Source of the DNA: Massilia varians
GTDB lineage: Bacteria > Pseudomonadota > Gammaproteobacteria > Burkholderiales > Burkholderiaceae_D
Length of the DNA stretch: 64,000 bases
Assembly (NCBI RefSeq): GCF_027923905.1
Contig: NZ_AP026966.1
Span: 3,287,001 to 3,351,000 of the forward strand
Reading direction: 5' to 3'
Below the pieces are notes generated by a model. The model saw only the letters and a list, made by a program, of their open reading frames with translations, did not search any database and was not told the DNA's origin. This document shows positions 1-64,000 of the stretch, piece after piece (positions within the stretch are counted from its first letter, which is position 1; the number at the start of each line of letters is the position of its first letter). The position numbers and the translations under genes are program-made.

Positions 1-43
1 CGGTTGCTTCTGGACGGGTCGGGTGGATGGCGATGGCGTTCAT
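1..43 (-). CDS. 5' end of an unidentified gene cut by the window edge
   Basis: Only the first 14 codons are inside the window (MNAIAIHPTRPEAT). The ATG is preceded by an AGGGAC ribosome-binding sequence at good spacing. A start of this kind is common in zinc-dependent alcohol/glucose dehydrogenases, but 14 residues are too few to assign a family. The 153 bases between this start and the end of the next minus-strand gene hold no further gene. Confidence 0.4.
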   Translation of the reverse strand, partial: MNAIAIHPTRPEAT

Positions 44-196
44 GCTGTGTCCCTCAATGATGTTGCGTTTAGCGATAGGGAGAGTTTACAGCAGCGCCAG
101 ATATATATCCAATTTCTATTTCCGATCACCGCGATAAGTTTTGCAAATATCATGAACAGCCTGGTGCATGCGTGATATCAGCCGGGCTTATATGAC

Positions 197-1813
197 TCAG
201 GCAAGATCGCGGGCCCGCTGTCCGCGCGCCACGTCGCGCAGCACTTCCCGCGCTGCATTGTGGCCCGGGGCGCCGGTGACGCCGCCGCCCGGATGGGTTC
301 CCGAGCCGCAGGTGTAGAGCCCGGGAATCGGGCCGCGGTAATCCGCATGTCCCAGCATCGGACGGGCCGCGAACAGCTGGTCCAGTCCCAGCGCGCCGTG
401 GAAGATGTCGCCGCCGACCAGGCCGAAAGTCCGCTCCAGGTCGAGCGGTGTCAATATCTGGCGGCCCAGCACCGAACGCCTGAAGTTGGGTGCGTAACGG
501 TCGACGGTGGCGATCATCAGGTCGGCCACCTCCTCGCGGTGCGCGTCCCAGCTGGCGCCGTCGGGCAGTTGCGGCGCCACGTGCTGGCAGAACAGGCTGG
601 CGACATGCCGGCCCGGCGGCGCCAGGCCGGGGTCCAGGGTGGACGGGATCAGCATCTCGACGATGGGTTCGCGCGACCAGCCATGGGTGCGGGCATCCAT
701 GTAGGCGCGATCCATGTACTGCAGGCTGGGCGCGATGATGATGCCGCTGCCATGGTGCTCGGCGGCTTGGCTGCCGGGCAGGCAACTGAAGCTCGGCAGC
801 TCCGACAGCGCCACGTTCATGCGGAAGGTGCCGGAACCGCAGCGCCAGGCCTGCATCCGGCGCAGGAAGTCGCCGGGCAGCGCGCCGGGGTCGACCAGCC
901 GGGTGTAGAGCAGGCGCGGATTCAGGTTCGACACCAGCACGCGCGCATCCAGGCGCTCGCCGCCGGCGGTGACGACGCCGCGGGCTCGGCCCTCCTCCAG
1001 CGCCACCTCCTCCACCGCGCAGCCGGTGCGGATCTCCACCCCTTGCGCCTGCGCCGCCTTGGCCATCGCCTGCGTGATGGCGCCCATGCCGCCCATCGCA
1101 TGCCCCCAGGCGCCCTTCTTGCCGTTGACTTCGCCGAACACATGGTGCAGCAGCACGTAGGCGGAACCGGGCGTATACGGACTGCCGTAGTTGCCCACCA
1201 CGCTGTCGAAGCCGAACGCCGCCTTGATCGGGGCGCTCTCGAACCAGCCGTCCAGGTAGTCGCCGGCCGACTTGGTGAACAGGTCGAGCAGCTCGCGCTG
1301 GGTGGCGAGGGACAGGCCGCGCATCCGGTTGCCGAGTTTGCCGGCCTTGATGAGTTCGGGCAAGGCCGTGAGCCAGCTGCCCTGCACCCGGTTCGGCGGG
1401 GTCTGCAGCACCAGCTCGCGCAGCAGGTCGGCTGCGCTGTCGAGGTGGCGGCCGTAATCCTCGAGGCGGCCGGCGTCGCGCTGCGAGAACTTGGCGACCT
1501 CCTGCGCCGTCCTGCCGGCGCCCAGCTTCAGGTAGCGGGTATCGTCGAGCGGAAGGAAGTTCGACAGCGGCCGCTCGACGATGCGCAGGCCGTGCTTGCT
1601 CAACTCCATATCCGCAATGACCTTGGGGTTGAGCAGGGAGACCGTGTAGGCGGCGACCGAGTTGCGAAAACCGGGGTGGAATTCTTCCGTGACCGCGGCG
1701 CCGCCGACCACCGGGCGCCGTTCCAGTACCGTGACCTTCAGGCCGGCGCGGGCCAGGTAGAAGGCGCACACCAGCCCGTTATGGCCGCCCCCGATGATGA
1801 TCGCGTCGCGCAT
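197..1813 (-). CDS. FAD-dependent phytoene-desaturase-like oxidoreductase
   Basis: 538 aa. The N-terminus carries the FAD/NAD(P) dinucleotide fold (IIIGGGHNGLVCAFYLARAG, about residues 5-24), followed by an acidic/basic strand end (VTVLERR). The C-terminus has the flavin-binding GGDIFHGA and GGGVTGAPGHNAA segments seen in the carotenoid-desaturase/PYROXD2 family. Length is typical for that family. The ATG at 1813 has a GGGGAGAC ribosome binding site. There is no signal peptide, so it should act in the cytoplasm or at the inner membrane. No carotenoid genes lie nearby, so the substrate is unknown. It is likely a stand-alone gene. Confidence 0.85.
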   Translation of the reverse strand: MRDAIIIGGGHNGLVCAFYLARAGLKVTVLERRPVVGGAAVTEEFHPGFRNSVAAYTVSLLNPKVIADMELSKHGLRIVERPLSNFLPLDDTRYLKLGAGRTAQEVAKFSQRDAGRLEDYGRHLDSAADLLRELVLQTPPNRVQGSWLTALPELIKAGKLGNRMRGLSLATQRELLDLFTKSAGDYLDGWFESAPIKAAFGFDSVVGNYGSPYTPGSAYVLLHHVFGEVNGKKGAWGHAMGGMGAITQAMAKAAQAQGVEIRTGCAVEEVALEEGRARGVVTAGGERLDARVLVSNLNPRLLYTRLVDPGALPGDFLRRMQAWRCGSGTFRMNVALSELPSFSCLPGSQAAEHHGSGIIIAPSLQYMDRAYMDARTHGWSREPIVEMLIPSTLDPGLAPPGRHVASLFCQHVAPQLPDGASWDAHREEVADLMIATVDRYAPNFRRSVLGRQILTPLDLERTFGLVGGDIFHGALGLDQLFAARPMLGHADYRGPIPGLYTCGSGTHPGGGVTGAPGHNAAREVLRDVARGQRARDLA

Positions 1814-1912
1814 AGGCTGTCTCCCCGGATAAGGGAAACATTATGTCCCAATGGCACGACGGATGCAGCTTGTAAATACGCCAGGGTTTGGCGCGGATCG
1901 AAGGCTCTTCGC

Positions 1913-3139
1913 TCAGCAGGCGCTCGGCTTCACGCGCTCGACTTCGAGGCCGAACAACGGACGCAGGCGCGTGCCGAACACGTTGCCCGTGAACGCGGCG
2001 ACGAGCCAGAGCCAGCCGTGCAGGCTGCCCGACAGGATGCCGCTGAAATAGGCGCCGATATTGCAGCCGTAGGCCAGGCGCGCGCCATAGCCGAGCAGCA
2101 GGCCGCCGACCACCGCCGCCAGCAGCGAACGCAGGGGCAGGCGCCATACCGGCGCGTAGCGGCCGGCAAGCGCCGCGGCCAGCATCGCGCCCAGCACGAT
2201 CCCGATGTCCATCACGGTGGTCACGTCGCGCCACAGCGGCGCGGCCAGGGCGGCGGCGTTGGCCTTGGTGGTCCAGTAGGGCCAGCTGGCGATGTCGACC
2301 CCGAGGACCGACAGGGTCTTCGCGCCCCACAAGGCGAATGCCGAGGTCACGCCCCAGGGGCGCCCGGCCAGGGCCAGGGTCGCGAAGTTCAGGACCACCA
2401 GCGCGACGGCGCCGGCCACCAGCGGCCAGGGGCCGTGCAGCCAGCGCGGGCCGGCCGCCGCCTGCAGCTGCGGCGTGACCAGGCGTCCGTGACGGCGCTT
2501 CTCGACCGCCACCGTGATGGCGGCGATCAGGGCGAACACGGCCAGGTTCAGCAGCAGCGCCGGCACCAGGCCCAGCGCGTTCACCATCGACAGCGGCGCC
2601 AGCTGCGGCTGCGCGCTCCAGAACGGCATGTGCGCGGTGGCGATCACCGAGCCGGCGATGAAGGCGGCCAGCGTCACGACCATGCGCGTGCTGCCGCCGC
2701 CGACCGTGTACAGGGTGCCGGAGGCACAGCCGCCGCCGAGCTGCATGCCGATGCCGAAAATGAAGGCCCCGACGATCACCGAAGTGCCGGCGGGCGACAC
2801 CAGTCCGGTGACCGGGGCGCCGAACAGCGTGCCGCTGGAGAGCACGGGGAAGAACAGCAGCACGCCGAGCGCGAGCATGAGCATCTGGGCACGCAGGCCG
2901 GCGCCGCGCCCGTCGGCGATGAACACCCGCCAGGCCGAGGTGAAGCCGAATGCCGCGTGATACAGCGTGACGCCGAGCAGCGCGCCCACGGCGTAGAGCG
3001 CCGACTGGCGCCAGCCGGCCGCCTGCGCCAGGTACCAGCAGCCCGCCCCGATGAGCAGGAGCGCGACGGCGAAGGGTTTCAGGTTGATGTCGACGCGCGG
3101 GCGCGGGGACAGGGAGGACAGGGATGCGGGACCGGACAT
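1913..3139 (-). CDS. YeeE/YedE family sulfur-compound transporter
   Basis: 408 aa, very hydrophobic, with about nine to ten membrane segments. It contains the two family signatures around conserved cysteines: GGGCASGTLYTVGGG in the first half and YGCNIGAYFSGILSGSLHGW near the C-terminus. In YeeE (TsuA) such cysteines relay thiosulfate across the inner membrane. The long single-chain form is the usual two-repeat version. No tusA-like small gene is adjacent. The upstream 96-110 bases form a divergent promoter region shared with the DUF1080 gene. Confidence 0.85.
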   Translation of the reverse strand: MSGPASLSSLSPRPRVDINLKPFAVALLLIGAGCWYLAQAAGWRQSALYAVGALLGVTLYHAAFGFTSAWRVFIADGRGAGLRAQMLMLALGVLLFFPVLSSGTLFGAPVTGLVSPAGTSVIVGAFIFGIGMQLGGGCASGTLYTVGGGSTRMVVTLAAFIAGSVIATAHMPFWSAQPQLAPLSMVNALGLVPALLLNLAVFALIAAITVAVEKRRHGRLVTPQLQAAAGPRWLHGPWPLVAGAVALVVLNFATLALAGRPWGVTSAFALWGAKTLSVLGVDIASWPYWTTKANAAALAAPLWRDVTTVMDIGIVLGAMLAAALAGRYAPVWRLPLRSLLAAVVGGLLLGYGARLAYGCNIGAYFSGILSGSLHGWLWLVAAFTGNVFGTRLRPLFGLEVERVKPSAC

Positions 3140-3247
3140 GGCGAATCGATGACGGAGTCGGGAAACCTGCCATTGTCGCGCGTTTTCGCACTTCTTGCAG
3201 GGTCCGCTGCGTGCTATCCTGCTTGCCTCTTGATCATGGGACGGGCG

Positions 3248-4009
3248 ATGATGGCGAACTTGGGCGTGGCGCTGGCCACATTAGGGATGCTTCTTCCAGC
3301 GTCAGCCAGCGAGCCGCGGCAGCCGGACCCCAAGGCGACCGAGGTGTGGGCGCCCGAGCCCAGGCGCGTCGTTCCCGCCTCCCCGCTCGCGGCGCCGTCC
3401 GACGCGATCGTGCTGTTCGACGGGAAGGACCTGCGCGAATGGGTCTCGGCAAAAGCGTCCGACCAGGCCGCAGGCTGGAGCGTGGCCGAGGGCACGTTCA
3501 CCGTGCGCGCCGGCAGCGGCGACATCCAGACCCGGCGCCTGTTCAGCGACTACCAGCTCCACCTCGAGTGGCGCGTGCCCACGACACTGGGCGGCAGCGG
3601 CCAGGGGCGCGGCAACAGCGGCCTGTTCCTTGCCTCGACGGGCCCGGGCAGCGGCTACGAGATCCAGATCCTCGACTGCGCCGACAACAAGACCTATGCC
3701 AACGGCCAGGCCGCCAGCATCTACAAGCAGCACATTCCGCAGGTGAACGCCTGCGCCGCGCCCGGAGAGTGGCAACGCTATGAGATCATCTGGACCGCGC
3801 CGCGCTTCGCACCCGACGGCAAGCTGCTGTCGCCGGCCCGCGTGACCGCCCTGCACAACGGCGTGCTGGTGCAGAACCATGTCGCCCTGCAGGGCGAGAC
3901 CGTGTATGCGGGCAAGCCGTCCTACCGCCGGCACGGACCCGCGCCGATCAAGCTGCAGGACCACGGCGACGCCGTCAGCTTCCGGAATATCTGGGTGCGG
4001 CCGCTTTAA
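3248..4009 (+). CDS. secreted DUF1080 (3-keto-disaccharide hydrolase-like) protein
   Basis: About 253 aa from ATG 3248. ATG 3236 and 3251 are alternatives in the same frame, with GGGACGG just upstream. A hydrophobic signal peptide ends near PASAS. The body is a single laminin-G/concanavalin-like DUF1080 domain: IVLFDGKDLREW at the start, GNSGLFLAS and GYEIQILDC in the middle, and VSFRNIWVRPL at the end. Proteins with this domain cleave or bind 3-keto-glycosides or other glycans outside the cytoplasm. The frame is open far upstream only because it lies antisense to GC-rich genes. The signal peptide fixes the true start. Confidence 0.8.
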   Translation: MMANLGVALATLGMLLPASASEPRQPDPKATEVWAPEPRRVVPASPLAAPSDAIVLFDGKDLREWVSAKASDQAAGWSVAEGTFTVRAGSGDIQTRRLFSDYQLHLEWRVPTTLGGSGQGRGNSGLFLASTGPGSGYEIQILDCADNKTYANGQAASIYKQHIPQVNACAAPGEWQRYEIIWTAPRFAPDGKLLSPARVTALHNGVLVQNHVALQGETVYAGKPSYRRHGPAPIKLQDHGDAVSFRNIWVRPL

Positions 4010-4027
4010 CGGCCTAAGGTTTCCGGC

Positions 4028-4228
4028 TCAGCCGATCGCCGCGGCGATCGTGCGGACCAGCAGGGCCACGCCGCCGGCGACCAGCCGCGCGCCCACCACC
4101 GCGACCACGATCAGGACGGCCAGCTGGGCAAGGCGCAAGGCCAGCTCGTGACCGCGCCAGGCGCGGCCGAAGCGCAAGGGGCCATGCAGGCGCTGCGCAA
4201 AACCCGGTGTTGCCAGTCGAAGTTTCAT
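4028..4228 (-). CDS. small 66-aa membrane protein downstream of ycaO
   Basis: 66 aa from an ATG with a GGAGAC ribosome binding site at proper spacing. The first half is basic (several Arg/His); the second half is one long hydrophobic stretch (LAVLIVVAVVGARLVAGGVALLV). It lies 95 bases downstream of the ycaO gene on the same strand and could be cotranscribed. No homologous family is recognised. It could be an independent small membrane protein or a partner of the YcaO enzyme; nothing in it marks it as a RiPP precursor (no Cys, few Ser/Thr). Confidence 0.6.
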   Translation of the reverse strand: MKLRLATPGFAQRLHGPLRFGRAWRGHELALRLAQLAVLIVVAVVGARLVAGGVALLVRTIAAAIG

Positions 4229-4323
4229 GATTGTCTCCGATGTATGCATGTCTGTTGTGAGTCCAGCATACTCCACGACCAGGCTGCCTGCAAATGCACG
4301 CGGCAAGCCGCGTGCGTGGGCCT

Positions 4324-6516
4324 TCAGGCGCGGGCGGCGCGCGCCTTGTGCAGCTTGCGATAACTGTCGATCAGGCGCTGGTGCCGCTCCAGGCCTTCCA
4401 GCTTCATGCTGGTCGGCGTCAGGCCGTAGAAGCGCACGCTGCCGTCCACCGAACCCAGTACCGCGTCCATCCGCTCGTTGCCGTACATGCGGCGGAAGTT
4501 GACGACGTAGTCGTCCAATTCCAGCTCGTCGTCGAGCACGACTTCCAGCACCACGTTCATCGCCTGGTAGAACAGGCGGCGTTCGACGGTGTTGTCGTTG
4601 TATTGCAGGAAGGCGCCCACCAGTTCCTGCGCCTCGTCGAAGCGCTGCAGGGCCAGGTTGATCAGGAGGCGCAACTCGAGCACCGTCAGCTGTCCCCAGT
4701 CGGTGTTTTCGTCGAATTCGATGCCGATCAGGGTGGCGATGTCCGAGTACTCGTCCAGTTCGTTGCTCTCGAGGCGTTCGAGCAGCGCCGCCAGGGCGTC
4801 GTCGTCGAGGCGGTGCAGGTTCAGGACGTCTTCCCGGAACAGCAGGCTCTTGTTGGTGTTGTCCCAGACCAGGTCTTCCACCGGATAGATTTCCGAGTAG
4901 CCGGGCACCAGGATGCGGCAGGCATTGCTGCCCAACTGGTCGTACACCGCCGTGTAGACCTCCTTGCCCATGTCCTCGAGAATCCCGAGCAGGGTGGCGG
5001 CTTCCTCGGCGTTCGAATCCTGGCCCTGGCTTGAAAAGTCCCATTCGACGAAGTCGTAGTCCGCCCTGGCGCTGAAGAAGCGCCACGACACCACGCCGCT
5101 CGAATCGATGAAGTGCTCGACGAAGTTGTAGGGCTCGGTCACTGCCTCGCTGGCGAAGGTCGGCTGCGGCAGGTCGTTCAGTCCTTCGAAGCTGCGCCCC
5201 TGCAGCAGCTCGGTCAGGCTGCGCTCCAGCGCCACTTGCAAGCTCGGGTGCGCGCCGAACGAGGCGAACACGCCGCCGGTGCGCGGGTTCATCAGGGTGA
5301 CGCACATGACCGGGTAGACGCCGCCCAGCGAGGCGTCCTTGACCAGCACCGGGAAGCCCTGCTCTTCCAGTGCCTGGATGCCGGCCAGGATGCCGGGGTA
5401 TTTCGCCAGCACTTCCTGGGGGACGTCCGGCAGCGCGATCTCGCCTTCCAGGATCTCGCGCTTGACGGCGCGCTCGAAGATCTCGGACAGGCACTGCACC
5501 TGGGCTTCGACCAGGGTATTGCCGGCGCTCATGCCATTACTGGCGTACAGGTTTTCGACCAGGTTGGACGGGAAATACACGGTTTCCCCGTCCGACTGCC
5601 GCACGAAAGGCAGCGAGACGATGCCGCGCTCCACGTTGCCCGAATTGGTATCGATCAGGTGCGAGCCACGCAATTCGCCGTCCGGGTCGTAGATGCCCAG
5701 GCAGTATTCGTCGAGGATCCCGTCGGGAAGCGCATCGTCCGGGCCGGGCTTGAACCAGCGCTCGTTCGGGTGATGGACGAAGGGCGCGTTGGCGATATCC
5801 TCGCCCCAGAACACGCCGGCATAGAAGTGGTTGTTGTTCAGGCGTTCGATGTACTCGCCCAGGGCCGAGGCCAGCGCGCTTTCCTTGGTCGCGCCCTTGC
5901 CGTTGGTGAAGCACATCGGCGAGTGCGCATCGCGGATATGCAGCGACCAGACATTCGGCACGATATTGCGCCACGAGGCGATTTCAATCTTGATGCCCCA
6001 GCTCGCCAGCATGGCGGACATGTTGGCGATGGTCTGTTCCAGCGGCAGGTCCTTGCCGGGGATGTAGGTCTGCGCCGCCGCATCCGGCTGCAGGGTCAGC
6101 AGTGCCTGGGCGTCGGCGTCGAGGTTCTCCACCTCTTCGATCACGAATTCCGGCCCCTGCTGGACCACCTTCTTGACGGTGCAGCGCTCGATCGACCGCA
6201 GGATGCCCTGGCGGTCCTTGTCGGAGATGTCGGCCGGCAGTTCGACCTGGATCTTGAAGATCTGCTTGTAGCGGTTTTCGGGGTCGACGATATTGTTCTG
6301 CGACAGGCGGATGTTCTCGGTCGGGATATTGCGCGTATTGCAATAGAGCTTGACGAAATAGGCTGCGCACAGGGCCGACGAGGCCAGGAAGTAGTCAAAG
6401 GGACCGGGCGCGGAGCCATCGCCCTTGTAGCGGATCGGTTGGTCGGCGATCACCGTGAAGTCGTCGAATTTCGCTTCGAGACGCAGCTTGTCGAGAAAGT
6501 TGACCTTGATTTCCAT
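4324..6516 (-). CDS. ycaO: OsmC-domain / YcaO-domain fusion protein
   Basis: 730 aa. The ATG at 6516 has an AAGGAT ribosome binding site; the frame is open a further 36 codons upstream, but without a good start. Residues 1-140 form an OsmC-like domain (DQPIRYKGDGSAPGPFDYFLASSALCAAYF). Residues about 170-560 are a YcaO domain (GKGATKESALASALGEYIER; later VEAQVQCLSEIFERAV). The rest is helical and TPR-like. YcaO proteins activate amide oxygens with ATP; the E. coli relative is linked to beta-methylthiolation of ribosomal protein S12. No RiPP dehydrogenase or precursor gene is seen, so a housekeeping rather than peptide-modifying role is more likely. A perfect hairpin lies in its leader. Confidence 0.88.
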   Translation of the reverse strand: MEIKVNFLDKLRLEAKFDDFTVIADQPIRYKGDGSAPGPFDYFLASSALCAAYFVKLYCNTRNIPTENIRLSQNNIVDPENRYKQIFKIQVELPADISDKDRQGILRSIERCTVKKVVQQGPEFVIEEVENLDADAQALLTLQPDAAAQTYIPGKDLPLEQTIANMSAMLASWGIKIEIASWRNIVPNVWSLHIRDAHSPMCFTNGKGATKESALASALGEYIERLNNNHFYAGVFWGEDIANAPFVHHPNERWFKPGPDDALPDGILDEYCLGIYDPDGELRGSHLIDTNSGNVERGIVSLPFVRQSDGETVYFPSNLVENLYASNGMSAGNTLVEAQVQCLSEIFERAVKREILEGEIALPDVPQEVLAKYPGILAGIQALEEQGFPVLVKDASLGGVYPVMCVTLMNPRTGGVFASFGAHPSLQVALERSLTELLQGRSFEGLNDLPQPTFASEAVTEPYNFVEHFIDSSGVVSWRFFSARADYDFVEWDFSSQGQDSNAEEAATLLGILEDMGKEVYTAVYDQLGSNACRILVPGYSEIYPVEDLVWDNTNKSLLFREDVLNLHRLDDDALAALLERLESNELDEYSDIATLIGIEFDENTDWGQLTVLELRLLINLALQRFDEAQELVGAFLQYNDNTVERRLFYQAMNVVLEVVLDDELELDDYVVNFRRMYGNERMDAVLGSVDGSVRFYGLTPTSMKLEGLERHQRLIDSYRKLHKARAARA

Positions 6517-6573
6517 AATAAATCCTTGAGTCCTGCTTGAAATAACATGGCCAACGCCGACCATCCAAAATAG

Positions 6574-6599
6574 CAAGGCCCTGTAAGAACAGGGCCTTG
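6574..6599. terminator. perfect 10-bp hairpin upstream of ycaO
   Basis: CAAGGCCCTG and CAGGGCCTTG are separated by a 6-base loop. On the minus strand the hairpin is followed by CTATTTTGG, a weak U-tract. It lies 58 bases before the ycaO start and 105 bases before the GH9 start, inside a divergent promoter region. It could be an attenuator for ycaO or a bidirectional insulator. The sequence shows only the structure. Confidence 0.5.
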
Positions 6600-6641
6600 G
6601 GCTGACATTATCCGCGACGTTCATGGCGCGCGCAATCGGCG

Positions 6642-6684
6642 TTGACGCCGCCTGATGCCCGACGGTATTATGAAATCGATTTCA
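6642..6684 (+). promoter_or_regulatory. GH9 promoter with LacI-type operator
   Basis: TTGACG (6642-6647) and TATTAT (6666-6671) are separated by 18 bases. The perfect palindrome TGAAATCGATTTCA (6671-6684) begins on the last base of the -10 box, i.e. over the expected transcription start, the classic repressor position. The same palindrome is found before the TonB receptor, GH10 and GH1 genes in this window. Confidence 0.75.
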
Positions 6685-6704
6685 CAACAATGACAGGAGA
6701 CAGC

Positions 6705-8477
6705 ATGCACCACCCAGCGCCCCCATCGGGGCCTCCCCGACTCTTGCCTGCGCGGCGCCTGGCTATTGCATGCGCCGCACTCGCGCTTGCCGGCGGCGCG
6801 CATGGCGCCGGCCCGGCGGCAAGCGTCAAGCTCAACCAGGTCGGCTACCTGCCGGCCGCGCAAAAGCTGGCCGTGGTGCCCATGTCCTTGCCGAGCGACG
6901 CGCAGGGCCGCTTCGCCGTGATCGATGCCGCCAGCGGCAAGCAGGTGTTCGAGGGCAGCCTGGGCGGCGCCGCCACCTGGGATGCCTCGGGCGAACGCGT
7001 GCGGCTGGCCGACTTCTCGGCCCTGCGCACCCCCGGCAGCTACCGCCTGCGCGTGGCCGGCCTGCCGGATTCGGCGCCGTTCGCGATCAAGGCGGGCGTC
7101 TACCGTGAGCTCGACATCGCGGCGATCCGCAACTATACGCTGAACCGCACCGGCATCGCCCTCACCCCGGCCGTGGCCGGCCCCTACGCGCGCCCGCTGG
7201 CCCACCCGGACACCCAGGTACTGGTGCACGCCTCGGCCGCCTCGAAAGCCCGCCCAGCCGGCACCGTGATCGCGAGCCCGAAGGGCTGGTACGACGCCGG
7301 CGACTACAACAAATACATCGTCAACTCCGGCATCAGCACCTACACCCTGCTGGCGGCCTACGAGCACTTCCCCGAGTGGTTCGCCAAACTTCCGCTGAAC
7401 CTGCCCGAATCGGGCAACGGCCTGCCCGACATCCTCAACGAGACGCTGTGGAACCTCGACTGGATGCTCAGCATGCAGGACCCGAACGACGGCGGGGTCT
7501 ACCACAAGCTCACCAACAAGGCCTTCGATGGCATGGTCATGCCCGAGAAGGCGATCACGCCGCGCTACGTGGTGCAGAAGACCACCACGGCCACGCTCGA
7601 CTTCGCGGCCGTGATGGCCGCCGCCAGCCGCGTGCTGAAACCCTTCGACAGCCAGCAGCCGGGACGCTCGGCGCGCTACCTGGCGGCCGCCGAACAAGCC
7701 TGGCGCTGGGCCGAGGCCCATCCGAAGGTCCTGTACCAGCAACCGGCCGACATCCAGACCGGCGCCTACGGCGACCAGAGCGCGGACGACGAATTCGCCT
7801 GGGCCGCCGCCGAACTCCTGGTCACCACCGGCAAGCCGGCCTACCGCGCCCGCGCCTTTGCCGGTACGGCCATCAAGGGAACCGAGCCGGGCTGGGCCGA
7901 CGTCGGCATGCTGGGCTGGATCTCGCTTGCCCAGCATGCCGGACGCCTGCCGGCGGGCGTGGACGCGGCTCCCGTGCGCAAGCAGCTGCTGGAGGTCGGC
8001 GACCGGCTGGTCGAACGCTGGCGCGCCTCGCCCTACCGCGTCACCATGGGCGCCAAGGACTTCGTCTGGGGCAGCAGCTCGGTGATCCTGAACCAGGCCA
8101 TGATGCTGGTCGCGGCCTACCGCGTCGAGGCGCGGCCGGACTACCTGAATGCGGCCCAGTCGGCGCTCGACTACGTGCTCGGCCGCAACGGCCCGGGCAT
8201 GTCCTTCGTCACCGGATTCGGCGCCCGCTCGCCGATGCACCCGCACCACCGCCCGTCCGAGGCCGACGGCATCGAGGCGCCGGTGCCGGGCATGCTGGTC
8301 GGCGGCCCTAATCCCGGCCAGCAGGACGCCAAGGATTGCCCGGCCCCCTACTCGTCGACACTGCCGGCCCTGTCCTACCTCGACCACGTGTGCAGCTACG
8401 CCAGCAACGAGATCGCGATCAACTGGAATGCGCCGCTGGTGTACGTGGCTGCAGCCATGGAGTCGCTGCAACGCTGA
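6705..8477 (+). CDS. GH9 endoglucanase (cellulase/xyloglucanase), exported
   Basis: 590 aa from ATG 6705, preceded by ACAGGAGAC. A signal peptide ends around residue 34 (GGAHGAGP). Residues 40-130 are the N-terminal immunoglobulin-like CelD_N domain (VKLNQVGYLPAAQKLA). The rest is the GH9 alpha/alpha barrel. The GWYDAGDYNKY motif supplies the catalytic-base aspartates (D197, D200), and the C-terminal NEIAINWNAPL supplies the acid glutamate (about E569). It cleaves internal beta-1,4-glucan bonds in cellulose or xyloglucan backbones. Its promoter carries the shared LacI-type palindrome, tying it to the GH1, GH10 and TonB receptor genes. Confidence 0.9.
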   Translation: MHHPAPPSGPPRLLPARRLAIACAALALAGGAHGAGPAASVKLNQVGYLPAAQKLAVVPMSLPSDAQGRFAVIDAASGKQVFEGSLGGAATWDASGERVRLADFSALRTPGSYRLRVAGLPDSAPFAIKAGVYRELDIAAIRNYTLNRTGIALTPAVAGPYARPLAHPDTQVLVHASAASKARPAGTVIASPKGWYDAGDYNKYIVNSGISTYTLLAAYEHFPEWFAKLPLNLPESGNGLPDILNETLWNLDWMLSMQDPNDGGVYHKLTNKAFDGMVMPEKAITPRYVVQKTTTATLDFAAVMAAASRVLKPFDSQQPGRSARYLAAAEQAWRWAEAHPKVLYQQPADIQTGAYGDQSADDEFAWAAAELLVTTGKPAYRARAFAGTAIKGTEPGWADVGMLGWISLAQHAGRLPAGVDAAPVRKQLLEVGDRLVERWRASPYRVTMGAKDFVWGSSSVILNQAMMLVAAYRVEARPDYLNAAQSALDYVLGRNGPGMSFVTGFGARSPMHPHHRPSEADGIEAPVPGMLVGGPNPGQQDAKDCPAPYSSTLPALSYLDHVCSYASNEIAINWNAPLVYVAAAMESLQR

Positions 8478-8492
8478 AACAGCGAAGCAACA

Positions 8493-8533
8493 CCGATTGT
8501 TAGGCGCAAACATTTTGATTGCCTGACAATCGG
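8493..8533. other. 13-bp imperfect hairpin between GH9 and the halogenase-like gene
   Basis: CCGATTGTTAGGC (8493-8505) pairs with GCCTGACAATCGG (8521-8533), with a single G:U-type position and a 15-base loop. No T-run follows, so it is not a standard terminator. It sits 70 bases before the next start codon and could be an operator for a dimeric regulator or an RNA structure between the two cotranscribed genes. Confidence 0.45.
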
Positions 8534-8602
8534 GACCTGCTCTACACTTCGGTCGTATTGATGCGCAAAGACGCATCGACGGAAACAAGAACAGGAGACG
8601 AT

Positions 8603-10135
8603 ATGAATGACAAGCCGATCCGCCGGATCGTCATCGTGGGCGGCGGCACCGCCGGCTGGATGGCGGCGGCCCCGCTGGCGCAGCGCCTGGCGCGCCGCCC
8701 CGATGCGCCCTGCGAGGTGATCCTGGTGGAGTCGCCCGAGATCGGCACCATCGGGGTCGGCGAGGCGACCTTGCCGACCATCCGCTACTACAACGCCGCG
8801 CTGGGCCTCGACCCGGACGACTTCGTGCGGCGTACCAAGGCCAGCTACAAGCTCGGCATCGAGTTCAAGGACTGGGGCCACCTCGGCAACCGCTTCTTCC
8901 ACGGATTCGGCGATTTCGGTCCCTCGGTCGACAGGCACCCTTCGCACTTGTTCTGGCTGCGCATGGCCGCGCAGTTCGACAACATGCCGGCGCTGGAGAA
9001 CTGGTCGGTCTCGTCGATCATGGCTCGGCACAACAAATTCGTGCCGCCGCACAAGGGCACGCCCTCGATCACCGACGCCTATTCCTACGGCTACCATTTC
9101 GACGCCGGCCTGTACGCCAACTTCCTGCGCGAGTACGCCGTGGCGCACGGTGCGCAGCGCCTCGAGGGCACCATTGTGGAGGTCGAACAGCATCCGGAGA
9201 GCGGCTTCATCACGGCAGTCAAGCTGCGCGACGGCCGCCGGATCGAGGGCGACCTGTTCGTCGACTGCTCCGGATTCCGGGGCTTGCTGATCGAAGGGGC
9301 ACTGAAGGCCGGCTACGATGACTGGAGCGAGCAGCTGCCCTGCAACAGTGCGCTCGCCGCGCCCTGCGCCAGCGTGCCCGCCCTGACGCCGTATACCCGC
9401 TCCACGGCCAAGGAATCGGGCTGGATCTGGCGTATCCCGTTGCAGCACCGCACCGGCAACGGCCACGTCTACAGCAACGCCTTCACCAGCGACGCGCGGG
9501 CACGCGAGCTACTGCTCGACTACCTCGACGGCGCCGCGCTCGACGAGCCGCGCCAGCTGCGATTCGTCACCGGCCGCAGGCGCAAGTCGTGGGTCAAGAA
9601 CTGCGTCGCGGTGGGCTTGTCCGCCGGCTTCGTCGAGCCCCTGGAATCGACCAGCATCAGCCTGATCGAAACCGCGGTCGGCAAGCTGGTCGAGCTGTTC
9701 CCGGACCGCGACTGCCGTCCCGAACTGGCCAACGAGTTCAACCGCTACATGGGCGTGCGCTACGAATCGGTGCGCGACTTCATCGTCCTGCACTACAAAC
9801 TGACGAAGCGCGACGACTCGGAATTCTGGCGCTACTGCGCCAACATGCCGATTCCCGATACGATTCGCCACCAGATCGAGCTGTTCCGCGAAACCGGGCG
9901 GGTCACGATCCTGGACCCGCACGGCTTCGCCGAGCCTTCTTTCGTGGCCATGCTGATGGGGCTGGGCGCAGTGCCGAAGCGTTACGATCCTTTCGTGGAT
10001 GCGGTGGACATCCGCGAGGTGCACGGGCACTTCGCCGGTGTGCGCGACATGATCGCGCAGGCCGTGGACCGGATGCCGACCCATGACGCCTACATCGCGA
10101 GCCAGGTCAGGGCGGCGAACCAGGCCGCCGCCTGA
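8603..10135 (+). CDS. flavin-dependent tryptophan-halogenase family protein
   Basis: 510 aa; ATG 8603 follows AACAGGAGAC. N-terminal FAD motif IVIVGGGTAGWMAA, then ESPEIGTIGVGEATLPT. The lysine in ASYKLGIEFKDW is at the position of the catalytic lysine of tryptophan halogenases. GWIWRIPL matches the family WxWxIP motif that blocks monooxygenase activity. The C-terminal half has LSAGFVEPLESTSI, typical of the family. It needs reduced FAD from a separate reductase. The substrate is unknown. Such genes often occur beside TonB receptors and glycan hydrolases in Caulobacter- and Xanthomonas-type genomes (known from general family knowledge), and this one follows GH9 by 125 bases. Confidence 0.88.
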   Translation: MNDKPIRRIVIVGGGTAGWMAAAPLAQRLARRPDAPCEVILVESPEIGTIGVGEATLPTIRYYNAALGLDPDDFVRRTKASYKLGIEFKDWGHLGNRFFHGFGDFGPSVDRHPSHLFWLRMAAQFDNMPALENWSVSSIMARHNKFVPPHKGTPSITDAYSYGYHFDAGLYANFLREYAVAHGAQRLEGTIVEVEQHPESGFITAVKLRDGRRIEGDLFVDCSGFRGLLIEGALKAGYDDWSEQLPCNSALAAPCASVPALTPYTRSTAKESGWIWRIPLQHRTGNGHVYSNAFTSDARARELLLDYLDGAALDEPRQLRFVTGRRRKSWVKNCVAVGLSAGFVEPLESTSISLIETAVGKLVELFPDRDCRPELANEFNRYMGVRYESVRDFIVLHYKLTKRDDSEFWRYCANMPIPDTIRHQIELFRETGRVTILDPHGFAEPSFVAMLMGLGAVPKRYDPFVDAVDIREVHGHFAGVRDMIAQAVDRMPTHDAYIASQVRAANQAAA

Positions 10136-10148
10136 ACGGCGTCCCGCC

Positions 10149-11249
10149 CTACCAGCCCATCCGTGCCCGGACCAGTGCGGTCAGCTTCGCCGCATTCGCC
10201 TGGTGGTGATGCACCCGCGGATGCTGGCCATAGCCCGTATGCTCGAAGAACAGGGTGTCGATCCGCTTGTCGCCATCTTCCTTGCGCATCTGCTGCACGG
10301 CGGCGGTGACGTAGCCCGGCCAGGGTGAACCGGGACGGGTCGCATCCATGCTGCCGAGCGCACAGACTATGTAGGCCTGCGGGTAGCGTTGGCGGATGCG
10401 CTGCACGAAGCGCTTGTAGGCCGCGATCCGCTCGGCGTCGCCTGGTTCCGGCTGCAGCTTGTGGTCGCGGCCGATCAGCCAGCTGTCGTTCTGCAGCAGG
10501 TTGACCACCACCACGTCCGGGGTCCAGCGCGCGAAATCCCAGCGGCTGTCGTTGTCGCCGACGGCGCTCAGCTGGTCGTAGAAGTCCGGCATGGTGAACG
10601 GGAACCAGCTGATCATCACGCCGATGCCGCTCTGCGAAGTCATGTGCACTTCGGCCTTCAGCTGGCGGGCGGCGATCGCGGCATAGGACAGGAAGCTGTT
10701 CTTGTCCTTGCCGGCGTCGTCGCGGCCGTTGAGCGCACCCTCGTTGCCCATGCCGCTGGTGATCGAGTCGCCGAAGAATTCGATCCGGCGCTTGGGGCGC
10801 GGCGCGGGCGGCAGCAGAGCGGCGCCGTCGTCGAGCTCCAGGCCGCGGAACACGGTCGCGCCCTCCTCGCCTTCAGTGCGCTTGGTGATCAGGAAGCTGT
10901 GGGTGCCGGGAGCGAGCTTCTGCGCCACGACGTAGGTCGCCGCGCCCTGCTTTGCTTCGAGCACCAGGGGCGCCGATAGGTCCCCGTCCAGGAACACGTT
11001 GAAGTAATTCCGGCCGCGCTCGTCGTCAAGCTTGATGGCGAGCGAGGTGCCGGTGAAGCGCCCCGCGATGGAGGTATTCGGCCAGGAAATCAGCGGCGCA
11101 TCCGCTTGCGAAAAGTCGATGCGGCCGGTGTACTGCAGTTTCGCATCGCTCGGAGAAACCGGCGTGGCAGCCGTCGCCAGGCCGGCGTGCAGCAGGGCCG
11201 CGAGGGCCAGCGAAAGGGTAAAACGTGTCATGGTGGCGCTTTCGGTCAT
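10149..11249 (-). CDS. exported SGNH esterase with N-terminal jelly-roll (CE2-like acetylesterase)
   Basis: 366 aa from 11249. ATG 11231 is an equally possible start that puts the signal peptide (LALAALLHAGLATA) at the N-terminus. Residues about 30-140 form a beta-sandwich. Residues 145-360 are an SGNH hydrolase with the nucleophile block FFGDSITSGMGN, and the catalytic histidine probably in the GYGQHPRVHHH segment. This two-domain layout is that of CE2 acetyl esterases acting on xylan or xyloglucan. It is the last gene of a minus-strand run GH35-GH31-esterase, 91 bases after GH31, so it probably deacetylates the same oligosaccharides in the periplasm. Confidence 0.78.
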   Translation of the reverse strand: MTESATMTRFTLSLALAALLHAGLATAATPVSPSDAKLQYTGRIDFSQADAPLISWPNTSIAGRFTGTSLAIKLDDERGRNYFNVFLDGDLSAPLVLEAKQGAATYVVAQKLAPGTHSFLITKRTEGEEGATVFRGLELDDGAALLPPAPRPKRRIEFFGDSITSGMGNEGALNGRDDAGKDKNSFLSYAAIAARQLKAEVHMTSQSGIGVMISWFPFTMPDFYDQLSAVGDNDSRWDFARWTPDVVVVNLLQNDSWLIGRDHKLQPEPGDAERIAAYKRFVQRIRQRYPQAYIVCALGSMDATRPGSPWPGYVTAAVQQMRKEDGDKRIDTLFFEHTGYGQHPRVHHHQANAAKLTALVRARMGW

Positions 11250-11340
11250 GCTCGGCCTTGTTCTCTTGCTCGGGCATATTGTAATCGCCCCCGGAGCCGC
11301 GACCGGTCTTGCCGGGCGATGCGCTCCAGGGGATGGCTGC

Positions 11341-14220
11341 TCACAGCTTGATGGTCACCAAGCGGCCGTCGTAGCTGACCGACTTGTCGTAGGCATCCAG
11401 GTCCGCCGCCGCGGCGGTGCCCGGGCGCAGCACGCGTACCCGGAATTCGCGCTGCACCGGCATGCCCTTGTACTGGCCCTCGCGCGCGCCAATCGTGACC
11501 ACCCCGTTGCGGTCGTCGTAGCTGAACGGGATGCGGCTGAACTCGCCACGAGCATAGGCATTGGTCACGCCGTCGTCCTCGTACAGGCTGGCCTGGCCGT
11601 CGGCCCCGGCGACGACCTGCAGCACCAGCGGCGCGTCCGGCTTTTCGTCCACGTACTGGGTGACCGGGCCGGTCGGGATCACGCTGCCAACGCGCAGGAA
11701 CAGCGGGATGCGCTCGCGCGGCGCCTGTACGTTGATGGTCTTGCCGCCCTGGTGGCGTTGTCCGGTATCGAAGTCGACCCAGTCGCTGCCCTGCGGCAGG
11801 CAGACCTGGCGCGCGCGTGCGCCATACGCGGTAACCGGGGCCACCATCATGCTGGGGCCGAACATGTACTGGTCCTTGATGTTCTTGACGCGCTCGTCGT
11901 GCGGGAAGTCCATCACCAGCCCGCGCATCATCGTGCCCGAATGATAGTGGGTGTCGGCCGCCATCGTGTAAATATAGGGCATCAGGCGGTAGCGCAGTTT
12001 CAAATAACCGACCATCGCGTCGCGCATGCTCTCGTCGCCTGCCGCGATGTTGTAGATCTCGCGCTTGACCACCTCGCCGTGCGAGCGGAATAGCGGAGAG
12101 AAAGCGCCGAACTGGAACCAGCGCAGGTTCAGCTCGCGCCATTCCTGCATGTCTTCCGGCTTGGCCTGCTTGATCCCGGTTGCGCGGTTCTCCTGGGCCG
12201 AACCGACGTCGCCTGCCTGGAAGCGGGTCTCCTGGGCGTAGCCGCCGATGTCGTGGGTCCAGTTCGGGATCCCCGACATCGAGAAGTTCACGCCCGACGC
12301 GATCTGGTGGGCCAGGTTGTTCCAGCGGCCGACGATGTCGCCGCTCCACACCGCGACCGAGTTGCGCTGGATGCCGGCAAAGCCCGAGCGCGACAGGATG
12401 AACTGGCGCTTGTCCGGCTGGTCGCGGCGCAGGTTTTCGGCAAAGCCTTCCGAGTGCACCAGGCTGTAGGGATTGAAGGTGATCTCGCCGGCGCCATACA
12501 CGGTGGGGCCGATCAGCTGCTTGAAGTCCTCGAGCCGCGCGTTCGACAGGATGTCCGGCTCGGTATTGTCCATCCACCAGGCATCGAAGCCCAGGTCGAC
12601 CAGCTTGTGCTTCATCTGGCGGTAATAGATGTCGCGCGCTTCCTTGGTGTACGGGTCGTAGTGGCTGTTCTTGTAGCCCGGGCCGACCCAGTCGAGGTCG
12701 CCATTCTCGACGTTCTTGGTCCACATGTGGCCCTTCGCCGCCAGCTCCTTGTAGTTGTCGGTATTGGCGTAGAACTTGCCCCAGATCGACAGCATGATGC
12801 GGGCGTTCTGCTTGTGCACGGCCTCCACCATGCCCTTCGGGTCCGGGAAACGGGTCTTGTCCCAGTCGTGCGAGCCCCAGCCGTCTTCAGGCCAGTAGAA
12901 CCAGTCCTGCACGATGTTATCCAGCGGCCAGCCGCGCTTGCGGTATTCAAGCACGGTGTCGAGCAGTTGCTGCTGGGTCTCGTAGCGCTGGCGCGACTGC
13001 CAGAAACCGTAGGCCCATTTCGGCATCATCGGCTGCTGCCCGGTCAGGTGGCGGTAGCCGGCGATGACCCGGTCCATGCTGTCGGCGCTGATGACGTAGT
13101 AGTTGATCGCCTCCGCGATTTCCGAGGACATGGTCAGTGAATGGCGCTCGGCTTTCGGCAGCGGATCATTATGGGTGATGGCGATCATCCCGCTCGACAC
13201 CTTCCAGTCCAGGTGCAGCTTGACCGGCTTGTTCTTCTCGAACTTGACCTCAAAATTGTGATACCACGGGTTCCAGCCCATGCGCCAGACGTCCATCACT
13301 TCCTTGCCGTCGATGGACAGGCGCGCATAGTCCGACGAGTACAGCTGCATCTTGTGCATGCCGGGCTTGCTGCTGACCATGCTGCCTTCCCAGACCACGC
13401 GCGCGTCCTTGATATCCTTGAGGGCCGGCAGCTCCTTCGGCCAGTTCTCCGCCACGTCCTTCAGGTACTGGTAGGCGATGTCCTTTTCCTGGCGGGTCAG
13501 CGCCAGCTTGCCGTCGATGTAGTAGCGTGCCGTCAGGCCGCCGGGCTTCCCGTGCGCGTCGAGCAGGCGCAGGTCGCGCGACATCCAGGCATAGGGCGTC
13601 GGGTCGCCGAAGCGCGAGATGCTGTTGTTATCCCACAGCAGGCCGTAGTTCTTGTCCGAGACCACGAAAGGCACCGAGGCAATCATGTTGTGCTGGGCCA
13701 GCAGCACGTCTTCGCCGTTGTAGTTCATCTGCGAATTCTGGTGCTGGCCCAGGCCGTAGTAGGCATCGCGGGTGCCGTGGTTGAAGCCTTGCGTGATTGC
13801 GAGGAAGGGCTTGCCGCCCACCGTGACCGGCTTCATGCGCTCCGCGTCCTGGCGCAGGATAGGCTTGCCGGCCGCGTCGAAGAAGGCCACCCGCCCGTCC
13901 TTCAGCGACACCGTGGCCGATATCCTGCCCGCCTTGAGCCGTACCGCCTCGTCCTTGCCGTCGCGGGCGCCGTCCACGCTGAAGGTGCAGGCGCAGGGCC
14001 TGGCCACCGTCATCAGGGAGGGCGTGAGCGCCTTGCCGGGCGCATCGAACTTCAGCACCTGGATGATGTTGTCGCTCATCAGATTCAGGCGCACCAGCTT
14101 CGAGCCCCCCGTGTCCGGCCTGACTTCGACGCCGGTGGCGGTCTTCTGGTAGCTGCCGGCGAGGGCCTGGGTGGCTGCGCACAGCAGCAGGACGGCGGCT
14201 GCCGTTCGGGTCACTTGCAT
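11341..14220 (-). CDS. GH31 alpha-xylosidase with PA14 insert
   Basis: 959 aa with a signal peptide (LLLCAATQALAG). An N-terminal beta-sandwich is followed by a PA14-like insert at about residues 250-360 (DARVVWEGSMVSS, YSSDYARLSIDGKEV). The GH31 barrel has nucleophile D551 in WWMDNTEPD and general acid about D628 in VWSGDIVG. The PA14 insert is characteristic of the xyloglucan alpha-xylosidase Xyl31A of Cellvibrio japonicus, which removes xylose from the non-reducing end of xyloglucan oligosaccharides. The start has an AGGAGACC ribosome binding site. It lies 43 bases after GH35 in one operon, the expected pair for stripping galactose and then xylose. Confidence 0.9.
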   Translation of the reverse strand: MQVTRTAAAVLLLCAATQALAGSYQKTATGVEVRPDTGGSKLVRLNLMSDNIIQVLKFDAPGKALTPSLMTVARPCACTFSVDGARDGKDEAVRLKAGRISATVSLKDGRVAFFDAAGKPILRQDAERMKPVTVGGKPFLAITQGFNHGTRDAYYGLGQHQNSQMNYNGEDVLLAQHNMIASVPFVVSDKNYGLLWDNNSISRFGDPTPYAWMSRDLRLLDAHGKPGGLTARYYIDGKLALTRQEKDIAYQYLKDVAENWPKELPALKDIKDARVVWEGSMVSSKPGMHKMQLYSSDYARLSIDGKEVMDVWRMGWNPWYHNFEVKFEKNKPVKLHLDWKVSSGMIAITHNDPLPKAERHSLTMSSEIAEAINYYVISADSMDRVIAGYRHLTGQQPMMPKWAYGFWQSRQRYETQQQLLDTVLEYRKRGWPLDNIVQDWFYWPEDGWGSHDWDKTRFPDPKGMVEAVHKQNARIMLSIWGKFYANTDNYKELAAKGHMWTKNVENGDLDWVGPGYKNSHYDPYTKEARDIYYRQMKHKLVDLGFDAWWMDNTEPDILSNARLEDFKQLIGPTVYGAGEITFNPYSLVHSEGFAENLRRDQPDKRQFILSRSGFAGIQRNSVAVWSGDIVGRWNNLAHQIASGVNFSMSGIPNWTHDIGGYAQETRFQAGDVGSAQENRATGIKQAKPEDMQEWRELNLRWFQFGAFSPLFRSHGEVVKREIYNIAAGDESMRDAMVGYLKLRYRLMPYIYTMAADTHYHSGTMMRGLVMDFPHDERVKNIKDQYMFGPSMMVAPVTAYGARARQVCLPQGSDWVDFDTGQRHQGGKTINVQAPRERIPLFLRVGSVIPTGPVTQYVDEKPDAPLVLQVVAGADGQASLYEDDGVTNAYARGEFSRIPFSYDDRNGVVTIGAREGQYKGMPVQREFRVRVLRPGTAAAADLDAYDKSVSYDGRLVTIKL

Positions 14221-14263
14221 TGCGGGTCTCCTGGTTCTTGTTGTCGGTGCTCGGTCTTGCTGC

Positions 14264-15952
14264 TTAATAGTCGTAGGTGCGCATCGTGACCTTGAGCACG
14301 GTCGGCGCGGCCGGCAGGTTCAGGCCGTAGTCGGTCTGGTCGCCGTTCCAGTTGCGTTCCATGATCCATTTACCGGCGGCGTCGAAGCGTCTCTCCTCCA
14401 CGCGCGCCAGCATGGCGGGCTTGTCGCCGGCAGGCGCGAACTTGACGCGTGCGCGCTGGCCGGCCAGCACGAATTCGCCAGGGCCGAGCTGCGCGATCGC
14501 CACGCCGCCTCCCGGCAGCTCGGTGCCCTCGGCGTATTCATTCTTGTCGCGCAAGTACTGGCGCTCGCCGAACTGGAACTCGCGGAACGAGACCGTGGCC
14601 TTCCAGCCGTCGAGGGCGACCGCCTGCTCGGCCCGGTCGTCGCCCTCCGCCACGCCATGGGTGCGGCCTTCGAAGGCCCAGCGCGCCCACAGGCGCGCCA
14701 TCGGCGCCAGGGTGGCGTACACCTGGGCGAAAGGCTCGACCATGCGGCGGTCGCTGTGCTTCGAGCCGAGCGGGTAGTTGCTGTAGCTGGCATAGTCGAT
14801 GCCGAAGGGGACCACGCCAAGCGCGCCCCTGCCGACGATCTGCCAGACGTAGCGCGCGTATCCCGCGGCATTGCCCATTTCCGCCACCAGGAGCGGGTTG
14901 TCCGGACGCTGAAAGCCGGCCAGCACCCCATTCACCTTGGCGGACTCCGGCATATAGATGTCGGGCGCGGCGAAGTCGATGTGGGGCGCCGCCGCCTTGT
15001 AGATGCCGAGCACGTCCCAGGTCGGGCCGCCGCTGGCGAAGTCGCCCTTCCACGGCGTGGCCGGCTGCCCGGGCTGGCCCGGCTCGCGCAGCGCATTGTT
15101 GACGAACATCGGCAGGTCGTAGACCGCGCGGCCGGCCTTGGCAATCTCCTCGATATAACTGGCGATCGCCCAGCTATGGAAGTACTGGCCGGCATAGTCG
15201 CCGTACACCTCGCTCCAGCTGCCTTGCGACGGACGTCCGGCGGGCGCGGGTTGGCGCGCCAGAACCGCCGCGGGAACCGCCTGGCGGAATGCGGCCTCGG
15301 CGCGCACGCCATGGTCGCGCACCAGGCCGTAGGTGCCGACCTCGTTCTCGACCTGCACCATGATCACGGTGCGCTTGCCGGCGTCGATCTTGCGGATGTG
15401 CCGCATCAAGGCCACGAACGCCTTCTTGTCGGCCGCCAGGGTGGCTTCGCCGAAGGGCGACAGGCAGTAGCTGGGCTTGCCGTCCGCGTCGAGCATGCGC
15501 GGAAAGCGCCGGTTGTCGAATTTCACCCATGCCGGGGTATACGCCGGGCCGGTGTTCTTCCAGGTGCCGAACCACAGCAGCACCAGGCGCTTGCCATGAG
15601 TCCTGGCCTGGGCCACCAGGGTGTCGACGTAGCTGAAGTCGAACCTGCCCTCCTCCGGCTCGAGCTGTTCCCATGCGACCGGGATCGCCAGGGTGTTGGC
15701 ATGCGCATCCTTGAGCGCGGCCCAGACCTTTGGCAGCGCTGCCGGGTAGTTGCTGGAGTTGTGGGCCTGACCGCCCAGCACCAGGAAGGGGGCGCCATCG
15801 ACCAGCAGGGCATGGCGTCCCTCGCGCTCGACAATGCGCGGCAGATCGGGAGTGAAGGCGGCGGCCGGACCCGCTTGAACGAGCTGGGCAAGAAGAATGG
15901 GGACGGCGACGGCAAGGCGCGGCGCGCCGCGGCGACGGAAAGGAAGGCGCAT
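14264..15952 (-). CDS. GH35 beta-galactosidase (xyloglucan type)
   Basis: 562 aa from ATG 15952, which has AGGAGAC upstream. A signal peptide ends at about residue 32 (QAGPAAAF). The GH35 barrel has its acid/base in MVQVENEVGTYG (about E204) and nucleophile in LLVAEMGN (about E358). The C-terminal 150 residues form a beta domain with an ERNWNGDQTDYGLN segment, as in the short bacterial GH35/DUF5597 proteins such as Cellvibrio Bgl35A. It should remove galactose from xyloglucan side chains. It is the first gene of the GH35-GH31-esterase operon and is divergent from the TonB receptor. Confidence 0.88.
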   Translation of the reverse strand: MRLPFRRRGAPRLAVAVPILLAQLVQAGPAAAFTPDLPRIVEREGRHALLVDGAPFLVLGGQAHNSSNYPAALPKVWAALKDAHANTLAIPVAWEQLEPEEGRFDFSYVDTLVAQARTHGKRLVLLWFGTWKNTGPAYTPAWVKFDNRRFPRMLDADGKPSYCLSPFGEATLAADKKAFVALMRHIRKIDAGKRTVIMVQVENEVGTYGLVRDHGVRAEAAFRQAVPAAVLARQPAPAGRPSQGSWSEVYGDYAGQYFHSWAIASYIEEIAKAGRAVYDLPMFVNNALREPGQPGQPATPWKGDFASGGPTWDVLGIYKAAAPHIDFAAPDIYMPESAKVNGVLAGFQRPDNPLLVAEMGNAAGYARYVWQIVGRGALGVVPFGIDYASYSNYPLGSKHSDRRMVEPFAQVYATLAPMARLWARWAFEGRTHGVAEGDDRAEQAVALDGWKATVSFREFQFGERQYLRDKNEYAEGTELPGGGVAIAQLGPGEFVLAGQRARVKFAPAGDKPAMLARVEERRFDAAGKWIMERNWNGDQTDYGLNLPAAPTVLKVTMRTYDY

Positions 15953-16559
15953 GGTCTCCTGCTTGTTATCGGTGTCGGTGGTGTCGGCACTTCTTGCCAG
16001 CATCCTAAGCCAGCCGTATGCAGCAATGCAAGGAAAATGTTCGCGCTACCATACAATTTCCCGGCATGCGCGGGTGATCGCTCTTGAAAAACGGAACAGG
16101 GACGCTGCGATTGCTGCGCCGCGGGGCTGGACGCCTGCCGCAATCACCTCGGCCGCAGCAAGCGGGACCCTCTCCCGCTTATGCGAACCGCATGAAATCC
16201 CGACTGGAGCAGCGGGTTCACGACAGTCGGTGCACAAAAAGCGCATTTCTATGAAATCGATTTCTTGACCTTGTTCAATGTATTGCGTACTGTAGAGAAC
16301 CAGTGAGGCCGCTTGCCGCAAACCAGCTGCTTCCGGATGCCTGCCCGGGCACCTATACATGGCAAGGACCCGGCTTCGCGCCTCACCGTTTGCACGTCCT
16401 GCCGAATATGCTGTTGTGAATTAGCAAAATCTACAGTCTTGTGAGGTTTCTGCCGAAAATGTATGGTAGCGTATAACAACCGGTGTTAGTAGAGGCTCGG
16501 TGCAGTGCTGGCGCTTGACAACTCAGCACATAAAAAAATTACCTATATCAGGAGACAAC
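15953..16559 (+). promoter_or_regulatory. divergent control region of GH35 operon and TonB receptor
   Basis: No gene is seen in these 607 bases. TGAAATCGATTTCT (16252-16265), one base off the shared palindrome, overlaps a -35 box TTGACC (16265-16270), with TACTGT (16288-16293) 17 bases on. A second candidate closer to the receptor is TTGTGA (16439-16444), 17 bases, TATGGT (16462-16467). TAACAACCGGTGTTA (16474-16488) is a near-palindrome at its downstream edge. The receptor start is preceded by AGGAGACAAC. Confidence 0.6.
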
Positions 16560-19500
16560 GTGAGGAAGTTCCAGAAAACAGCGATCGCCGCAGCGGTCGC
16601 GCAGATTGCCGTCCTCTATAGCGGCGCAGCATGGGCACAGACCGCCGCTACCGGCGCGGAGGAGCCGACCGTCCCCGCGACCGCGGTCGTCAAGGTGTCC
16701 GGCCAGCGCGCCGCACTGCAATCGGCCCAGCAGCTCAAGCAGAATTCCGACGAGCTGGTCGATTCGATCGTCGCCGAGGACATCGGCAAGCTCCCGGACC
16801 GTTCGGTCACCGAGGTGCTGCAGCGTATCGCCGGCGTCACCATGGACCGCAACATGCCGGGCGACCCGAATCGCCAGGCCGTCGAAGGCTCCGGCGTGTC
16901 GGTGCGCGGCCTGACCTACGTGCGCTCGGAAGTCAACGGCCGCGACGCGTTCTCGGCCGGCGGCGGCCGCTCGCTCGGCTTCACCGACGTGCCGCCGGAG
17001 CTGATGGCCGGCGTCGATGTCTACAAGAACCCTTCCGCCGAACAGATCGAAGGCGCGCTCGCCGGCCTGGTCAACTTGCGCACGGCCATGCCCTTCGACT
17101 TCGCGGGCTTCAAGGGCTCGCTGGGCGCCTCGCAAACCTATTCGGAGCTGAACAAGGCCAAAGGTCCGACCGGCACCGTGCTGTTGTCGAACCGCTGGAC
17201 CTCGCCCATCGGTGAATTCGGCGCCCTGGTCAACTTCGCGTATGCGAAGAACCCGACCCGGACCGACGCCATCGGCATCGATCCCTTCTTCCCGCACGTG
17301 AATTCCCGCAACCCGGCCCAGTACAATCGCGACGCGACCAAATGGCTGCCGTTGGGCGGCGGCCTGCGTTCGCAGGAGTTCGAACGCGTTCGCCGCGGCG
17401 ACTATGCGGCCTTCCAGTGGCGTCCGAACCGCGACCTCACCGCGGCGCTGACCTACTTCAAGACGCAGTACGAGGAAGACCTGAGCGAGCGCGTCGTGGC
17501 CTCGTCGGAAGACAAGTGGTACCAGCAGGTGGCCGGCGCCGACGTCACCTATGACGCCAATGGCGCCTTCCAGAAAGGCACGATCTCGAACCCGACCTAT
17601 GGCGGCTCGCCGTTCAACAGCTCGCGCCGCATCAACCAGCGCGACTCCGGCACGCGCGACCTCGCGCTGAACGTGCAATGGCGCGTGACGCCGGACCTGA
17701 CCTGGACCAACGACTTCCAGCACGTCCGTTCCACCACCGAAGGCTTCGATGCCGACGTCTCGACGGGTTTCATCCTGCCGAACCAGTCGATCGACCTCAC
17801 CGGCAGCGTCCCGCAGATCGGCCTCGGCTCGGCGCAGTTCATGGCCGATCCAAAGAACTACTACTGGGCCTACACCCAGGAGGCGCTGGACCGCGCCAAG
17901 GCTACCCAGAAGGCCTGGCGCAGCGACGTCAAGTTCAGCTTCGACGACCCGGTGCTGCGCGATATCCGCTTCGGCGTGCGCCTGGCGGACCGCGAAGCCG
18001 AAAACCGCAAGGCCCAGAAGTTCTACAACTGGTCGTCGATCACCTTCCCGTGGATGGAAGGCTGGCAGATCCCGGGCGTCGCACGCCTGAACGACCCGCG
18101 CTTCTCGGGCGGCACCGAGCTGGCGCAGATCCCGAACTTCTTCGACGGCAAGGTCTCGGTTCCGGCGATGCTGTATCCGACCGATGCGCTGGCACGCGAC
18201 TTCCCGAACGGCTGGACCAAGCTGCACGGCTACCACACCACCCTGTGCGAAGAACAGAAGGCCGCCCAGGGCTGGGGTACCTGCGACGCGTGGAAGCCGT
18301 CGACCTTCGACACGCCGTCGGCGCTGAACACGCAGACCGAGAAGACCCAGGCCGCCTACACCCAGCTGCGCTTCGGCTTCGACGACCTCAAGTACCCGAT
18401 CGACGGCAACATCGGCGTGCGCTACGTGAGGACGAAGAACACGACGAACGGCTATATCGCCTACGACCCGACCAACGTCAGCATTCCGGGCGACGTGCCG
18501 GTGGAAGGCGTGAACACTCTGGTCAACATCGCCAAGTTCGAGACCCCGCGCAGCACCGATACCTCGTACAGCCACTGGCTGCCGAGCCTGAACCTGCGCC
18601 TGAAGTACAACGACAAGCTGCAGTTCCGCTTCGCCGTCGCCAAGTCGATGGCGCGCCCGGACTTCAACCAGCTGCAGTCGCTGACCACCCTGACCTCGCC
18701 GGCGAACCAGCTGACGATCAAGGATCCGGTCACGCTCCAGGACCAGCGCGTCGTCTTCAGCGGCAACAACCTGACCGGCAGCAGCGACGGCAACCCGCTC
18801 CTGAAGCCGACCACGGCGACCAACATCGACCTGACCGCGGAGTGGTACTTCGCCAAGGCCGGTTCGCTGACCCTGGCGGCGTTCAACAAGGACATCAAGG
18901 ACATCATCGTCAACACCACCTACGGTTACACGGTGAAGGATGTCAACGGCAAGAACCAGACCTTCGCGGTCACCCATCCGATCAACGGCGCCCACGGCTT
19001 TGCGCGCGGCTTCGAGATCGCGCACCAGCAGTACTACGACTTCGTGCCGGATTGGCTGCGCGGTATCGGTACCCAGGCCAGCTGGACCTATGTGTCGAGC
19101 GAGCGCAAGCTGGACAATCCGGTGCCGGCCGCGTTCTGCGCGGGCAGCGACCAGTCGAACATGAACCTGTCGATCAACGGCTGCGACACCGACGGACGCC
19201 CGTTCGGCAACACGCCGCTGCAAGGCCTGTCGCGTCACACGGTCAACTTCGCGGTCATGTACGAAAAGAATGGTCTGTCAGCGCGCCTGGCGTACAACTG
19301 GCGCTCGCGTTACCTGGTTGCCGTCAACACCTGGGGCAGCCGCGGCAACAACGGCCTGAACACGAACCCGGACGCCGGCCCGCGCTTCCTGATCCCGACG
19401 CCGAACAACGACCAGGCCTACGGCCTGCCGCTGTGGCAAGACGATTACGGCCAGCTGGACGGTTCGATCTTCTACGACTTCACGGACAGGTTCCGTGTCG

Positions 19501-19628
19501 GCCTGGCAGCCCAGAACCTGAACAACGCCAAGACGCGCCAGCTGATGCAGCAGCACGCCGGCATGTTCACCCGCCAGCTGTTCATGAGCGGGCCGCGCTA
19601 CACGCTCCAGGCCTCGTACTCGTTCTAA
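16560..19628 (+). CDS. TonB-dependent outer-membrane receptor for oligosaccharides
   Basis: 1022 aa from GTG 16560, chosen because AGGAGACAAC precedes it and a signal peptide ([27 protein letters not shown] region) starts there. The plug domain at residues 50-170 has [19 protein letters not shown] and GVSVRGL. The remainder is a 22-strand barrel ending in the aromatic-terminated strand LQASYSF. This is the Caulobacter/Xanthomonas-type receptor class used for plant-polysaccharide fragments. The context (GH31/GH35 operon, divergent) and the LacI-type operator upstream indicate import of xyloglucan or cello-oligosaccharides into the periplasm. Confidence 0.92.
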
Positions 19629-19647
19629 GCTTCGTCTCTCCTGAAGT

Positions 19648-19682
19648 CGCGGTTCCGCCTGGCGGTCCGCGGCTTTTTTTTT
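19648..19682 (+). terminator. rho-independent terminator of the TonB receptor gene
   Basis: A GC-rich stem (CGCGG/CCGCG with an inner CCGC/GCGG) is followed by nine T residues (19674-19682). The ISL3 element begins directly after the T-run. Confidence 0.75.
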
Positions 19683-21015
19683 GGTTCTTCGCGGGGAATG
19701 GGGGAAGACGGGGTTGACGATCTAATCGGGAGGTGGTGGCGGTGGCCTGATGTTGGTAGATTGATAGTCGCCAAACAAATCAGTCTATCAAACCACCGCC
19801 ATGCTCAATGCTATGTCGTCTGTCCCGTTTTGGGAAGGCCATATTGTCGACACCGTCCAAGAACAAGAAGACGGATCACTGTTAATCGTTCTCGATACCT
19901 GCCCGGCAAGGGATGCTGTGTGCGGAGCGTGCCACCAGCCTTGCGCCCTGGTGCATGAGCGCCGAAGGCGTAAGGTGCGCGATCGCGACGTTCTGGACAA
20001 GCGCGTCTGGCTCGATGTGCCGGTACGGCGGCTGGACTGCCATCACTGCAATGCACGAGTGGCCGAGCACATTGTTTGGCTCGACCGCCGGGCGCGCATC
20101 ACGCACCGCGTGCGTCTGTGGGTCGAGGCGCTGGCGCAGTTGCTGCCCATAGCCCATATAGCCCGGTTGACCGGGCTGCACTGGCATACCATCAAAGAGA
20201 TTGATCATCGGCGACTAAAGCAGCTGCACGGCGACTTCTCGGCGGTGGGCGTACGCCGCTTGGTCATGGACGAATTTGCCCTGCACAAGGGCCATCGCTA
20301 CGCTACCGTGGCCATGGATGCCGAGCGTATGCGCGTCTTGTGGGTTGGGGAAGGCAACAGCCGGGAAGCGATCCGGCCATTCTTTGAGCTGCTGGGCGAG
20401 CAAGGCTGCCAGCGAATCGAGGCGGTGGCCATGGATATGAACACGGCCATGGACCTTGAAGTGCGTCAGCAATGTCCAAACGCGGAGGTGGTCTACGATT
20501 TGTTTCATGTCGTGGCCCGCTTCGGCCGCGAAGTCGTCGACCGGGTGCGCGTCGATCAAGCCAATACGTTACGGGCCGAACCAAAAGCGCGCCAGGTCAT
20601 CAAGCGTAGCCGCTGGCTGTTACTACGCAACCGCGACAACCTCAAGGCCGAACAGGCCGTCAAGCTCGAAGAACTGCTCGCCGCCAATCAGCCGCTGGCA
20701 ACGGTCTACCTGCTCAAGACCGAATTGAAAGAGATCTGGTATGCGCCATCGGTCCGGGAAGGTGCTCGTCGATGGAAGGCTTGGCTCAAACTCGCCTTGG
20801 AAAGCCATATCACACCGCTGATCCAGTTTGCCAAACGGCTGGCCAAGTACCGGCGCGGCATTCTGGCTTCGGCCATCTATCCGATGAACTCATCGATCCT
20901 GGAAGGCGTCAACAACCGCATCAAAGTCATCAAGCGCATGGCCTACGGATTTCGGGATGCATCCTACTTCTTCCTGAAAATCAAGGATGCGTTTCCCGGC
21001 AAAACGCGATGAACC
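19683..21015 (+). mobile_element. ISL3-family insertion sequence, 1333 bp, complete
   Basis: Left end GGTTCTTCGCG and inverted right end GGTTCATCGCG match at 10 of 11 bases. The element is bracketed by an 8-base direct repeat, TTTTTTTT (19675-19682 and 21016-21023), the target-site length expected of ISL3. It contains one intact transposase whose stop lies in the right inverted repeat. It inserted into the T-run of the receptor terminator and now separates the receptor gene from the dehydrogenase gene. Confidence 0.85.
19801..21012 (+). CDS. ISL3-family transposase
   Basis: 403 aa. The N-terminal zinc-finger-like region has Cys pairs (CGACHQPC and CHHC), followed by the ISL3 helix-turn-helix ([19 protein letters not shown]). 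The DDE domain includes [26 protein letters not shown] and the late glutamate in [20 protein letters not shown]. Full length for the family, no frameshift; likely active. Confidence 0.92.
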
Positions 21016-21061
21016 TTTTTTTTATCCTCCGCACCAACACCATTCAGACAAGGAGCATTCC

Positions 21062-22651
21062 ATGCACATCCAAGGCGACATGATCATCGGCAGGCGCAGC
21101 GTGCGCGGCGCCGCAGGCGTCGTCCACGCCATCGACCCGGCCCGCCACGCCAACCTCGAACCCGGCTTCGGCCTGGCCTCCGGCGAAGAGCTGGCCACCG
21201 CCTGCGCGCTGGCCGAGGACGCCTTCGACAGCTACCGCGCCCTGCCCCTCGAGCGGCGCGCCGCTTTTCTGGAGGCCATCGCCGCCCGCATCCTCGACCT
21301 CGGCCCAGCCCTGATCGAACGCGCCGGTCTCGAAACCGGCCTGCCGCAGGCACGTCTGGAAGGCGAGCGCATGCGCACCGTGAATCAGCTGCGCCTGTTC
21401 GCCAAGGTGGTCCGCGACGGTCACTTCCTGGCGGCGACCCTCGATTCGGCCCTGCCCGAACGCACGCCGCCGCGCCCTGACCTGCGCATGCGCAAGATCC
21501 CGCTGGGCCCGGTCGCGGTCTTCGGCGCCAGTAACTTCCCGCTCGCCTTCTCGGTGGCCGGCGGCGATACCGCCTCAAGCCTGGCAGCCGGCTGCCCAGT
21601 GGTGGTCAAGGCCCACAACGCCCACCTCGGCACCTCGGAGCTGGTAGCCCGCGCGGTGCAGCAGGCCGCCATCGACTGCGACATGCCGGAAGGCGTGTTC
21701 TCGATGCTGATCGGCGAAGGCAGGACCATCGGCACCGCGCTGGTGGCGCATCCTGCGATCAAGGCGGTGGGCTTCACCGGCTCGCGCCAGGGCGGCCTGG
21801 CCCTGATGCGCACAGCTGGCGCGCGCCCCGAACCGATCCCCGTGTATGCGGAAATGAGCAGCGTCAACCCCTTCTTCCTGCTGCCGAATGCGCTCGGGGG
21901 CAAGGCCGGCGCATTGGCGCAAGGCTTCGTCGATTCGCTCACGCTCGGCGGGGGCCAGTTCTGCACCAATCCCGGCCTGGTGATCGGCCTGGAGGGAGAC
22001 GCCTTCAATGCCTTCAGCGTGGCGGCCGCCGAGGCCCTGCAGCAAAAGACCGCCGGCACCATGCTCACCCCCGGCATCCACAAGGCCTATGTCGAGGCGG
22101 TCGAAGCCCGCTCCGCCGTGCCCGGCGTCCAGCTCCTGGCGCGCGGCGCCGGGGCTGGCTCGGAAGGCCCGGCATGCGCAGCCCAGCCTGCCCTGTACGG
22201 ATGCGACGCCGCCACCTTCCTCGCCACCCCTGCGCTGGAAGAAGAGATCTTCGGGCCGGCCGCGGTGTTGGTGCGCTGCCGCGATGAAGCCGAGCTGCTG
22301 GCCGTGTCCGGCCACGTCGAGGGCCAGCTGACCGCGACCGTCCACGCGACGGCGGCGGACCAGGCGCTGGCGGCAAGCCTGCTGCCCATCCTGGAACGCA
22401 AGGCCGGCCGCATCCTGTTCAACGGCTTCCCGACCGGCGTCGAGGTATCGCATGCGATGGTGCATGGCGGCCCCTTCCCGGCCACCTCGGACAGCCGCAC
22501 GACCTCGGTGGGTGCCACGGCGATCGACCGCTTCCTGCGCCCGGTCTGCTACCAGGCGGTGCCGGCCGAACTGTTGCCGGAAGCGCTGCGCGACGACAAT
22601 CCGCTGGGCCTGGCCCGGGTGGTCGATGGCGTATTGAAGACCGCGGAATAA
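21062..22651 (+). CDS. 2-oxoglutarate semialdehyde dehydrogenase (last Weimberg step)
   Basis: 529 aa; ATG 21062 with AAGGAG upstream. Aldehyde-dehydrogenase superfamily: NAD site [16 protein letters not shown], catalytic glutamate about E264 in [10 protein letters not shown], catalytic cysteine about C301 in [10 protein letters not shown], and the C-terminal NGFPTGVEV segment typical of ketoglutarate-semialdehyde dehydrogenases. It oxidises 2-oxoglutarate semialdehyde, the product of XylX, to 2-oxoglutarate. It lies convergent to the xylose operon, separated from it by a bidirectional terminator. The ISL3 element lies 46 bases upstream of its start codon, so its present promoter is unclear. 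Confidence 0.88.
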
Positions 22652-22661
22652 GGTCAGCTCC

Positions 22662-22799
22662 TTGTAGGGTGGGCGGGTCTTCCCGCCCACGCGGTGATAG
22701 TTGGCTTCTGAATAGGCGCACGGGCTGCAGAAGCGTGATATGACCGCGTGGGCTTCGTCGGTGAGGCCACTGGCCTCACCGACCCCGCCCACCCTACAA
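22662..22799. repeat. 138-bp palindromic (REP/MITE-like) element
   Basis: Perfect 16-base outer inverted repeats, TTGTAGGGTGGGCGGG at 22662-22677 and its complement at 22784-22799. Inside are nested hairpins: GGCGGG/CCCGCC near the left end, CCACGCGGT pairing with ACCGCGTGG, and a 12-bp hairpin (22757-22768 with 22772-22783). There is no coding capacity. This looks like a non-autonomous intergenic repeat element of the kind scattered in betaproteobacterial genomes. Confidence 0.7.
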
Positions 22800-22816
22800 C
22801 AGTCCAGCGCCAAATC

Positions 22817-22846
22817 AAAAAGCCAGGCGCATGCGCCTGGCTTTTT
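22817..22846. terminator. bidirectional rho-independent terminator
   Basis: A perfect palindrome, GCCAGGCGCATGCGCCTGGC (22822-22841), is flanked by AAAAA and TTTTT. It serves both the dehydrogenase gene (plus strand) and the end of the xylose operon at xylH (minus strand). Confidence 0.9.
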
Positions 22847-22880
22847 CACAATCAGCGGCGGCGCGCAAGCGCCGCCCGGC

Positions 22881-24086
22881 TCAGCGCCTGCCGGTACGGG
22901 TCGCCACGTCCAGCCACACCGCCAGGGTCAGGATCAGGCCCTTGACGATCATCTGCCAGTAAGTGTCGACGTCCAGCATCGACATGCCGTTGTCCAGGCT
23001 GGCCATGACCAGGGCGCCCACCAGCGCGCCGTGCACGGTGCCGGCGCCGCCCCGCATCGAGGTGCCGCCGATGAAGCAGGCGGCGATCACGTCCAGCTCG
23101 GCCGACATGCCGGCCGAGGGCGAACCCGCCGCCAGGCGCGCCGTGTTGATCAGGCCGGCCAGCGCGCACATCAGCCCCATCAGCCCGAAGATCCACAGCT
23201 TCACGGCGCGCACGTTGATGCCCGACAGGCGTGTCGCTTCCATATTGCTGCCGACGGCGTAGATGCGGCGGCCGAACACGGTCTGGCGTGCGATGTAGCT
23301 GAACACGCCCAGCAGGACCAGCAGGATCAGCACCGGCAAGGGGATGCCCTCGTAGCTGTTGAAGGTGCTGATGAGGCCTGCCAGCACCACGCCGATGATG
23401 GCCACCCGGGCCACGCTGCGCCACAGCGGCAGGACTGGCAGATGATGGCGCGCCTGGCTGGCGCGCTGGCGCCATGCCAGCACGCAGGCCAGCACGAACA
23501 GCACGGCGCCCAGCAGCATGCCGAAGGCAGGCGGCAGGTAGGCCTGGCCGAGCTGCTCGAATTCCGGCGAGATCGGCGCGATCGTGGTGCCGTCGGTGAG
23601 CCCCAGCACGATGCCGCGGTAGGCCAGCATGCCCCCCAGCCCGACAATGAATGACGGTATCCCCGCATAGGCTGTCAGGTAGCCGTTCAGGAAGCCGAGC
23701 AGCATGCCGCCCGCCAGCACGATCGCCATCGAGATCGGTAGCGGCAGGTGGTGGACCACGTCGAGCACTGCCGCCAGCCCGCCCAATAGTCCGAGGAGCG
23801 AGCCGATCGACAGGTCGATCTCGCCGGCGATGATGACGAACACCATGCCGCAGGCCAGGATGCCAGTCACCGACATCTGGCGCATCAGGTTGGACAGGTT
23901 GCGCGCGGAGGTGAAGCCGCCGTCGGTCTTCCAGCTGAAGAAGGCCCAGATGATGGCGATCGCGACCAGCAGGGCCAGAATCTTGTATTGCGTGAAAATC
24001 TGCTTGAAGCTGATTCCCGTGTTTGCCGCCGCCCGTGCCGCGCCGCCCTGGGCCGCCACTGGCGCGTGTACTTTGTCTAACATCAT
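22881..24086 (-). CDS. xylH: xylose ABC transporter permease
   Basis: 401 aa with about ten to eleven membrane segments. It carries the BPD-type permease signature of ribose/xylose transporters ([12 protein letters not shown] near residue 85 and [12 protein letters not shown] near 290). The larger size compared with RbsC and the partners XylG and XylF fit XylH. Its start ATG overlaps the xylG stop as ATGA, a translationally coupled pair. It is the last gene of the operon, followed by the bidirectional terminator. Confidence 0.9.
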
Positions 24087-25609
24087 TTCACCTGTCCGAT
24101 TGCAGCGGCCAACACCATTTCCTGGGTCAGGCCTTGATTAAGGAAGTTCCCGCGCAGCTTGCCCTCGCCCATCACCAGCACCCGGTCCGAGACCCCGAGC
24201 ACCTCGGCCAGTTCGGACGACACCATGACGATGGCGATGCCCTGGGCGGCCAGTTCGAGGATCAGCTTGTAGATCTCGAACTTGGCGCCGACATCGACTC
24301 CGCGGGTCGGCTCGTCGAGGATCAGCACCTTCGGCTGGGTCAGCAGCATCTTGGCCAGCACCGCCTTCTGCTGGTTGCCGCCCGAGAGCGCCGTAATCGG
24401 CAGCGCCGGGCTAGCGGTCTTGAGCGCCAGGCGGCGGATCTGCTCGCCCACCTCGCGCGCTTCCAGGCCCTCGTCGATGCGGGAGAGCTTCGAGAAGCGG
24501 TCCAGCACCGACAGGGTGATGTTCTCGCCCACCGACAGGTCGCGCACGATGCCGTGCTGCTTGCGGTCTTCGGGCACCAGGGCGAAGCCCGCCCCGATTG
24601 CCTTGAGAGGTGTCGAGGTGTCGACCCGCTGGCCGTTCAGCCACACTTCGCCTTCGTAGGCGCCTTCGTAGGAGCCGTAGATCGCGGTGACGAGCTCGGT
24701 GCGGCCGGCGCCCACCAGGCCGGCGATGCCGAGGATCTCGCCGCGGCGCAGCTCGAAGGAGACGTCGTCGACCTTCTTGCGCTGCGGCTGGTCCGGATCC
24801 CAGCAGGTGACGTGGCGCGCCTCCATCACCACCTCGCCCACCTCGTGCGGCAAGGATGGATACAGCTGGTTCATCTCGCGGCCGCACATCTGGGCGATGA
24901 TGCGGTCGACGTTCATCTGCTGCATCGGGGTGGTGGCGATGTGCTTGCCGTCGCGGATCACCACGATGGTGTCGCAGATCGCCGCCACCTCTTCCAGCTT
25001 GTGCGAGATGTAGACGCAGGCCACGCCCTTGGCCTTGAGGTCGCGGATGATCTCGAGCAGGACGGCGATCTCGCTGGCCGTCAGCGAGGCCGACGGCTCG
25101 TCCAGGATCAGGAGGCGCGCCTGCTTGTTAAGGGCCTTGCCGATCTCGATCAGCTGCTGGTGGCCGCCGCCGTAGTTCTTCACCGGCAGCACCACGTTCA
25201 CGTCGGGGAGCTTCAGCTCGCGCAGGATTTCCTCGGCACGGCGGTTCATGGCCGGGTAATCGAGGCGCCCGCCCGGCAGGGTCAGTTCGTTACCGAGGAA
25301 GATGTTCTCGGCCACGGACAGTTCGGGCACCAGCATCAGTTCCTGGTGGATGATGATGATGCCGGCGTCCTCGGTCTCGCGCACCGAGCGCGCCCGCAGC
25401 GGCTGGCCGTCGAGCAGGATTTCGCCGTCCCAGCTGCCGTGCGGGTAGACCGCCGACAGGACTTTCATCAGGGTGGACTTGCCGGCGCCGTTCTCGCCGC
25501 ACAGGCCGATGCACTCGCCGGGACGGATCGCCAGGTCGATCCCGTCGAGCGCGGGGACACCGTCGAATCGCTTCGCGATGCCCTTCATTTGGAGAAGATA
25601 GGGTGACAT
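24083..25609 (-). CDS. xylG: xylose ABC transporter ATP-binding protein
   Basis: 508 aa with two tandem ATPase domains, as in the sugar-importer class. The first has Walker [10 protein letters not shown] and Walker [12 protein letters not shown]. The second has signature [16 protein letters not shown] and Walker [15 protein letters not shown]. It is coupled by a 4-base overlap to xylH and follows xylF by 81 bases. It energises D-xylose uptake at the inner membrane. Confidence 0.92.
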
Positions 25610-25690
25610 TCAAGACTCGTTGGTGTGCGCCGCCACGCGCCGGTCGCCATCGACCGGCACGGGTGGCGCAGAGTGCCGACAGCTGCTGGA

Positions 25691-26701
25691 TTACTTCCCG
25701 GCCAGCTGTGCCTGGGAATAGAAGCCGTCCTTGACCAGCAGGTCGACGTTCGACTTGTTCAGCAGGACCGGCTTGAGCAGCAGGCTGTCGACGTTCTTGA
25801 CGCCGTTGTGCATCTGGGCGTTGTAGGCCGGCTTCTGGTTGCGCACCAGCTGCACCGCGACGCTGGCCGCGTTCGAGGCCAGCGCGCGCAGCGGCTTGTA
25901 GACGGTCATGGTCTGGGTGCCGGCGATCACGCGGCGCACCGCCGCCAGGTCGGCGTCCTGGCCCGACACCAGCACCTTGCCGGCCAGCTTCTGGGCCGCC
26001 AGCGCCTGGATCGCGCCGCCCGCGGTACCGTCGTTGGAGGCGACCACGGCGTCGATCTTGTTGCCGCTTGCGGTCAGCGCGTTCTCGACGATGGCCATCG
26101 CCTCGGAAGCGCTCCAGTCCTTGACCCACTGCTTGCCGACGATCTTGACGTCGCCCTTGTCCACCAGCGGCTGCAGCACCTTCATCTGACCTTCGCGCAG
26201 GATCTTGGCGTTGTTGTCGGTCGGGGCCCCGCCCAGCAGGTAGTAGTTGCCCTTCGGCTTGAGGTTCACCAGCGACTGCGCCTGCAGCTCGCCGACGGCC
26301 TTGTTGTCGAACGAGACGTAGGCATCGACATCGGCATTCAGGATCAGGCGGTCGTACGACACCACCTTGATCTTGGCCTTCTTCGCTTCGCGGATGGCGT
26401 TGTTGAGCACCGTGGCGTTGTAGGGAACGATCACCAGCACGTCCACGCCGCGCGAGATCAGGTTTTCGATCTGGGCGATCTGGCGCTGCTCGCTGGCGTC
26501 GGCCGACTGTACGTACACCTTGGCGCCCAGCTTCTGCGCGGCCGCCGTGAAGTAATCGCGGTCGCGCGCCCAGCGCTCCAGGCGCAGGTCGTCGATCGAG
26601 AAGCCGATCTTGGGATTGGTGGCGTCCGCGTGGGCCACGCCGACGCCGCCGCTGAACAGGATTGCGAATGCCAGGCCGACGGCCTTGATCATCTTTTTCA
26701 T
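25691..26701 (-). CDS. xylF: periplasmic D-xylose-binding protein
   Basis: 336 aa; the start has GGAGAC upstream. A signal peptide ends near AHADA (about residue 27). Type I periplasmic binding fold: IGFSIDDLRLERWARDRDYF at the start of the mature protein, then YVQSADASEQRQIAQIENLI and AVVASNDGTAGG. It closely follows the XylF pattern, binding D-xylose and delivering it to XylGH. 106 bases separate it from xylD upstream. Confidence 0.92.
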   Translation of the reverse strand: MKKMIKAVGLAFAILFSGGVGVAHADATNPKIGFSIDDLRLERWARDRDYFTAAAQKLGAKVYVQSADASEQRQIAQIENLISRGVDVLVIVPYNATVLNNAIREAKKAKIKVVSYDRLILNADVDAYVSFDNKAVGELQAQSLVNLKPKGNYYLLGGAPTDNNAKILREGQMKVLQPLVDKGDVKIVGKQWVKDWSASEAMAIVENALTASGNKIDAVVASNDGTAGGAIQALAAQKLAGKVLVSGQDADLAAVRRVIAGTQTMTVYKPLRALASNAASVAVQLVRNQKPAYNAQMHNGVKNVDSLLLKPVLLNKSNVDLLVKDGFYSQAQLAGK

Positions 26702-26807
26702 TTGTTATGTCTCCAATTGATTTCTTCTGTTGCCAGTTCGGGGCGGCTCTGCGGCTGCTCCTGCCATTCTGATCAAAATCCCGCCGCAGCGCCAGCCCGA
26801 CGCATCG

Positions 26808-28598
26808 TCAGTGGTTATGGCGCGGCATGTCGTGCGCCACGCCGCGGTAAGGCAGTGCCAGCTCCATACAAGCCCCGGTGTGCAGCTGGCCCACAGTGGC
26901 GCGGTAGATCTGCTGCCATGGCGTCTGGTTCGGCGGAATTGCCGGCGGATCGTCCCTGCGGCGCGCCGCCAGCTCCTCATCGGAGACCAGGACGTCGCAG
27001 CGCCCCGCGTTCAGGTCCACGCGCACGATGTCGCCGGTACGCAACAGCGCCAGGTTGCCGCCGGCCGCGCTCTCGGGCGACGCATTCAGGATCGAGGGGC
27101 TGTCCGAGGTGCCGGACTGGCGCCCATCGCCCAGGGTCGGCAGCGCCATGATGCCGCGCTTGATCAAGGCATCGGGCGGCTGCATGTTCACCACCTCGGC
27201 CGATCCGGGCCAGCCGATCGGGCCGGAGCCGCGGATCACCAGCATGGTGCGCTCGTCGATCTCGAGCGCCGGATCGTTGATGCGGTGATGGTAGTCGTCC
27301 GAACCGTCGAACACGACCACGCGGCACTCGAAGCGGTTTTCCGCGCCGGGCTCCGAGAGGTAGCGCTCGCGGAAGGCCGGGGAAATGACGCTGGTCTTCA
27401 TGATGGCGAAGTCGAACAGGTTCCCCTTCAGCACCATGAAGCCGGCGCTGTGCTTGAGCGGATCGGCAAACGGGCGGATCATCTCGCGGTCCCAGCTTTC
27501 CTTGTCCACCAGGTTCTCGGCCATGGTCTTGCCGGTGACGGTCGGACGCTTCGAGCGCAACAGGCCCTGCTGCTCGAGCTCCCACATGATGGCCGGCACG
27601 CCGCCGGCGCGGTGGAAACGCTCGCCCAGGTATTTGCCGGCTGGCTGCATGTTGAGCAGCAGCGGCACGTCGTAGCCGTATTCCATCCAGTCCTCGGGCG
27701 TGATCTCGACGCCGGCGTGGCGCGCCATGGCGACGATGTGGGGCTGGGCGTTGCTGGAGCCGCCGATCGCGGCATTGACCACGATCGCGTCCAGGAAGGC
27801 CTCGCGCGTCAGGATGGTCGAGGGACGGACGTCCGCATGGGCCAGCTCGACGATGCGGCGGCCGGTGTCGTAGGCCATCTGGCCGCGTTCGCGGTACGGG
27901 GCGGGAATCGCCGAGCAACCGGTTAACGACATGCCCAGCGCTTCGGCCACGGCGTTCATGGTCGAGGCGGTGCCCATGGTGTTGCAGTGGCCGGCCGAGG
28001 GAGCCGACGCGGTGGCGATCTGGATGAACTTCTCTTCGTCGATCTCGCCTGCTGCAAGGCGCCGGCGGCCCTTCCAGACGGCGGCGCCGGAACCGGCCAG
28101 CTCGCCCTCGAACCAGCCGTCCAGCATCGGCCCGCCCGACAGCACGATGGCCGGGATGTCGACCGTGGCGGCTGCCATCAGCTGGGCCGGGGTGGTCTTG
28201 TCGCAGCCGGTGGTCAGCACCACCGCGTCGATCGGGTAGCCGTGCAGGATCTCGACCAGCCCCAGGTAGGCCAGGTTGCGGTCCAGCGCCGCGGTCGGGC
28301 GGCGGCAGTTCTCGAAAATCGGGTGCAGCGGGAATTCCATCGGGATGCCGCCGGCGTCGCGGATGCCGTCGCGCACGCGCCTGGCCAGGTCCAGGTGGAT
28401 ACGGTTGCAGGGCGCGATGTCGCTGCCGCTCTGGGCGATGCCGATGATCGGCTTGCCCGAGCGCAGTTCGTCCGGGGTGATCCCGTAGTTCATGAAGCGC
28501 TCCAGGTAGAGCGCGGTCATGTCGATCCGCTCGGGGTTGTCGAACCAGTCCTGGGAGCGGAAACGGCGTGGCTTCTGTTGTTGGTCGTCGTGATTCAT
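26808..28598 (-). CDS. xylD: D-xylonate dehydratase (IlvD/Edd family)
   Basis: 596 aa from ATG 28598, which has a GGAGAAATGAG leader; the frame is open upstream only as an overlap with the previous gene. IlvD/Edd fold with the Fe-S cysteines in SGSDIAPCN (C64), LTTGCDKTTPAQ (C132) and SAGHCNTMGTASTM (C205). It removes water from D-xylonate to give 2-keto-3-deoxy-xylonate. Related enzymes accept L-arabinonate, so the substrate is inferred from the xylose neighbours. It begins 4 bases after xylC ends. Confidence 0.9.
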   Translation of the reverse strand: MNHDDQQQKPRRFRSQDWFDNPERIDMTALYLERFMNYGITPDELRSGKPIIGIAQSGSDIAPCNRIHLDLARRVRDGIRDAGGIPMEFPLHPIFENCRRPTAALDRNLAYLGLVEILHGYPIDAVVLTTGCDKTTPAQLMAAATVDIPAIVLSGGPMLDGWFEGELAGSGAAVWKGRRRLAAGEIDEEKFIQIATASAPSAGHCNTMGTASTMNAVAEALGMSLTGCSAIPAPYRERGQMAYDTGRRIVELAHADVRPSTILTREAFLDAIVVNAAIGGSSNAQPHIVAMARHAGVEITPEDWMEYGYDVPLLLNMQPAGKYLGERFHRAGGVPAIMWELEQQGLLRSKRPTVTGKTMAENLVDKESWDREMIRPFADPLKHSAGFMVLKGNLFDFAIMKTSVISPAFRERYLSEPGAENRFECRVVVFDGSDDYHHRINDPALEIDERTMLVIRGSGPIGWPGSAEVVNMQPPDALIKRGIMALPTLGDGRQSGTSDSPSILNASPESAAGGNLALLRTGDIVRVDLNAGRCDVLVSDEELAARRRDDPPAIPPNQTPWQQIYRATVGQLHTGACMELALPYRGVAHDMPRHNH

Positions 28599-28602
28599 GT
28601 TC

Positions 28603-29493
28603 TCATTTCTCCAGCCGCAAGAGGCGCTGCGGCAGTCCCGGGGTCTCCACACGGAAGCTGAACAGGCTGCCGGCCAGCGGCTGCGCCGCCAGTTCTTCGT
28701 TCGACAGGCCCTTGCGGGCGGTGGTGGCGTAGACCGTGCGCAGGTCCTCGCCGCCGAAGGCCAGCTTGGTGACGTTGGCGCAGGGGAAGCGTACTTCGCC
28801 CACTTTTCGTCCTTGCGCGTCGAAGCGGTCGATCCGCCAGCCGCCGAAGGTGGCGATCCACACGCAACCTTCCGCATCCACGGCCATGCCGTCCGGATAA
28901 CCGCCGTCCTTCAATTCCACGAAGGGGCGCTTGTTCGACAGGCCCCCGTCCGTTGCCCGGTCGAAGGCGTAGGTGCGCTTCTCCAGGGTGTCGGTGTGGT
29001 ACAGGGTGCGCCCGTCGGGACTCAGCGCCGGGCCGTTGGTGATGACGTAGCCGTCGTCGTGGCGTTCGGCCTTGCCGCCGTCGAAGCGGTACAGCGCGCC
29101 GGTGGGCTGCTCTTCGGCGTCGTCCATCGAGCCGAACCACAGTGCACCGGCGGCGTCGACGTGGCCGTCGTTGAAGCGGTTGCCCGGCTGGTCGGCTTCG
29201 ACCGCGAGCAGGGATTCGAAGGCGCCGCCCTCCTCGATGAAGCGGTACAGGCCGTCGTCCAGCGAGCACACCATGCCGCCGTCGGAGGCGCGCACGATGA
29301 AGCTGACCTGGCCCGGCGCTTCCCAGCTTTTTCGCTCCCCGCCGTCGGCGTCGCAGCGGTGGATACGCCGGCCCTTGATGTCGACGAACCAGACCTGTGC
29401 GCTGGTGGCGTCCCACAGGACGCCCTCGCCCAGCGTGGCGCCCACCTGCCACAGGCACTCTGGCGTGCTTGCAATGGTCGGGTGGCCGCTCAT
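28603..29493 (-). CDS. xylC: xylonolactonase (SMP-30/gluconolactonase family)
   Basis: 296 aa. Six-bladed propeller of the SMP-30 family with the metal-site segments LGEGVLWD, NRFNDGHVDAAG, TNGPALSPDGRTLY and YPDGMAVDAEG. Its ATG overlaps the stop of the upstream dehydrogenase (ATGA), so translation is coupled. It hydrolyses xylono-lactone made by XylB to xylonate. Confidence 0.9.
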   Translation of the reverse strand: MSGHPTIASTPECLWQVGATLGEGVLWDATSAQVWFVDIKGRRIHRCDADGGERKSWEAPGQVSFIVRASDGGMVCSLDDGLYRFIEEGGAFESLLAVEADQPGNRFNDGHVDAAGALWFGSMDDAEEQPTGALYRFDGGKAERHDDGYVITNGPALSPDGRTLYHTDTLEKRTYAFDRATDGGLSNKRPFVELKDGGYPDGMAVDAEGCVWIATFGGWRIDRFDAQGRKVGEVRFPCANVTKLAFGGEDLRTVYATTARKGLSNEELAAQPLAGSLFSFRVETPGLPQRLLRLEK

Positions 29494-30281
29494 GCGCCGT
29501 ACCAGCCCGCGTCGACGAAGTATTCGCGGCCGCTGCAATGGCGCGCATTGTTCGAGGCCAGGAACAGGGCCAGCGCGGCCACGTCCTGCATCTCGACGCG
29601 CTCGGGAATGCACTGCCCGGCCAGGATGCGCGCCTCTTCCTCGGCGGTATGCCACAGCGCCTGCTGGCGCGGGGTGCGCACGGCGCCCGGCACCACGGTG
29701 TTGGCGCGGATCCCGTACTTGCCGACGTCGCGCGCCAGCGCGCGCGTCATGCCCTCGATGCCGGCCTTGGCCGTCATGTACAAGTGCAGCTGGGTGTGCG
29801 GCAGGTGCCAGGAAATCGAGCCGAAGTTCAGGATCACCCCGTCGCGCCGCTCCTTCATGCCCGGCAGCACGGCCTGGGTGCAGAAGAACTTGTGACGCAG
29901 GTTGACGTTCATGCGGCTGTCCCAGTATTCCGGGGTGACGTCCTCGATCTCGTGGCGGTCGTCGTTGGCCGCGTTGTTGAGCAGGATGTCGACGCCGCCG
30001 AGTTCTTCCTCGATGGCGGCGAACACGGACTTGAGCTGGTCCAGGTCGGTCAGGTCGCAGCGCATGAACTTCGGCGGGTGCCGGGACGCGGCCAGGCTGG
30101 CCTCCAGCTGGCGCGATGCCTCCTCGGCGATGTCGAGGAAGATCACGCGCGCGCCCTGCCCGGCGAAGGCCGTGGTCAGCTCGCTGCCGATGCCGCTGCC
30201 GCCGCCGGTGACGACGACGCGCTTGTCTTTCAGGTCGGGATAGGACGCGTAGGCGAATTCTTGTTGTTTGTTGTCAGACAT
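29490..30281 (-). CDS. xylB: D-xylose 1-dehydrogenase (SDR family)
   Basis: 263 aa. Classical short-chain dehydrogenase: VVVTGGGSGIG cofactor motif near residue 25, NNAAN, the catalytic serine in NFGSISWH, and the YMTAK Tyr-x-x-x-Lys pair. C-terminal GREYFVDAGWYGA. It resembles the Caulobacter NAD-dependent xylose dehydrogenase. It oxidises D-xylose to xylonolactone in the cytoplasm. It lies between xylX and xylC in the operon. Confidence 0.88.
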   Translation of the reverse strand: MSDNKQQEFAYASYPDLKDKRVVVTGGGSGIGSELTTAFAGQGARVIFLDIAEEASRQLEASLAASRHPPKFMRCDLTDLDQLKSVFAAIEEELGGVDILLNNAANDDRHEIEDVTPEYWDSRMNVNLRHKFFCTQAVLPGMKERRDGVILNFGSISWHLPHTQLHLYMTAKAGIEGMTRALARDVGKYGIRANTVVPGAVRTPRQQALWHTAEEEARILAGQCIPERVEMQDVAALALFLASNNARHCSGREYFVDAGWYGA

Positions 30282-30306
30282 GAAAATCTCGTGAGGGAAT
30301 GGCGTC

Positions 30307-31494
30307 CTAGCGGGCGCCGGCGGCAGCCAGCAGGCCGCGCCGCGCCAGGTTGTTGTAGAGGGCCCGTACGCCGAAGGTCCAGGGTTCGATGCCGTCGCTG
30401 CGCTGGACCGTGTTGACCAGCGTGCCGAGCGAGGGCGTGGAGATGCTGACGCGATCCCCGAGGTGGTGGGTGAAGCCTTTGCCCGGCGCGTCGCGGTCCT
30501 TGATCGGCGAGAACATCGTGCCGAGGAAGAGCATGAAGCCGTCCGGGTACTGGTGGTGGGCGCCGCAGGTCTGGCCGACCAGGTCGAGCGGGTCGCGGCT
30601 GATCTCGCGCATGCGGCTGTGGCCCGCCAAGGTGAAGCCGTCGTCCAGGCCTTCGATCAGCATGCCCACTTCGGCTTCGCGCAGGGTATCGAGCGAGAAG
30701 CCGCCGTCGAACAGGCGGATGAAGGGGCCGATCGCGCAGGAACCGTTGTTGTCCTTGGCCTTGCCCAGGAGCAGAGCGCTGCGGCCTTCGATGTCGCGCA
30801 GGTTGACGTCGTTGCCGAGCGTGCCGCCGACCACCAGGCCACGGCTGTTCACGGCCAGCACGATTTCCGGCTCCGGGTTGTTCCAGTGGGATGCCGGGTG
30901 CAGGCCGACCTCCGCGCCGTGGCCGACCGCCGACATCGGCTGCGACTTGGTGAACACTTCGGCATACGGCCCGATGCCCACTTCCATGTACTGCGACCAC
31001 AGGCCGCGGCTGGACAGCTCGTCCTTCAGGCGCAGGGCGGCTTCGGAGCCCGGCTCGATCTGCGACAGGTTGGTGCCGATCGAGGCCTGCAGCTGGGCGC
31101 GCAGTTCGCCGGCGCGTCCGGGGTCGCCCTTGGCCTGCTCTTCGATCACGCGTTCGAGCAGGCTGACCGCGAAGGTCACGCCGCATGCCTTGATCGCCTG
31201 CAGGTCGCACGGGGCGAGCAGCCTGACGCTGCCTTCGGCTTCCGCGCTGCTTGCGGCCTGCACCAGGGCCAGGGCGTCGCCCAGGTCTTCGCCTTCGGCG
31301 CCGCGCACGATGGCCAGCATGTCGTCGCGCTCGAACAGCTCGGCGACCGTGGCGGCGTGCCGGGTGATGTCGACCAGGCGGCCGCGGCGTACCGCCACCA
31401 CGGCGGGGCCGTCGACTGGCGCGCCACGCCAGACGCGGCCGACCAGCAGCGCGTCGTTCAGGTCGGCGGGCAGGAGATTGGTTTCTTGTGTCAT
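30307..31494 (-). CDS. xylX: 2-keto-3-deoxy-D-xylonate dehydratase (FAH family)
   Basis: 395 aa. The C-terminal half has the fumarylacetoacetate-hydrolase fold with metal-binding acids in NNPEPEIVLAVNSRG and LGNDVNLRDIEGR. Length and order fit Caulobacter XylX, which converts 2-keto-3-deoxy-xylonate to 2-oxoglutarate semialdehyde. It starts 16 bases after the GH3 gene and is 25 bases before xylB. Confidence 0.88.
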   Translation of the reverse strand: MTQETNLLPADLNDALLVGRVWRGAPVDGPAVVAVRRGRLVDITRHAATVAELFERDDMLAIVRGAEGEDLGDALALVQAASSAEAEGSVRLLAPCDLQAIKACGVTFAVSLLERVIEEQAKGDPGRAGELRAQLQASIGTNLSQIEPGSEAALRLKDELSSRGLWSQYMEVGIGPYAEVFTKSQPMSAVGHGAEVGLHPASHWNNPEPEIVLAVNSRGLVVGGTLGNDVNLRDIEGRSALLLGKAKDNNGSCAIGPFIRLFDGGFSLDTLREAEVGMLIEGLDDGFTLAGHSRMREISRDPLDLVGQTCGAHHQYPDGFMLFLGTMFSPIKDRDAPGKGFTHHLGDRVSISTPSLGTLVNTVQRSDGIEPWTFGVRALYNNLARRGLLAAAGAR

Positions 31495-31510
31495 GATCTT
31501 TCTCTTTTCC

Positions 31511-33919
31511 TTATGCCACGGTGAGGGTCGCCTTCTTGAGGTCGACGCTGTTCGGTCCCACGAAGATGCTGAACGTGCCCGGCTCGACGACGCGCTTCAT
31601 GTCGGCGTTGAAGAACCACAGGTCGCTCGGCTTGATGTCGAAGTCCAGGGTACGGCTGGCGCCCGGCTCCAGGCTGACGCGCTGGAAACCCTTCAGTTCC
31701 AGCAGCGGCCGGGTCACCGAGCTGACGTCGTCGCGGATATACAGCTGCACGACCTCGTCGCCGCGCAGCTGGCCAACGTTGCGCACGTCCACCTGGACCC
31801 GGGTGCTGCCGTTCACCCCGATGCGCGCCTGGATCAGGCGCGGCTTTGATATCTCGAAACGGGTGTAGGACAGGCCGAATCCGAACGGGAACAGGGGCGT
31901 GGTCACGCCGTCGATGTAGCCGCGCCGGGTGCTCGGCTTGCGGTTGTAGTACATCGGTAGCTGGCCCGGGTCGCGTGCGATCGTGACCGGCAGCTTGCCG
32001 CCCGGGTTGGCGCGGCCGAACAGCAGATCGGCCACCGCATGGCCGGTCTCCTGGCCCAAGTACCAGCATTCGAGCAGGGCGTCGGCGCGTTCGGCCAGCA
32101 GCTTGGCCGACAGCGGACGGCCGTTCAGCAGCAGCACCACGGTCGGTTTGTTCAGCGCGAAGATGGCGCGCGCCAGGTCGTTCTGCTGGCCGAGCAGGTC
32201 CAGGGTGATGCGGTCGCCCAGGTGGTGGTCGGCCCAGGCTTCGCGCGCGGTCATCTCGTTGTCGCCCAGGACCATGACGATGGTGTCGGCCGACCTGGCG
32301 GCTTCCACGGCATCCTGGATCAGGCGGGCATTGACTTCCGGCTTGGTAAACTCGATCTCGTCCTTGCCCCAGATGCGCTGTTCGGTCAGGCGCACGCCCT
32401 CGCGGTAGTCGAACGAGAAGCCCTGGGCGCGCGCTTCGTTCTCCAGCGCCTCGTGGATCGAGACCACGTGGCGCGGGATATCGGAATAGCCGCCGATCGG
32501 GGTATCCTTCGCGTGGGTGCCGAGCAGCAGCATCTTGCCGACCCGGTTCGGCTGCAAGGGCAGCAGGCCCTTGTCGTTCTTCAGCAGCACCGCGCTGCGG
32601 CGCGCCGCTTCGCGCGCCAGTGCGATCGCGTCCGGGGTCGCGGTCAGGGCTTCGGCCCGGGCCGCGTCCGCGTACGGGTTCTCGAACAGCCCGGCATCGA
32701 ACTTCAGCTTCAGGATGCGGCGCACGCTGGCGTCGATCTCCTTGACCGAGATCCGTTTTTCGCGGACCAGGTCGGCCAGGCTCAGGTAGCCCAGCGGATC
32801 CGGGGTCTCGACGTCGACGCCGGCCTTGACCGCCTGCAGCGCCGCCTCCTTGTCGTTGGCGGCCAGGCTGTGGCGCGACACCAGCTCCTTGACCCCCATG
32901 TAGTCCGACACCGTCGCGCCCTGGAAGCCCCACTCCTTGCGCAGGACGTCGGTCAGGAGCCAGCGGCTGGCGTGCGACGGCAAGCCGTCGATCTCGTTAT
33001 ACGAGGGCATCACGGCCGCAATCTTTGTTTCCTTGATGATCTTCTCGAAGGGCGGAAAGAAATCCTCGCGCAGGGTGCGCTCGCCCACGTGGGCCGGACC
33101 GATGTTGGTGCCGCTCTCGGGCTGGCCGTGGCCGGTCATGTGCTTGAGGGTCGCATGCACCTTGTCGGCCGCCAGCGGCAGGGTCTCGCCCGAGAAGCCG
33201 ATCACGGCCGCCTTGCCCATCACGCCGCACAGGTGCGGATCTTCGCCGTACGTTTCCTCGATGCGGCCCCAGCGCGGATCGCGCGCCACATCGACCACCG
33301 GCGCCAGCGCCAGGTTGGCGCCGCGCGCGCGCATCTCGCGCGCCGCGACCGAAAACACCTGCGTCACCATCGCCGGGTCGAAGCTCGAGGCCAGGCCGAT
33401 CGCTTGCGGGAAGCAGGTCGCCTCGCGTGCCGTGTAGCCGTGCAGCGCTTCCTCGTGCATCAGGACCGGAATGCCCAGGCGGGTGCGCTCCACCGCCCAT
33501 TTCTGCACCGCGTTCACGTACTCGGCGGTCTCGCGCGGGCCGCGGTTGGCGGTCGCACCCGAATTGCCGGCCACATTGGCGTCCCGGCCCAGCAGGCGGT
33601 CGGACGGGCGCGCCAGCATGCCCATGCCGTTCGGGTAGGCGGCCTGCGCCTTCTCCATCGAAAAACTGCTGTCCTGGTTCTGCACACCCGGCTTCTTTTG
33701 CCACAAGCATTGCATCTGGACGATCTTTTCTTCCAGCGTCATGCGCCGCAGCAGGTCTTCGACCCGCGCATTGACCGGTGCACTTGCCTGCTTGTACAGC
33801 GGTACGCCGCCCTGCCCGCCCTTGGGGGCCGCTGCCGCGAGGGCGGGGACGCTGCCCAGGCCCGCCATGCCAGCCATGCTCCCTACCGAGGCCAGGAATT
33901 CCCTGCGTTTGATACCCAT
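31511..33919 (-). CDS. GH3 beta-xylosidase/beta-glucosidase with Tat signal
   Basis: 802 aa; GGAGAC precedes the ATG. The N-terminus has a twin-arginine signal (KRREFLASVGSMAGM). GH3 N-domain with NPRWGR-like DPRWGRIEETYGEDP, KHMTGHG, and nucleophile D339 in GATVSDYMGV. Then the GH3 C-domain and a fibronectin-III-like tail (VDVRNVGQLRGDEVVQLYI). It should release xylose (or glucose) from oligosaccharides in the periplasm. It heads the GH3-xylXBCD-xylFGH operon, which favours beta-xylosidase activity. Confidence 0.88.
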   Translation of the reverse strand: MGIKRREFLASVGSMAGMAGLGSVPALAAAAPKGGQGGVPLYKQASAPVNARVEDLLRRMTLEEKIVQMQCLWQKKPGVQNQDSSFSMEKAQAAYPNGMGMLARPSDRLLGRDANVAGNSGATANRGPRETAEYVNAVQKWAVERTRLGIPVLMHEEALHGYTAREATCFPQAIGLASSFDPAMVTQVFSVAAREMRARGANLALAPVVDVARDPRWGRIEETYGEDPHLCGVMGKAAVIGFSGETLPLAADKVHATLKHMTGHGQPESGTNIGPAHVGERTLREDFFPPFEKIIKETKIAAVMPSYNEIDGLPSHASRWLLTDVLRKEWGFQGATVSDYMGVKELVSRHSLAANDKEAALQAVKAGVDVETPDPLGYLSLADLVREKRISVKEIDASVRRILKLKFDAGLFENPYADAARAEALTATPDAIALAREAARRSAVLLKNDKGLLPLQPNRVGKMLLLGTHAKDTPIGGYSDIPRHVVSIHEALENEARAQGFSFDYREGVRLTEQRIWGKDEIEFTKPEVNARLIQDAVEAARSADTIVMVLGDNEMTAREAWADHHLGDRITLDLLGQQNDLARAIFALNKPTVVLLLNGRPLSAKLLAERADALLECWYLGQETGHAVADLLFGRANPGGKLPVTIARDPGQLPMYYNRKPSTRRGYIDGVTTPLFPFGFGLSYTRFEISKPRLIQARIGVNGSTRVQVDVRNVGQLRGDEVVQLYIRDDVSSVTRPLLELKGFQRVSLEPGASRTLDFDIKPSDLWFFNADMKRVVEPGTFSIFVGPNSVDLKKATLTVA

Positions 33920-33998
33920 CGATGTCGTCTCCGCTGCTTGTTGTTATGTCCCGCTCGTGAACGGCGGGTGATTGCAGTCAAACATTCGTATAACAGAA

Positions 33999-34014
33999 AT
34001 GTTACCGCAACCAT
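33999..34014 (-). promoter_or_regulatory. candidate XylR operator upstream of the xylose operon
   Basis: ATGTTACCGCAACCAT lies 80 bases upstream of the GH3 start. It resembles the GntR/XylR class of LacI-family operators (TGTTA-x-CG-centred), and from memory is close to the Caulobacter xylose operator. The adjacent LacI regulator has the matching recognition-helix residues (SPMTVSR). Between it and GH3, on the minus strand, lies a -10-like TTATAC. Confidence 0.55.
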
Positions 34015-34122
34015 TCCAGTCTAAACGGCGGAATTATCAGCTGTCAATCAAATACTTGCCGAATGTTCAGCGAGCGCGACGAAAGGCGATGGGAAGCCGG
34101 CCGGAGCGGCTTCGAAGGCGGG

Positions 34123-34175
34123 ATATCAGGGGGGAGAAAAGCTGCCGCGGGCGCGCCGGCAAGGCGCGCCCGCGG
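34123..34175 (-). terminator. rho-independent terminator of the lacI-type gene
   Basis: A perfect 13-bp GC stem (34145-34157 with 34163-34175) has a 5-base loop. Read on the minus strand it is followed by CAGCTTTTCTCC. It lies 26 bases beyond the regulator's stop codon and insulates it from the downstream xylose operon. Confidence 0.65.
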
Positions 34176-34200
34176 GGACGAGAACGGGGACGGAAGCGGC

Positions 34201-35349
34201 TCAGCGCGCAGCCTGGGAGCGGCGCGCACCCGCGGGTGCGACCTTGGCGCCGGCCTTGACGGAGGGGAGCCGCGCCGGCGGCCGGGTGCGCGGGGCGGCA
34301 TCCGACTGGCGCCGCACCAGTTCGAATGCCATCGGCACGCGTTCCGGCGGCGCCTCTTCGCCCTCGCGCAGCGCGCGCACGCGCCGCACCAGCGATTGCA
34401 CCGCTTCGCGCGCCATCTCGGCGATCGGCTGGCGCACGGTGGTCAGTTCGGGCCAGATGGTGGTGGCCAGGGCCGAGTCGTCGAAGCCGGTGACGGTGAG
34501 GTCGCCCGGCACGTCCAGGCCCAGGCGGTGCGCGACCGCGACGGCAGCCGCAGCCATGTCGTCGTTGCTGGCGAAGATCGCGGTCGGGCGCTCCTCGAGA
34601 GCCAGCAGGTGTTCCGCCGCATCCAGGCCGGAGCGGTAGGTGAACATGCCCTGCACCACCAGGTCTTCGGCCTTGTCGGCGCCCTTCTCTTCGATGGCGG
34701 CGCGGTAACCCGCCAGGCGGCGGCCGCTGGCGGTCTGGTTCGGGTGGCCGACGATGAAGCCGATGCGCTGGTGGCCGAGGGTAATCAGGTGGCGCGTCAT
34801 CTGGTAGGCGGCATCGTAGTCGTCGATGCTGACGGCGCCCACGCGCTCGTCCGGCGAACCGCAGGCGACCACCACGGCCGGGATGTCGGCCTCGGCCACG
34901 CAAGCGATCACGGCTTCGCTGTCGCACAGCGGCGGCGGCAGGATGATGCCGTCCAGCCCGTTGCCGATCAGGCGCCGGGTCTGCTCTTCCTCGTGCTGCC
35001 CGGCTTCGCACTTCTCGACGAACAGCTGGACGTTGTTCAGGCCGGACTGGCTCAGCAGGCCGACCAGGAATTCGCTGAGGTAGGCGGCGCTCGGGTTACT
35101 GTACAGGAAGCCGACCCGGATCGGCTTGGAGCCGGCCAGGTTGCGCGCCTCCTGGTTGGGAGTGTAGTTCAGGGCGGCGACCGCCTCGGCGACCTTGCGC
35201 CGCGTGCTCTCGCGCACCAGGCCCTTGCCGTTCATGACGCGCGACACCGTCATCGGCGAGACGCCGGCCAGCTTGGCGACGTCGGCCATGGTCGGCTGGC
35301 CGCGGCGCTCCACGTCTTCCTGGATGGCTTTCACGTTGGCTTTACTCAT
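34201..35349 (-). CDS. LacI-family transcriptional regulator (probable XylR)
   Basis: 382 aa. The helix-turn-helix is at residues 20-42 (TMADVAKLAGVSPMTVSRVMNG), followed by the hinge (NYTPNQEARNLAGSKPIRVGF). The C-terminal two-thirds is the sugar-binding fold (PAVVVACGSPDERVGAVSIDD; VTGFDDSALATTIWPELTTV). Recognition residues Pro-Met resemble the Lys-Met of E. coli GntR, whose operator is of the TGTTACC type; a matching site lies upstream of the xylose operon. Extra N-terminal (about 18 aa) and C-terminal (basic, Ala/Pro-rich) extensions are unusual. It is divergent from GH10. Confidence 0.9.
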   Translation of the reverse strand: MSKANVKAIQEDVERRGQPTMADVAKLAGVSPMTVSRVMNGKGLVRESTRRKVAEAVAALNYTPNQEARNLAGSKPIRVGFLYSNPSAAYLSEFLVGLLSQSGLNNVQLFVEKCEAGQHEEEQTRRLIGNGLDGIILPPPLCDSEAVIACVAEADIPAVVVACGSPDERVGAVSIDDYDAAYQMTRHLITLGHQRIGFIVGHPNQTASGRRLAGYRAAIEEKGADKAEDLVVQGMFTYRSGLDAAEHLLALEERPTAIFASNDDMAAAAVAVAHRLGLDVPGDLTVTGFDDSALATTIWPELTTVRQPIAEMAREAVQSLVRRVRALREGEEAPPERVPMAFELVRRQSDAAPRTRPPARLPSVKAGAKVAPAGARRSQAAR

Positions 35350-35461
35350 GTTCTCGCGGACCCCTGTGGACGATATGACTCTGTTGTTTGCGCTATCTTA
35401 GCACAACCACAAACCACGACGCATGTCCCTCGCTCAGCGGCGCAACGTGCGATGCCTGCTT

Positions 35462-35475
35462 AGAAATCGATTTCA
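35462..35475 (+). promoter_or_regulatory. LacI-type palindrome upstream of GH10
   Basis: AGAAATCGATTTCA lies in the divergent region between the regulator and the GH10 gene, 63 bases before the GH10 start. A weak promoter TTTCAT (35471-35476), 17 bases, TAACAT (35494-35499) would place the -35 box inside the palindrome. Confidence 0.6.
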
Positions 35476-35537
35476 TTCCGCCGAAGATTGCGCTAACATT
35501 CCTGCGCCACAATCACAATACGGAGACACGGAACAAC

Positions 35538-36704
35538 ATGACGACACGACGCACCATGCTGCAGGCGCTTGCCGGCGCCGCCCTCCTGCCCACAGGATTC
35601 CCCGCACTGGCGGCCGCCCCCGCGGGCGAGGCGCTTAAGGACATTGCAAAGCGCAAGGGCCTGCGCTTCGGGACCGCGGTCGGCGCCGGAAAGAACCAGT
35701 TCGGCGACCCGGCCTACCGCGTCCTGGTCGAACGCGAGTGCAACATCATCGTGGCCGAAAACGAGATGAAGTGGCAGGCCCTGGCGCCGACGCGCGATGC
35801 CTACCGTTTCGGCCCGGCCGACGCGATGCTGGACTGGGCCGAGAAGAGCGGCATGGCGATGCGTGGCCACAACCTGTTCTGGCAGCCCGAGAAATGGCTG
35901 CCGGCCTGGATCGCGAAGGAGAACTTCGGCAAGGACAGGGCGCGCGTGGAAACCCTGATGCGCAAGCACGCCCAGACGGTGTGCGCCCACTACGGCACCC
36001 GGATCCAGAGCTGGGACGTGATGAACGAAGCAGTCGACCCGGCCGACGGCAAGATGCGCCAGAACGCCCTCACCCGCGCGTTCGCCGGGCCGTCCGGCGC
36101 CGTCGAGCAGGTGGACCTGGCCTTCCGCCTGGCGCACGAGTACGCGCCGCACGCCCAACTGGTCTACAACGACTACATGCGCGAGGACAGCGGCAGCGCC
36201 AAGCACCGCGCAGGCGTGCTGCGCATGCTGGCCGAACTGAAGCGGCGCGGCACGCCGGTCCATGCGCTCGGCCTGCAGGCCCACATCGGCTCCTGGGACG
36301 AGAGCAAGAAGCGCGGCCGCGAAGACATGCTCGCGTGGCGACAATTCCTGGACGAAGCCACCGCCATGGGCTACGACCTGTTGATCACCGAGTTCGACGT
36401 CAACGACCGCGCCCTGCCGGCCGACATCGCCAAGCGCGACGCCGGCGTGGCGGCCGCCGCGCGCGAGTTCCTCGACGTGACGCTCTCGTATCCGCGCTTG
36501 ACGGACTTCCTGCTGTGGGGCCTGGCCGACCATATCAGCTGGCTGCAGACCTGGGACGAGGCGCCGCGCAAGGACAAGCTGGCGCAGCGTCCCCTGCCCT
36601 ACGACGCCCAGCTGCGCACCAAGCCGCTGCGTCAGGCGATCGCGGACGCCATGCGGGCGATGCCGGAGCGCCGGCAGGCACGCTCGGACAAGTCAGTTAC
36701 CTAG
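35538..36704 (+). CDS. GH10 endo-1,4-beta-xylanase, exported
   Basis: 388 aa from ATG 35538 (GGAGAC upstream). A Tat-like or Sec signal (TTRRTMLQALAGAALLPTGFPALAAAP) is followed directly by the GH10 barrel. NEMKWQ and HNLFWQ line the substrate cleft; the acid/base is E164 in SWDVMNEAVD, the nucleophile E285 in LLITEFDVND. No carbohydrate-binding module is present. It cuts xylan into xylo-oligosaccharides for the GH3/GH43 enzymes and the xylose operon. It is divergent from the XylR-like gene, with a shared LacI-type palindrome between. Confidence 0.92.
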   Translation: MTTRRTMLQALAGAALLPTGFPALAAAPAGEALKDIAKRKGLRFGTAVGAGKNQFGDPAYRVLVERECNIIVAENEMKWQALAPTRDAYRFGPADAMLDWAEKSGMAMRGHNLFWQPEKWLPAWIAKENFGKDRARVETLMRKHAQTVCAHYGTRIQSWDVMNEAVDPADGKMRQNALTRAFAGPSGAVEQVDLAFRLAHEYAPHAQLVYNDYMREDSGSAKHRAGVLRMLAELKRRGTPVHALGLQAHIGSWDESKKRGREDMLAWRQFLDEATAMGYDLLITEFDVNDRALPADIAKRDAGVAAAAREFLDVTLSYPRLTDFLLWGLADHISWLQTWDEAPRKDKLAQRPLPYDAQLRTKPLRQAIADAMRAMPERRQARSDKSVT

Positions 36705-37190
36705 CTCCATTCAGCGCCGGTCAGATTGGTGCCGTAGAGCGGAGCGTCTTCGTGGCGTTGCGCCTCTGTATACCCGTAACGTTTGGGCCCTTATCGGCAG
36801 TCGGGACGCCCGTATTCCTATCCGTAAGAATATGGCACCGACTGTGTCTGGTGACAGAGGGGCTATCTCACTCACCCGTCTATCCAACTGTGCACGAAAC
36901 AGATGAAGCCATACGATTTCGCTAACCGGGAAGGTTATCTATAAATTGTTTCGGTCCAAAAACAACCGTTTCCATTTCATGGGCACGCGCCCGCGCGTGG
37001 ATACATTTCTCATCCTGTCCTCGATGAAGCCACCTTTGATCGTGTACGTTGCCGTGTACGTTGTAGTGGGCGTCGCCGTTGACGTTGCAGTGGGCATTGC
37101 CGTGGGTAAGTCACTTCAACGCTTGGGCCATTCGCGTTAAGCCTGGGAAAAGCTTATCGATCAGAGAGACCCCAAAACCTTCCTTCTGAT
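36705..37190. other. intergenic region without a supported gene
   Basis: 486 bases between GH10 and the immunity-like gene. A 64-codon plus-strand frame (36946-37140) has a low-complexity Val/Gly/Ala tail made by a short tandem repeat and no clear ribosome binding site, so I do not call it. This is the boundary between core and accessory DNA. Confidence 0.5.
37048..37106. repeat. degenerate 24-bp tandem repeat, about 2.5 copies
   Basis: Units start at 37048, 37072 and 37096 and share the pattern GTYGCCGTKKACGTTGYAGTGGGC (split here: GTYGCCGTKKAC then GTTGYAGTGGGC). No function is evident. Confidence 0.6.
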
Positions 37191-37595
37191 TCATCGGTCA
37201 AATTCATGCCTTAATCTATCGACGACCCGCTTGAACATTTCCACTGCACCGGCAAACCCTTCGCTGAGATCGTCATGGAAAAAATCGGTAAAAAATTCCT
37301 CAGGCCACAATAAAACAGCACCGTCTGAGTCTTGCCTTACATGCCAATACCGCGAGCATCGATCATCCACGACTTCGAACAGGCATGCCGGAATGATCCG
37401 GCATCCGCCAAAATCGTTAAGTATTTGATATTGCGCCCCACCACCATGTGGCTCGGTTGGGAGCAAAAAACTTAAACCCAGTACAAGATATTCCTTCCCG
37501 GGCACAATCTGGTATTCAATTTTTGGGCTAGACGTATAGCCCAGTTGCTTCTCTTGGTCATCGCTTAACCGTGTCCCAACGCACCTGACCTTCAT
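37191..37595 (-). CDS. putative immunity protein paired with the Rhs toxin tip
   Basis: 134 aa, no signal peptide, acidic. N-terminus MKVRCVGTR, then IEYQIVPGKEYLVLGLSFLL and a C-terminal helix (GAVEMFKRVVDRLRHEF). Its ATG overlaps the stop codon of the Rhs C-terminal coding sequence as ATGA, the usual layout of a polymorphic toxin and its cognate immunity gene. No family name is assigned with certainty. It remains intact although the toxin gene is broken, consistent with selection for protection against sister cells. Confidence 0.65.
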   Translation of the reverse strand: MKVRCVGTRLSDDQEKQLGYTSSPKIEYQIVPGKEYLVLGLSFLLPTEPHGGGAQYQILNDFGGCRIIPACLFEVVDDRCSRYWHVRQDSDGAVLLWPEEFFTDFFHDDLSEGFAGAVEMFKRVVDRLRHEFDR

Positions 37596-38565
37596 GGCTG
37601 CCTCTCATCCTTCAACTTCGTTTTGAATTCGACGACCTGTTTGGTTTCCCTATTCTGAGCCGCATGAGTTTCGATTTTTGTACCGTCCTTCGCAACGTGA
37701 TTGCCTCCAGACACTTTCTGCCAATCGCCGGCTTTGCCACCATGCTGCTCAGAAAGACGTCCAGCGTCTCGGTAAGGTGTTTTCGTTCCAGCGCCTGCAA
37801 TTACCTCGCCTTTTCCAGCAGCCAGCCGTGCAGTTTGTGCCTCGCTCGCCAGAGATTTTCCAGCTTTAGTGCCTGAACGGCAGACTTCCCGGCTGCGCCA
37901 GCCACAACAGTGGCTTCTGCAGGAGCCATGATTGCAGCTGCTACGGGAGGACCAATCAGCATACCAATCCCCACCGCGATAGCTGGCCCTCGGAAGGGCT
38001 CGTACACAGATGCGTTACCTGCCGCTACGTCGTTGCGGAACTGGTCCCCGAACCCCTCGGCAGCGCGCTCCTGGCGACCGTCCGGATCAATGTATTTGTA
38101 GGGGTTGTTGGCCGCGTAAGCGTAGCGATTGAAGCCGCCGCCGGTATTCGCATCCGGTCACCGGATCTATGCTCAAGAATCGTCCAGCAAACGCATCATA
38201 ATACCGCTGCTGCATGTACACGAGTCCTGTATCGTTGTCGTTCACATGCCCCGTGAACCCGATAGTCCTCGGCGAGCCTGCCACGATGTACCCGTACGGC
38301 TCGTAGCGCGTCCGATTCAGTATCACCCCCGCCGCATTGGTCTGCGCCACCGGACTGCCCAGCGCATCGGTATGGCTGTAGGTCACCGTGCTGCCACTCA
38401 CCTCGGCCAGCACGTGGTTGCGCATGTAGACATACTTGGTCGGCGTGCCGCCGCTGGGTGCAACGTACAGCAGCTTGCCGTCCTGGGCGTACACCTGCAC
38501 TCGCGTCACCCCGTCGGTGCCGACGACGCTCACCCTTCTCTTGAAACCGTCGTAGGTGTAGGTAG
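37592..38565 (-). pseudogene. C-terminal part of the Rhs/YD-repeat toxin, frameshifted
   Basis: Begins directly after the IS3 element and continues the Rhs frame (TYTYDGFKRRVSVVGTDG). The Rhs core end is seen: YGYIVAGSPRTIGFTGH and LVYMQQRYYDAFAGRFLSIDPVT. At about 38147 the frame shifts (core resumes as DANTGGGFNRYAYAANNPYKYIDPDGR); at about 37875 it shifts back to the original frame. The last ~90 residues form the variable tip (GGKAGDWQKVSGGNHVAKDG, then ETHAAQNRETKQVVEFKTK). The two shifts compensate, but 38140-37875 is out of frame and hits a stop at 38087. The toxin activity is not identified. Confidence 0.8.
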
Positions 38566-38604
38566 TGAATCGCCCCGGCTTTCGTGGAGGCCGGTTTGTG
38601 TGAG

Positions 38605-39507
38605 TCAGGCCGGGATAGCTTGACTACTCAACTGCTTGTAATAGTTTGCCTCAGCTTCTGCCGGCGGTATATAGCCGAGTGGTTCCAGTAAGCGGTGGTG
38701 GTTGAACCAGGATACCCATTCCAGCGTGGCCAGTTCGACGGCTTCACGCGTTTTCCAGGGGGCGCGGCGGTGGATCAGCTCAGCCTTGTAGAGTCCGTTG
38801 ATGGTCTCGGCCAGCGCGTTATCGTAACTGTCCCCTTTGCTGCCCACAGATGGCTCAATGCCAGCTTCTGCCAGACGTTCGCTGTACTTTATTGACACGT
38901 ATTGCGACCCTCTATCGCTGTGATGGACCAGCTCGTTTCGCTCCGGCTGCCGCGCATACAGCGCCTGTTCCAGCGCATCGAGTACGAAGTCGGTCCGCAT
39001 CGAACTGCTCACCCGCCAGCCAACGATGCGCCGGGCGAAGACGTCGATGACGAAGGCAACGTAGACAAAACCCTGCCAGGTCGACACGTACGTGAAATCG
39101 CTGACCCACAGCTGGTTCGGCCGCTCGGCCTTAAACTGGCGGTTGACCCGGTCGAGCGGACACGGTGCCTTCATATCGGGAACCGTCGTACGTACGACCT
39201 TGCCACGCATGACGCCACGCAGCCCGGCCTTGCGCATCAAGCGCTCCACCGTGCAGCGGGCCACGTCCGTTCCCTCGCGTCGCAACTGGCGCCAGACCTT
39301 GTCGGCGCCATAGACCTGCATGTTTGCCTGCCAAACGCGCTCAATGTCGACGCTCAGCACATCGTCACGCTGGATTCTTGCACAACGCAAGGCCGGGTTG
39401 CGCTGCTGCGCGGCGTAACGCCAGTAGCCAGACGGCGCGACCTGCATCACACGGCAGATCGGCTCGACACCGTAGACGTGGCGGTACTGGTCGATGAATG
39501 CCCTCAC
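38605..39507 (-). CDS. IS3-family transposase OrfB (DDE catalytic domain)
   Basis: 300 aa. An HTH_21-like N-part ([32 protein letters not shown]) is followed by the rve integrase core with the DDE residues in [22 protein letters not shown] and [12 protein letters not shown]. It overlaps OrfA by 4 bases and is probably made as a -1 frameshift fusion, as usual in IS3. Confidence 0.92.
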
Positions 39508-39827
39508 GGCTTGAAGCGGCGGTCGAGCTCCGCCTGGGCGAAAAACGCACTCGCCAGACGCAGAATCTCGTTTGTCTTGCGCAGCTCGCGCACCTCTCGC
39601 TCCAGGGCTTTAATGCGCTCTTCTTCGGCAGTAGTCGGACCAGGACGCTGGCCGGTATCACGCTCTTGCTGGCGCACCCAGCGGCGCAGCGTCTCAGGAG
39701 TGCAGCCGATCTTGGCCGCGATCGACGTGATCGCTGCCCACTGCGATTCGTACTCGCTGGCTGCTTCGCTGACCATGCGCACAGCGCGCTCGATGACTTC
39801 GGGAGAATATTTCGGTTGCTTCTTCAT
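39504..39827 (-). CDS. IS3-family OrfA (helix-turn-helix subunit)
   Basis: 107 aa. The helix-turn-helix ([19 protein letters not shown]) is followed by a leucine-zipper-like coil ([22 protein letters not shown]). Standard IS3 OrfA length. Its 3' end overlaps OrfB. Confidence 0.9.
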
Positions 39828-39877
39828 AGCTCCATTTTCTCAAAGAACGGAGCCTCTACAAAACCCGGGGCGATTCA

Positions 39878-42800
39878 GTAGCTCTGCCGACTGCCCGTTT
39901 CATCCGGTTGGCCAGGTCGTACTCGAACACCTGGCTGTTGCGCTGCGTGACGTTGCCGCGCACGTCGTAGCCGTAGGTGACGTTGAAGCCCGGCGGACCA
40001 TTCGTGATGCTGTCCAGGCGATTAGTCGTCGCGTTGATGTTGTGGAGCGTATTGCGCGCGCTGATGCCGCCGGTGATCGTGGTGCTGGTCAGGTTGTCCA
40101 GCACATCGTAGCCATAGGTGGCAGTACCCCACATGTTCGGCGCGGTGGCTGTTTTCAGACGCTCCAGGCCATCGTAGCTCATTGAGCGGTTGCTCACGTT
40201 CGACGGCAGCAGGTCAAGAATCGAAGTGACGTTGCCGCTGGCGTCGTAGCCATATTGGTCGTCGCGCACCCCGCCCAGGTCGGTCGACCGCAGAGGCAGG
40301 CCGCGCTCGTTCTGGGTGGTGCTGTGCTTGATGCCGGTGGTGCTGCCGTAGTTGAAGCTGGCGATGCCGCCGTTGGGGTGGTGCAGGATCGCGTTGGCAT
40401 AGGGGCCGACCTGGCGCGGTTCGCCCAGGGCGTTAGGGTTGTAGGCGACCGGCGTGTTATCGGGATAGGTCAACTGCGCGAGCGAGCCGTTGGAGTCGTA
40501 GTTGCGGCTGATGTTGTAGGTCACGCCGCCATAGACCAGGCTTTCTCTCTCGAGCAGGCGCCGCTTGTTGTAGGTATTGGTCCAGACCGCGCCATCCGAG
40601 CTGACCGTGTTCAGCAGGCCGTCAGGCGTGAGAGTGACCGAAACCGCCGGGCTGTTGTCGCCGTAGGTCAAGCCGGTCGACCGGTTACGCGCGTCGTATT
40701 GATAAGTGATCTTGCTCGCTGCAGGCACGCTGGCCGTGTCGCACGATGTCGTCGACGGCAAGGCGAGGCCGCTGGCGCGCCAAGAGACATTGTCGGCGCC
40801 GTCGTAGTCCTGCACGGTCGCGCCGTTCTCCGGCTCGATGGTCTTGCACAGGCGCTGGGCGCTGTCGTAGACGTAGCGGCGGGTGACGCTCTTCGTGTTG
40901 TCGCTACGCCTGATCGAGAGTGGCTTGCCGAAGACATCGCGCGTGATCGAGACATCTGCGCGCTCGGGCCCGAGAATGTTCGTGATCGACGCTTGCGATG
41001 GTTCGTCGAAAGCCTGATATCCATACACGGTAGCGTAGCCACGCGGACTAGTTACCGTGGTCGTAAACCCGAGGTCGTAGGTGGTCCTGGTCCAGGCGTA
41101 ACCGTCCGGCTCCCCGACTTCGCTTTTCGCAGCTTTCGCAGTCTGGCGCCCAAGGGCGTCGTACGCATAGTAGACCCCTGGGCCGATCTGGCCGTAGGTC
41201 CGTCGCGGATAGGACTCGAAGTTCAGACGCCCGGCGGAGTCATACAGCATCTTGGTCGTGCTCAGGGTCGCGGTGACGTCGCTGTCGTCCCAGCGCTCGA
41301 CGTAAACGGGACGCAGCAGCGCGTCGAAATAGGTAACCGTGCGCGCCGTGCCGGTAGAGATCTGCTGGCGCCAATGACCAGCGGCGAGGTCGAACTGCGC
41401 GCCGGTCGACTGCCAGGTCGAGACCGTTGTCGGCGCCCAATTAACAGTGTCGCCCGTGGGATGATTGATCGACGCCAGGCGGCCCATGGCATCGTAGCCA
41501 AAGGTAGTGGTGAAGCTTGCCTCGTTGGTCAGCGAAGTGATCTTGCCGATATTGTTGACGACAGCGGATTCGAACTTGCTATCGGCATAGTCGATTCGCT
41601 GGGCGATGCCGCGCTTGTAGCTCGAGAACGTTGTTAGCTGGTTTTTCCCGTCCTTGACCGTCGCGACCGTGCCATCGGTGTTGTACGTGTACGTCTGTTG
41701 CAGCTTGCCGAATGTACTGACAGTTTCGAGGTTGGCGGTGGTGGCGTTGTACTGATTTAGCACCATCGACCGGCCCGTGCTGGCCTCTTTGACTTCCTTG
41801 ACCTGACCCAGGACCCATTTGGACAGGTTGTTTTCGTAGCTCGTGTTTTCGGTGCGCGCAAAACCGAGGCTACTCGAACGTTGGATCTGCGTTGGTTTGA
41901 CATAGGTGTCGAATGCGGTCGCTTCCCAAGTAAAGGTCGTTCCCTGTTGGGTGATAATCCGCTTGTCCAGCGGCGCCGGGCGGCTATCCATTGCCGAGTC
42001 ACCCGAATTACTTGGATCGCCCACGCCGAAGTAATTCGGATAGGGACCTGCGCCATAGGCTCGGTAACGGTTGGACGTCGTCCGCAAGGCCGATCTTTCG
42101 TCCCAGCCTGCTTCCGTCAGCTCCAGACGTCCTTCATTCACATCCTTGTGATTCCCGAACGTGTAGCGGGTAACGAAACCTTCCGGAGCAGTCACGCGGA
42201 CGGTTTTCGTTTCGGGACAACTGATGCAAGTATCCCAGCTGGCGTTGGACTCGCCATAATCGATTGTCCAGGATAGTGAGCTCAGCCCTGGTCCGGAAAT
42301 CGTCTTATTGATAACAGACTGGGTGACGAAGTAACGGGGGACTACGGGAGGGGAGTCGGTACTAAAGCACCCCGTCTGCACCTTTGACCGCCCGTGCAAG
42401 GTTGGACGGAGCGTAAACGTTCCGGTTGCACCGGATGGATGCACGATAATGCCGGTGTAATCGATTGCGGTGAACATCGGCACGTCATAGCAGCCACCGT
42501 TGTTCTGGAACGTAACTGGCTTGAGCAAGTTGTGGAAGCTGTCTGGGAAAGTCCAGGACGAGTTGTCGGGCTGCGTCACCTTGCGTAGATCGAAAATCGT
42601 CGATGCTGAACCTTGCACCGGGAATTCGGCGTAGTCATAGGTCCAGGTACGCATCCCATCGCTGACGGTCTTGACCACGTCCGCCAAGCCCAAAGTATTC
42701 GGTACGTAAGTGAGGACAAGCGACCGCCCGTCGCTGGAATCGATCCGTGTGAGATTGCGGGACTTAGCCGGATCTGGGTTATATGTGTATGTAACCCAGT

Positions 42801-43722
42801 TGCCGTAGCGGTCTTCAACCCTAGTAGCAAGGATCCAGATTTCATCCCGTTGCAAGGTAAACGTGGTCGCAGCGTTGTCGGGCGAAGGATTCTCGGGAAG
42901 AAAAGGCGTTCCTCCGCTTTCCTTTTCTGGCGGTGGCGCCGTTCCTTTCTGCTGTTGCTCTAGCACCTGGGCTGCCACGGTGAGCGCACCTTGCGGCTCA
43001 GGGGAGGGCTTGGCCAACGTTTGCACGGGGTAACGGACATACCAGTCGAAGTAGTACTTCGTTCCATCCGGTGCGATAGCCAGGAAACCTTCGCCTCCGG
43101 TCACCGGGACCGTCGTGGTTGAAGGGTTTTTCAGCGTCGTCAGGCAGGACACTGCCCACAAGTTGGAAGTGACGATCGGATAGTTTGCAGCAGGCGCCGG
43201 GACATGGGGGTTGGAGGGATCGCGGAGCAGTAGTCGCTGCTCGCCCTTGCCTGGCACGTAGAGATAACTGCCTTTCCAGAATTCGTCGTAATCCCAGTAA
43301 GCGCTACCATTATTGGATGTCGCCGTGGGCGGTGCACCAAATTTCGAACAGCGAGTCATACCTTTGAAGCCGTCTTTCCATCCGTCGGAACGCGCGAAAA
43401 TACCGTACACGTGAGGGACGTCGAGTTCCCATTGGCCAAATGGCCGGCTTGTCTCGCCCCGTTGGCCAGTCTTGATGCGGCGTCCAATAGATACTGGCAG
43501 AGTGTTATTCCCCGGAAGGCTGACATCTGTCTGCGTGAAGTCTAGGGCGCCGTTGTAGAAATTAATTGAGTCTCCGAAAAGGTCTGTTCCAACGGCAGCA
43601 ACGGCGCTTGGCGAGAGGATTTGCTTCCTCTGCTCTTCAAAGGAAGTGATGTTCTGACCGGAGGCGATCAATGAAACGAACTGAAGAGAAACGAAAACGA
43701 ACGCACGAGAGGGACTACGCAT
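39878..43722 (-). pseudogene. Rhs/YD-repeat protein, N-terminal 1280 residues, cut by IS3
   Basis: Starts at ATG 43722 (GTG 43734 is the alternative) with a signal peptide (AFVFVSLQFVSLIASGQN). Residues to about 500 are a secreted N-terminal region. The rest is a run of YD repeats (TFGYDAMGRLASINHPTG, ITYQYDARNRSTGLTYGD, ATYGYDVLDNLTSTTITG, FEYDLANRMKRAVGRAT). The signal peptide and the lack of PAAR or VgrG genes point to a Sec-exported or wall-associated YD-repeat toxin rather than a T6SS-loaded one. In the present sequence the frame runs 22 bases into the IS and stops. Confidence 0.85.
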
Positions 43723-43852
43723 AAGGCACCCCACTGTCTTTGAATGGTTGAGATAACTCGACAGTAAGTGTTTAGTTTCGTGCGATCATCTCCCTCGCCG
43801 TAGCTGGCCTTTGTTCCGTGCAAAGGCTATGCTGGGCGAGTTGATTGCTGGG

Positions 43853-44874
43853 TTCAGCAGTCCCGGCATTCAATCGCACCAGGAGCAATTGGCAGCATGA
43901 GTTCACGTATTCACCCGCAGGCCCGTACCACACCGAAAATCCGGCAAGAGATCAAGGATTCGGGCCTGTCGGACCGGCAGGCCGCCAAGGTCTTCAACAT
44001 CAGCCGCGCTACCGCCCGCAAATGGCTCAAGCGCGACGACGTGCAGGACCGCTCGCACCGTGCCCATACCCTGCACACGACCCTGAGCGCAGCGCAGGAG
44101 AACATTGTGCTCGCGCTACGCCAGTCGCTCTTCCTGCCGCTCGACGATCTGCTGTTCATCACGCGGCAATACATCAATGCCGACGTCTCCCGGTCGGGCA
44201 TCGCACGCCTGCTCAAGCGCGAGGGCATGTCGCGCCTTGAAGACGTGATCCCGAAGGCCGAAGGCGAAACGATCTCTCCGAAGAAGACCTTCAAGGACTA
44301 CGAGCCAGGCTTCATTCATATCGACATCAAGTATTTGCCCCAGATGCCGGACGAGACCTCGCGCCGTTACCTGTTCGTCGCCATCGACCGCGCCACGCGC
44401 TGGGTCTTCATGCACATCTACGGCGACATGACTGACAAGAGCAGCGTCGATTTCCTGCGCCGCTTGAAGCTGGCCTCGCCGATCAAGATCAGCAAGATCC
44501 TGACCGATAACGGCTCGCAATTTACCGACCGTTTCGCTACCAAGGACAAGAAGCCAAGCGGGCAGCACGCCTTCGACGTGGCTTGCGCCGCACTGCCTGC
44601 CGAGCACCGCCTGGCGCCGCCGCGGCATCCGCAAACGAACGGCATGGTCGAACGCTTCAACGGACGCATCAACGAACTGCTGCAGCAAACCCGCTTCGAC
44701 AGCAGAGCCGACCTGGAAACGACCTTGCTGAACTATTTGAAGCTGTACAACCACCACATCCCGCAGCGTGCACTCGACGCCAAAACGCCCATCCTGGCGC
44801 TCAAGGAATGGCAGCAGAAACGGCCAGAATTATTCGTTAAACGGGTCTATGAACAGGCGGGACTTGACAGCTAA
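43853..44874 (+). mobile_element. IS481-family insertion sequence (ends approximate)
   Basis: The right end carries GACTTGACAGCTAA with the transposase stop at its edge. Its complement (TGTCAAGTCCCGCC) is matched at the left by CAGCAGTCCCGGC near 43855. The ends are imperfect and no certain target duplication is seen, so boundaries are within a few bases. Confidence 0.6.
43897..44874 (+). CDS. IS481-family transposase (copy 1)
   Basis: 325 aa. The N-terminal helix-turn-helix (SDRQAAKVFNISRATARKWLKR) is followed by the rve core with DDE residues in FIHIDIKYLPQ, ILTDNGSQFTD and NGMVERFNGRI. It ends ELFVKRVYEQAGLDS. CACCAGGAGCAATTGGCAGC precedes the ATG. It shares the core with the second IS481 copy at 52-53 kb but is clearly diverged, so the two are different elements. 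Confidence 0.92.
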   Translation: MSSRIHPQARTTPKIRQEIKDSGLSDRQAAKVFNISRATARKWLKRDDVQDRSHRAHTLHTTLSAAQENIVLALRQSLFLPLDDLLFITRQYINADVSRSGIARLLKREGMSRLEDVIPKAEGETISPKKTFKDYEPGFIHIDIKYLPQMPDETSRRYLFVAIDRATRWVFMHIYGDMTDKSSVDFLRRLKLASPIKISKILTDNGSQFTDRFATKDKKPSGQHAFDVACAALPAEHRLAPPRHPQTNGMVERFNGRINELLQQTRFDSRADLETTLLNYLKLYNHHIPQRALDAKTPILALKEWQQKRPELFVKRVYEQAGLDS

Positions 44875-45230
44875 TCGCTACGTCGTAATTACGCTGCTCG
44901 CATAATATCTTGCAGTTTCACAATCATCCAATGGGAAAATGACCGCCTCGGCGCGGAACTCTTCGCGTACGTGCGTTTTTCTGATTTGCTTATGTTGACT
45001 GCCTTTGATCAGTATTTCAGACGGGAGTGTGCGAAAATTTCAGGCTACCTCACTCACGAACCGAATTGGCTATGCAAGATACACTCGCTGCTAATCACAA
45101 TTCAACGTGAGCTTTCCATGCAGCCGGACGCGATACAAGGATCGCGCACGCTGTAGTGCTAGGACTCCCGGCAGCAGCCAACGCACAAGCGTGCCGCTAG
45201 TAGCAGCCAAAAACACTTCAAGGCGAATCC
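44875..45230. other. AT-richer intergenic region, no supported gene
   Basis: 356 bases between the IS481 element and the lacI-type gene. A 61-codon plus-strand frame (44971-45156) has no ribosome binding site or recognisable sequence. I see no promoter or repeat of note. Confidence 0.5.
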
Positions 45231-46244
45231 TTAGATCGCCCGCACCGACTCGCGTACCACCAGGCTGGGCTCCGGCACTTCGAGCTCGAGCGGCTGCTGG
45301 CGGATCATGCGCAGGATTGCCCGCCCCAGGCGCTGGCCGACGTCGAACAGCGGCTGGCGCACCGTGGTCAGGGGCGGCGTCGTGTACATCGAGCTGTGCA
45401 GGTCGTCGAAGCCGACCACGGAGACCTCGTCCGGCACCGTGATGCCGCGCCGGAACAGGGCCAGGCGGGCGCCATAGGCGGTCAGGTCGTTGGCCGCGAA
45501 GATGGCGGTGAAGCGCTGGTTCGAGGCGAGCAGGCGCTCGACCGCCCGCAAGCCGCCGGACTCGGAAAAGTCGCCCTGCAGCACCAGCTTGCGCTGCGCC
45601 TTGATCCCGTGTTTGGCCAGGGTGTCGCGGTAGCCGGCCAGGCGCGCCAGCGCATCCCGGTGGTCGGAGGGGCCGGCGATGAAGGCGATGTCGCGGTGGC
45701 CATGCGCCACCAGGTGCTCGACCGCGTCGCAGGCGCCGCGGTAGTTGTCCAGTGAAAAGCCATAGGTGCGCGGTCCCTGCAGGTCGCGCCCGAAGACGAC
45801 GATCGGCACCTGCTCCGACAGCGCCAGGATCTGCGCGTCTTCCAGGTTCCCGCTCAGGATCACCAGGCCGTCCACCCGGCGCGCGATCAGAAGTTCGATC
45901 CGCTCCGCCTCCTCGTCCGCATGCCAGTGGCCGGACACGATCAGCGGCGCATAGCCGGTGCCCTGCAGCGCATCGTCGACGCCGGCCATGGCGTCGGCAA
46001 AGTAGCCCGAGGCCAGCGACTGGGTCAGGATGCCGACGGTGCGCGAGCTGCCGGTCTTGAGGTTCTGGGCCAGCACGTTCGGCTTGTAGTTGAGGCGCTC
46101 GATGGCCTGCTCGATGGCCTGGCGCTTGTCGTCCGACACCTTGGCGGTGCCGTTGAGCAGGCGCGACACGGTGGCCGCCGACACCCCGGCCACGCGGGCG
46201 ACTTCATGGACGGTGGCCGTCGGCCGTTCGGATGCTTTTCTCAT
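45231..46244 (-). CDS. LacI-family regulator (probable beta-glucoside/cellobiose repressor)
   Basis: 337 aa from ATG 46244; the frame is open upstream, but the helix-turn-helix fixes the start. HTH at residues 11-33 ([22 protein letters not shown]), hinge [22 protein letters not shown], then the sugar-binding fold ([41 protein letters not shown]). Recognition residues Ala-Ala before TVSR are like those of CcpA and GalR (x-Ala-TVSR), whose sites are TGAAA-x-CG-x-TTTCA-like. That matches the palindrome between this gene and GH1. It probably represses gh1-glk-MFS and the other palindrome-bearing genes. Confidence 0.9.
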
Positions 46245-46342
46245 GCAGGGATGGGGCCAGAACGGCAGCTCGGGGCCGCGGCCGGGGGTGGAAAATTGCC
46301 AGTATAGCAGCAGCCAAGCCGTCACCGCCCGCCAAAATGTCG

Positions 46343-46385
46343 TTGACACCCGCTCCGGCACGCGCATATGATGAAATCGATTTCA
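46343..46385 (+). promoter_or_regulatory. GH1 operon promoter with LacI-type operator
   Basis: TTGACA (46343-46348), 18 bases, TATGAT (46367-46372), then the perfect palindrome TGAAATCGATTTCA (46372-46385). The arrangement is the same as at the GH9 gene: the palindrome begins on the last base of the -10 box. Confidence 0.8.
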
Positions 46386-46453
46386 TAGATAGCTTCCGGG
46401 TGGCTGCGCCAGTGCGCCACCGGCCGCACCGCCAACCTCGACCCCAATCCGCC

Positions 46454-47788
<1,335 letters not shown>

Positions 47789-47828
47789 CACGCTTGTCCG
47801 TCACATAAAAAGAAACACGGAGGAGACA

Positions 47829-48863
47829 ATGAACGACGAACAATACCGGGACGGACCGCGCCTGGTGGCCGATATCGGCGGCACCAACGCGCGCTTCGCC
47901 CTGGAGCGCGGCCCGGGGTGTATCGAACAGACCGAGACCCTGCCCTGCGCCGACTACCCGCGCTTCCAGGACGCCGCGCGTGCCTATTTGGCGCGCCACG
48001 GCGGCGCCGGCGTACGCCATGCGGTGATCGCCATCGCCAATCCGGTCGACGGCGATGTCGTCAAGATGACCAACCACTGCTGGGAATTTTCGCTGCAGGC
48101 GGCGCGCGCCGAACTGGGCCTCAGCACCCTGCTGGCGGTGAACGACTTCGCCGCGCTGGCGACGGCGGTGCCGCTGCTGGCCGCTTCCGAACTGGTGCAG
48201 GTGGGCGGCGGCGCGCCGGCGCTGGACGGCGTGATCGGCCTGGTCGGCGCCGGCACGAGCCTGGGCATGGCGGGGCTGCTGCCGGCGCATGGGCGCTGGA
48301 CCGCCCTGCAAAGCGAAGGCGGGCACGTGGCCTTTTCGCCTGCCGACCGGCGCGAACAGGACATCCTGGCCTATTGCTGGCAGCGCTGGGAGCACGTCTC
48401 GGCCGAACGCCTGGTCTCCGGCCCCGGGCTGGCGCTGATCCACGCAGCGCTGTGCGCGCGCGCCGGTCTTGCCCCCGCGCCGCTGGAGCCGGCCGTCATC
48501 GTCGAACGGGCACTGATTGGTGAGGACCCGCGGTGCGCCGAGACCCTCGACACCTTCTGCGGCATGCTGGGCACCGTGGCGGCCAACCTCGCCGTGACCC
48601 TGTGCGCGCGCGGCGGCATCTATATCGGCGGCGGCGTGGTGCCGCGCCTGGGCGAGTGGTTCGCGCGCTCGTCCTTCCGCCGGCGCTTCGAGAACAAGGG
48701 GCGCTTTTCCAGCTTCGCCACGCGCATTCCCTGCTTCGTGATCCACGCGCCCTACCCGGCCCTGGGCGGCGCCGCCGCCATGCTGGCCGAACACCTGGAC
48801 GCGCGCCGCGCCGCGCCGCAACAGCCGCAGCCGACGATGGAGGTGCAGCATGGGCACGCCTGA
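47829..48863 (+). CDS. glk: glucokinase
   Basis: 344 aa; ACGGAGGAGACA precedes the ATG. Glk-type (not ROK) fold: phosphate loop LVADIGGTNARFAL at residues 11-24, NHCWEFS, LLAVNDFAALA, GVIGLVGAGTSLG and GGIYIGGGVVPR. It phosphorylates the glucose released by GH1. Its end overlaps the MFS gene by 14 bases, indicating coupled translation. Confidence 0.92.
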   Translation: MNDEQYRDGPRLVADIGGTNARFALERGPGCIEQTETLPCADYPRFQDAARAYLARHGGAGVRHAVIAIANPVDGDVVKMTNHCWEFSLQAARAELGLSTLLAVNDFAALATAVPLLAASELVQVGGGAPALDGVIGLVGAGTSLGMAGLLPAHGRWTALQSEGGHVAFSPADRREQDILAYCWQRWEHVSAERLVSGPGLALIHAALCARAGLAPAPLEPAVIVERALIGEDPRCAETLDTFCGMLGTVAANLAVTLCARGGIYIGGGVVPRLGEWFARSSFRRRFENKGRFSSFATRIPCFVIHAPYPALGGAAAMLAEHLDARRAAPQQPQPTMEVQHGHA

Positions 48864-50211
48864 ACGCAGCCGCCACCCGCTGCTGTGGGTGCCGTCCGGC
48901 TACTTCACGATGGCGCTCGGCTACGTGATGCTGACCAGCGTCACCGCCATCATGTTCAAGAACCTGGGCATGGACAACGGCCGGGCCGCGCAGTATTCCA
49001 GCCTCCTGATCCTGGCCTACACCATCAAGCCGCTGTTCGCGCCCTTCGTGGAGATGTACCGCACCAAGAAATTCTTCGTGCTGTGCGCGCAGGCGGCAAT
49101 CGGCTTCGGTTTCGCCGGCGTCGGGCTGGCTTTGGGGCTGCCCGGCTACATGGGCATCCTGATGGCCCTGTTCTTTGCGTTGTCCTGCATCGGCGCCACC
49201 CAGGACATCGCCAGCGACGGCGTCTACGTCACCTCGCTCGACTCGCGCGCCCAGTCGCTGTATTGCGGCATCCAGAGCCTGTCCTGGAATATCGGCCCGA
49301 TCGTCGCCGCCGGCGGCATGGTGTTCCTGAGCGGCTACCTGCACAGCCATGTGTTCGGCCATGACCCCAAGGTGTTCGGCCCCGACTGGGTCGACGCCTG
49401 GCGCATCATCTTCTTCCTGGTCGCCGGCATCATCCTCTTGATGGCGCTGTGGCATGCGCGCGTGATGCCGGAAGGCGCGCGTGCCGCCGATACGCCTTCG
49501 AGCGTCCGCGACGCCGGCCGCATCCTGTTGGACGCCTTCGTCACCCTGTTCCAGAAGCGCGACATCTGGAAGATGATCGCCTTCGCCTTCCTGTTCCGGC
49601 TCAGCATCGGCTTCCTCGAGAAGATCGGCCCCTTCTTCATGGTCGACCCGGCCTCGCAAGGCGGGCTGGGACTGTCGAACGAGATGCTGGGCCTGATTTA
49701 TGGCACCTACGGCCTGGCCGCGGTGCTGCTCGGCTCCCTGCTCGGCGGCTGGTACGTGGCGCGGCGCGGCCTGAAGTCGACCCTGTTCGTGCTGTGCTGC
49801 GCGGTGAACATCCCGAACGTGACCTTCCTCCTGATGAGCATCTACCTGCCGGACAGCCTGCTGGCCATCACGGCGGGCGTCGTCATCGAGAAGTTCTTCT
49901 TCGGCTTCGGCGCCGTGGGCTTCATGATCTACCTGATGCAGCAGCTGGCGCCGGGCAAGTACACCACCACCCACTATGCCTTCGGCACCGGCCTGATGGG
50001 GCTGTGCGGCATGGTGACCGGCGTGGTGAGCGGCCATCTGCAGGAAATGATGGGCTACATCGGCTACTTCACTTTCGTGATGGTGGCGACCATCCCGTCC
50101 TTCCTGGCGACCTGGTTCGCGCCCTTCCACCATGACGACGGCAGCCAGCCTGCTGGGGTGGTAGAGGAGGAAGGTGTGCCGCCGGCCGGTTCGCCCCACC
50201 CCGCCGCCTGA
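48850..50211 (+). CDS. MFS transporter (AmpG/SLC33-like), probable oligosaccharide importer
   Basis: 453 aa with about twelve membrane segments. FALSCIGATQDIASDGVYV in the fourth helix region is typical of the AmpG/SLC33 branch. Other family-like pieces are LILAYTIKPLFAPFVEMY and GAVGFMIYLMQQLAPGKYTTTHYAF. It overlaps glk by 14 bases. Operon context (cytoplasmic GH1, glucokinase) suggests import of cellobiose or related disaccharides across the inner membrane. AmpG itself carries muropeptides, so the substrate is an inference. Confidence 0.82.
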   Translation: MGTPERSRHPLLWVPSGYFTMALGYVMLTSVTAIMFKNLGMDNGRAAQYSSLLILAYTIKPLFAPFVEMYRTKKFFVLCAQAAIGFGFAGVGLALGLPGYMGILMALFFALSCIGATQDIASDGVYVTSLDSRAQSLYCGIQSLSWNIGPIVAAGGMVFLSGYLHSHVFGHDPKVFGPDWVDAWRIIFFLVAGIILLMALWHARVMPEGARAADTPSSVRDAGRILLDAFVTLFQKRDIWKMIAFAFLFRLSIGFLEKIGPFFMVDPASQGGLGLSNEMLGLIYGTYGLAAVLLGSLLGGWYVARRGLKSTLFVLCCAVNIPNVTFLLMSIYLPDSLLAITAGVVIEKFFFGFGAVGFMIYLMQQLAPGKYTTTHYAFGTGLMGLCGMVTGVVSGHLQEMMGYIGYFTFVMVATIPSFLATWFAPFHHDDGSQPAGVVEEEGVPPAGSPHPAA

Positions 50212-50222
50212 GCGTTGCAACG

Positions 50223-50242
50223 GCCGGGCCCGCGCGCCCGGC
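50223..50242 (+). terminator. possible terminator after the MFS gene
   Basis: GCCGGGC and GCCCGGC pair with a 6-base loop, followed by TGACTTTCTTCC. The T-run is weak. Confidence 0.4.
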
Positions 50243-50440
50243 TGACTTTCTTCCTTCGAACGGCGCCGAATCACACCGGTGCCCATGCCTTCACGCAATC
50301 TACGTTATGCTCGCGTGTTCGACAGCTCGGACACACGGCAGAATGGGTATTTACCTCTTATTATCCGGGGGCGCCGCCACGCCCCCGCACGGCAATCCGG
50401 CCGACTCCAGCCGCAAGCGTCAGCGAATGGAGCGCACCTG

Positions 50441-51562
50441 ATGTTTCATCTGATGTTCAGTTTGCCCTGCGTGCTCGTGCTGATACGCTGGCTATTGCCC
50501 TTGCCCTTGGCCGGGCGCACGAAGCTGGCTGGCGCGGTGGTGTTGGCGCTGGCCTCGCAATATCACCTGTGGTCGCGCTTTTCTTCCGGCAGCGTATTTT
50601 CGCCGGAATTCCCGAAGTCCCTGATTATCCTGTTCAATTGGGCGTTTGGCGCCATCTTGTTGCTGGCTGTGTTCCAGCTATTGCTCGATGTGGGCGCCCT
50701 GGTGGCCGCCCTGGTCCGGCGACGCCGCGTGCCGATCCCTGCGCGCCTGCGCGCTGCGACTGGCATCGCAGCCATGCTGCTGGCCGCTGTCGGCGTCATG
50801 CAGGCGATCAAGCCGCCGCCGCTGAAGGATGTCGAGATCGTGGTCAAGGACCTGCCGCGCGAATTCGAGGGCTACCGGGTGCTGCACCTCACCGACCTGC
50901 ATATCAGTCGCCTGTTCGACGCCGCATGGACACGCAAGCTCGTCGACGATGCCAATGCGCGCGGGGCGGACCTGATCGTCATCACCGGTGACCTCATCGA
51001 TGGCAATGTCTCAGAGCGCGAAGCCGACGTGGCCGCGCTGCGTGACTTGCGCGCCCGGGACGGCGTCTGGGTCATTCCCGGTAACCACGAGTACTTCTTT
51101 GGCCACAGCGCATGGATGGCGTATTTTGCCGGCCTCAACATGAAGCCTCTGGACAACCGCCATACCATCATCAAGCGAGGTAGCGGCCAACTCGTGCTCG
51201 CCGGCGTGAACGACGTGACCGCTCCGCGCACCGGCGCTCCCGCGCCCGACCTCGATGCGGCGCTGCGCGGCGCACCAAGCGGCGCGCCGGTCGTGCTGCT
51301 CGACCACCAGCCCAGGAATGCCCGCGTGTCAGCCAGCCGTGGCGTCGCGCTGCAATTGTCCGGCCACACGCACGGCGGCATGATCATCGGGCTCGACCAG
51401 GTCGTGGCGCGGGCGAACAATGGCTTCGTCTCGGGCCGCTACGAGGTCGACGGCATGACGCTCTACCTGAACAATGGCACGGCGCTGTGGCCGGGGTTCG
51501 CGCTTCGGCTTGGCGTGCCTGCGGAGCTGACGCGGATCATGTTGCGGCGGAAGGCGCCTTGA
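50441..51562 (+). CDS. membrane-anchored metallophosphoesterase
   Basis: 373 aa from ATG 50441 (GGAG upstream). Four hydrophobic segments occupy the first 130 residues. The calcineurin-like domain follows with the metal motifs LTDLHISR, ITGDLIDGN, GNHEYFFG, LLDHQP and SGHTHGG. Related proteins (YaeI/YkuE-like) act on phospholipid headgroups or UDP-linked lipids. The substrate is not evident here. It stands alone. Confidence 0.85.
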   Translation: MFHLMFSLPCVLVLIRWLLPLPLAGRTKLAGAVVLALASQYHLWSRFSSGSVFSPEFPKSLIILFNWAFGAILLLAVFQLLLDVGALVAALVRRRRVPIPARLRAATGIAAMLLAAVGVMQAIKPPPLKDVEIVVKDLPREFEGYRVLHLTDLHISRLFDAAWTRKLVDDANARGADLIVITGDLIDGNVSEREADVAALRDLRARDGVWVIPGNHEYFFGHSAWMAYFAGLNMKPLDNRHTIIKRGSGQLVLAGVNDVTAPRTGAPAPDLDAALRGAPSGAPVVLLDHQPRNARVSASRGVALQLSGHTHGGMIIGLDQVVARANNGFVSGRYEVDGMTLYLNNGTALWPGFALRLGVPAELTRIMLRRKAP

Positions 51563-52072
51563 GCGTGCTGCGACTGCAAAGGTGCAAGCCGGGCGTCGAC
51601 CCGTTTCCCGCATCCGGATGCAGTATCTTGACACCGGAATTAGCGACGGCTCAGTGGCTACGCGTAGACCCGGCGCTTGTCGCGCGCTTCCTGCTTGATC
51701 AAACCTTGATCCCGGCAAGATGAATAATACACGCCCGTCAACGCCGAACATCATCCGCTCAGGTCGGTTCGCAATAATGAAACGCGCTTGAAGAAGGGTA
51801 CGTATCCTCGGAGCGAGAACGGTAGTCGACCCTATCTGGGCGGCATTGCGGGCACTTATGGGCTCGGCGATTTAACAAATCGCTTTGAACGACAGGTTCG
51901 CACCCTATCGGATCAGCTAAGCGCGCATCCAAACCTCTTCGAATGCATGCTCCTCTCTCCTGCTGCAGAGACCGTTTCAGACACAAAGCCGACGTCGGAA
52001 TTGTAGAGATTCAAATAGGTTTTGCTTTAAGAAACGTCTTTTCTGTGCTTTTCTCGTGCGAGTCGAAGCTCC
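51563..52072. other. intergenic region, no supported gene
   Basis: 510 bases between the metallophosphoesterase gene and the second IS481. Short frames (for example 51788-52006) lack ribosome binding sites and recognisable sequence. I see nothing else in it. Confidence 0.5.
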
Positions 52073-53053
52073 TTAGCTGTCAAGACCCGGCTGGTTATAC
52101 ACGCGCTTCCTGAACAATTCAGGGCGTTTTTCATGCCATTCCTTGAGCGCCTGAACGGGTGTTTTGTGTTGGAGCGCGCGTTGCGGAATGCTGTGGTTGT
52201 AGATCTTGACGTAATTGCGCAGCGTCGATTCCAGTTCGGCAGCTGAACCAAAACGGGTCTGGTTGACGATGTCGCTGATACGACCGTTGAAGCGCTCCAC
52301 CATGCCGTTGGTCTGCGGATGACGAGGCGGGATGAGCCGGTGTTCGATGCCGAGCTGCTTGCACAGGCGGTCGAACACGTGTGTGCCGCTGGGTTCCTTC
52401 TTCTTGCCGCCAGCCGTGAAGCGGTCGGTGAACTGGCTGCCGTTGTCGGTCAGAAGCTTGACGATCTTGACGGGACAGGCTTGCTGGACTTTGTTGAGGA
52501 AGTCGCCACTGCTGCCATCGGTCTGGTCGGCATAGAGCTCGATGAAGACCCAGCGCGTAGCACGGTCGATGGCAACGAAGAGATAGCGCCTTGCCGTCTC
52601 GTCGGGCATCTGCGGCAGGTACTTGATGTCGATGTGCACAAAGCCCGGCTCGTAGTCCTTGAAGGTCTTTTTCGTGGCGGGCGCAGTGCCTTCCTGCTCG
52701 ACCAGGTTACGTAGATCCGAGACACCGTGGCGGCGCAGGCAACGTCCCAGGCCGGCACGCGAGACGGCTGGATTGATGAACTCGCGCGTGACCGCCAGCA
52801 GGTCGTCCGTGGGCAGCAGCAACGTCTTGCGCAGCTCCACCACGATGAGCTCCTGCTCGGGCGTGAGCGTCGTGTACATCTTGTTCGGCGCATGCGACTT
52901 GTCTTCAGGAGACTCGCGGTTTTGCCACTTTCGGATGGTTTGGCGGGTGACGTTGTACATCCTGGCCAGTTCGGCCTGCGGGAGCGTCGAGTTCCTGATT
53001 TCCTCACGGATCAGGTGGGTAGTACGGGCTTGGCTGTGCAGTGCCTGGGTCAT
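52073..53053 (-). CDS. IS481-family transposase (copy 2)
   Basis: 326 aa. The helix-turn-helix (PQAELARMYNVTRQTIRKWQNR) is followed by the rve core with DDE residues in FVHIDIKYLPQ, LLTDNGSQFTD and NGMVERFNGRI. It ends ELFRKRVYNQPGLDS. Related to, but clearly different from, the copy at 43.9 kb and in the opposite orientation. Intact. Confidence 0.92.
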   Translation of the reverse strand: MTQALHSQARTTHLIREEIRNSTLPQAELARMYNVTRQTIRKWQNRESPEDKSHAPNKMYTTLTPEQELIVVELRKTLLLPTDDLLAVTREFINPAVSRAGLGRCLRRHGVSDLRNLVEQEGTAPATKKTFKDYEPGFVHIDIKYLPQMPDETARRYLFVAIDRATRWVFIELYADQTDGSSGDFLNKVQQACPVKIVKLLTDNGSQFTDRFTAGGKKKEPSGTHVFDRLCKQLGIEHRLIPPRHPQTNGMVERFNGRISDIVNQTRFGSAAELESTLRNYVKIYNHSIPQRALQHKTPVQALKEWHEKRPELFRKRVYNQPGLDS

Positions 53054-53086
53054 CGAGTTGCCAGTGAAGAGTCGGATTGGAACAGT
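52073..53086 (-). mobile_element. IS481-family insertion sequence (copy 2, ends approximate)
   Basis: The right end (minus orientation) ends GTCTTGACAGCTAA; the left end reads ACTGTTCCAATCCGACT at about 53085. The two ends match at roughly 10 of 17 bases. No certain target duplication was found. Its left end supplies the present 3' end of the broken host gene beside it. Confidence 0.6.
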
Positions 53087-53448
53087 GTACGCAAAACGTG
53101 TCTGGCCTTGAAGAGCGGCCAGCTACGCATGGGTACATGATCCCACGAGTCCAGACACTTAGCGTACTCGAGTTTTTCCAGTATTGCAACCGGAACTGCG
53201 CCGGGGCTTTCGTCGTCAAAAATCCATTCAAAGTAGTCCATTACGATCCCCACTAACTCATACATTAGAAAATGGAGTGATTTGGTATCTATGGAATACT
53301 GCGGACCAAAGAAATATGCATAGAATGAACTAATTTCGCGAGGGCCGATGGATATTTTTGGGGCTTCATCCAATGCAAAATGTTTGCTACCATTAGCGAT
53401 ATCGCGAATTGCATGCCTAATTTCCTTCATATAAGGGTGGGCTACTGC
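53085..53448 (-). pseudogene. 3' fragment of a host gene broken by IS21 and IS481
   Basis: Encodes HPYMKEIRHAIRDIANGSKH, a region with GPREISSFYAYFFGPQYS, and VGIVMDYFEWIFDD. It continues in frame from the fragment at 55483-55712 once the IS21 element and one ACTGC are removed. At its 3' end the frame runs into the IS481 end and terminates inside it (53050), so the original C-terminus is probably lost. Family not known to me. Confidence 0.75.
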
Positions 53449-53554
53449 TGTCAGCAGCGGTTGTAAACTGATACAGGCAGCGATTGAAAACTGATACACC
53501 ATTTTGAGAAGATGGCCGCTTTGCGGAGCGGCCTTGAAATCCAAAGAGGTGTAC

Positions 53555-55395
<1,841 letters not shown>

Positions 55396-55482
55396 ACACG
55401 GACCGTGTTCGGCGACGGCGGTGTATCAGTTTTAAATCGCTGGCACGACGATATCTGTATCAGTTTTCAATCGCCGTTGACA

Positions 55483-55712
55483 ACTGCGATTTTAGAAAAT
55501 GAATGAATGGGTTTTTCTATAGATTCACTGCCTAACCAATCTTTGTGCAGATGCCAAGCGGTTACAAAGAAGTTAAATGCTTCGTACTCTTCAAGCCACT
55601 GCTCATCCTGTGTCTCTGGGCGCTGCACAAGCAACAGCTTGCTATCGTGTTTCAGTTTTCGAAAGAGATCATAAGAAGTTGATAGGCCAAATTTCGTAGC
55701 GCCAAACGACAT
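55483..55712 (-). pseudogene. 5' fragment of the host gene broken by IS21
   Basis: ATG 55712 has GGAGGG upstream. Encodes MSFGATKFGLSTSYDLFRKL and then EEYEAFNFFVTAWHLHKDWLG, ending in KIAV at the IS21 junction. Joined with 53448-53085 it gives an uncharacterised protein of at least 190 aa with an H-x-x-x-DW and a NGSKH motif. I do not recognise a function. Confidence 0.75.
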
Positions 55713-55777
55713 ACACCCTCCACATAAGTTGCAACAAATATTGGCCGAGACTTGGAACAGCAGACTGGACAGCGATT

Positions 55778-56686
55778 TTAAACTGGAATGTTATCGTCGT
55801 ATGTACTAGCTACGTCCACCAAATAGATGATTTGTGAGGCAGATACTGCGAGGACGTATTCTGCAACCTCAAGCGTGGCGACTCCCCCATCAGCGCCTCC
55901 ATGGCCTACCCCATCCCCGCCACTTCGATACGCATAAATGCCAGTGATGGTCTGCGCCAGCGCTTTCGGGATAGGTTGCTCTTTATTTGTGCCTAGCCAT
56001 TTTGCGAGCTCTCCTAACGTCGACGCCTTAGCCGCAGGGTATAAAGTTTTCCCTACAGCCTCAACTGCGCAAACAGCTTCCTTCACTGTATTTTCAAAGT
56101 CTGGTTTTCTAGGATCTCGGAAGAACTGCAGAGCTTTATCGTAGTGTCTACGTGCGCTGACAAGCCGAGGGTCCCCGAGTACAACCTGGGCTCGAGTTGA
56201 TACGTCAACCGTATGCTTTCGCCCCCGACGGCGGACCATTCCCTCTGCAAACTCGTATGCTAACTGCTCTTCTGCAAATAAGCGTTGTAATTCATTTCCT
56301 ATGAATGCTTGAACATCAGACTTCTCCGTTTCCACTTCGAATCCGAAATTATTGTGGTAGCCAACATCCTTTGCTAGAAAGCTGTATAGTCGCTCGCAAA
56401 AATCATAGCATCTTTCCCAACTTAAACCGTCAAGTGCGTCTGCAGCATCGTTTCGAGCTTGCTTGAGGTGAGCGGTTGCTTGACGGTCATATTAAATTGG
56501 CGATAAACGGCCTAGTCGTTGCAATTCCCTTGCGAACGGGATCCAATTGTCGATGAATCCTTTCTCTATTAGCTCAGCAAGCAAGTGTAGAAGACCCACT
56601 CTCGCACTTGCAGGAAAATCGGAATCGATCTGACGGTGTGTACCGCGAACTCTCGCTGAAAACGGAGCTGCAAAAATGTTATTCAT
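55778..56686 (-). pseudogene. AbiJ/HEPN-like gene with an in-frame stop
   Basis: One reading frame from ATG 56686 to 55778 (302 codons) is interrupted by a single TAA at 56494-56492, after LQRLGRLSPI. Downstream it resumes in the same frame as YDRQATAHLKQARNDAADAL, WERCYDFCERLYSFLA, FIGNELQRLFAEEQLAYEF, and a C-terminal HEPN-like helical domain (RRHYDKALQFF; VKEAVCAVEAVGKTL; YAYRSGGDGVGHGG). The layout resembles AbiJ_NTD4-plus-HEPN abortive-infection proteins. A GTG inside (around 56335) could give a shorter product. Base composition is more AT-rich than the core genes. Confidence 0.55.
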
Positions 56687-56795
56687 CCCACATCATCCTT
56701 CATACATATAGAATCAATCTGGTTACACACCCAGATTGTCGCATCCATCATCCATGAAACCTTCGCGTGCATCACATGAATCGAGACAGCGCACG

Positions 56796-56877
56796 AATGT
56801 CCGTTTTTGGACGAACCTGGCCGTTAGGCTTAGCACAGCAGGTTGCCAGGGCGGAAAAATCGCGGACTGTCACGGAG
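56796..56877 (+). repeat. ~82-bp diverged repeat, copy A (upstream side of DUF6602 block)
   Basis: Shares with copy B (57938-58019) the blocks GTCCG, TTTTGG, GGCC, AGCAGGT and AAAAATCGC-x-GACT-x-TCACG in the same order and orientation. The two copies bracket the DUF6602 gene. Confidence 0.6.
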
Positions 56878-56952
56878 GACCGGACCCTACCCAAAACAGC
56901 CTCTCAAAACTCAAGAATTCGCGCGCAAATACGTCAACACCAGAATTTTCAA

Positions 56953-57855
56953 CTACCCCTGAGGATGTGTAACCGCGTAGAGGGCTTTACGAAAATCTGG
57001 GCTACCAAATTCTGGCGTGTCCTTCAATTTTTTATATATGTCGTATTTAAAAGCCATATCTACAACTTGAAAGAGCGCTCCTTCACGCGGTGTTAGGTAA
57101 CGCGGCAATACGTCTTCTTGCATTTTTAAGGTAGCATGTGCCACTCGGTGCAGCCGTAATAGTAGCCCGACCAAGCTGTCTTGACCCCAACCCTCATAAA
57201 ACCAACCTTGATGATTCAGAAATCCGGCTTCCGCAACTTTCCAGGGATTCAAAGACTTGTCGACAAAATTTGAAAAAACGCAAACATCATTCACAGCGAT
57301 AAAGTCGGCTTGGTCCAGCGGGTCAACGCCACGCGTTTCATAAAATTCCAGGATTTCAAAACCAGTCTCAATAGGCGCAGCTTTGCATTGCATCGCAAAA
57401 ACGCCGAACGGCACTCGCTTTGCCCAATCACCAAGAATCCCATATTCGTGGAGCATGGAGGTTTTTGCACGCCCCAATCTCTTGACAGACAAACCCTGTT
57501 CGAGCGCTCGATGAAGTTCTGCTCTGTCGGCAATGTTAGGCTTCACCTCGATAACAGAGTCAACGCCCTCGGCTAGCAGCAAGCTAAACTTGTCTCTTGC
57601 GCTTACCGTGTACGGATGGTTTGGTGCACATATCACACAGTCAATTGACGCAGCGATATTCCCGAATGAGTCACGCACCTTGCCTTTCGCGATTCGATGA
57701 GGAAAAGGAAAGTAGCGCCCTATAAATGCTTGGACAGCATTCTCACGAAATTCCGCGACTTCTTGGGATGTCCCGCCACCCTGGATCGAAGCCTTGCGGA
57801 ATTCGCTGTTGAGCTGTAATGCTTCCTCACGTAATAAGCTATAAATATCGTCCAT
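56953..57855 (-). CDS. DUF6602 protein, restriction-endonuclease-like
   Basis: 300 aa from ATG 57855 (a TTG 24 bases upstream is possible). The central region has an Asp in AASIDCVICAPNH and an EVK motif in GVDSVIEVKPNIADR, spaced like a PD-(D/E)xK nuclease core. N-terminal EFRKASIQGGGTSQEVAEFR is typical of DUF6602 proteins as I recall them. AT-rich codon use compared with the sugar genes suggests transfer. It stands alone between two copies of a repeat. Function is not established; an anti-phage role is only an inference from fold and neighbours. Confidence 0.65.
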   Translation of the reverse strand: MDDIYSLLREEALQLNSEFRKASIQGGGTSQEVAEFRENAVQAFIGRYFPFPHRIAKGKVRDSFGNIAASIDCVICAPNHPYTVSARDKFSLLLAEGVDSVIEVKPNIADRAELHRALEQGLSVKRLGRAKTSMLHEYGILGDWAKRVPFGVFAMQCKAAPIETGFEILEFYETRGVDPLDQADFIAVNDVCVFSNFVDKSLNPWKVAEAGFLNHQGWFYEGWGQDSLVGLLLRLHRVAHATLKMQEDVLPRYLTPREGALFQVVDMAFKYDIYKKLKDTPEFGSPDFRKALYAVTHPQG

Positions 57856-58297
57856 GCGATAGATCCAATTCTTGTTCAATTCTGGATGTCGATCGACCTG
57901 TTAGGTCCATTCGCCTCACAATTCTGGCTCACGGCTCAAACGTCCGATTTTGGCCAAAGTCGGCCACTGACCTCAGCATAGCAGGTAGCAATGAGGAAAA
58001 AATCGCTGACTATCACGAATGACGAGGGTCGATCCGGAGCAGCCCTCAAGATGCACCTTACTTCAGCCGGTAGATTCAGCATGGCCGGTTGCAAACGGTC
58101 AAAGCGCTCCAGTTCACAAGCAGCGTCGGAAACGGTCGATCCGATCCGCGGCACCTGCTCAGTCGACGCGACAAAGCAGGAAAGTCCGATGTAGCGAACG
58201 CGCCTGCGCAGCCAAGCCTACTACACTGATCCTGCCCATTCACGGCAAAGCCTGGAAGCGTCATCGCAGGCAGCGCCTCATTACGAAAACGCCGATC
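57856..58297. other. intergenic region with repeat copy B, no gene
   Basis: 442 bases between divergently transcribed genes. 57938-58019 is the second copy of the ~82-bp diverged repeat. The long plus-strand frame that enters the methyltransferase gene from 58019 lacks a start signal; the methyltransferase's own signal peptide begins at 58298. Confidence 0.5.
57938..58019 (+). repeat. ~82-bp diverged repeat, copy B
   Basis: See copy A at 56796-56877: same order of conserved blocks and same orientation, about three-quarters identical by eye. Confidence 0.6.
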
Positions 58298-59074
58298 ATG
58301 CTCCGCATTCCCTTGCGCAACTACCGCACCTCACCGACTCGCCGTACCCTACCCATCCTGCTGGCTTGCCTGTCGGCGCTAACGCTGCTGTCATCCGCCA
58401 GTAGCGATGCTGCGGCACAGGCGGCGGGCACCGATGGGCGCTATGAACGCGTCGCGCGGAGCCCGGATGGCATCGGCAAGAGCTACATGGGCCGCGAGAT
58501 TGCCGGGGTGATGGGATGGGAGGGCGCCCAATGGCTCGAGCGCGAAAGTCGGGCACTTGAGGAGCGGCCGGAATTGCTTCTGCGAGAACTGGCGCTGGCG
58601 CCGGGCATGACCGTGGCCGACATCGGCGCCGGCACCGGCTACTACACCTGGCAGCTGGCGAAACAAGTTGGTCCCGGCGGGCGCGTCTATGCAGTCGACG
58701 TCCAGCTGGAAATGATTCGCATGCTCGACAGCCAGATGGCAAAGCGCGGCGTGCGCAATGTGGTCTCGGTGCTAGGCAGCGAAACCACCGTAAAACTGCC
58801 CCCGGCGAGCGTCGACCTGGCGATCATGGTCGATGTCTATCACGAGCTCGCTTATCCTGCGGAGGTCCTCGACAGCATTGTCGACTCCCTGAAGCCGGGC
58901 GGGCGCGTCGTCTTCGTCGAATATCGGGCCGAGGATCCGTCAGTCGCGATCAAGCCGCTGCATAAGATGAGCGAGCGGCAGGTACGGCGTGAAGCCACGG
59001 CGCATGGTTTAGTATGGGAACGCAGCATCACATCGCTGCCGATCCAGCATGCGATTGTGTTCCGGAAGCCATAA
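58298..59074 (+). CDS. exported class I methyltransferase-fold protein
   Basis: 258 aa from ATG 58298. An N-terminal signal peptide (RRTLPILLACLSALTLLSSASSDAAAQ) precedes a Rossmann methyltransferase domain: motif I VADIGAGTGYYTWQLA, VYAVDVQLEMI, VDLAIMVDVYHEL, and LKPGGRVVFVEYRAED. Such proteins with export signals are often annotated as methyltransferases, although S-adenosylmethionine is cytoplasmic. The real substrate and cofactor are unknown. It is convergent with the CE20-like esterase. Confidence 0.8.
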   Translation: MLRIPLRNYRTSPTRRTLPILLACLSALTLLSSASSDAAAQAAGTDGRYERVARSPDGIGKSYMGREIAGVMGWEGAQWLERESRALEERPELLLRELALAPGMTVADIGAGTGYYTWQLAKQVGPGGRVYAVDVQLEMIRMLDSQMAKRGVRNVVSVLGSETTVKLPPASVDLAIMVDVYHELAYPAEVLDSIVDSLKPGGRVVFVEYRAEDPSVAIKPLHKMSERQVRREATAHGLVWERSITSLPIQHAIVFRKP

Positions 59075-59106
59075 GCACAGATCGTGTTGCGAGATCGGGT
59101 GGTTGA

Positions 59107-59129
59107 TGGCGAACTTCTCGAGTTCGCCA
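59107..59129. terminator. 9-bp hairpin between convergent genes
   Basis: TGGCGAACT and AGTTCGCCA pair perfectly with a 5-base loop, in the 67-base gap between the methyltransferase and esterase stops. There is no T-run, so termination is only likely by position. Confidence 0.35.
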
Positions 59130-59141
59130 CAGGAGACCTCC

Positions 59142-61064
59142 TCAGCGTTTGACATCCATCTCGAAGGGCACCGCCGGCAGGCCGGACTTGCTGTCGTAGA
59201 GCGTACAGGTGGGCGCGTCGCCCCAGCAATAGCGGATTTTTTTCGCATCGGCGGCTGCGGGCAGCACCACCCGGGTCCCCGCGACACGGGCTTCGGTCCA
59301 GCGGCAACCGGTATCCGTGCAGACCTCGAAACCGATCGGGCCTGCCGCGCCATAAGCGACCAGCGCAGATTCGACCCCATCGAAATCCACCACCACGCCT
59401 TCGCCCTGCGCGGCCCCCGACTTCACCATCGGCCCGTTGGGGCTGCCCGGCTGCCCATACAGCTTGACCCCGAATCCGCGCGCCAGCCGTTCGCCGACGC
59501 CCTGCTTGTTGGCCGGATGGATGTCGGTCGGGTCGCCCAGGTCGATCGCCGTCGCCAGCACCGCGTTCGCATCGGCCAGCACCGCGCGGCGCTGGTCCTC
59601 GCGCAGCCGCGCCCAGCCCGATTCGGCCGGCTGGGTCGGACGCGCGCCGAAGTTCGCCAACTGGACCACGCCAAAGGCCATGTCCTTGCCAAACTGCGCG
59701 CGCCAATCCTTGAACAGGCGCGCCAGCAGGCCCTGGTAAGGCGAGCCGACATTGCTCTCGCCCTGGTACCAGAGCGCCCCCTTGAACGGGAAGCGGCCCA
59801 GCGGCGCGATCATGCCGTTGTACAGGACGCTGACCCCTGCCATCGCATCCCAGGGGGCGCGCGGCGGATAGCGGTTCGCGGCTGGCGGCATCTGCCAGCG
59901 CCAACCCGTCAAGGGCAGCACGCTGCCGTCGGCCAGGCGCAGCCGGCGCGGCTGGTCGCCGTACATGCCGCCGTAGCTCCACAGGTCGAGCACGTTCAGT
60001 ACGATCGTGTTCTCTCCCGCCTTGAGCGTACCGGCGGCCAGCGGGTAGGCGCGCGCCGTGCCGGCGCCCGCCGTGAAGCCGACCGGCTGGCCGTTCACCC
60101 AGGTAGTATCGACTTCGTCGATCAGACCGAGTTCGAGCGTCGCGGCCTGGGCCGCCTGCGCCGCCGTCAAGCTGACGCTGACGCCGTACCAGATACTGCC
60201 GTCATAGGCGGCAAGCTCGGGCACGCCCCAGTTTTCCCAGTTCTTGGCGACGTCCGGCACCGCCTTCCACGCCGCCAGGTCGGTGCTTGATGACGTCCAG
60301 GGCCGCCCCGGGCCGCCGGACGGCTGCCACCAGGCTTCGACCTCCTTGCCGAAGGCGATGCTGGCCTTGGCCGGATCGCTCGCATATAGCTGCAGCAGTT
60401 GCTGCTGGCGCGCGTAATCCGGCAGCGAGGCCGCGGGCGAGAGCCAGGCGGTCAGGTTCGAGCCGCCCAGCGAGGCGTGCACCAGCCCGACCGGCAGCTT
60501 GATCTTGCGCTGCAATTCCTTGCCGAAGAAGTAGCAGGTGGCCGACCAGTCGGCGACGGTCTGCGGCGATGCCGCCTGCCACGCGACCGGCTTTGCCAGC
60601 CGCGCCAGCGGCGCCGGCTGCGGATCGACGGCGACCGTCGCGATGCGCAGGTCCGGATTCGTCGATGTGCCGATCACCGTGTCCGCATTCAGGGCGCGAT
60701 TCACCGTGAGCTGCATGTTCGACTGGCCCGAGCACAGGAAGACGTCGCCGGTGACGACGTCACCCAGCGTGACCCGCTGGCCGCTGCTGCTGGAGACCGC
60801 CAGGGTATCGGTGCGTCCCGCCGGGAGACTCGGCAGCGTCACGCTGAAGCGGCCGGCCGCGTCGGCGGTGGCCTTCCAGGCGCCGCCGAAGCCGCTCACC
60901 GTGACCACGTCGCGCGCGCCGGTAGTGCCCGACACGAGCGCACCCTGGCGCGGCAGCACCATGTGGTCCTGGAACAGGCTGTCCAGCTGCAGGCGCGGCG
61001 CCTCCGCTGCCGCGCCAGGGGGCATACTAGCCAGCAAGGCGGCCGAGATGATGAGTTGTCGCAT
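59142..61064 (-). CDS. exported SIAE-type acetylesterase (CE20-like, xyloglucan esterase candidate)
   Basis: 640 aa with a signal peptide (ISAALLASMPPGAAAE). The SGNH domain is split: nucleophile block VFLCSGQSNMQLTVN early and late catalytic segment LGDPTDIHPANKQGVGERLA. Between them is an inserted jelly-roll (WYGVSVSLTAAQ to NTIVLNVLDLWSYGG). This arrangement is that of sialate-O-acetylesterase-like enzymes; the CE20 family from Xanthomonas deacetylates xyloglucan oligosaccharides. It follows GH3 by 15 bases, in a minus-strand run GH43-GH3-esterase. Confidence 0.82.
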   Translation of the reverse strand: MRQLIISAALLASMPPGAAAEAPRLQLDSLFQDHMVLPRQGALVSGTTGARDVVTVSGFGGAWKATADAAGRFSVTLPSLPAGRTDTLAVSSSSGQRVTLGDVVTGDVFLCSGQSNMQLTVNRALNADTVIGTSTNPDLRIATVAVDPQPAPLARLAKPVAWQAASPQTVADWSATCYFFGKELQRKIKLPVGLVHASLGGSNLTAWLSPAASLPDYARQQQLLQLYASDPAKASIAFGKEVEAWWQPSGGPGRPWTSSSTDLAAWKAVPDVAKNWENWGVPELAAYDGSIWYGVSVSLTAAQAAQAATLELGLIDEVDTTWVNGQPVGFTAGAGTARAYPLAAGTLKAGENTIVLNVLDLWSYGGMYGDQPRRLRLADGSVLPLTGWRWQMPPAANRYPPRAPWDAMAGVSVLYNGMIAPLGRFPFKGALWYQGESNVGSPYQGLLARLFKDWRAQFGKDMAFGVVQLANFGARPTQPAESGWARLREDQRRAVLADANAVLATAIDLGDPTDIHPANKQGVGERLARGFGVKLYGQPGSPNGPMVKSGAAQGEGVVVDFDGVESALVAYGAAGPIGFEVCTDTGCRWTEARVAGTRVVLPAAADAKKIRYCWGDAPTCTLYDSKSGLPAVPFEMDVKR

Positions 61065-61079
61065 GCGTCTCTCCCGATG

Positions 61080-63341
61080 TCAGCGTGCGCGGCCGCGCGC
61101 GTCCAGCGTGCTGGCGGGCAGGTCGACGGTCACGCTGGTGGCGCCCGTGCCGGCGGCGTCCTCCGCCAGGGTCAGGCGCAGCTTGCCTTCCGGCCGGCGC
61201 CAGGTGCGCGACTTCTCGTCGAACATGGCCAGCACGCGCGGCTCCACCGCAACCTCGACTTCCCTGGTCTCGCCCGGCTGCAGCTCGACCTTGGTCCACG
61301 CGGCCAGGCGCTTCGGCGCCTCCCATTTGGTCGCCAGGGGCGACGCGTACACCTGCGGCACGTCCTTGCCGGCCAGGTTGCCGGTATTGGTCACCTTGAA
61401 ACGCAGGTGCAGGCGGCCGTCCTTGAGCTGGCCGGACAAACCTGAATACGCGAACGTGGTGTAGGACAGGCCGTACCCGAACGGGAACAGCGGCTTGTGG
61501 CCCTTCAGGTCGAACCACTTGTAGCCGACCGCCGCGCCTTCGTGGTAGTCGACGGCGAACTGCAGCTCGGGGTTCTTCGGGTCGCCGTCGAGTTTCGGGC
61601 GCGGCAGTTGCTGCACGGATTGCGGGAAGGTGGCCGGCAGGTGGCCGGACGGATTGACCGCGCCGAACAGCAGGTTGGCGATCGCCTCGCCGCCGCTGGT
61701 GCCCGGATACCAGGCTTCCAGCACCGCCGGGACCCGCGCCAGCCAGGGCATGGAGACCGGCCCGCCGGTCTGCAGCACGACCACGGTCCGGCCGTTGGCG
61801 CCCGCCACCGAGGCGATCAGTTCTTCCTGGCCATCTGGTAGCGCCAGGGTCTGGGCGTCGTTGGCCTCGCCGATCCACTGGTTGGCGAAGACCAGGGCCA
61901 CGTCGGCCCCTGCCGCCACGCGCGCGGCGCGGGCCGGGTCCCGCCCATCGTCGAACACCACCTTCGCATTCGGCGCCTGGGCCTGGATCGCGTGCAGCGG
62001 CGAGGACGGGTAGTACACCACCGGCCCCGGCCAGGTGGCGGGCAGCAAGCCCTTGACCGCGATCCCGCCCTTCGGATACACCTGGGACGAGCCGCCTCCC
62101 GACAGCACGCCGGCATCCGCATGGCCGCCGATGACGGCAATGGTGCGCACGCTCTTCGACAGCGGCAGGATGCGGCCTTCGTTCTTGAGCAGGACCATGC
62201 CCTCTTCCGCGGTCCGGCGGCTGACCGCGCCGTTGGCGGCGTAGTCGACCGCGCCGCCCGGCTTGACCGGATTGTCGACCACGCCCTTGGCGAACATGGT
62301 GCGCAGGATGCGGGTCACCATGTCGTCGAGGCGCTTCTGCGGGACGGCCCCGGTCTTGACGGCCTCGCCCAGCGCGCCGCCGAAGTACTGCGACTTGTCG
62401 AATTCCATGCCGGACTGCTGGTCCAGGCCGTTGTTGGCGGCGGCCACGGTGCTGTGGGTGGCGCCCCAGTCGGACATGACATAGCCGCGGAAGCCCCAGT
62501 CGCGCTTGAGCACGTCGTTCAGCAGCCAGGAATGCTCGCAGGTATAGGGGCCATTGAGGCGGTTATAGGCGCACATCACCGAGCCGGCGTCGGACTGCTC
62601 GAGGGCCAGTTCCATCGCCAGCAGGTCGGACATGCGCAGCGCCGCCTTGTCGATGCGCGCATCGAGTTCGTTGCGGCCGGTCTCCTGGTCGTTGAGCACG
62701 AAGTGCTTGAGGGTCGAGATGATCTTGTTCGATTCCACGCCCTTGATCGCCTGGCCGATCATGGTTCCGGCCAGCAGCGGATCCTCGCCCGCGTATTCGA
62801 AGTTGCGGCCATTGCGCGGCTCGCGCTGCAGGTTCACGCCGCCGGCCAGCATCACGTTGAAGCCGGCAGCGCGCGCTTCCGAGCCGATCATGGCGCCGCC
62901 GGCATAGGCGACCGCCGGGTCCCAGCTCGAGGCCGTGGCCAGGCCGGACGGCAAGGCGGTGGCTTCGCGCACGTTCGGGCCGGCCTGCGAGGCCACGCCC
63001 TGGCCGGCATCGGTTTCGAACAGCGCCGGCAGGCCGAGGCGCGGCGTGCCGGGAATATAGCCGGCCGATTGCGGCAGCGCGTCCGGATGCTTCCTGCTCT
63101 GGCCGAAATCGTGGCCAAAGTAGCCGAACACCCAGCGCAGCTTTTCCTGCTGGGTCATGGCCTGCACGGCCAGGCGGGCGCGCTGGTCGGCGTCCAGGGA
63201 ACGGTCGAGCCAGGGCTTCTGGGCTGGTTCTGCGGGTTCGGGCGCGGCCAGGGAGCCGGCGCCGAACAAGGGAAAGGCGGCGGCGATGGCCGCGACCAGG
63301 GCGGTGCGCGCCATGGCGACGGCGTGGTGCTTGCGTTGCAT
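61080..63341 (-). CDS. GH3 beta-glucosidase, exported
   Basis: 753 aa from ATG 63341 (CTGGAGACAAC upstream). The signal peptide ends about LAAPEP. GH3 domain with KHFVLNDQETGRNELD, nucleophile D291 in YVMSDWGATHS, a C-domain with SGGGSSQVYPKGG, and a fibronectin-III-like end (FKVTNTGNLAGKDVPQVY). This subtype is common in glucan and xyloglucan loci, releasing glucose from oligosaccharide ends. Different from the GH3 that heads the xylose operon (no Tat signal). Confidence 0.9.
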   Translation of the reverse strand: MQRKHHAVAMARTALVAAIAAAFPLFGAGSLAAPEPAEPAQKPWLDRSLDADQRARLAVQAMTQQEKLRWVFGYFGHDFGQSRKHPDALPQSAGYIPGTPRLGLPALFETDAGQGVASQAGPNVREATALPSGLATASSWDPAVAYAGGAMIGSEARAAGFNVMLAGGVNLQREPRNGRNFEYAGEDPLLAGTMIGQAIKGVESNKIISTLKHFVLNDQETGRNELDARIDKAALRMSDLLAMELALEQSDAGSVMCAYNRLNGPYTCEHSWLLNDVLKRDWGFRGYVMSDWGATHSTVAAANNGLDQQSGMEFDKSQYFGGALGEAVKTGAVPQKRLDDMVTRILRTMFAKGVVDNPVKPGGAVDYAANGAVSRRTAEEGMVLLKNEGRILPLSKSVRTIAVIGGHADAGVLSGGGSSQVYPKGGIAVKGLLPATWPGPVVYYPSSPLHAIQAQAPNAKVVFDDGRDPARAARVAAGADVALVFANQWIGEANDAQTLALPDGQEELIASVAGANGRTVVVLQTGGPVSMPWLARVPAVLEAWYPGTSGGEAIANLLFGAVNPSGHLPATFPQSVQQLPRPKLDGDPKNPELQFAVDYHEGAAVGYKWFDLKGHKPLFPFGYGLSYTTFAYSGLSGQLKDGRLHLRFKVTNTGNLAGKDVPQVYASPLATKWEAPKRLAAWTKVELQPGETREVEVAVEPRVLAMFDEKSRTWRRPEGKLRLTLAEDAAGTGATSVTVDLPASTLDARGRAR

Positions 63342-63372
63342 GTTGTCTCCAGATCGAATTGTTGTTGTCTGC

Positions 63373-64000
63373 TTATTTAGTGCTGTCGGCCGGCCGGTAC
63401 TCGAACCAGTCGAAATCGGCCCCCGCCATGGGAGCGCCGTCCGGGCCATGCGCGACCATCCCCAGCACCACACCGGTGAAGCCGCCCGCGTCCTCGGAGC
63501 TGAGCGGCGCAGTCGGCGCGCTGCCGAAGTCCGCCACCTCGCGCTTGCCGTCGCGGTAGCCGAACACGTAGCGCTCGGCTGTGGCGCGCACGAACAGCTC
63601 GACCTTGCCGGCGGCCAGGGGCACCTCGCGCACCACGGTGCTCTTGCCTTTCACGCGGGTGAGCAAGCGGACCACGCGCCCCTTGCCGGTTCCGGCAACC
63701 AGCAGCTGGTAGTGGTTGTCCTCGTTCATGCGCAGCGCCAGCCCGGCCTGCTCGCCTTTGGCGCGCGGCGTGAAGTCGAGCAGCGTGGCGGCGCGCATGT
63801 CCAGGTGCGCCTGGCGCTTGCCCACGAAAGCGGGGGTGCCGATGTCTTCCAGCGACAGCTTGCTGCCCTTGAGGCGCAGGAAGCCGGGACGCTCCGACAG
63901 CGACCACAGGTCCTGGGCCGGACCGCGCAGGAAGATCCACTCGCCGCCCAGCTTGGGGCCCTTGAATTCGTCGCGCGCCGCGGTTGCCGGCCACGGGTGC
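63373..64000 (-). CDS. GH43 beta-xylosidase/arabinofuranosidase, C-terminal part (cut by window edge)
   Basis: The last ~208 residues of a minus-strand gene that continues beyond the window. They form a concanavalin-like beta-sandwich (RDEFKGPKLGGEWIFLRGP; AGLALRMNEDNHYQLLVAG; VLGMVAHGPDGAPMAGADFDWFEY), the C-terminal domain found on GH43 xylosidases. The catalytic domain is not visible, so the family is inferred. It lies 31 bases upstream of GH3 in the same operon. Confidence 0.7.
   Translation of the reverse strand, partial: HPWPATAARDEFKGPKLGGEWIFLRGPAQDLWSLSERPGFLRLKGSKLSLEDIGTPAFVGKRQAHLDMRAATLLDFTPRAKGEQAGLALRMNEDNHYQLLVAGTGKGRVVRLLTRVKGKSTVVREVPLAAGKVELFVRATAERYVFGYRDGKREVADFGSAPTAPLSSEDAGGFTGVVLGMVAHGPDGAPMAGADFDWFEYRPADSTK

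Follow-up and report, generated by a model that had tools for sequence, protein, structure and literature searches.

The 64,000-nt window analyzed here, i.e., positions 3,287,001-3,351,000 of the forward strand of contig NZ_AP026966.1 in the 5,575,375-bp genome of Massilia varians (GCF_027923905.1), contains a GH9 endoglucanase gene (6705..8477, + strand; Pfam PF00759, E 7e-88; start codon picked by eye after AGGAG) and a GH35-family beta-galactosidase-like gene (DUF5597; 14264..16003, - strand; GH35_fam 492 bits, just below the cut-off of 500). The latter is divergent from a gene for a TonB-dependent receptor (16560..19628, + strand; NCBIfam TIGR01782, 630 bits against a cut-off of 310; start picked by eye), which adjoins GH35, GH31 and CE2 genes. 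Further downstream lie a GH10 xylanase gene (35538..36704, + strand; Pfam PF00331, E 3e-77; start picked by eye) and a run on the + strand headed by a GH1 beta-glucosidase (46454..47788; NCBIfam BGL, 605 bits against a cut-off of 478.5; start picked by eye), followed by a glucokinase (47829..48863; Pfam PF02685) and an MFS transporter (48850..50211; Pfam PF07690). Two LacI-family regulators are encoded on the - strand, both with the HTH domain PF00356 and the sensor domain PF13377/PF00532 above cut-off: LacI-A, an XylR-like protein with an SPMTVSR recognition helix (34201..35349), adjoins xylose-oxidation genes, and LacI-B, a BglR-like protein (45231..46244), carries the SAATVSR helix that fits the x-Ala-TVSR form assigned to it by an earlier, sequence-only reading of this DNA.

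That reading had reported four copies of a palindrome, and a rescan recovered all of them: TGAAATCGATTTCA occurs exactly at 6671-6684 (GH9) and 46372-46385 (GH1), and with one mismatch at 16252-16265 (TGAAATCGATTTCT, TonB receptor/GH35-like gene) and 35462-35475 (AGAAATCGATTTCA, GH10), the Pfam assignments agreeing with the families named for the targets. All four sites recur in related genomes. These two exact and two one-mismatch copies are the only ones in the whole genome and lie within 40 kb of each other; the genome scan with one mismatch, which had been proposed as a check, returned only these four places, all inside the window, as against none for the reversed pattern. The expectation from base composition is 0.086 genome matches at this stringency and the probability of four uniformly placed sites falling within the 39.7-kb span is about 1.4e-6, both being rough nulls because intergenic DNA is richer in A+T. 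Within the window, a scan at two or fewer mismatches found four matches as compared with a shuffle mean of 0.07, and none of 100 shuffles reached four. Genome-wide, six further places appear at two mismatches where about two are expected; five of them fall within a called ORF or at its end, the sixth just past an ORF, and no adjoining glycan gene was recognized from the N-termini of the neighboring ORFs. At three or fewer mismatches there are at least 121 places versus 22 for the reversed control. The more general form TGAAANCGNTTTCA, allowed one mismatch, matches eight genome places versus three for the reversed control, adding four to the set: two of the six two-mismatch sites, plus 2128687 and 5283948. 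As an even palindrome with a central CG, upstream of sugar genes at four promoter regions, TGAAATCGATTTCA has the form of a LacI-family operator, the central CG being described as characteristic of such operators (PMC4052901).

The GH9 and GH1 copies share a promoter arrangement, as the sequence-only reading had noted. The GH9 promoter (6642..6671, + strand) consists of a -35 box TTGACG (6642-6647), an 18-bp spacer and a -10 box TATTAT (6666-6671), the last base of which is the first base of the predicted LacI-B operator (6671..6684). Likewise, the GH1 promoter (46343..46372, + strand) has a -35 box TTGACA (46343-46348), an 18-bp spacer and a -10 box TATGAT (46367-46372), which ends on the first T of the predicted operator lying between LacI-B and GH1 (46372..46385). 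The GH9 operator is found as an exact copy in five relatives, and the site together with the promoter form TTGAC[GT]-18-TAnnnT is kept in 6/6 genomes. One genome (G001) possesses LacI-B yet has no site between it and GH1, and in four regions of another clade (L106, L108, L128, L129) a GH9 gene lies on the same side of the LacI-B-type site as GH1 and glucokinase, farther out than these.

Footprinting upstream of LacI-B homologues (the best 80 of 528 relatives, minus one without upstream DNA) helps to identify the regulator to which the palindrome belongs. A TGAAANCGNTTTCA-type site with at most one mismatch is present within 600 bp upstream in 74 of the 79 homologues, 68 of them with a perfect site, and is absent from that interval in the remaining five; the downstream control stretch contains one in 2/79, or 2/75 where it is of full length. 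Additionally, the variable bases of the operator track the recognition helix: SAATVSR proteins are paired with TGAAATCGATTTCA in 17/19 perfect sites, and SPSTVSR proteins with TGAAAACG[T/A]TTTCA in 24/29. Among 71 perfect operators, 40 have a -35/-10 pair in divergent orientation whose last base is operator base 1, 38 of these with an 18-bp spacer, as opposed to 0/71 on the LacI side and 26/15,800 random places. This arrangement is not general, since it is nearly confined to the SAATVSR (16/19 operators) and SPATVSR (22/23) classes and is seen in only 2/29 SPSTVSR operators. An exact site is present in 16/16 same-genus genomes whose LacI-B reaches at least 74% identity, as compared with 3/21 of the others, although relatedness of the genomes inflates such conservation counts; the helix carries AA in 15 of those 16, and in the 16th by way of its copy L140. 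Across 61 genomes there are 33 exact sites, four of which lie at a contig end or have no regulon reason for their place. The gene neighborhoods are those of a BglR-like regulon, with at least one relative of GH1, TonB, glucokinase, MFS or GH9 flanking 71/80 LacI-B loci (GH1 56, glucokinase 53, MFS 42, TonB 40, GH9 5). On these comparative grounds LacI-B is the best candidate for the owner of the TGAAATCGATTTCA motif.

In relatives, such sites also occur at a ROK-regulator/TonB locus (four genomes) and at an HGSNAT-like gene (four genomes), assignments made by Pfam on one or two copies, to which BLAST linked the remainder. The counterparts in M. varians reach only 56% (TonB) and 39%, and no TGAAATCGATTTCA-type site with at most one mismatch lies outside the window.

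The remaining two copies differ in their setting, both lying on the -35 region in place of the -10 arrangement. At the TonB receptor, TGAAATCGATTTCT (16252..16265) shares its last T with a TTGACC -35-like box, which begins there, and TGAAATCGATTTCTTGACC is invariant in 4/4 aligned genomes. The same control region contains an xyl-box-like site upstream of GH35 (16038..16051, - strand; TGGTAGCGCGAACA, one mismatch from TGGTAGCGCTAACA) and a second conserved element upstream of TonB (16462..16478, + strand; TATGGTAGCGTATAACA) with XylR-like half sites, TATGGTAGCGTnnAACA being kept in 4/4 aligned genomes. The LacI-B-type site may control little here, because the TonB start codon is about 295 bp away and this second conserved block is closer to the gene. 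At GH10, the LacI-B-type operator AGAAATCGATTTCA (35462..35475) is accompanied by a LacI-A-type operator that covers the presumed -10 box (35485..35498, - strand; AGATTGCGCTAACA on +), with the two centers 23 bp apart, and by another LacI-A-type site near the LacI-A start (35385..35398, - strand; TGTTTGCGCTATCT on +).

Inspection of the 15 best LacI-A matches (84% identity or more, from 14 genomes, in a search of 37 genomes; matches of 76% and below left out) shows TG[TG]T[AT]GCGCAA in 15/15 upstream rows; LacI-A belongs to a different orthologous group from LacI-B, with its own predicted xyl-box-like operator. The core GAAATCGATTTC occurs in 8/15 of these rows and is missing from 7/15; in the eight, the 12-bp core is constant and the outer T/A variable, and ownership by LacI-B is weakest at the GH10 site because these outer bases are not kept in relatives. 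The 23-bp distance between both operators is preserved in 8/8 orthologous regions having both, a count of LacI-A upstream regions, since in two genomes (G012 and G022) a GH67 gene separates LacI-A from GH10; in another genome (G025) the GH10 site has two mismatches. In M. varians, all six genome places matching TGTTAGCGCAAAC with at most one mismatch are at or near the starts of GH10, GH43, GH3, GH115, GDSL esterase and MFS genes. The xyl-box-like operator at xylose/xylan genes agrees with an XylR-like assignment of LacI-A; the lack of enrichment of its box at two or fewer mismatches in the genome (47 places versus 66 reversed) counts against it. LacI-A as owner of all four TGAAATCGATTTCA-type sites can be rejected, as its orthologues conserve the other box, and two genomes that possess LacI-B and its site (G002, G015) contain no more than a distant match to LacI-A.

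In the Shewanella BglR regulon (PMC2996990), sites of a LacI-type regulator are predicted at divergent beta-glucosidase/transporter operons and at a TonB-type outer-membrane receptor, with glucokinase in the pathway. LacI-B shares this gene set, the likeness being one of gene context, whereas the Massilia block adds the GH9, GH10 and GH35/TonB genes of the xyloglucan/xylan block. PtxS, a Pseudomonas LacI-family repressor, binds a 14-bp palindrome over the transcription start, TGAAACCGGTTTCA (PMC11678583), which shares the TGAAANCGNTTTCA form with the LacI-B motif but differs from it in the two central bases, and in contrast to what is proposed for LacI-B it has 2-ketogluconate as effector and kgu genes as targets. 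The xyl-box of Caulobacter and Xanthomonas XylR is given as TGGTAGCGCTAACA (PMC10380989). Similar to it are the conserved LacI-A box, TGTTAGCGCAA(A/T)C, and the 16038 site, which departs from it at a single position; xylose/xylan genes adjoin the boxes, a likeness by box and gene context. Unlike those XylR proteins, LacI-A has control regions in common with a second LacI protein. In sequence comparisons with solved structures, the top match of LacI-B is 3dbi, titled only as a LacI-family regulator, followed by CcpA entries (3oqo), with 3brq, named AscG, lower. We take 3dbi to be E. coli AscG, which controls beta-glucoside genes. CcpA cre boxes have a TGAAATCGATTTCA-like palindrome form, and the likeness to CcpA proposed in the sequence-only reading stands with regard to motif type; it fails with regard to function, with LacI-B at 191 bits missing the NCBIfam CcpA equivalog cut-off of 442. 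Further, CcpA is a global regulator with HPr as co-repressor, whereas LacI-B has only four genome sites at one or fewer mismatches.

Taken together, we consider it probable that LacI-B is a beta-glucoside repressor acting at all four sites, jointly with LacI-A at two of them; the binding, repression, effectors and joint logic are all inferred. The BglR-like LacI-B would bind TGAAATCGATTTCA as a dimer and dissociate from it on sensing a product of beta-glucan degradation, for which cellobiose or some other beta-glucoside is the likeliest candidate and glucose a possible one. At GH9 and at the GH1-glucokinase-MFS run, the -10 box runs into the operator, which probably also includes the transcription start, and bound LacI-B is therefore proposed to block RNA polymerase. 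At the TonB receptor and GH10, the LacI-B operator would act from the -35 region, with XylR-like LacI-A sites in the same control regions. The presence of LacI-A-type boxes in the GH10/LacI-A and GH35/TonB regions makes these promoters look jointly controlled, and the idea of a single repressor coordinating the block accordingly needs amendment: LacI-B remains the best owner (74/79 upstream regions, helix/operator covariation), but it is not alone. Under this scheme, cellulose-type genes would respond only to the beta-glucoside signal, and those for xylan/xyloglucan to its combination with xylose. A more specific version, which we hold only tentatively and rate at somewhat below even chances, is a two-input repressor gate at the (GH67-)GH10 promoter, and probably in the GH35/TonB region, in which two LacI proteins occupy the -35 and -10 boxes at the fixed 23-bp spacing and xylanase production requires that beta-glucoside and xylose be sensed at the same time; the binding of the two proteins may be cooperative.

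The main competing view, which we regard as unlikely though not negligible, divides the sites between two regulons, with LacI-B owning only GH9 and GH1 and the near-copies at TonB and GH10 being recognized by a different regulator, LacI-A or some other, that reads only GAAATCGATTTC and not the outer T/A. The constancy of the 12-bp core beside variable outer bases in the eight LacI-A/GH10 rows, the absence of the -10 arrangement from both near-copies and their shared proximity to LacI-A-type boxes are consistent with such a division. However, the different box is present upstream of LacI-A in 15/15 rows and GAAATCGATTTC in only eight, LacI-B homologues themselves can have the one-sided A variant AGAAATCGATTTCA upstream, and the odd base at TonB is accounted for by the overlap with TTGACC. 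Less probable still is a split in the mode of action of LacI-B, with activation or dual regulation where its site overlaps the -35 box (TonB, GH10) and repression where it overlaps the -10 box: the two promoter positions, -10/+1 and -35, do exist, and Cra offers a precedent of a LacI-family protein that both activates and represses, but a dimer bound over the -35 hexamer would usually be an obstacle to RNA polymerase and no data call for activation. Finally, despite the insertion sequences and RHS gene within or near the interval, a chance or mobile-element origin of the four copies without regulatory role can be dismissed in view of their whole-genome rarity, the lack of a common flanking repeat in 300 bp on each side and their conservation at the same promoters in other species.

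The preferred reading, with LacI-B as repressor at all four sites, is gene control of a familiar type, of which the Massilia glycan case is a well-supported new example; no earlier description of TGAAATCGATTTCA was found in the literature searched, topic-level literature being judged by title. It provides a proposed operator and regulator for the cellulose/xyloglucan/xylan block in Massilia and its relatives (Oxalobacteraceae). More generally, the helix/operator pairs in the 79 homologues (SAATVSR, SPATVSR and SPSTVSR, with different central bases) constitute a data set for specificity in the LacI family. The double-operator GH10 promoter is a natural candidate for a two-sugar gate that is testable with reporters. 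In this soil bacterium, a single repressor that senses sugar and has a DNA site conserved among relatives appears to switch the block of genes for digesting cellulose, xyloglucan and xylan, and at two of the four promoters control seems to be shared with a second repressor of the xylose type; if the gate is real, beta-glucoside and xylose together would serve as the signature of an intact plant cell wall.

The four palindrome sites lie exactly where the sequence-only reading had placed them, as a sequence check of the window (genome bases 3287001-3351000) established: 6671-6684 (GH9), 16252-16265 (the TonB receptor/GH35 region), 35462-35475 (GH10) and 46372-46385 (GH1). A scan of the Massilia varians genome (5,575,375 bp, a single contig) for TGAAATCGATTTCA at one mismatch or fewer, the check which that reading had proposed, returned four places, only these window sites, against no match anywhere for the reversed pattern run as a control; a base-composition estimate for the whole genome gives about 0.09 expected places. 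The palindrome was absent from the literature collection searched; of two queries put to it for a Massilia or Oxalobacteraceae regulon, one returned nothing and the other 27 papers, none of the 12 listed bearing a fitting title.

Two LacI-family genes lie in the window, each divergent from one palindrome site: LacI-A (34201-35349, minus strand) from that of GH10 and LacI-B (45231-46244, minus strand) from that of GH1. On our best reading, LacI-B would be a local repressor that governs beta-glucan use and resembles BglR, a likeness drawn with the Shewanella BglR regulon described in PMC2996990. Among the best 80 of 528 LacI-B homologue loci, all from named genomes, 79 have enough upstream DNA; a perfect TGAAANCGNTTTCA occurs within 600 bp upstream of 68 of these 79 and one with at most a single mismatch upstream of 74, such a site being missing within that distance in five, as compared with 2/79 for a downstream control of equal length (2/75 where the control stretch is full-length). 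Two operator copies spaced 21 bp are found in 22 of the 79 upstream regions, and about two helical turns between sites is taken as cooperative binding in the portion of a LacI-family regulon survey drawn on here (PMC4052901). Further, the exact site is present in all 16 same-genus genomes with a LacI-B of at least 74% identity and in 3 of 21 others (37 genomes, related by ancestry and counted uncorrected); one of those others, G018, yielded only a LacI-B gene fragment in the search. Among named records, the window's relatives belong mostly to Massilia and other Oxalobacteraceae, and Massilia alkalitolerans DSM 17462 is the best match listed.

The recognition helix and the operator bases vary together among the LacI-B homologues. 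With operators counted as read on either strand, and again uncorrected for ancestry, TGAAATCGATTTCA accounts for 17 of the 19 perfect sites of homologues with SAATVSR, the helix class of the window's LacI-B; the 23 perfect sites of the SPATVSR class include 12 of TGAAAACGATTTCA and eight of TGAAAACGGTTTCA, and the 29 of the SPSTVSR class 15 of TGAAAACGTTTTCA and nine of TGAAAACGATTTCA. In many SPATVSR-class upstream regions (L027-L039), inspection by eye also shows an odd-spaced 13-bp element, for example TGAAAGATTTTCA or TGAAAGCGTTTCA, closer to the LacI start; it perhaps serves autoregulation.

By consensus matching, on which all promoter boxes rest (start codons of GH9, GH10, TonB and GH1 being picked by eye), the promoters at the two exact palindrome copies are TTGACG-18-TATTAT for GH9 and TTGACA-18-TATGAT for GH1, the -10 box ending in both on the operator's first T. 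Of 71 perfect operators upstream of LacI-B homologues, 40 have a divergent-direction promoter whose -10 ends on operator base 1, with an 18-bp spacer in 38; none has one in the LacI-gene direction, and the layout occurs at 26 of 15,800 random positions. It is seen in 16/19 SAATVSR, 22/23 SPATVSR and 2/29 SPSTVSR operators; thus the architecture that the sequence-only reading had noted twice, at GH9 and GH1, is conserved in the first two classes and not in the third. LacI-B may be likened to PtxS, for which PMC11678583 describes an operator over the transcription start, and could work in the same way.

Across 61 genomes, the exact palindrome occurs at 33 sites: 15 with LacI-B and the GH1 run or the TonB receptor leading that run, six with GH9, four at a ROK-regulator/TonB locus, four with an HGSNAT-like gene and four elsewhere, the TonB, ROK and HGSNAT copies being linked by BLAST to Pfam-tested copies. 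GH9 retains the exact site and a TTGAC[G/T]-18-TAnnnT promoter in 6/6 genomes, and in four regions of another clade it is farther out than GH1/glucokinase on the same side of the LacI-B-type site. The site between LacI-B and GH1 is missing in G001. Beside GH9, a tryptophan-halogenase-family gene (8519-10135) follows directly and is kept there in G003, G001 and G025; on the other side, 4324-6624 divergently encodes a YcaO protein that has an OsmC domain. In the window's TonB/GH35 region, the block TGAAATCGATTTCTTGACC is invariant in 4/4 genomes; the operator's last T doubles as the first T of a -35-like box, and this overlap explains why the site departs by one base. The regulon looks wider in the four relatives in which an exact copy separates the gene of a ROK-family regulator from that of a large TonB receptor (L111, L112, L118 and L119, the last with SapC and cupin genes beyond the receptor). 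In L113, L116, L117 and L123, from four relatives, an exact copy immediately precedes the gene for the HGSNAT-like membrane acetyltransferase or falls at its start; one would not expect a glucan regulator to have such a target.

Upstream of LacI-A, TG[TG]T[AT]GCGCAA is present in all 15 rows (two of them from one genome) and the core GAAATCGATTTC, its outer bases varying, in eight, with centres 23 bp apart in all eight rows having both. In the window, the LacI-A-type box overlies what is presumed to be the -10 of GH10, and a weak -35 is covered by the LacI-B-type site. GH10 could be placed in five of the core-bearing rows, the other three fetched regions being too short: it adjoins LacI-A in the window, G003 and G001, and a GH67 alpha-glucuronidase gene stands between the two in G012 and G022 (L135, L136), so that the double-operator promoter would there drive GH67 and GH10 together. 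The GH10 site of G025 has two mismatches. LacI-A neighbours GH3, an ABC sugar transporter and enzymes fitting oxidative xylose breakdown, with a D-xylose 1-dehydrogenase above the NCBIfam cut-off; the genes at 20987-33919 (aldehyde dehydrogenase, ABC sugar transporter, dehydratase, lactonase, D-xylose dehydrogenase and FAH-type) fit a Weimberg/Dahms-type route. Integrase-core transposases, an IS21-type istB pair and an RHS-repeat gene occupy 38605-44874 and 52073-55395, the former between LacI-A/GH10 and LacI-B; because the regulator genes are only about 1.4-1.6 kb apart in G003, G025 and G001, the wider gap here looks like an insertion.

The site at 16038-16051 departs at a single position from TGGTAGCGCTAACA, the XylR xyl-box given in PMC10380989, and TATGGTAGCGTnnAACA precedes TonB in 4/4 genomes. 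Six genome places match TGTTAGCGCAAAC at one mismatch or fewer, all at or near sugar or glycan gene starts (GH10, GH43, GH3, GH115, a GDSL esterase and an MFS transporter). At up to two mismatches, the genome scan gave no excess of the LacI-A box (47 vs 66 for the reversed control), and hence weaker matches mean nothing. GH115, with its nearby LacI-A-type box (L225), reads as two ORF pieces in different frames. The stretch 59142-64000 (and L222) holds a second GH3, an acetylesterase-like gene and a GH43 gene running off the window end, and a LacI-A-type box lies 986 bp past that end (genome 3351986), near the GH43 start. A XylR-like repressor probably acts at two of LacI-B's four control regions as well; repression itself, the effectors and the joint logic are what we infer.
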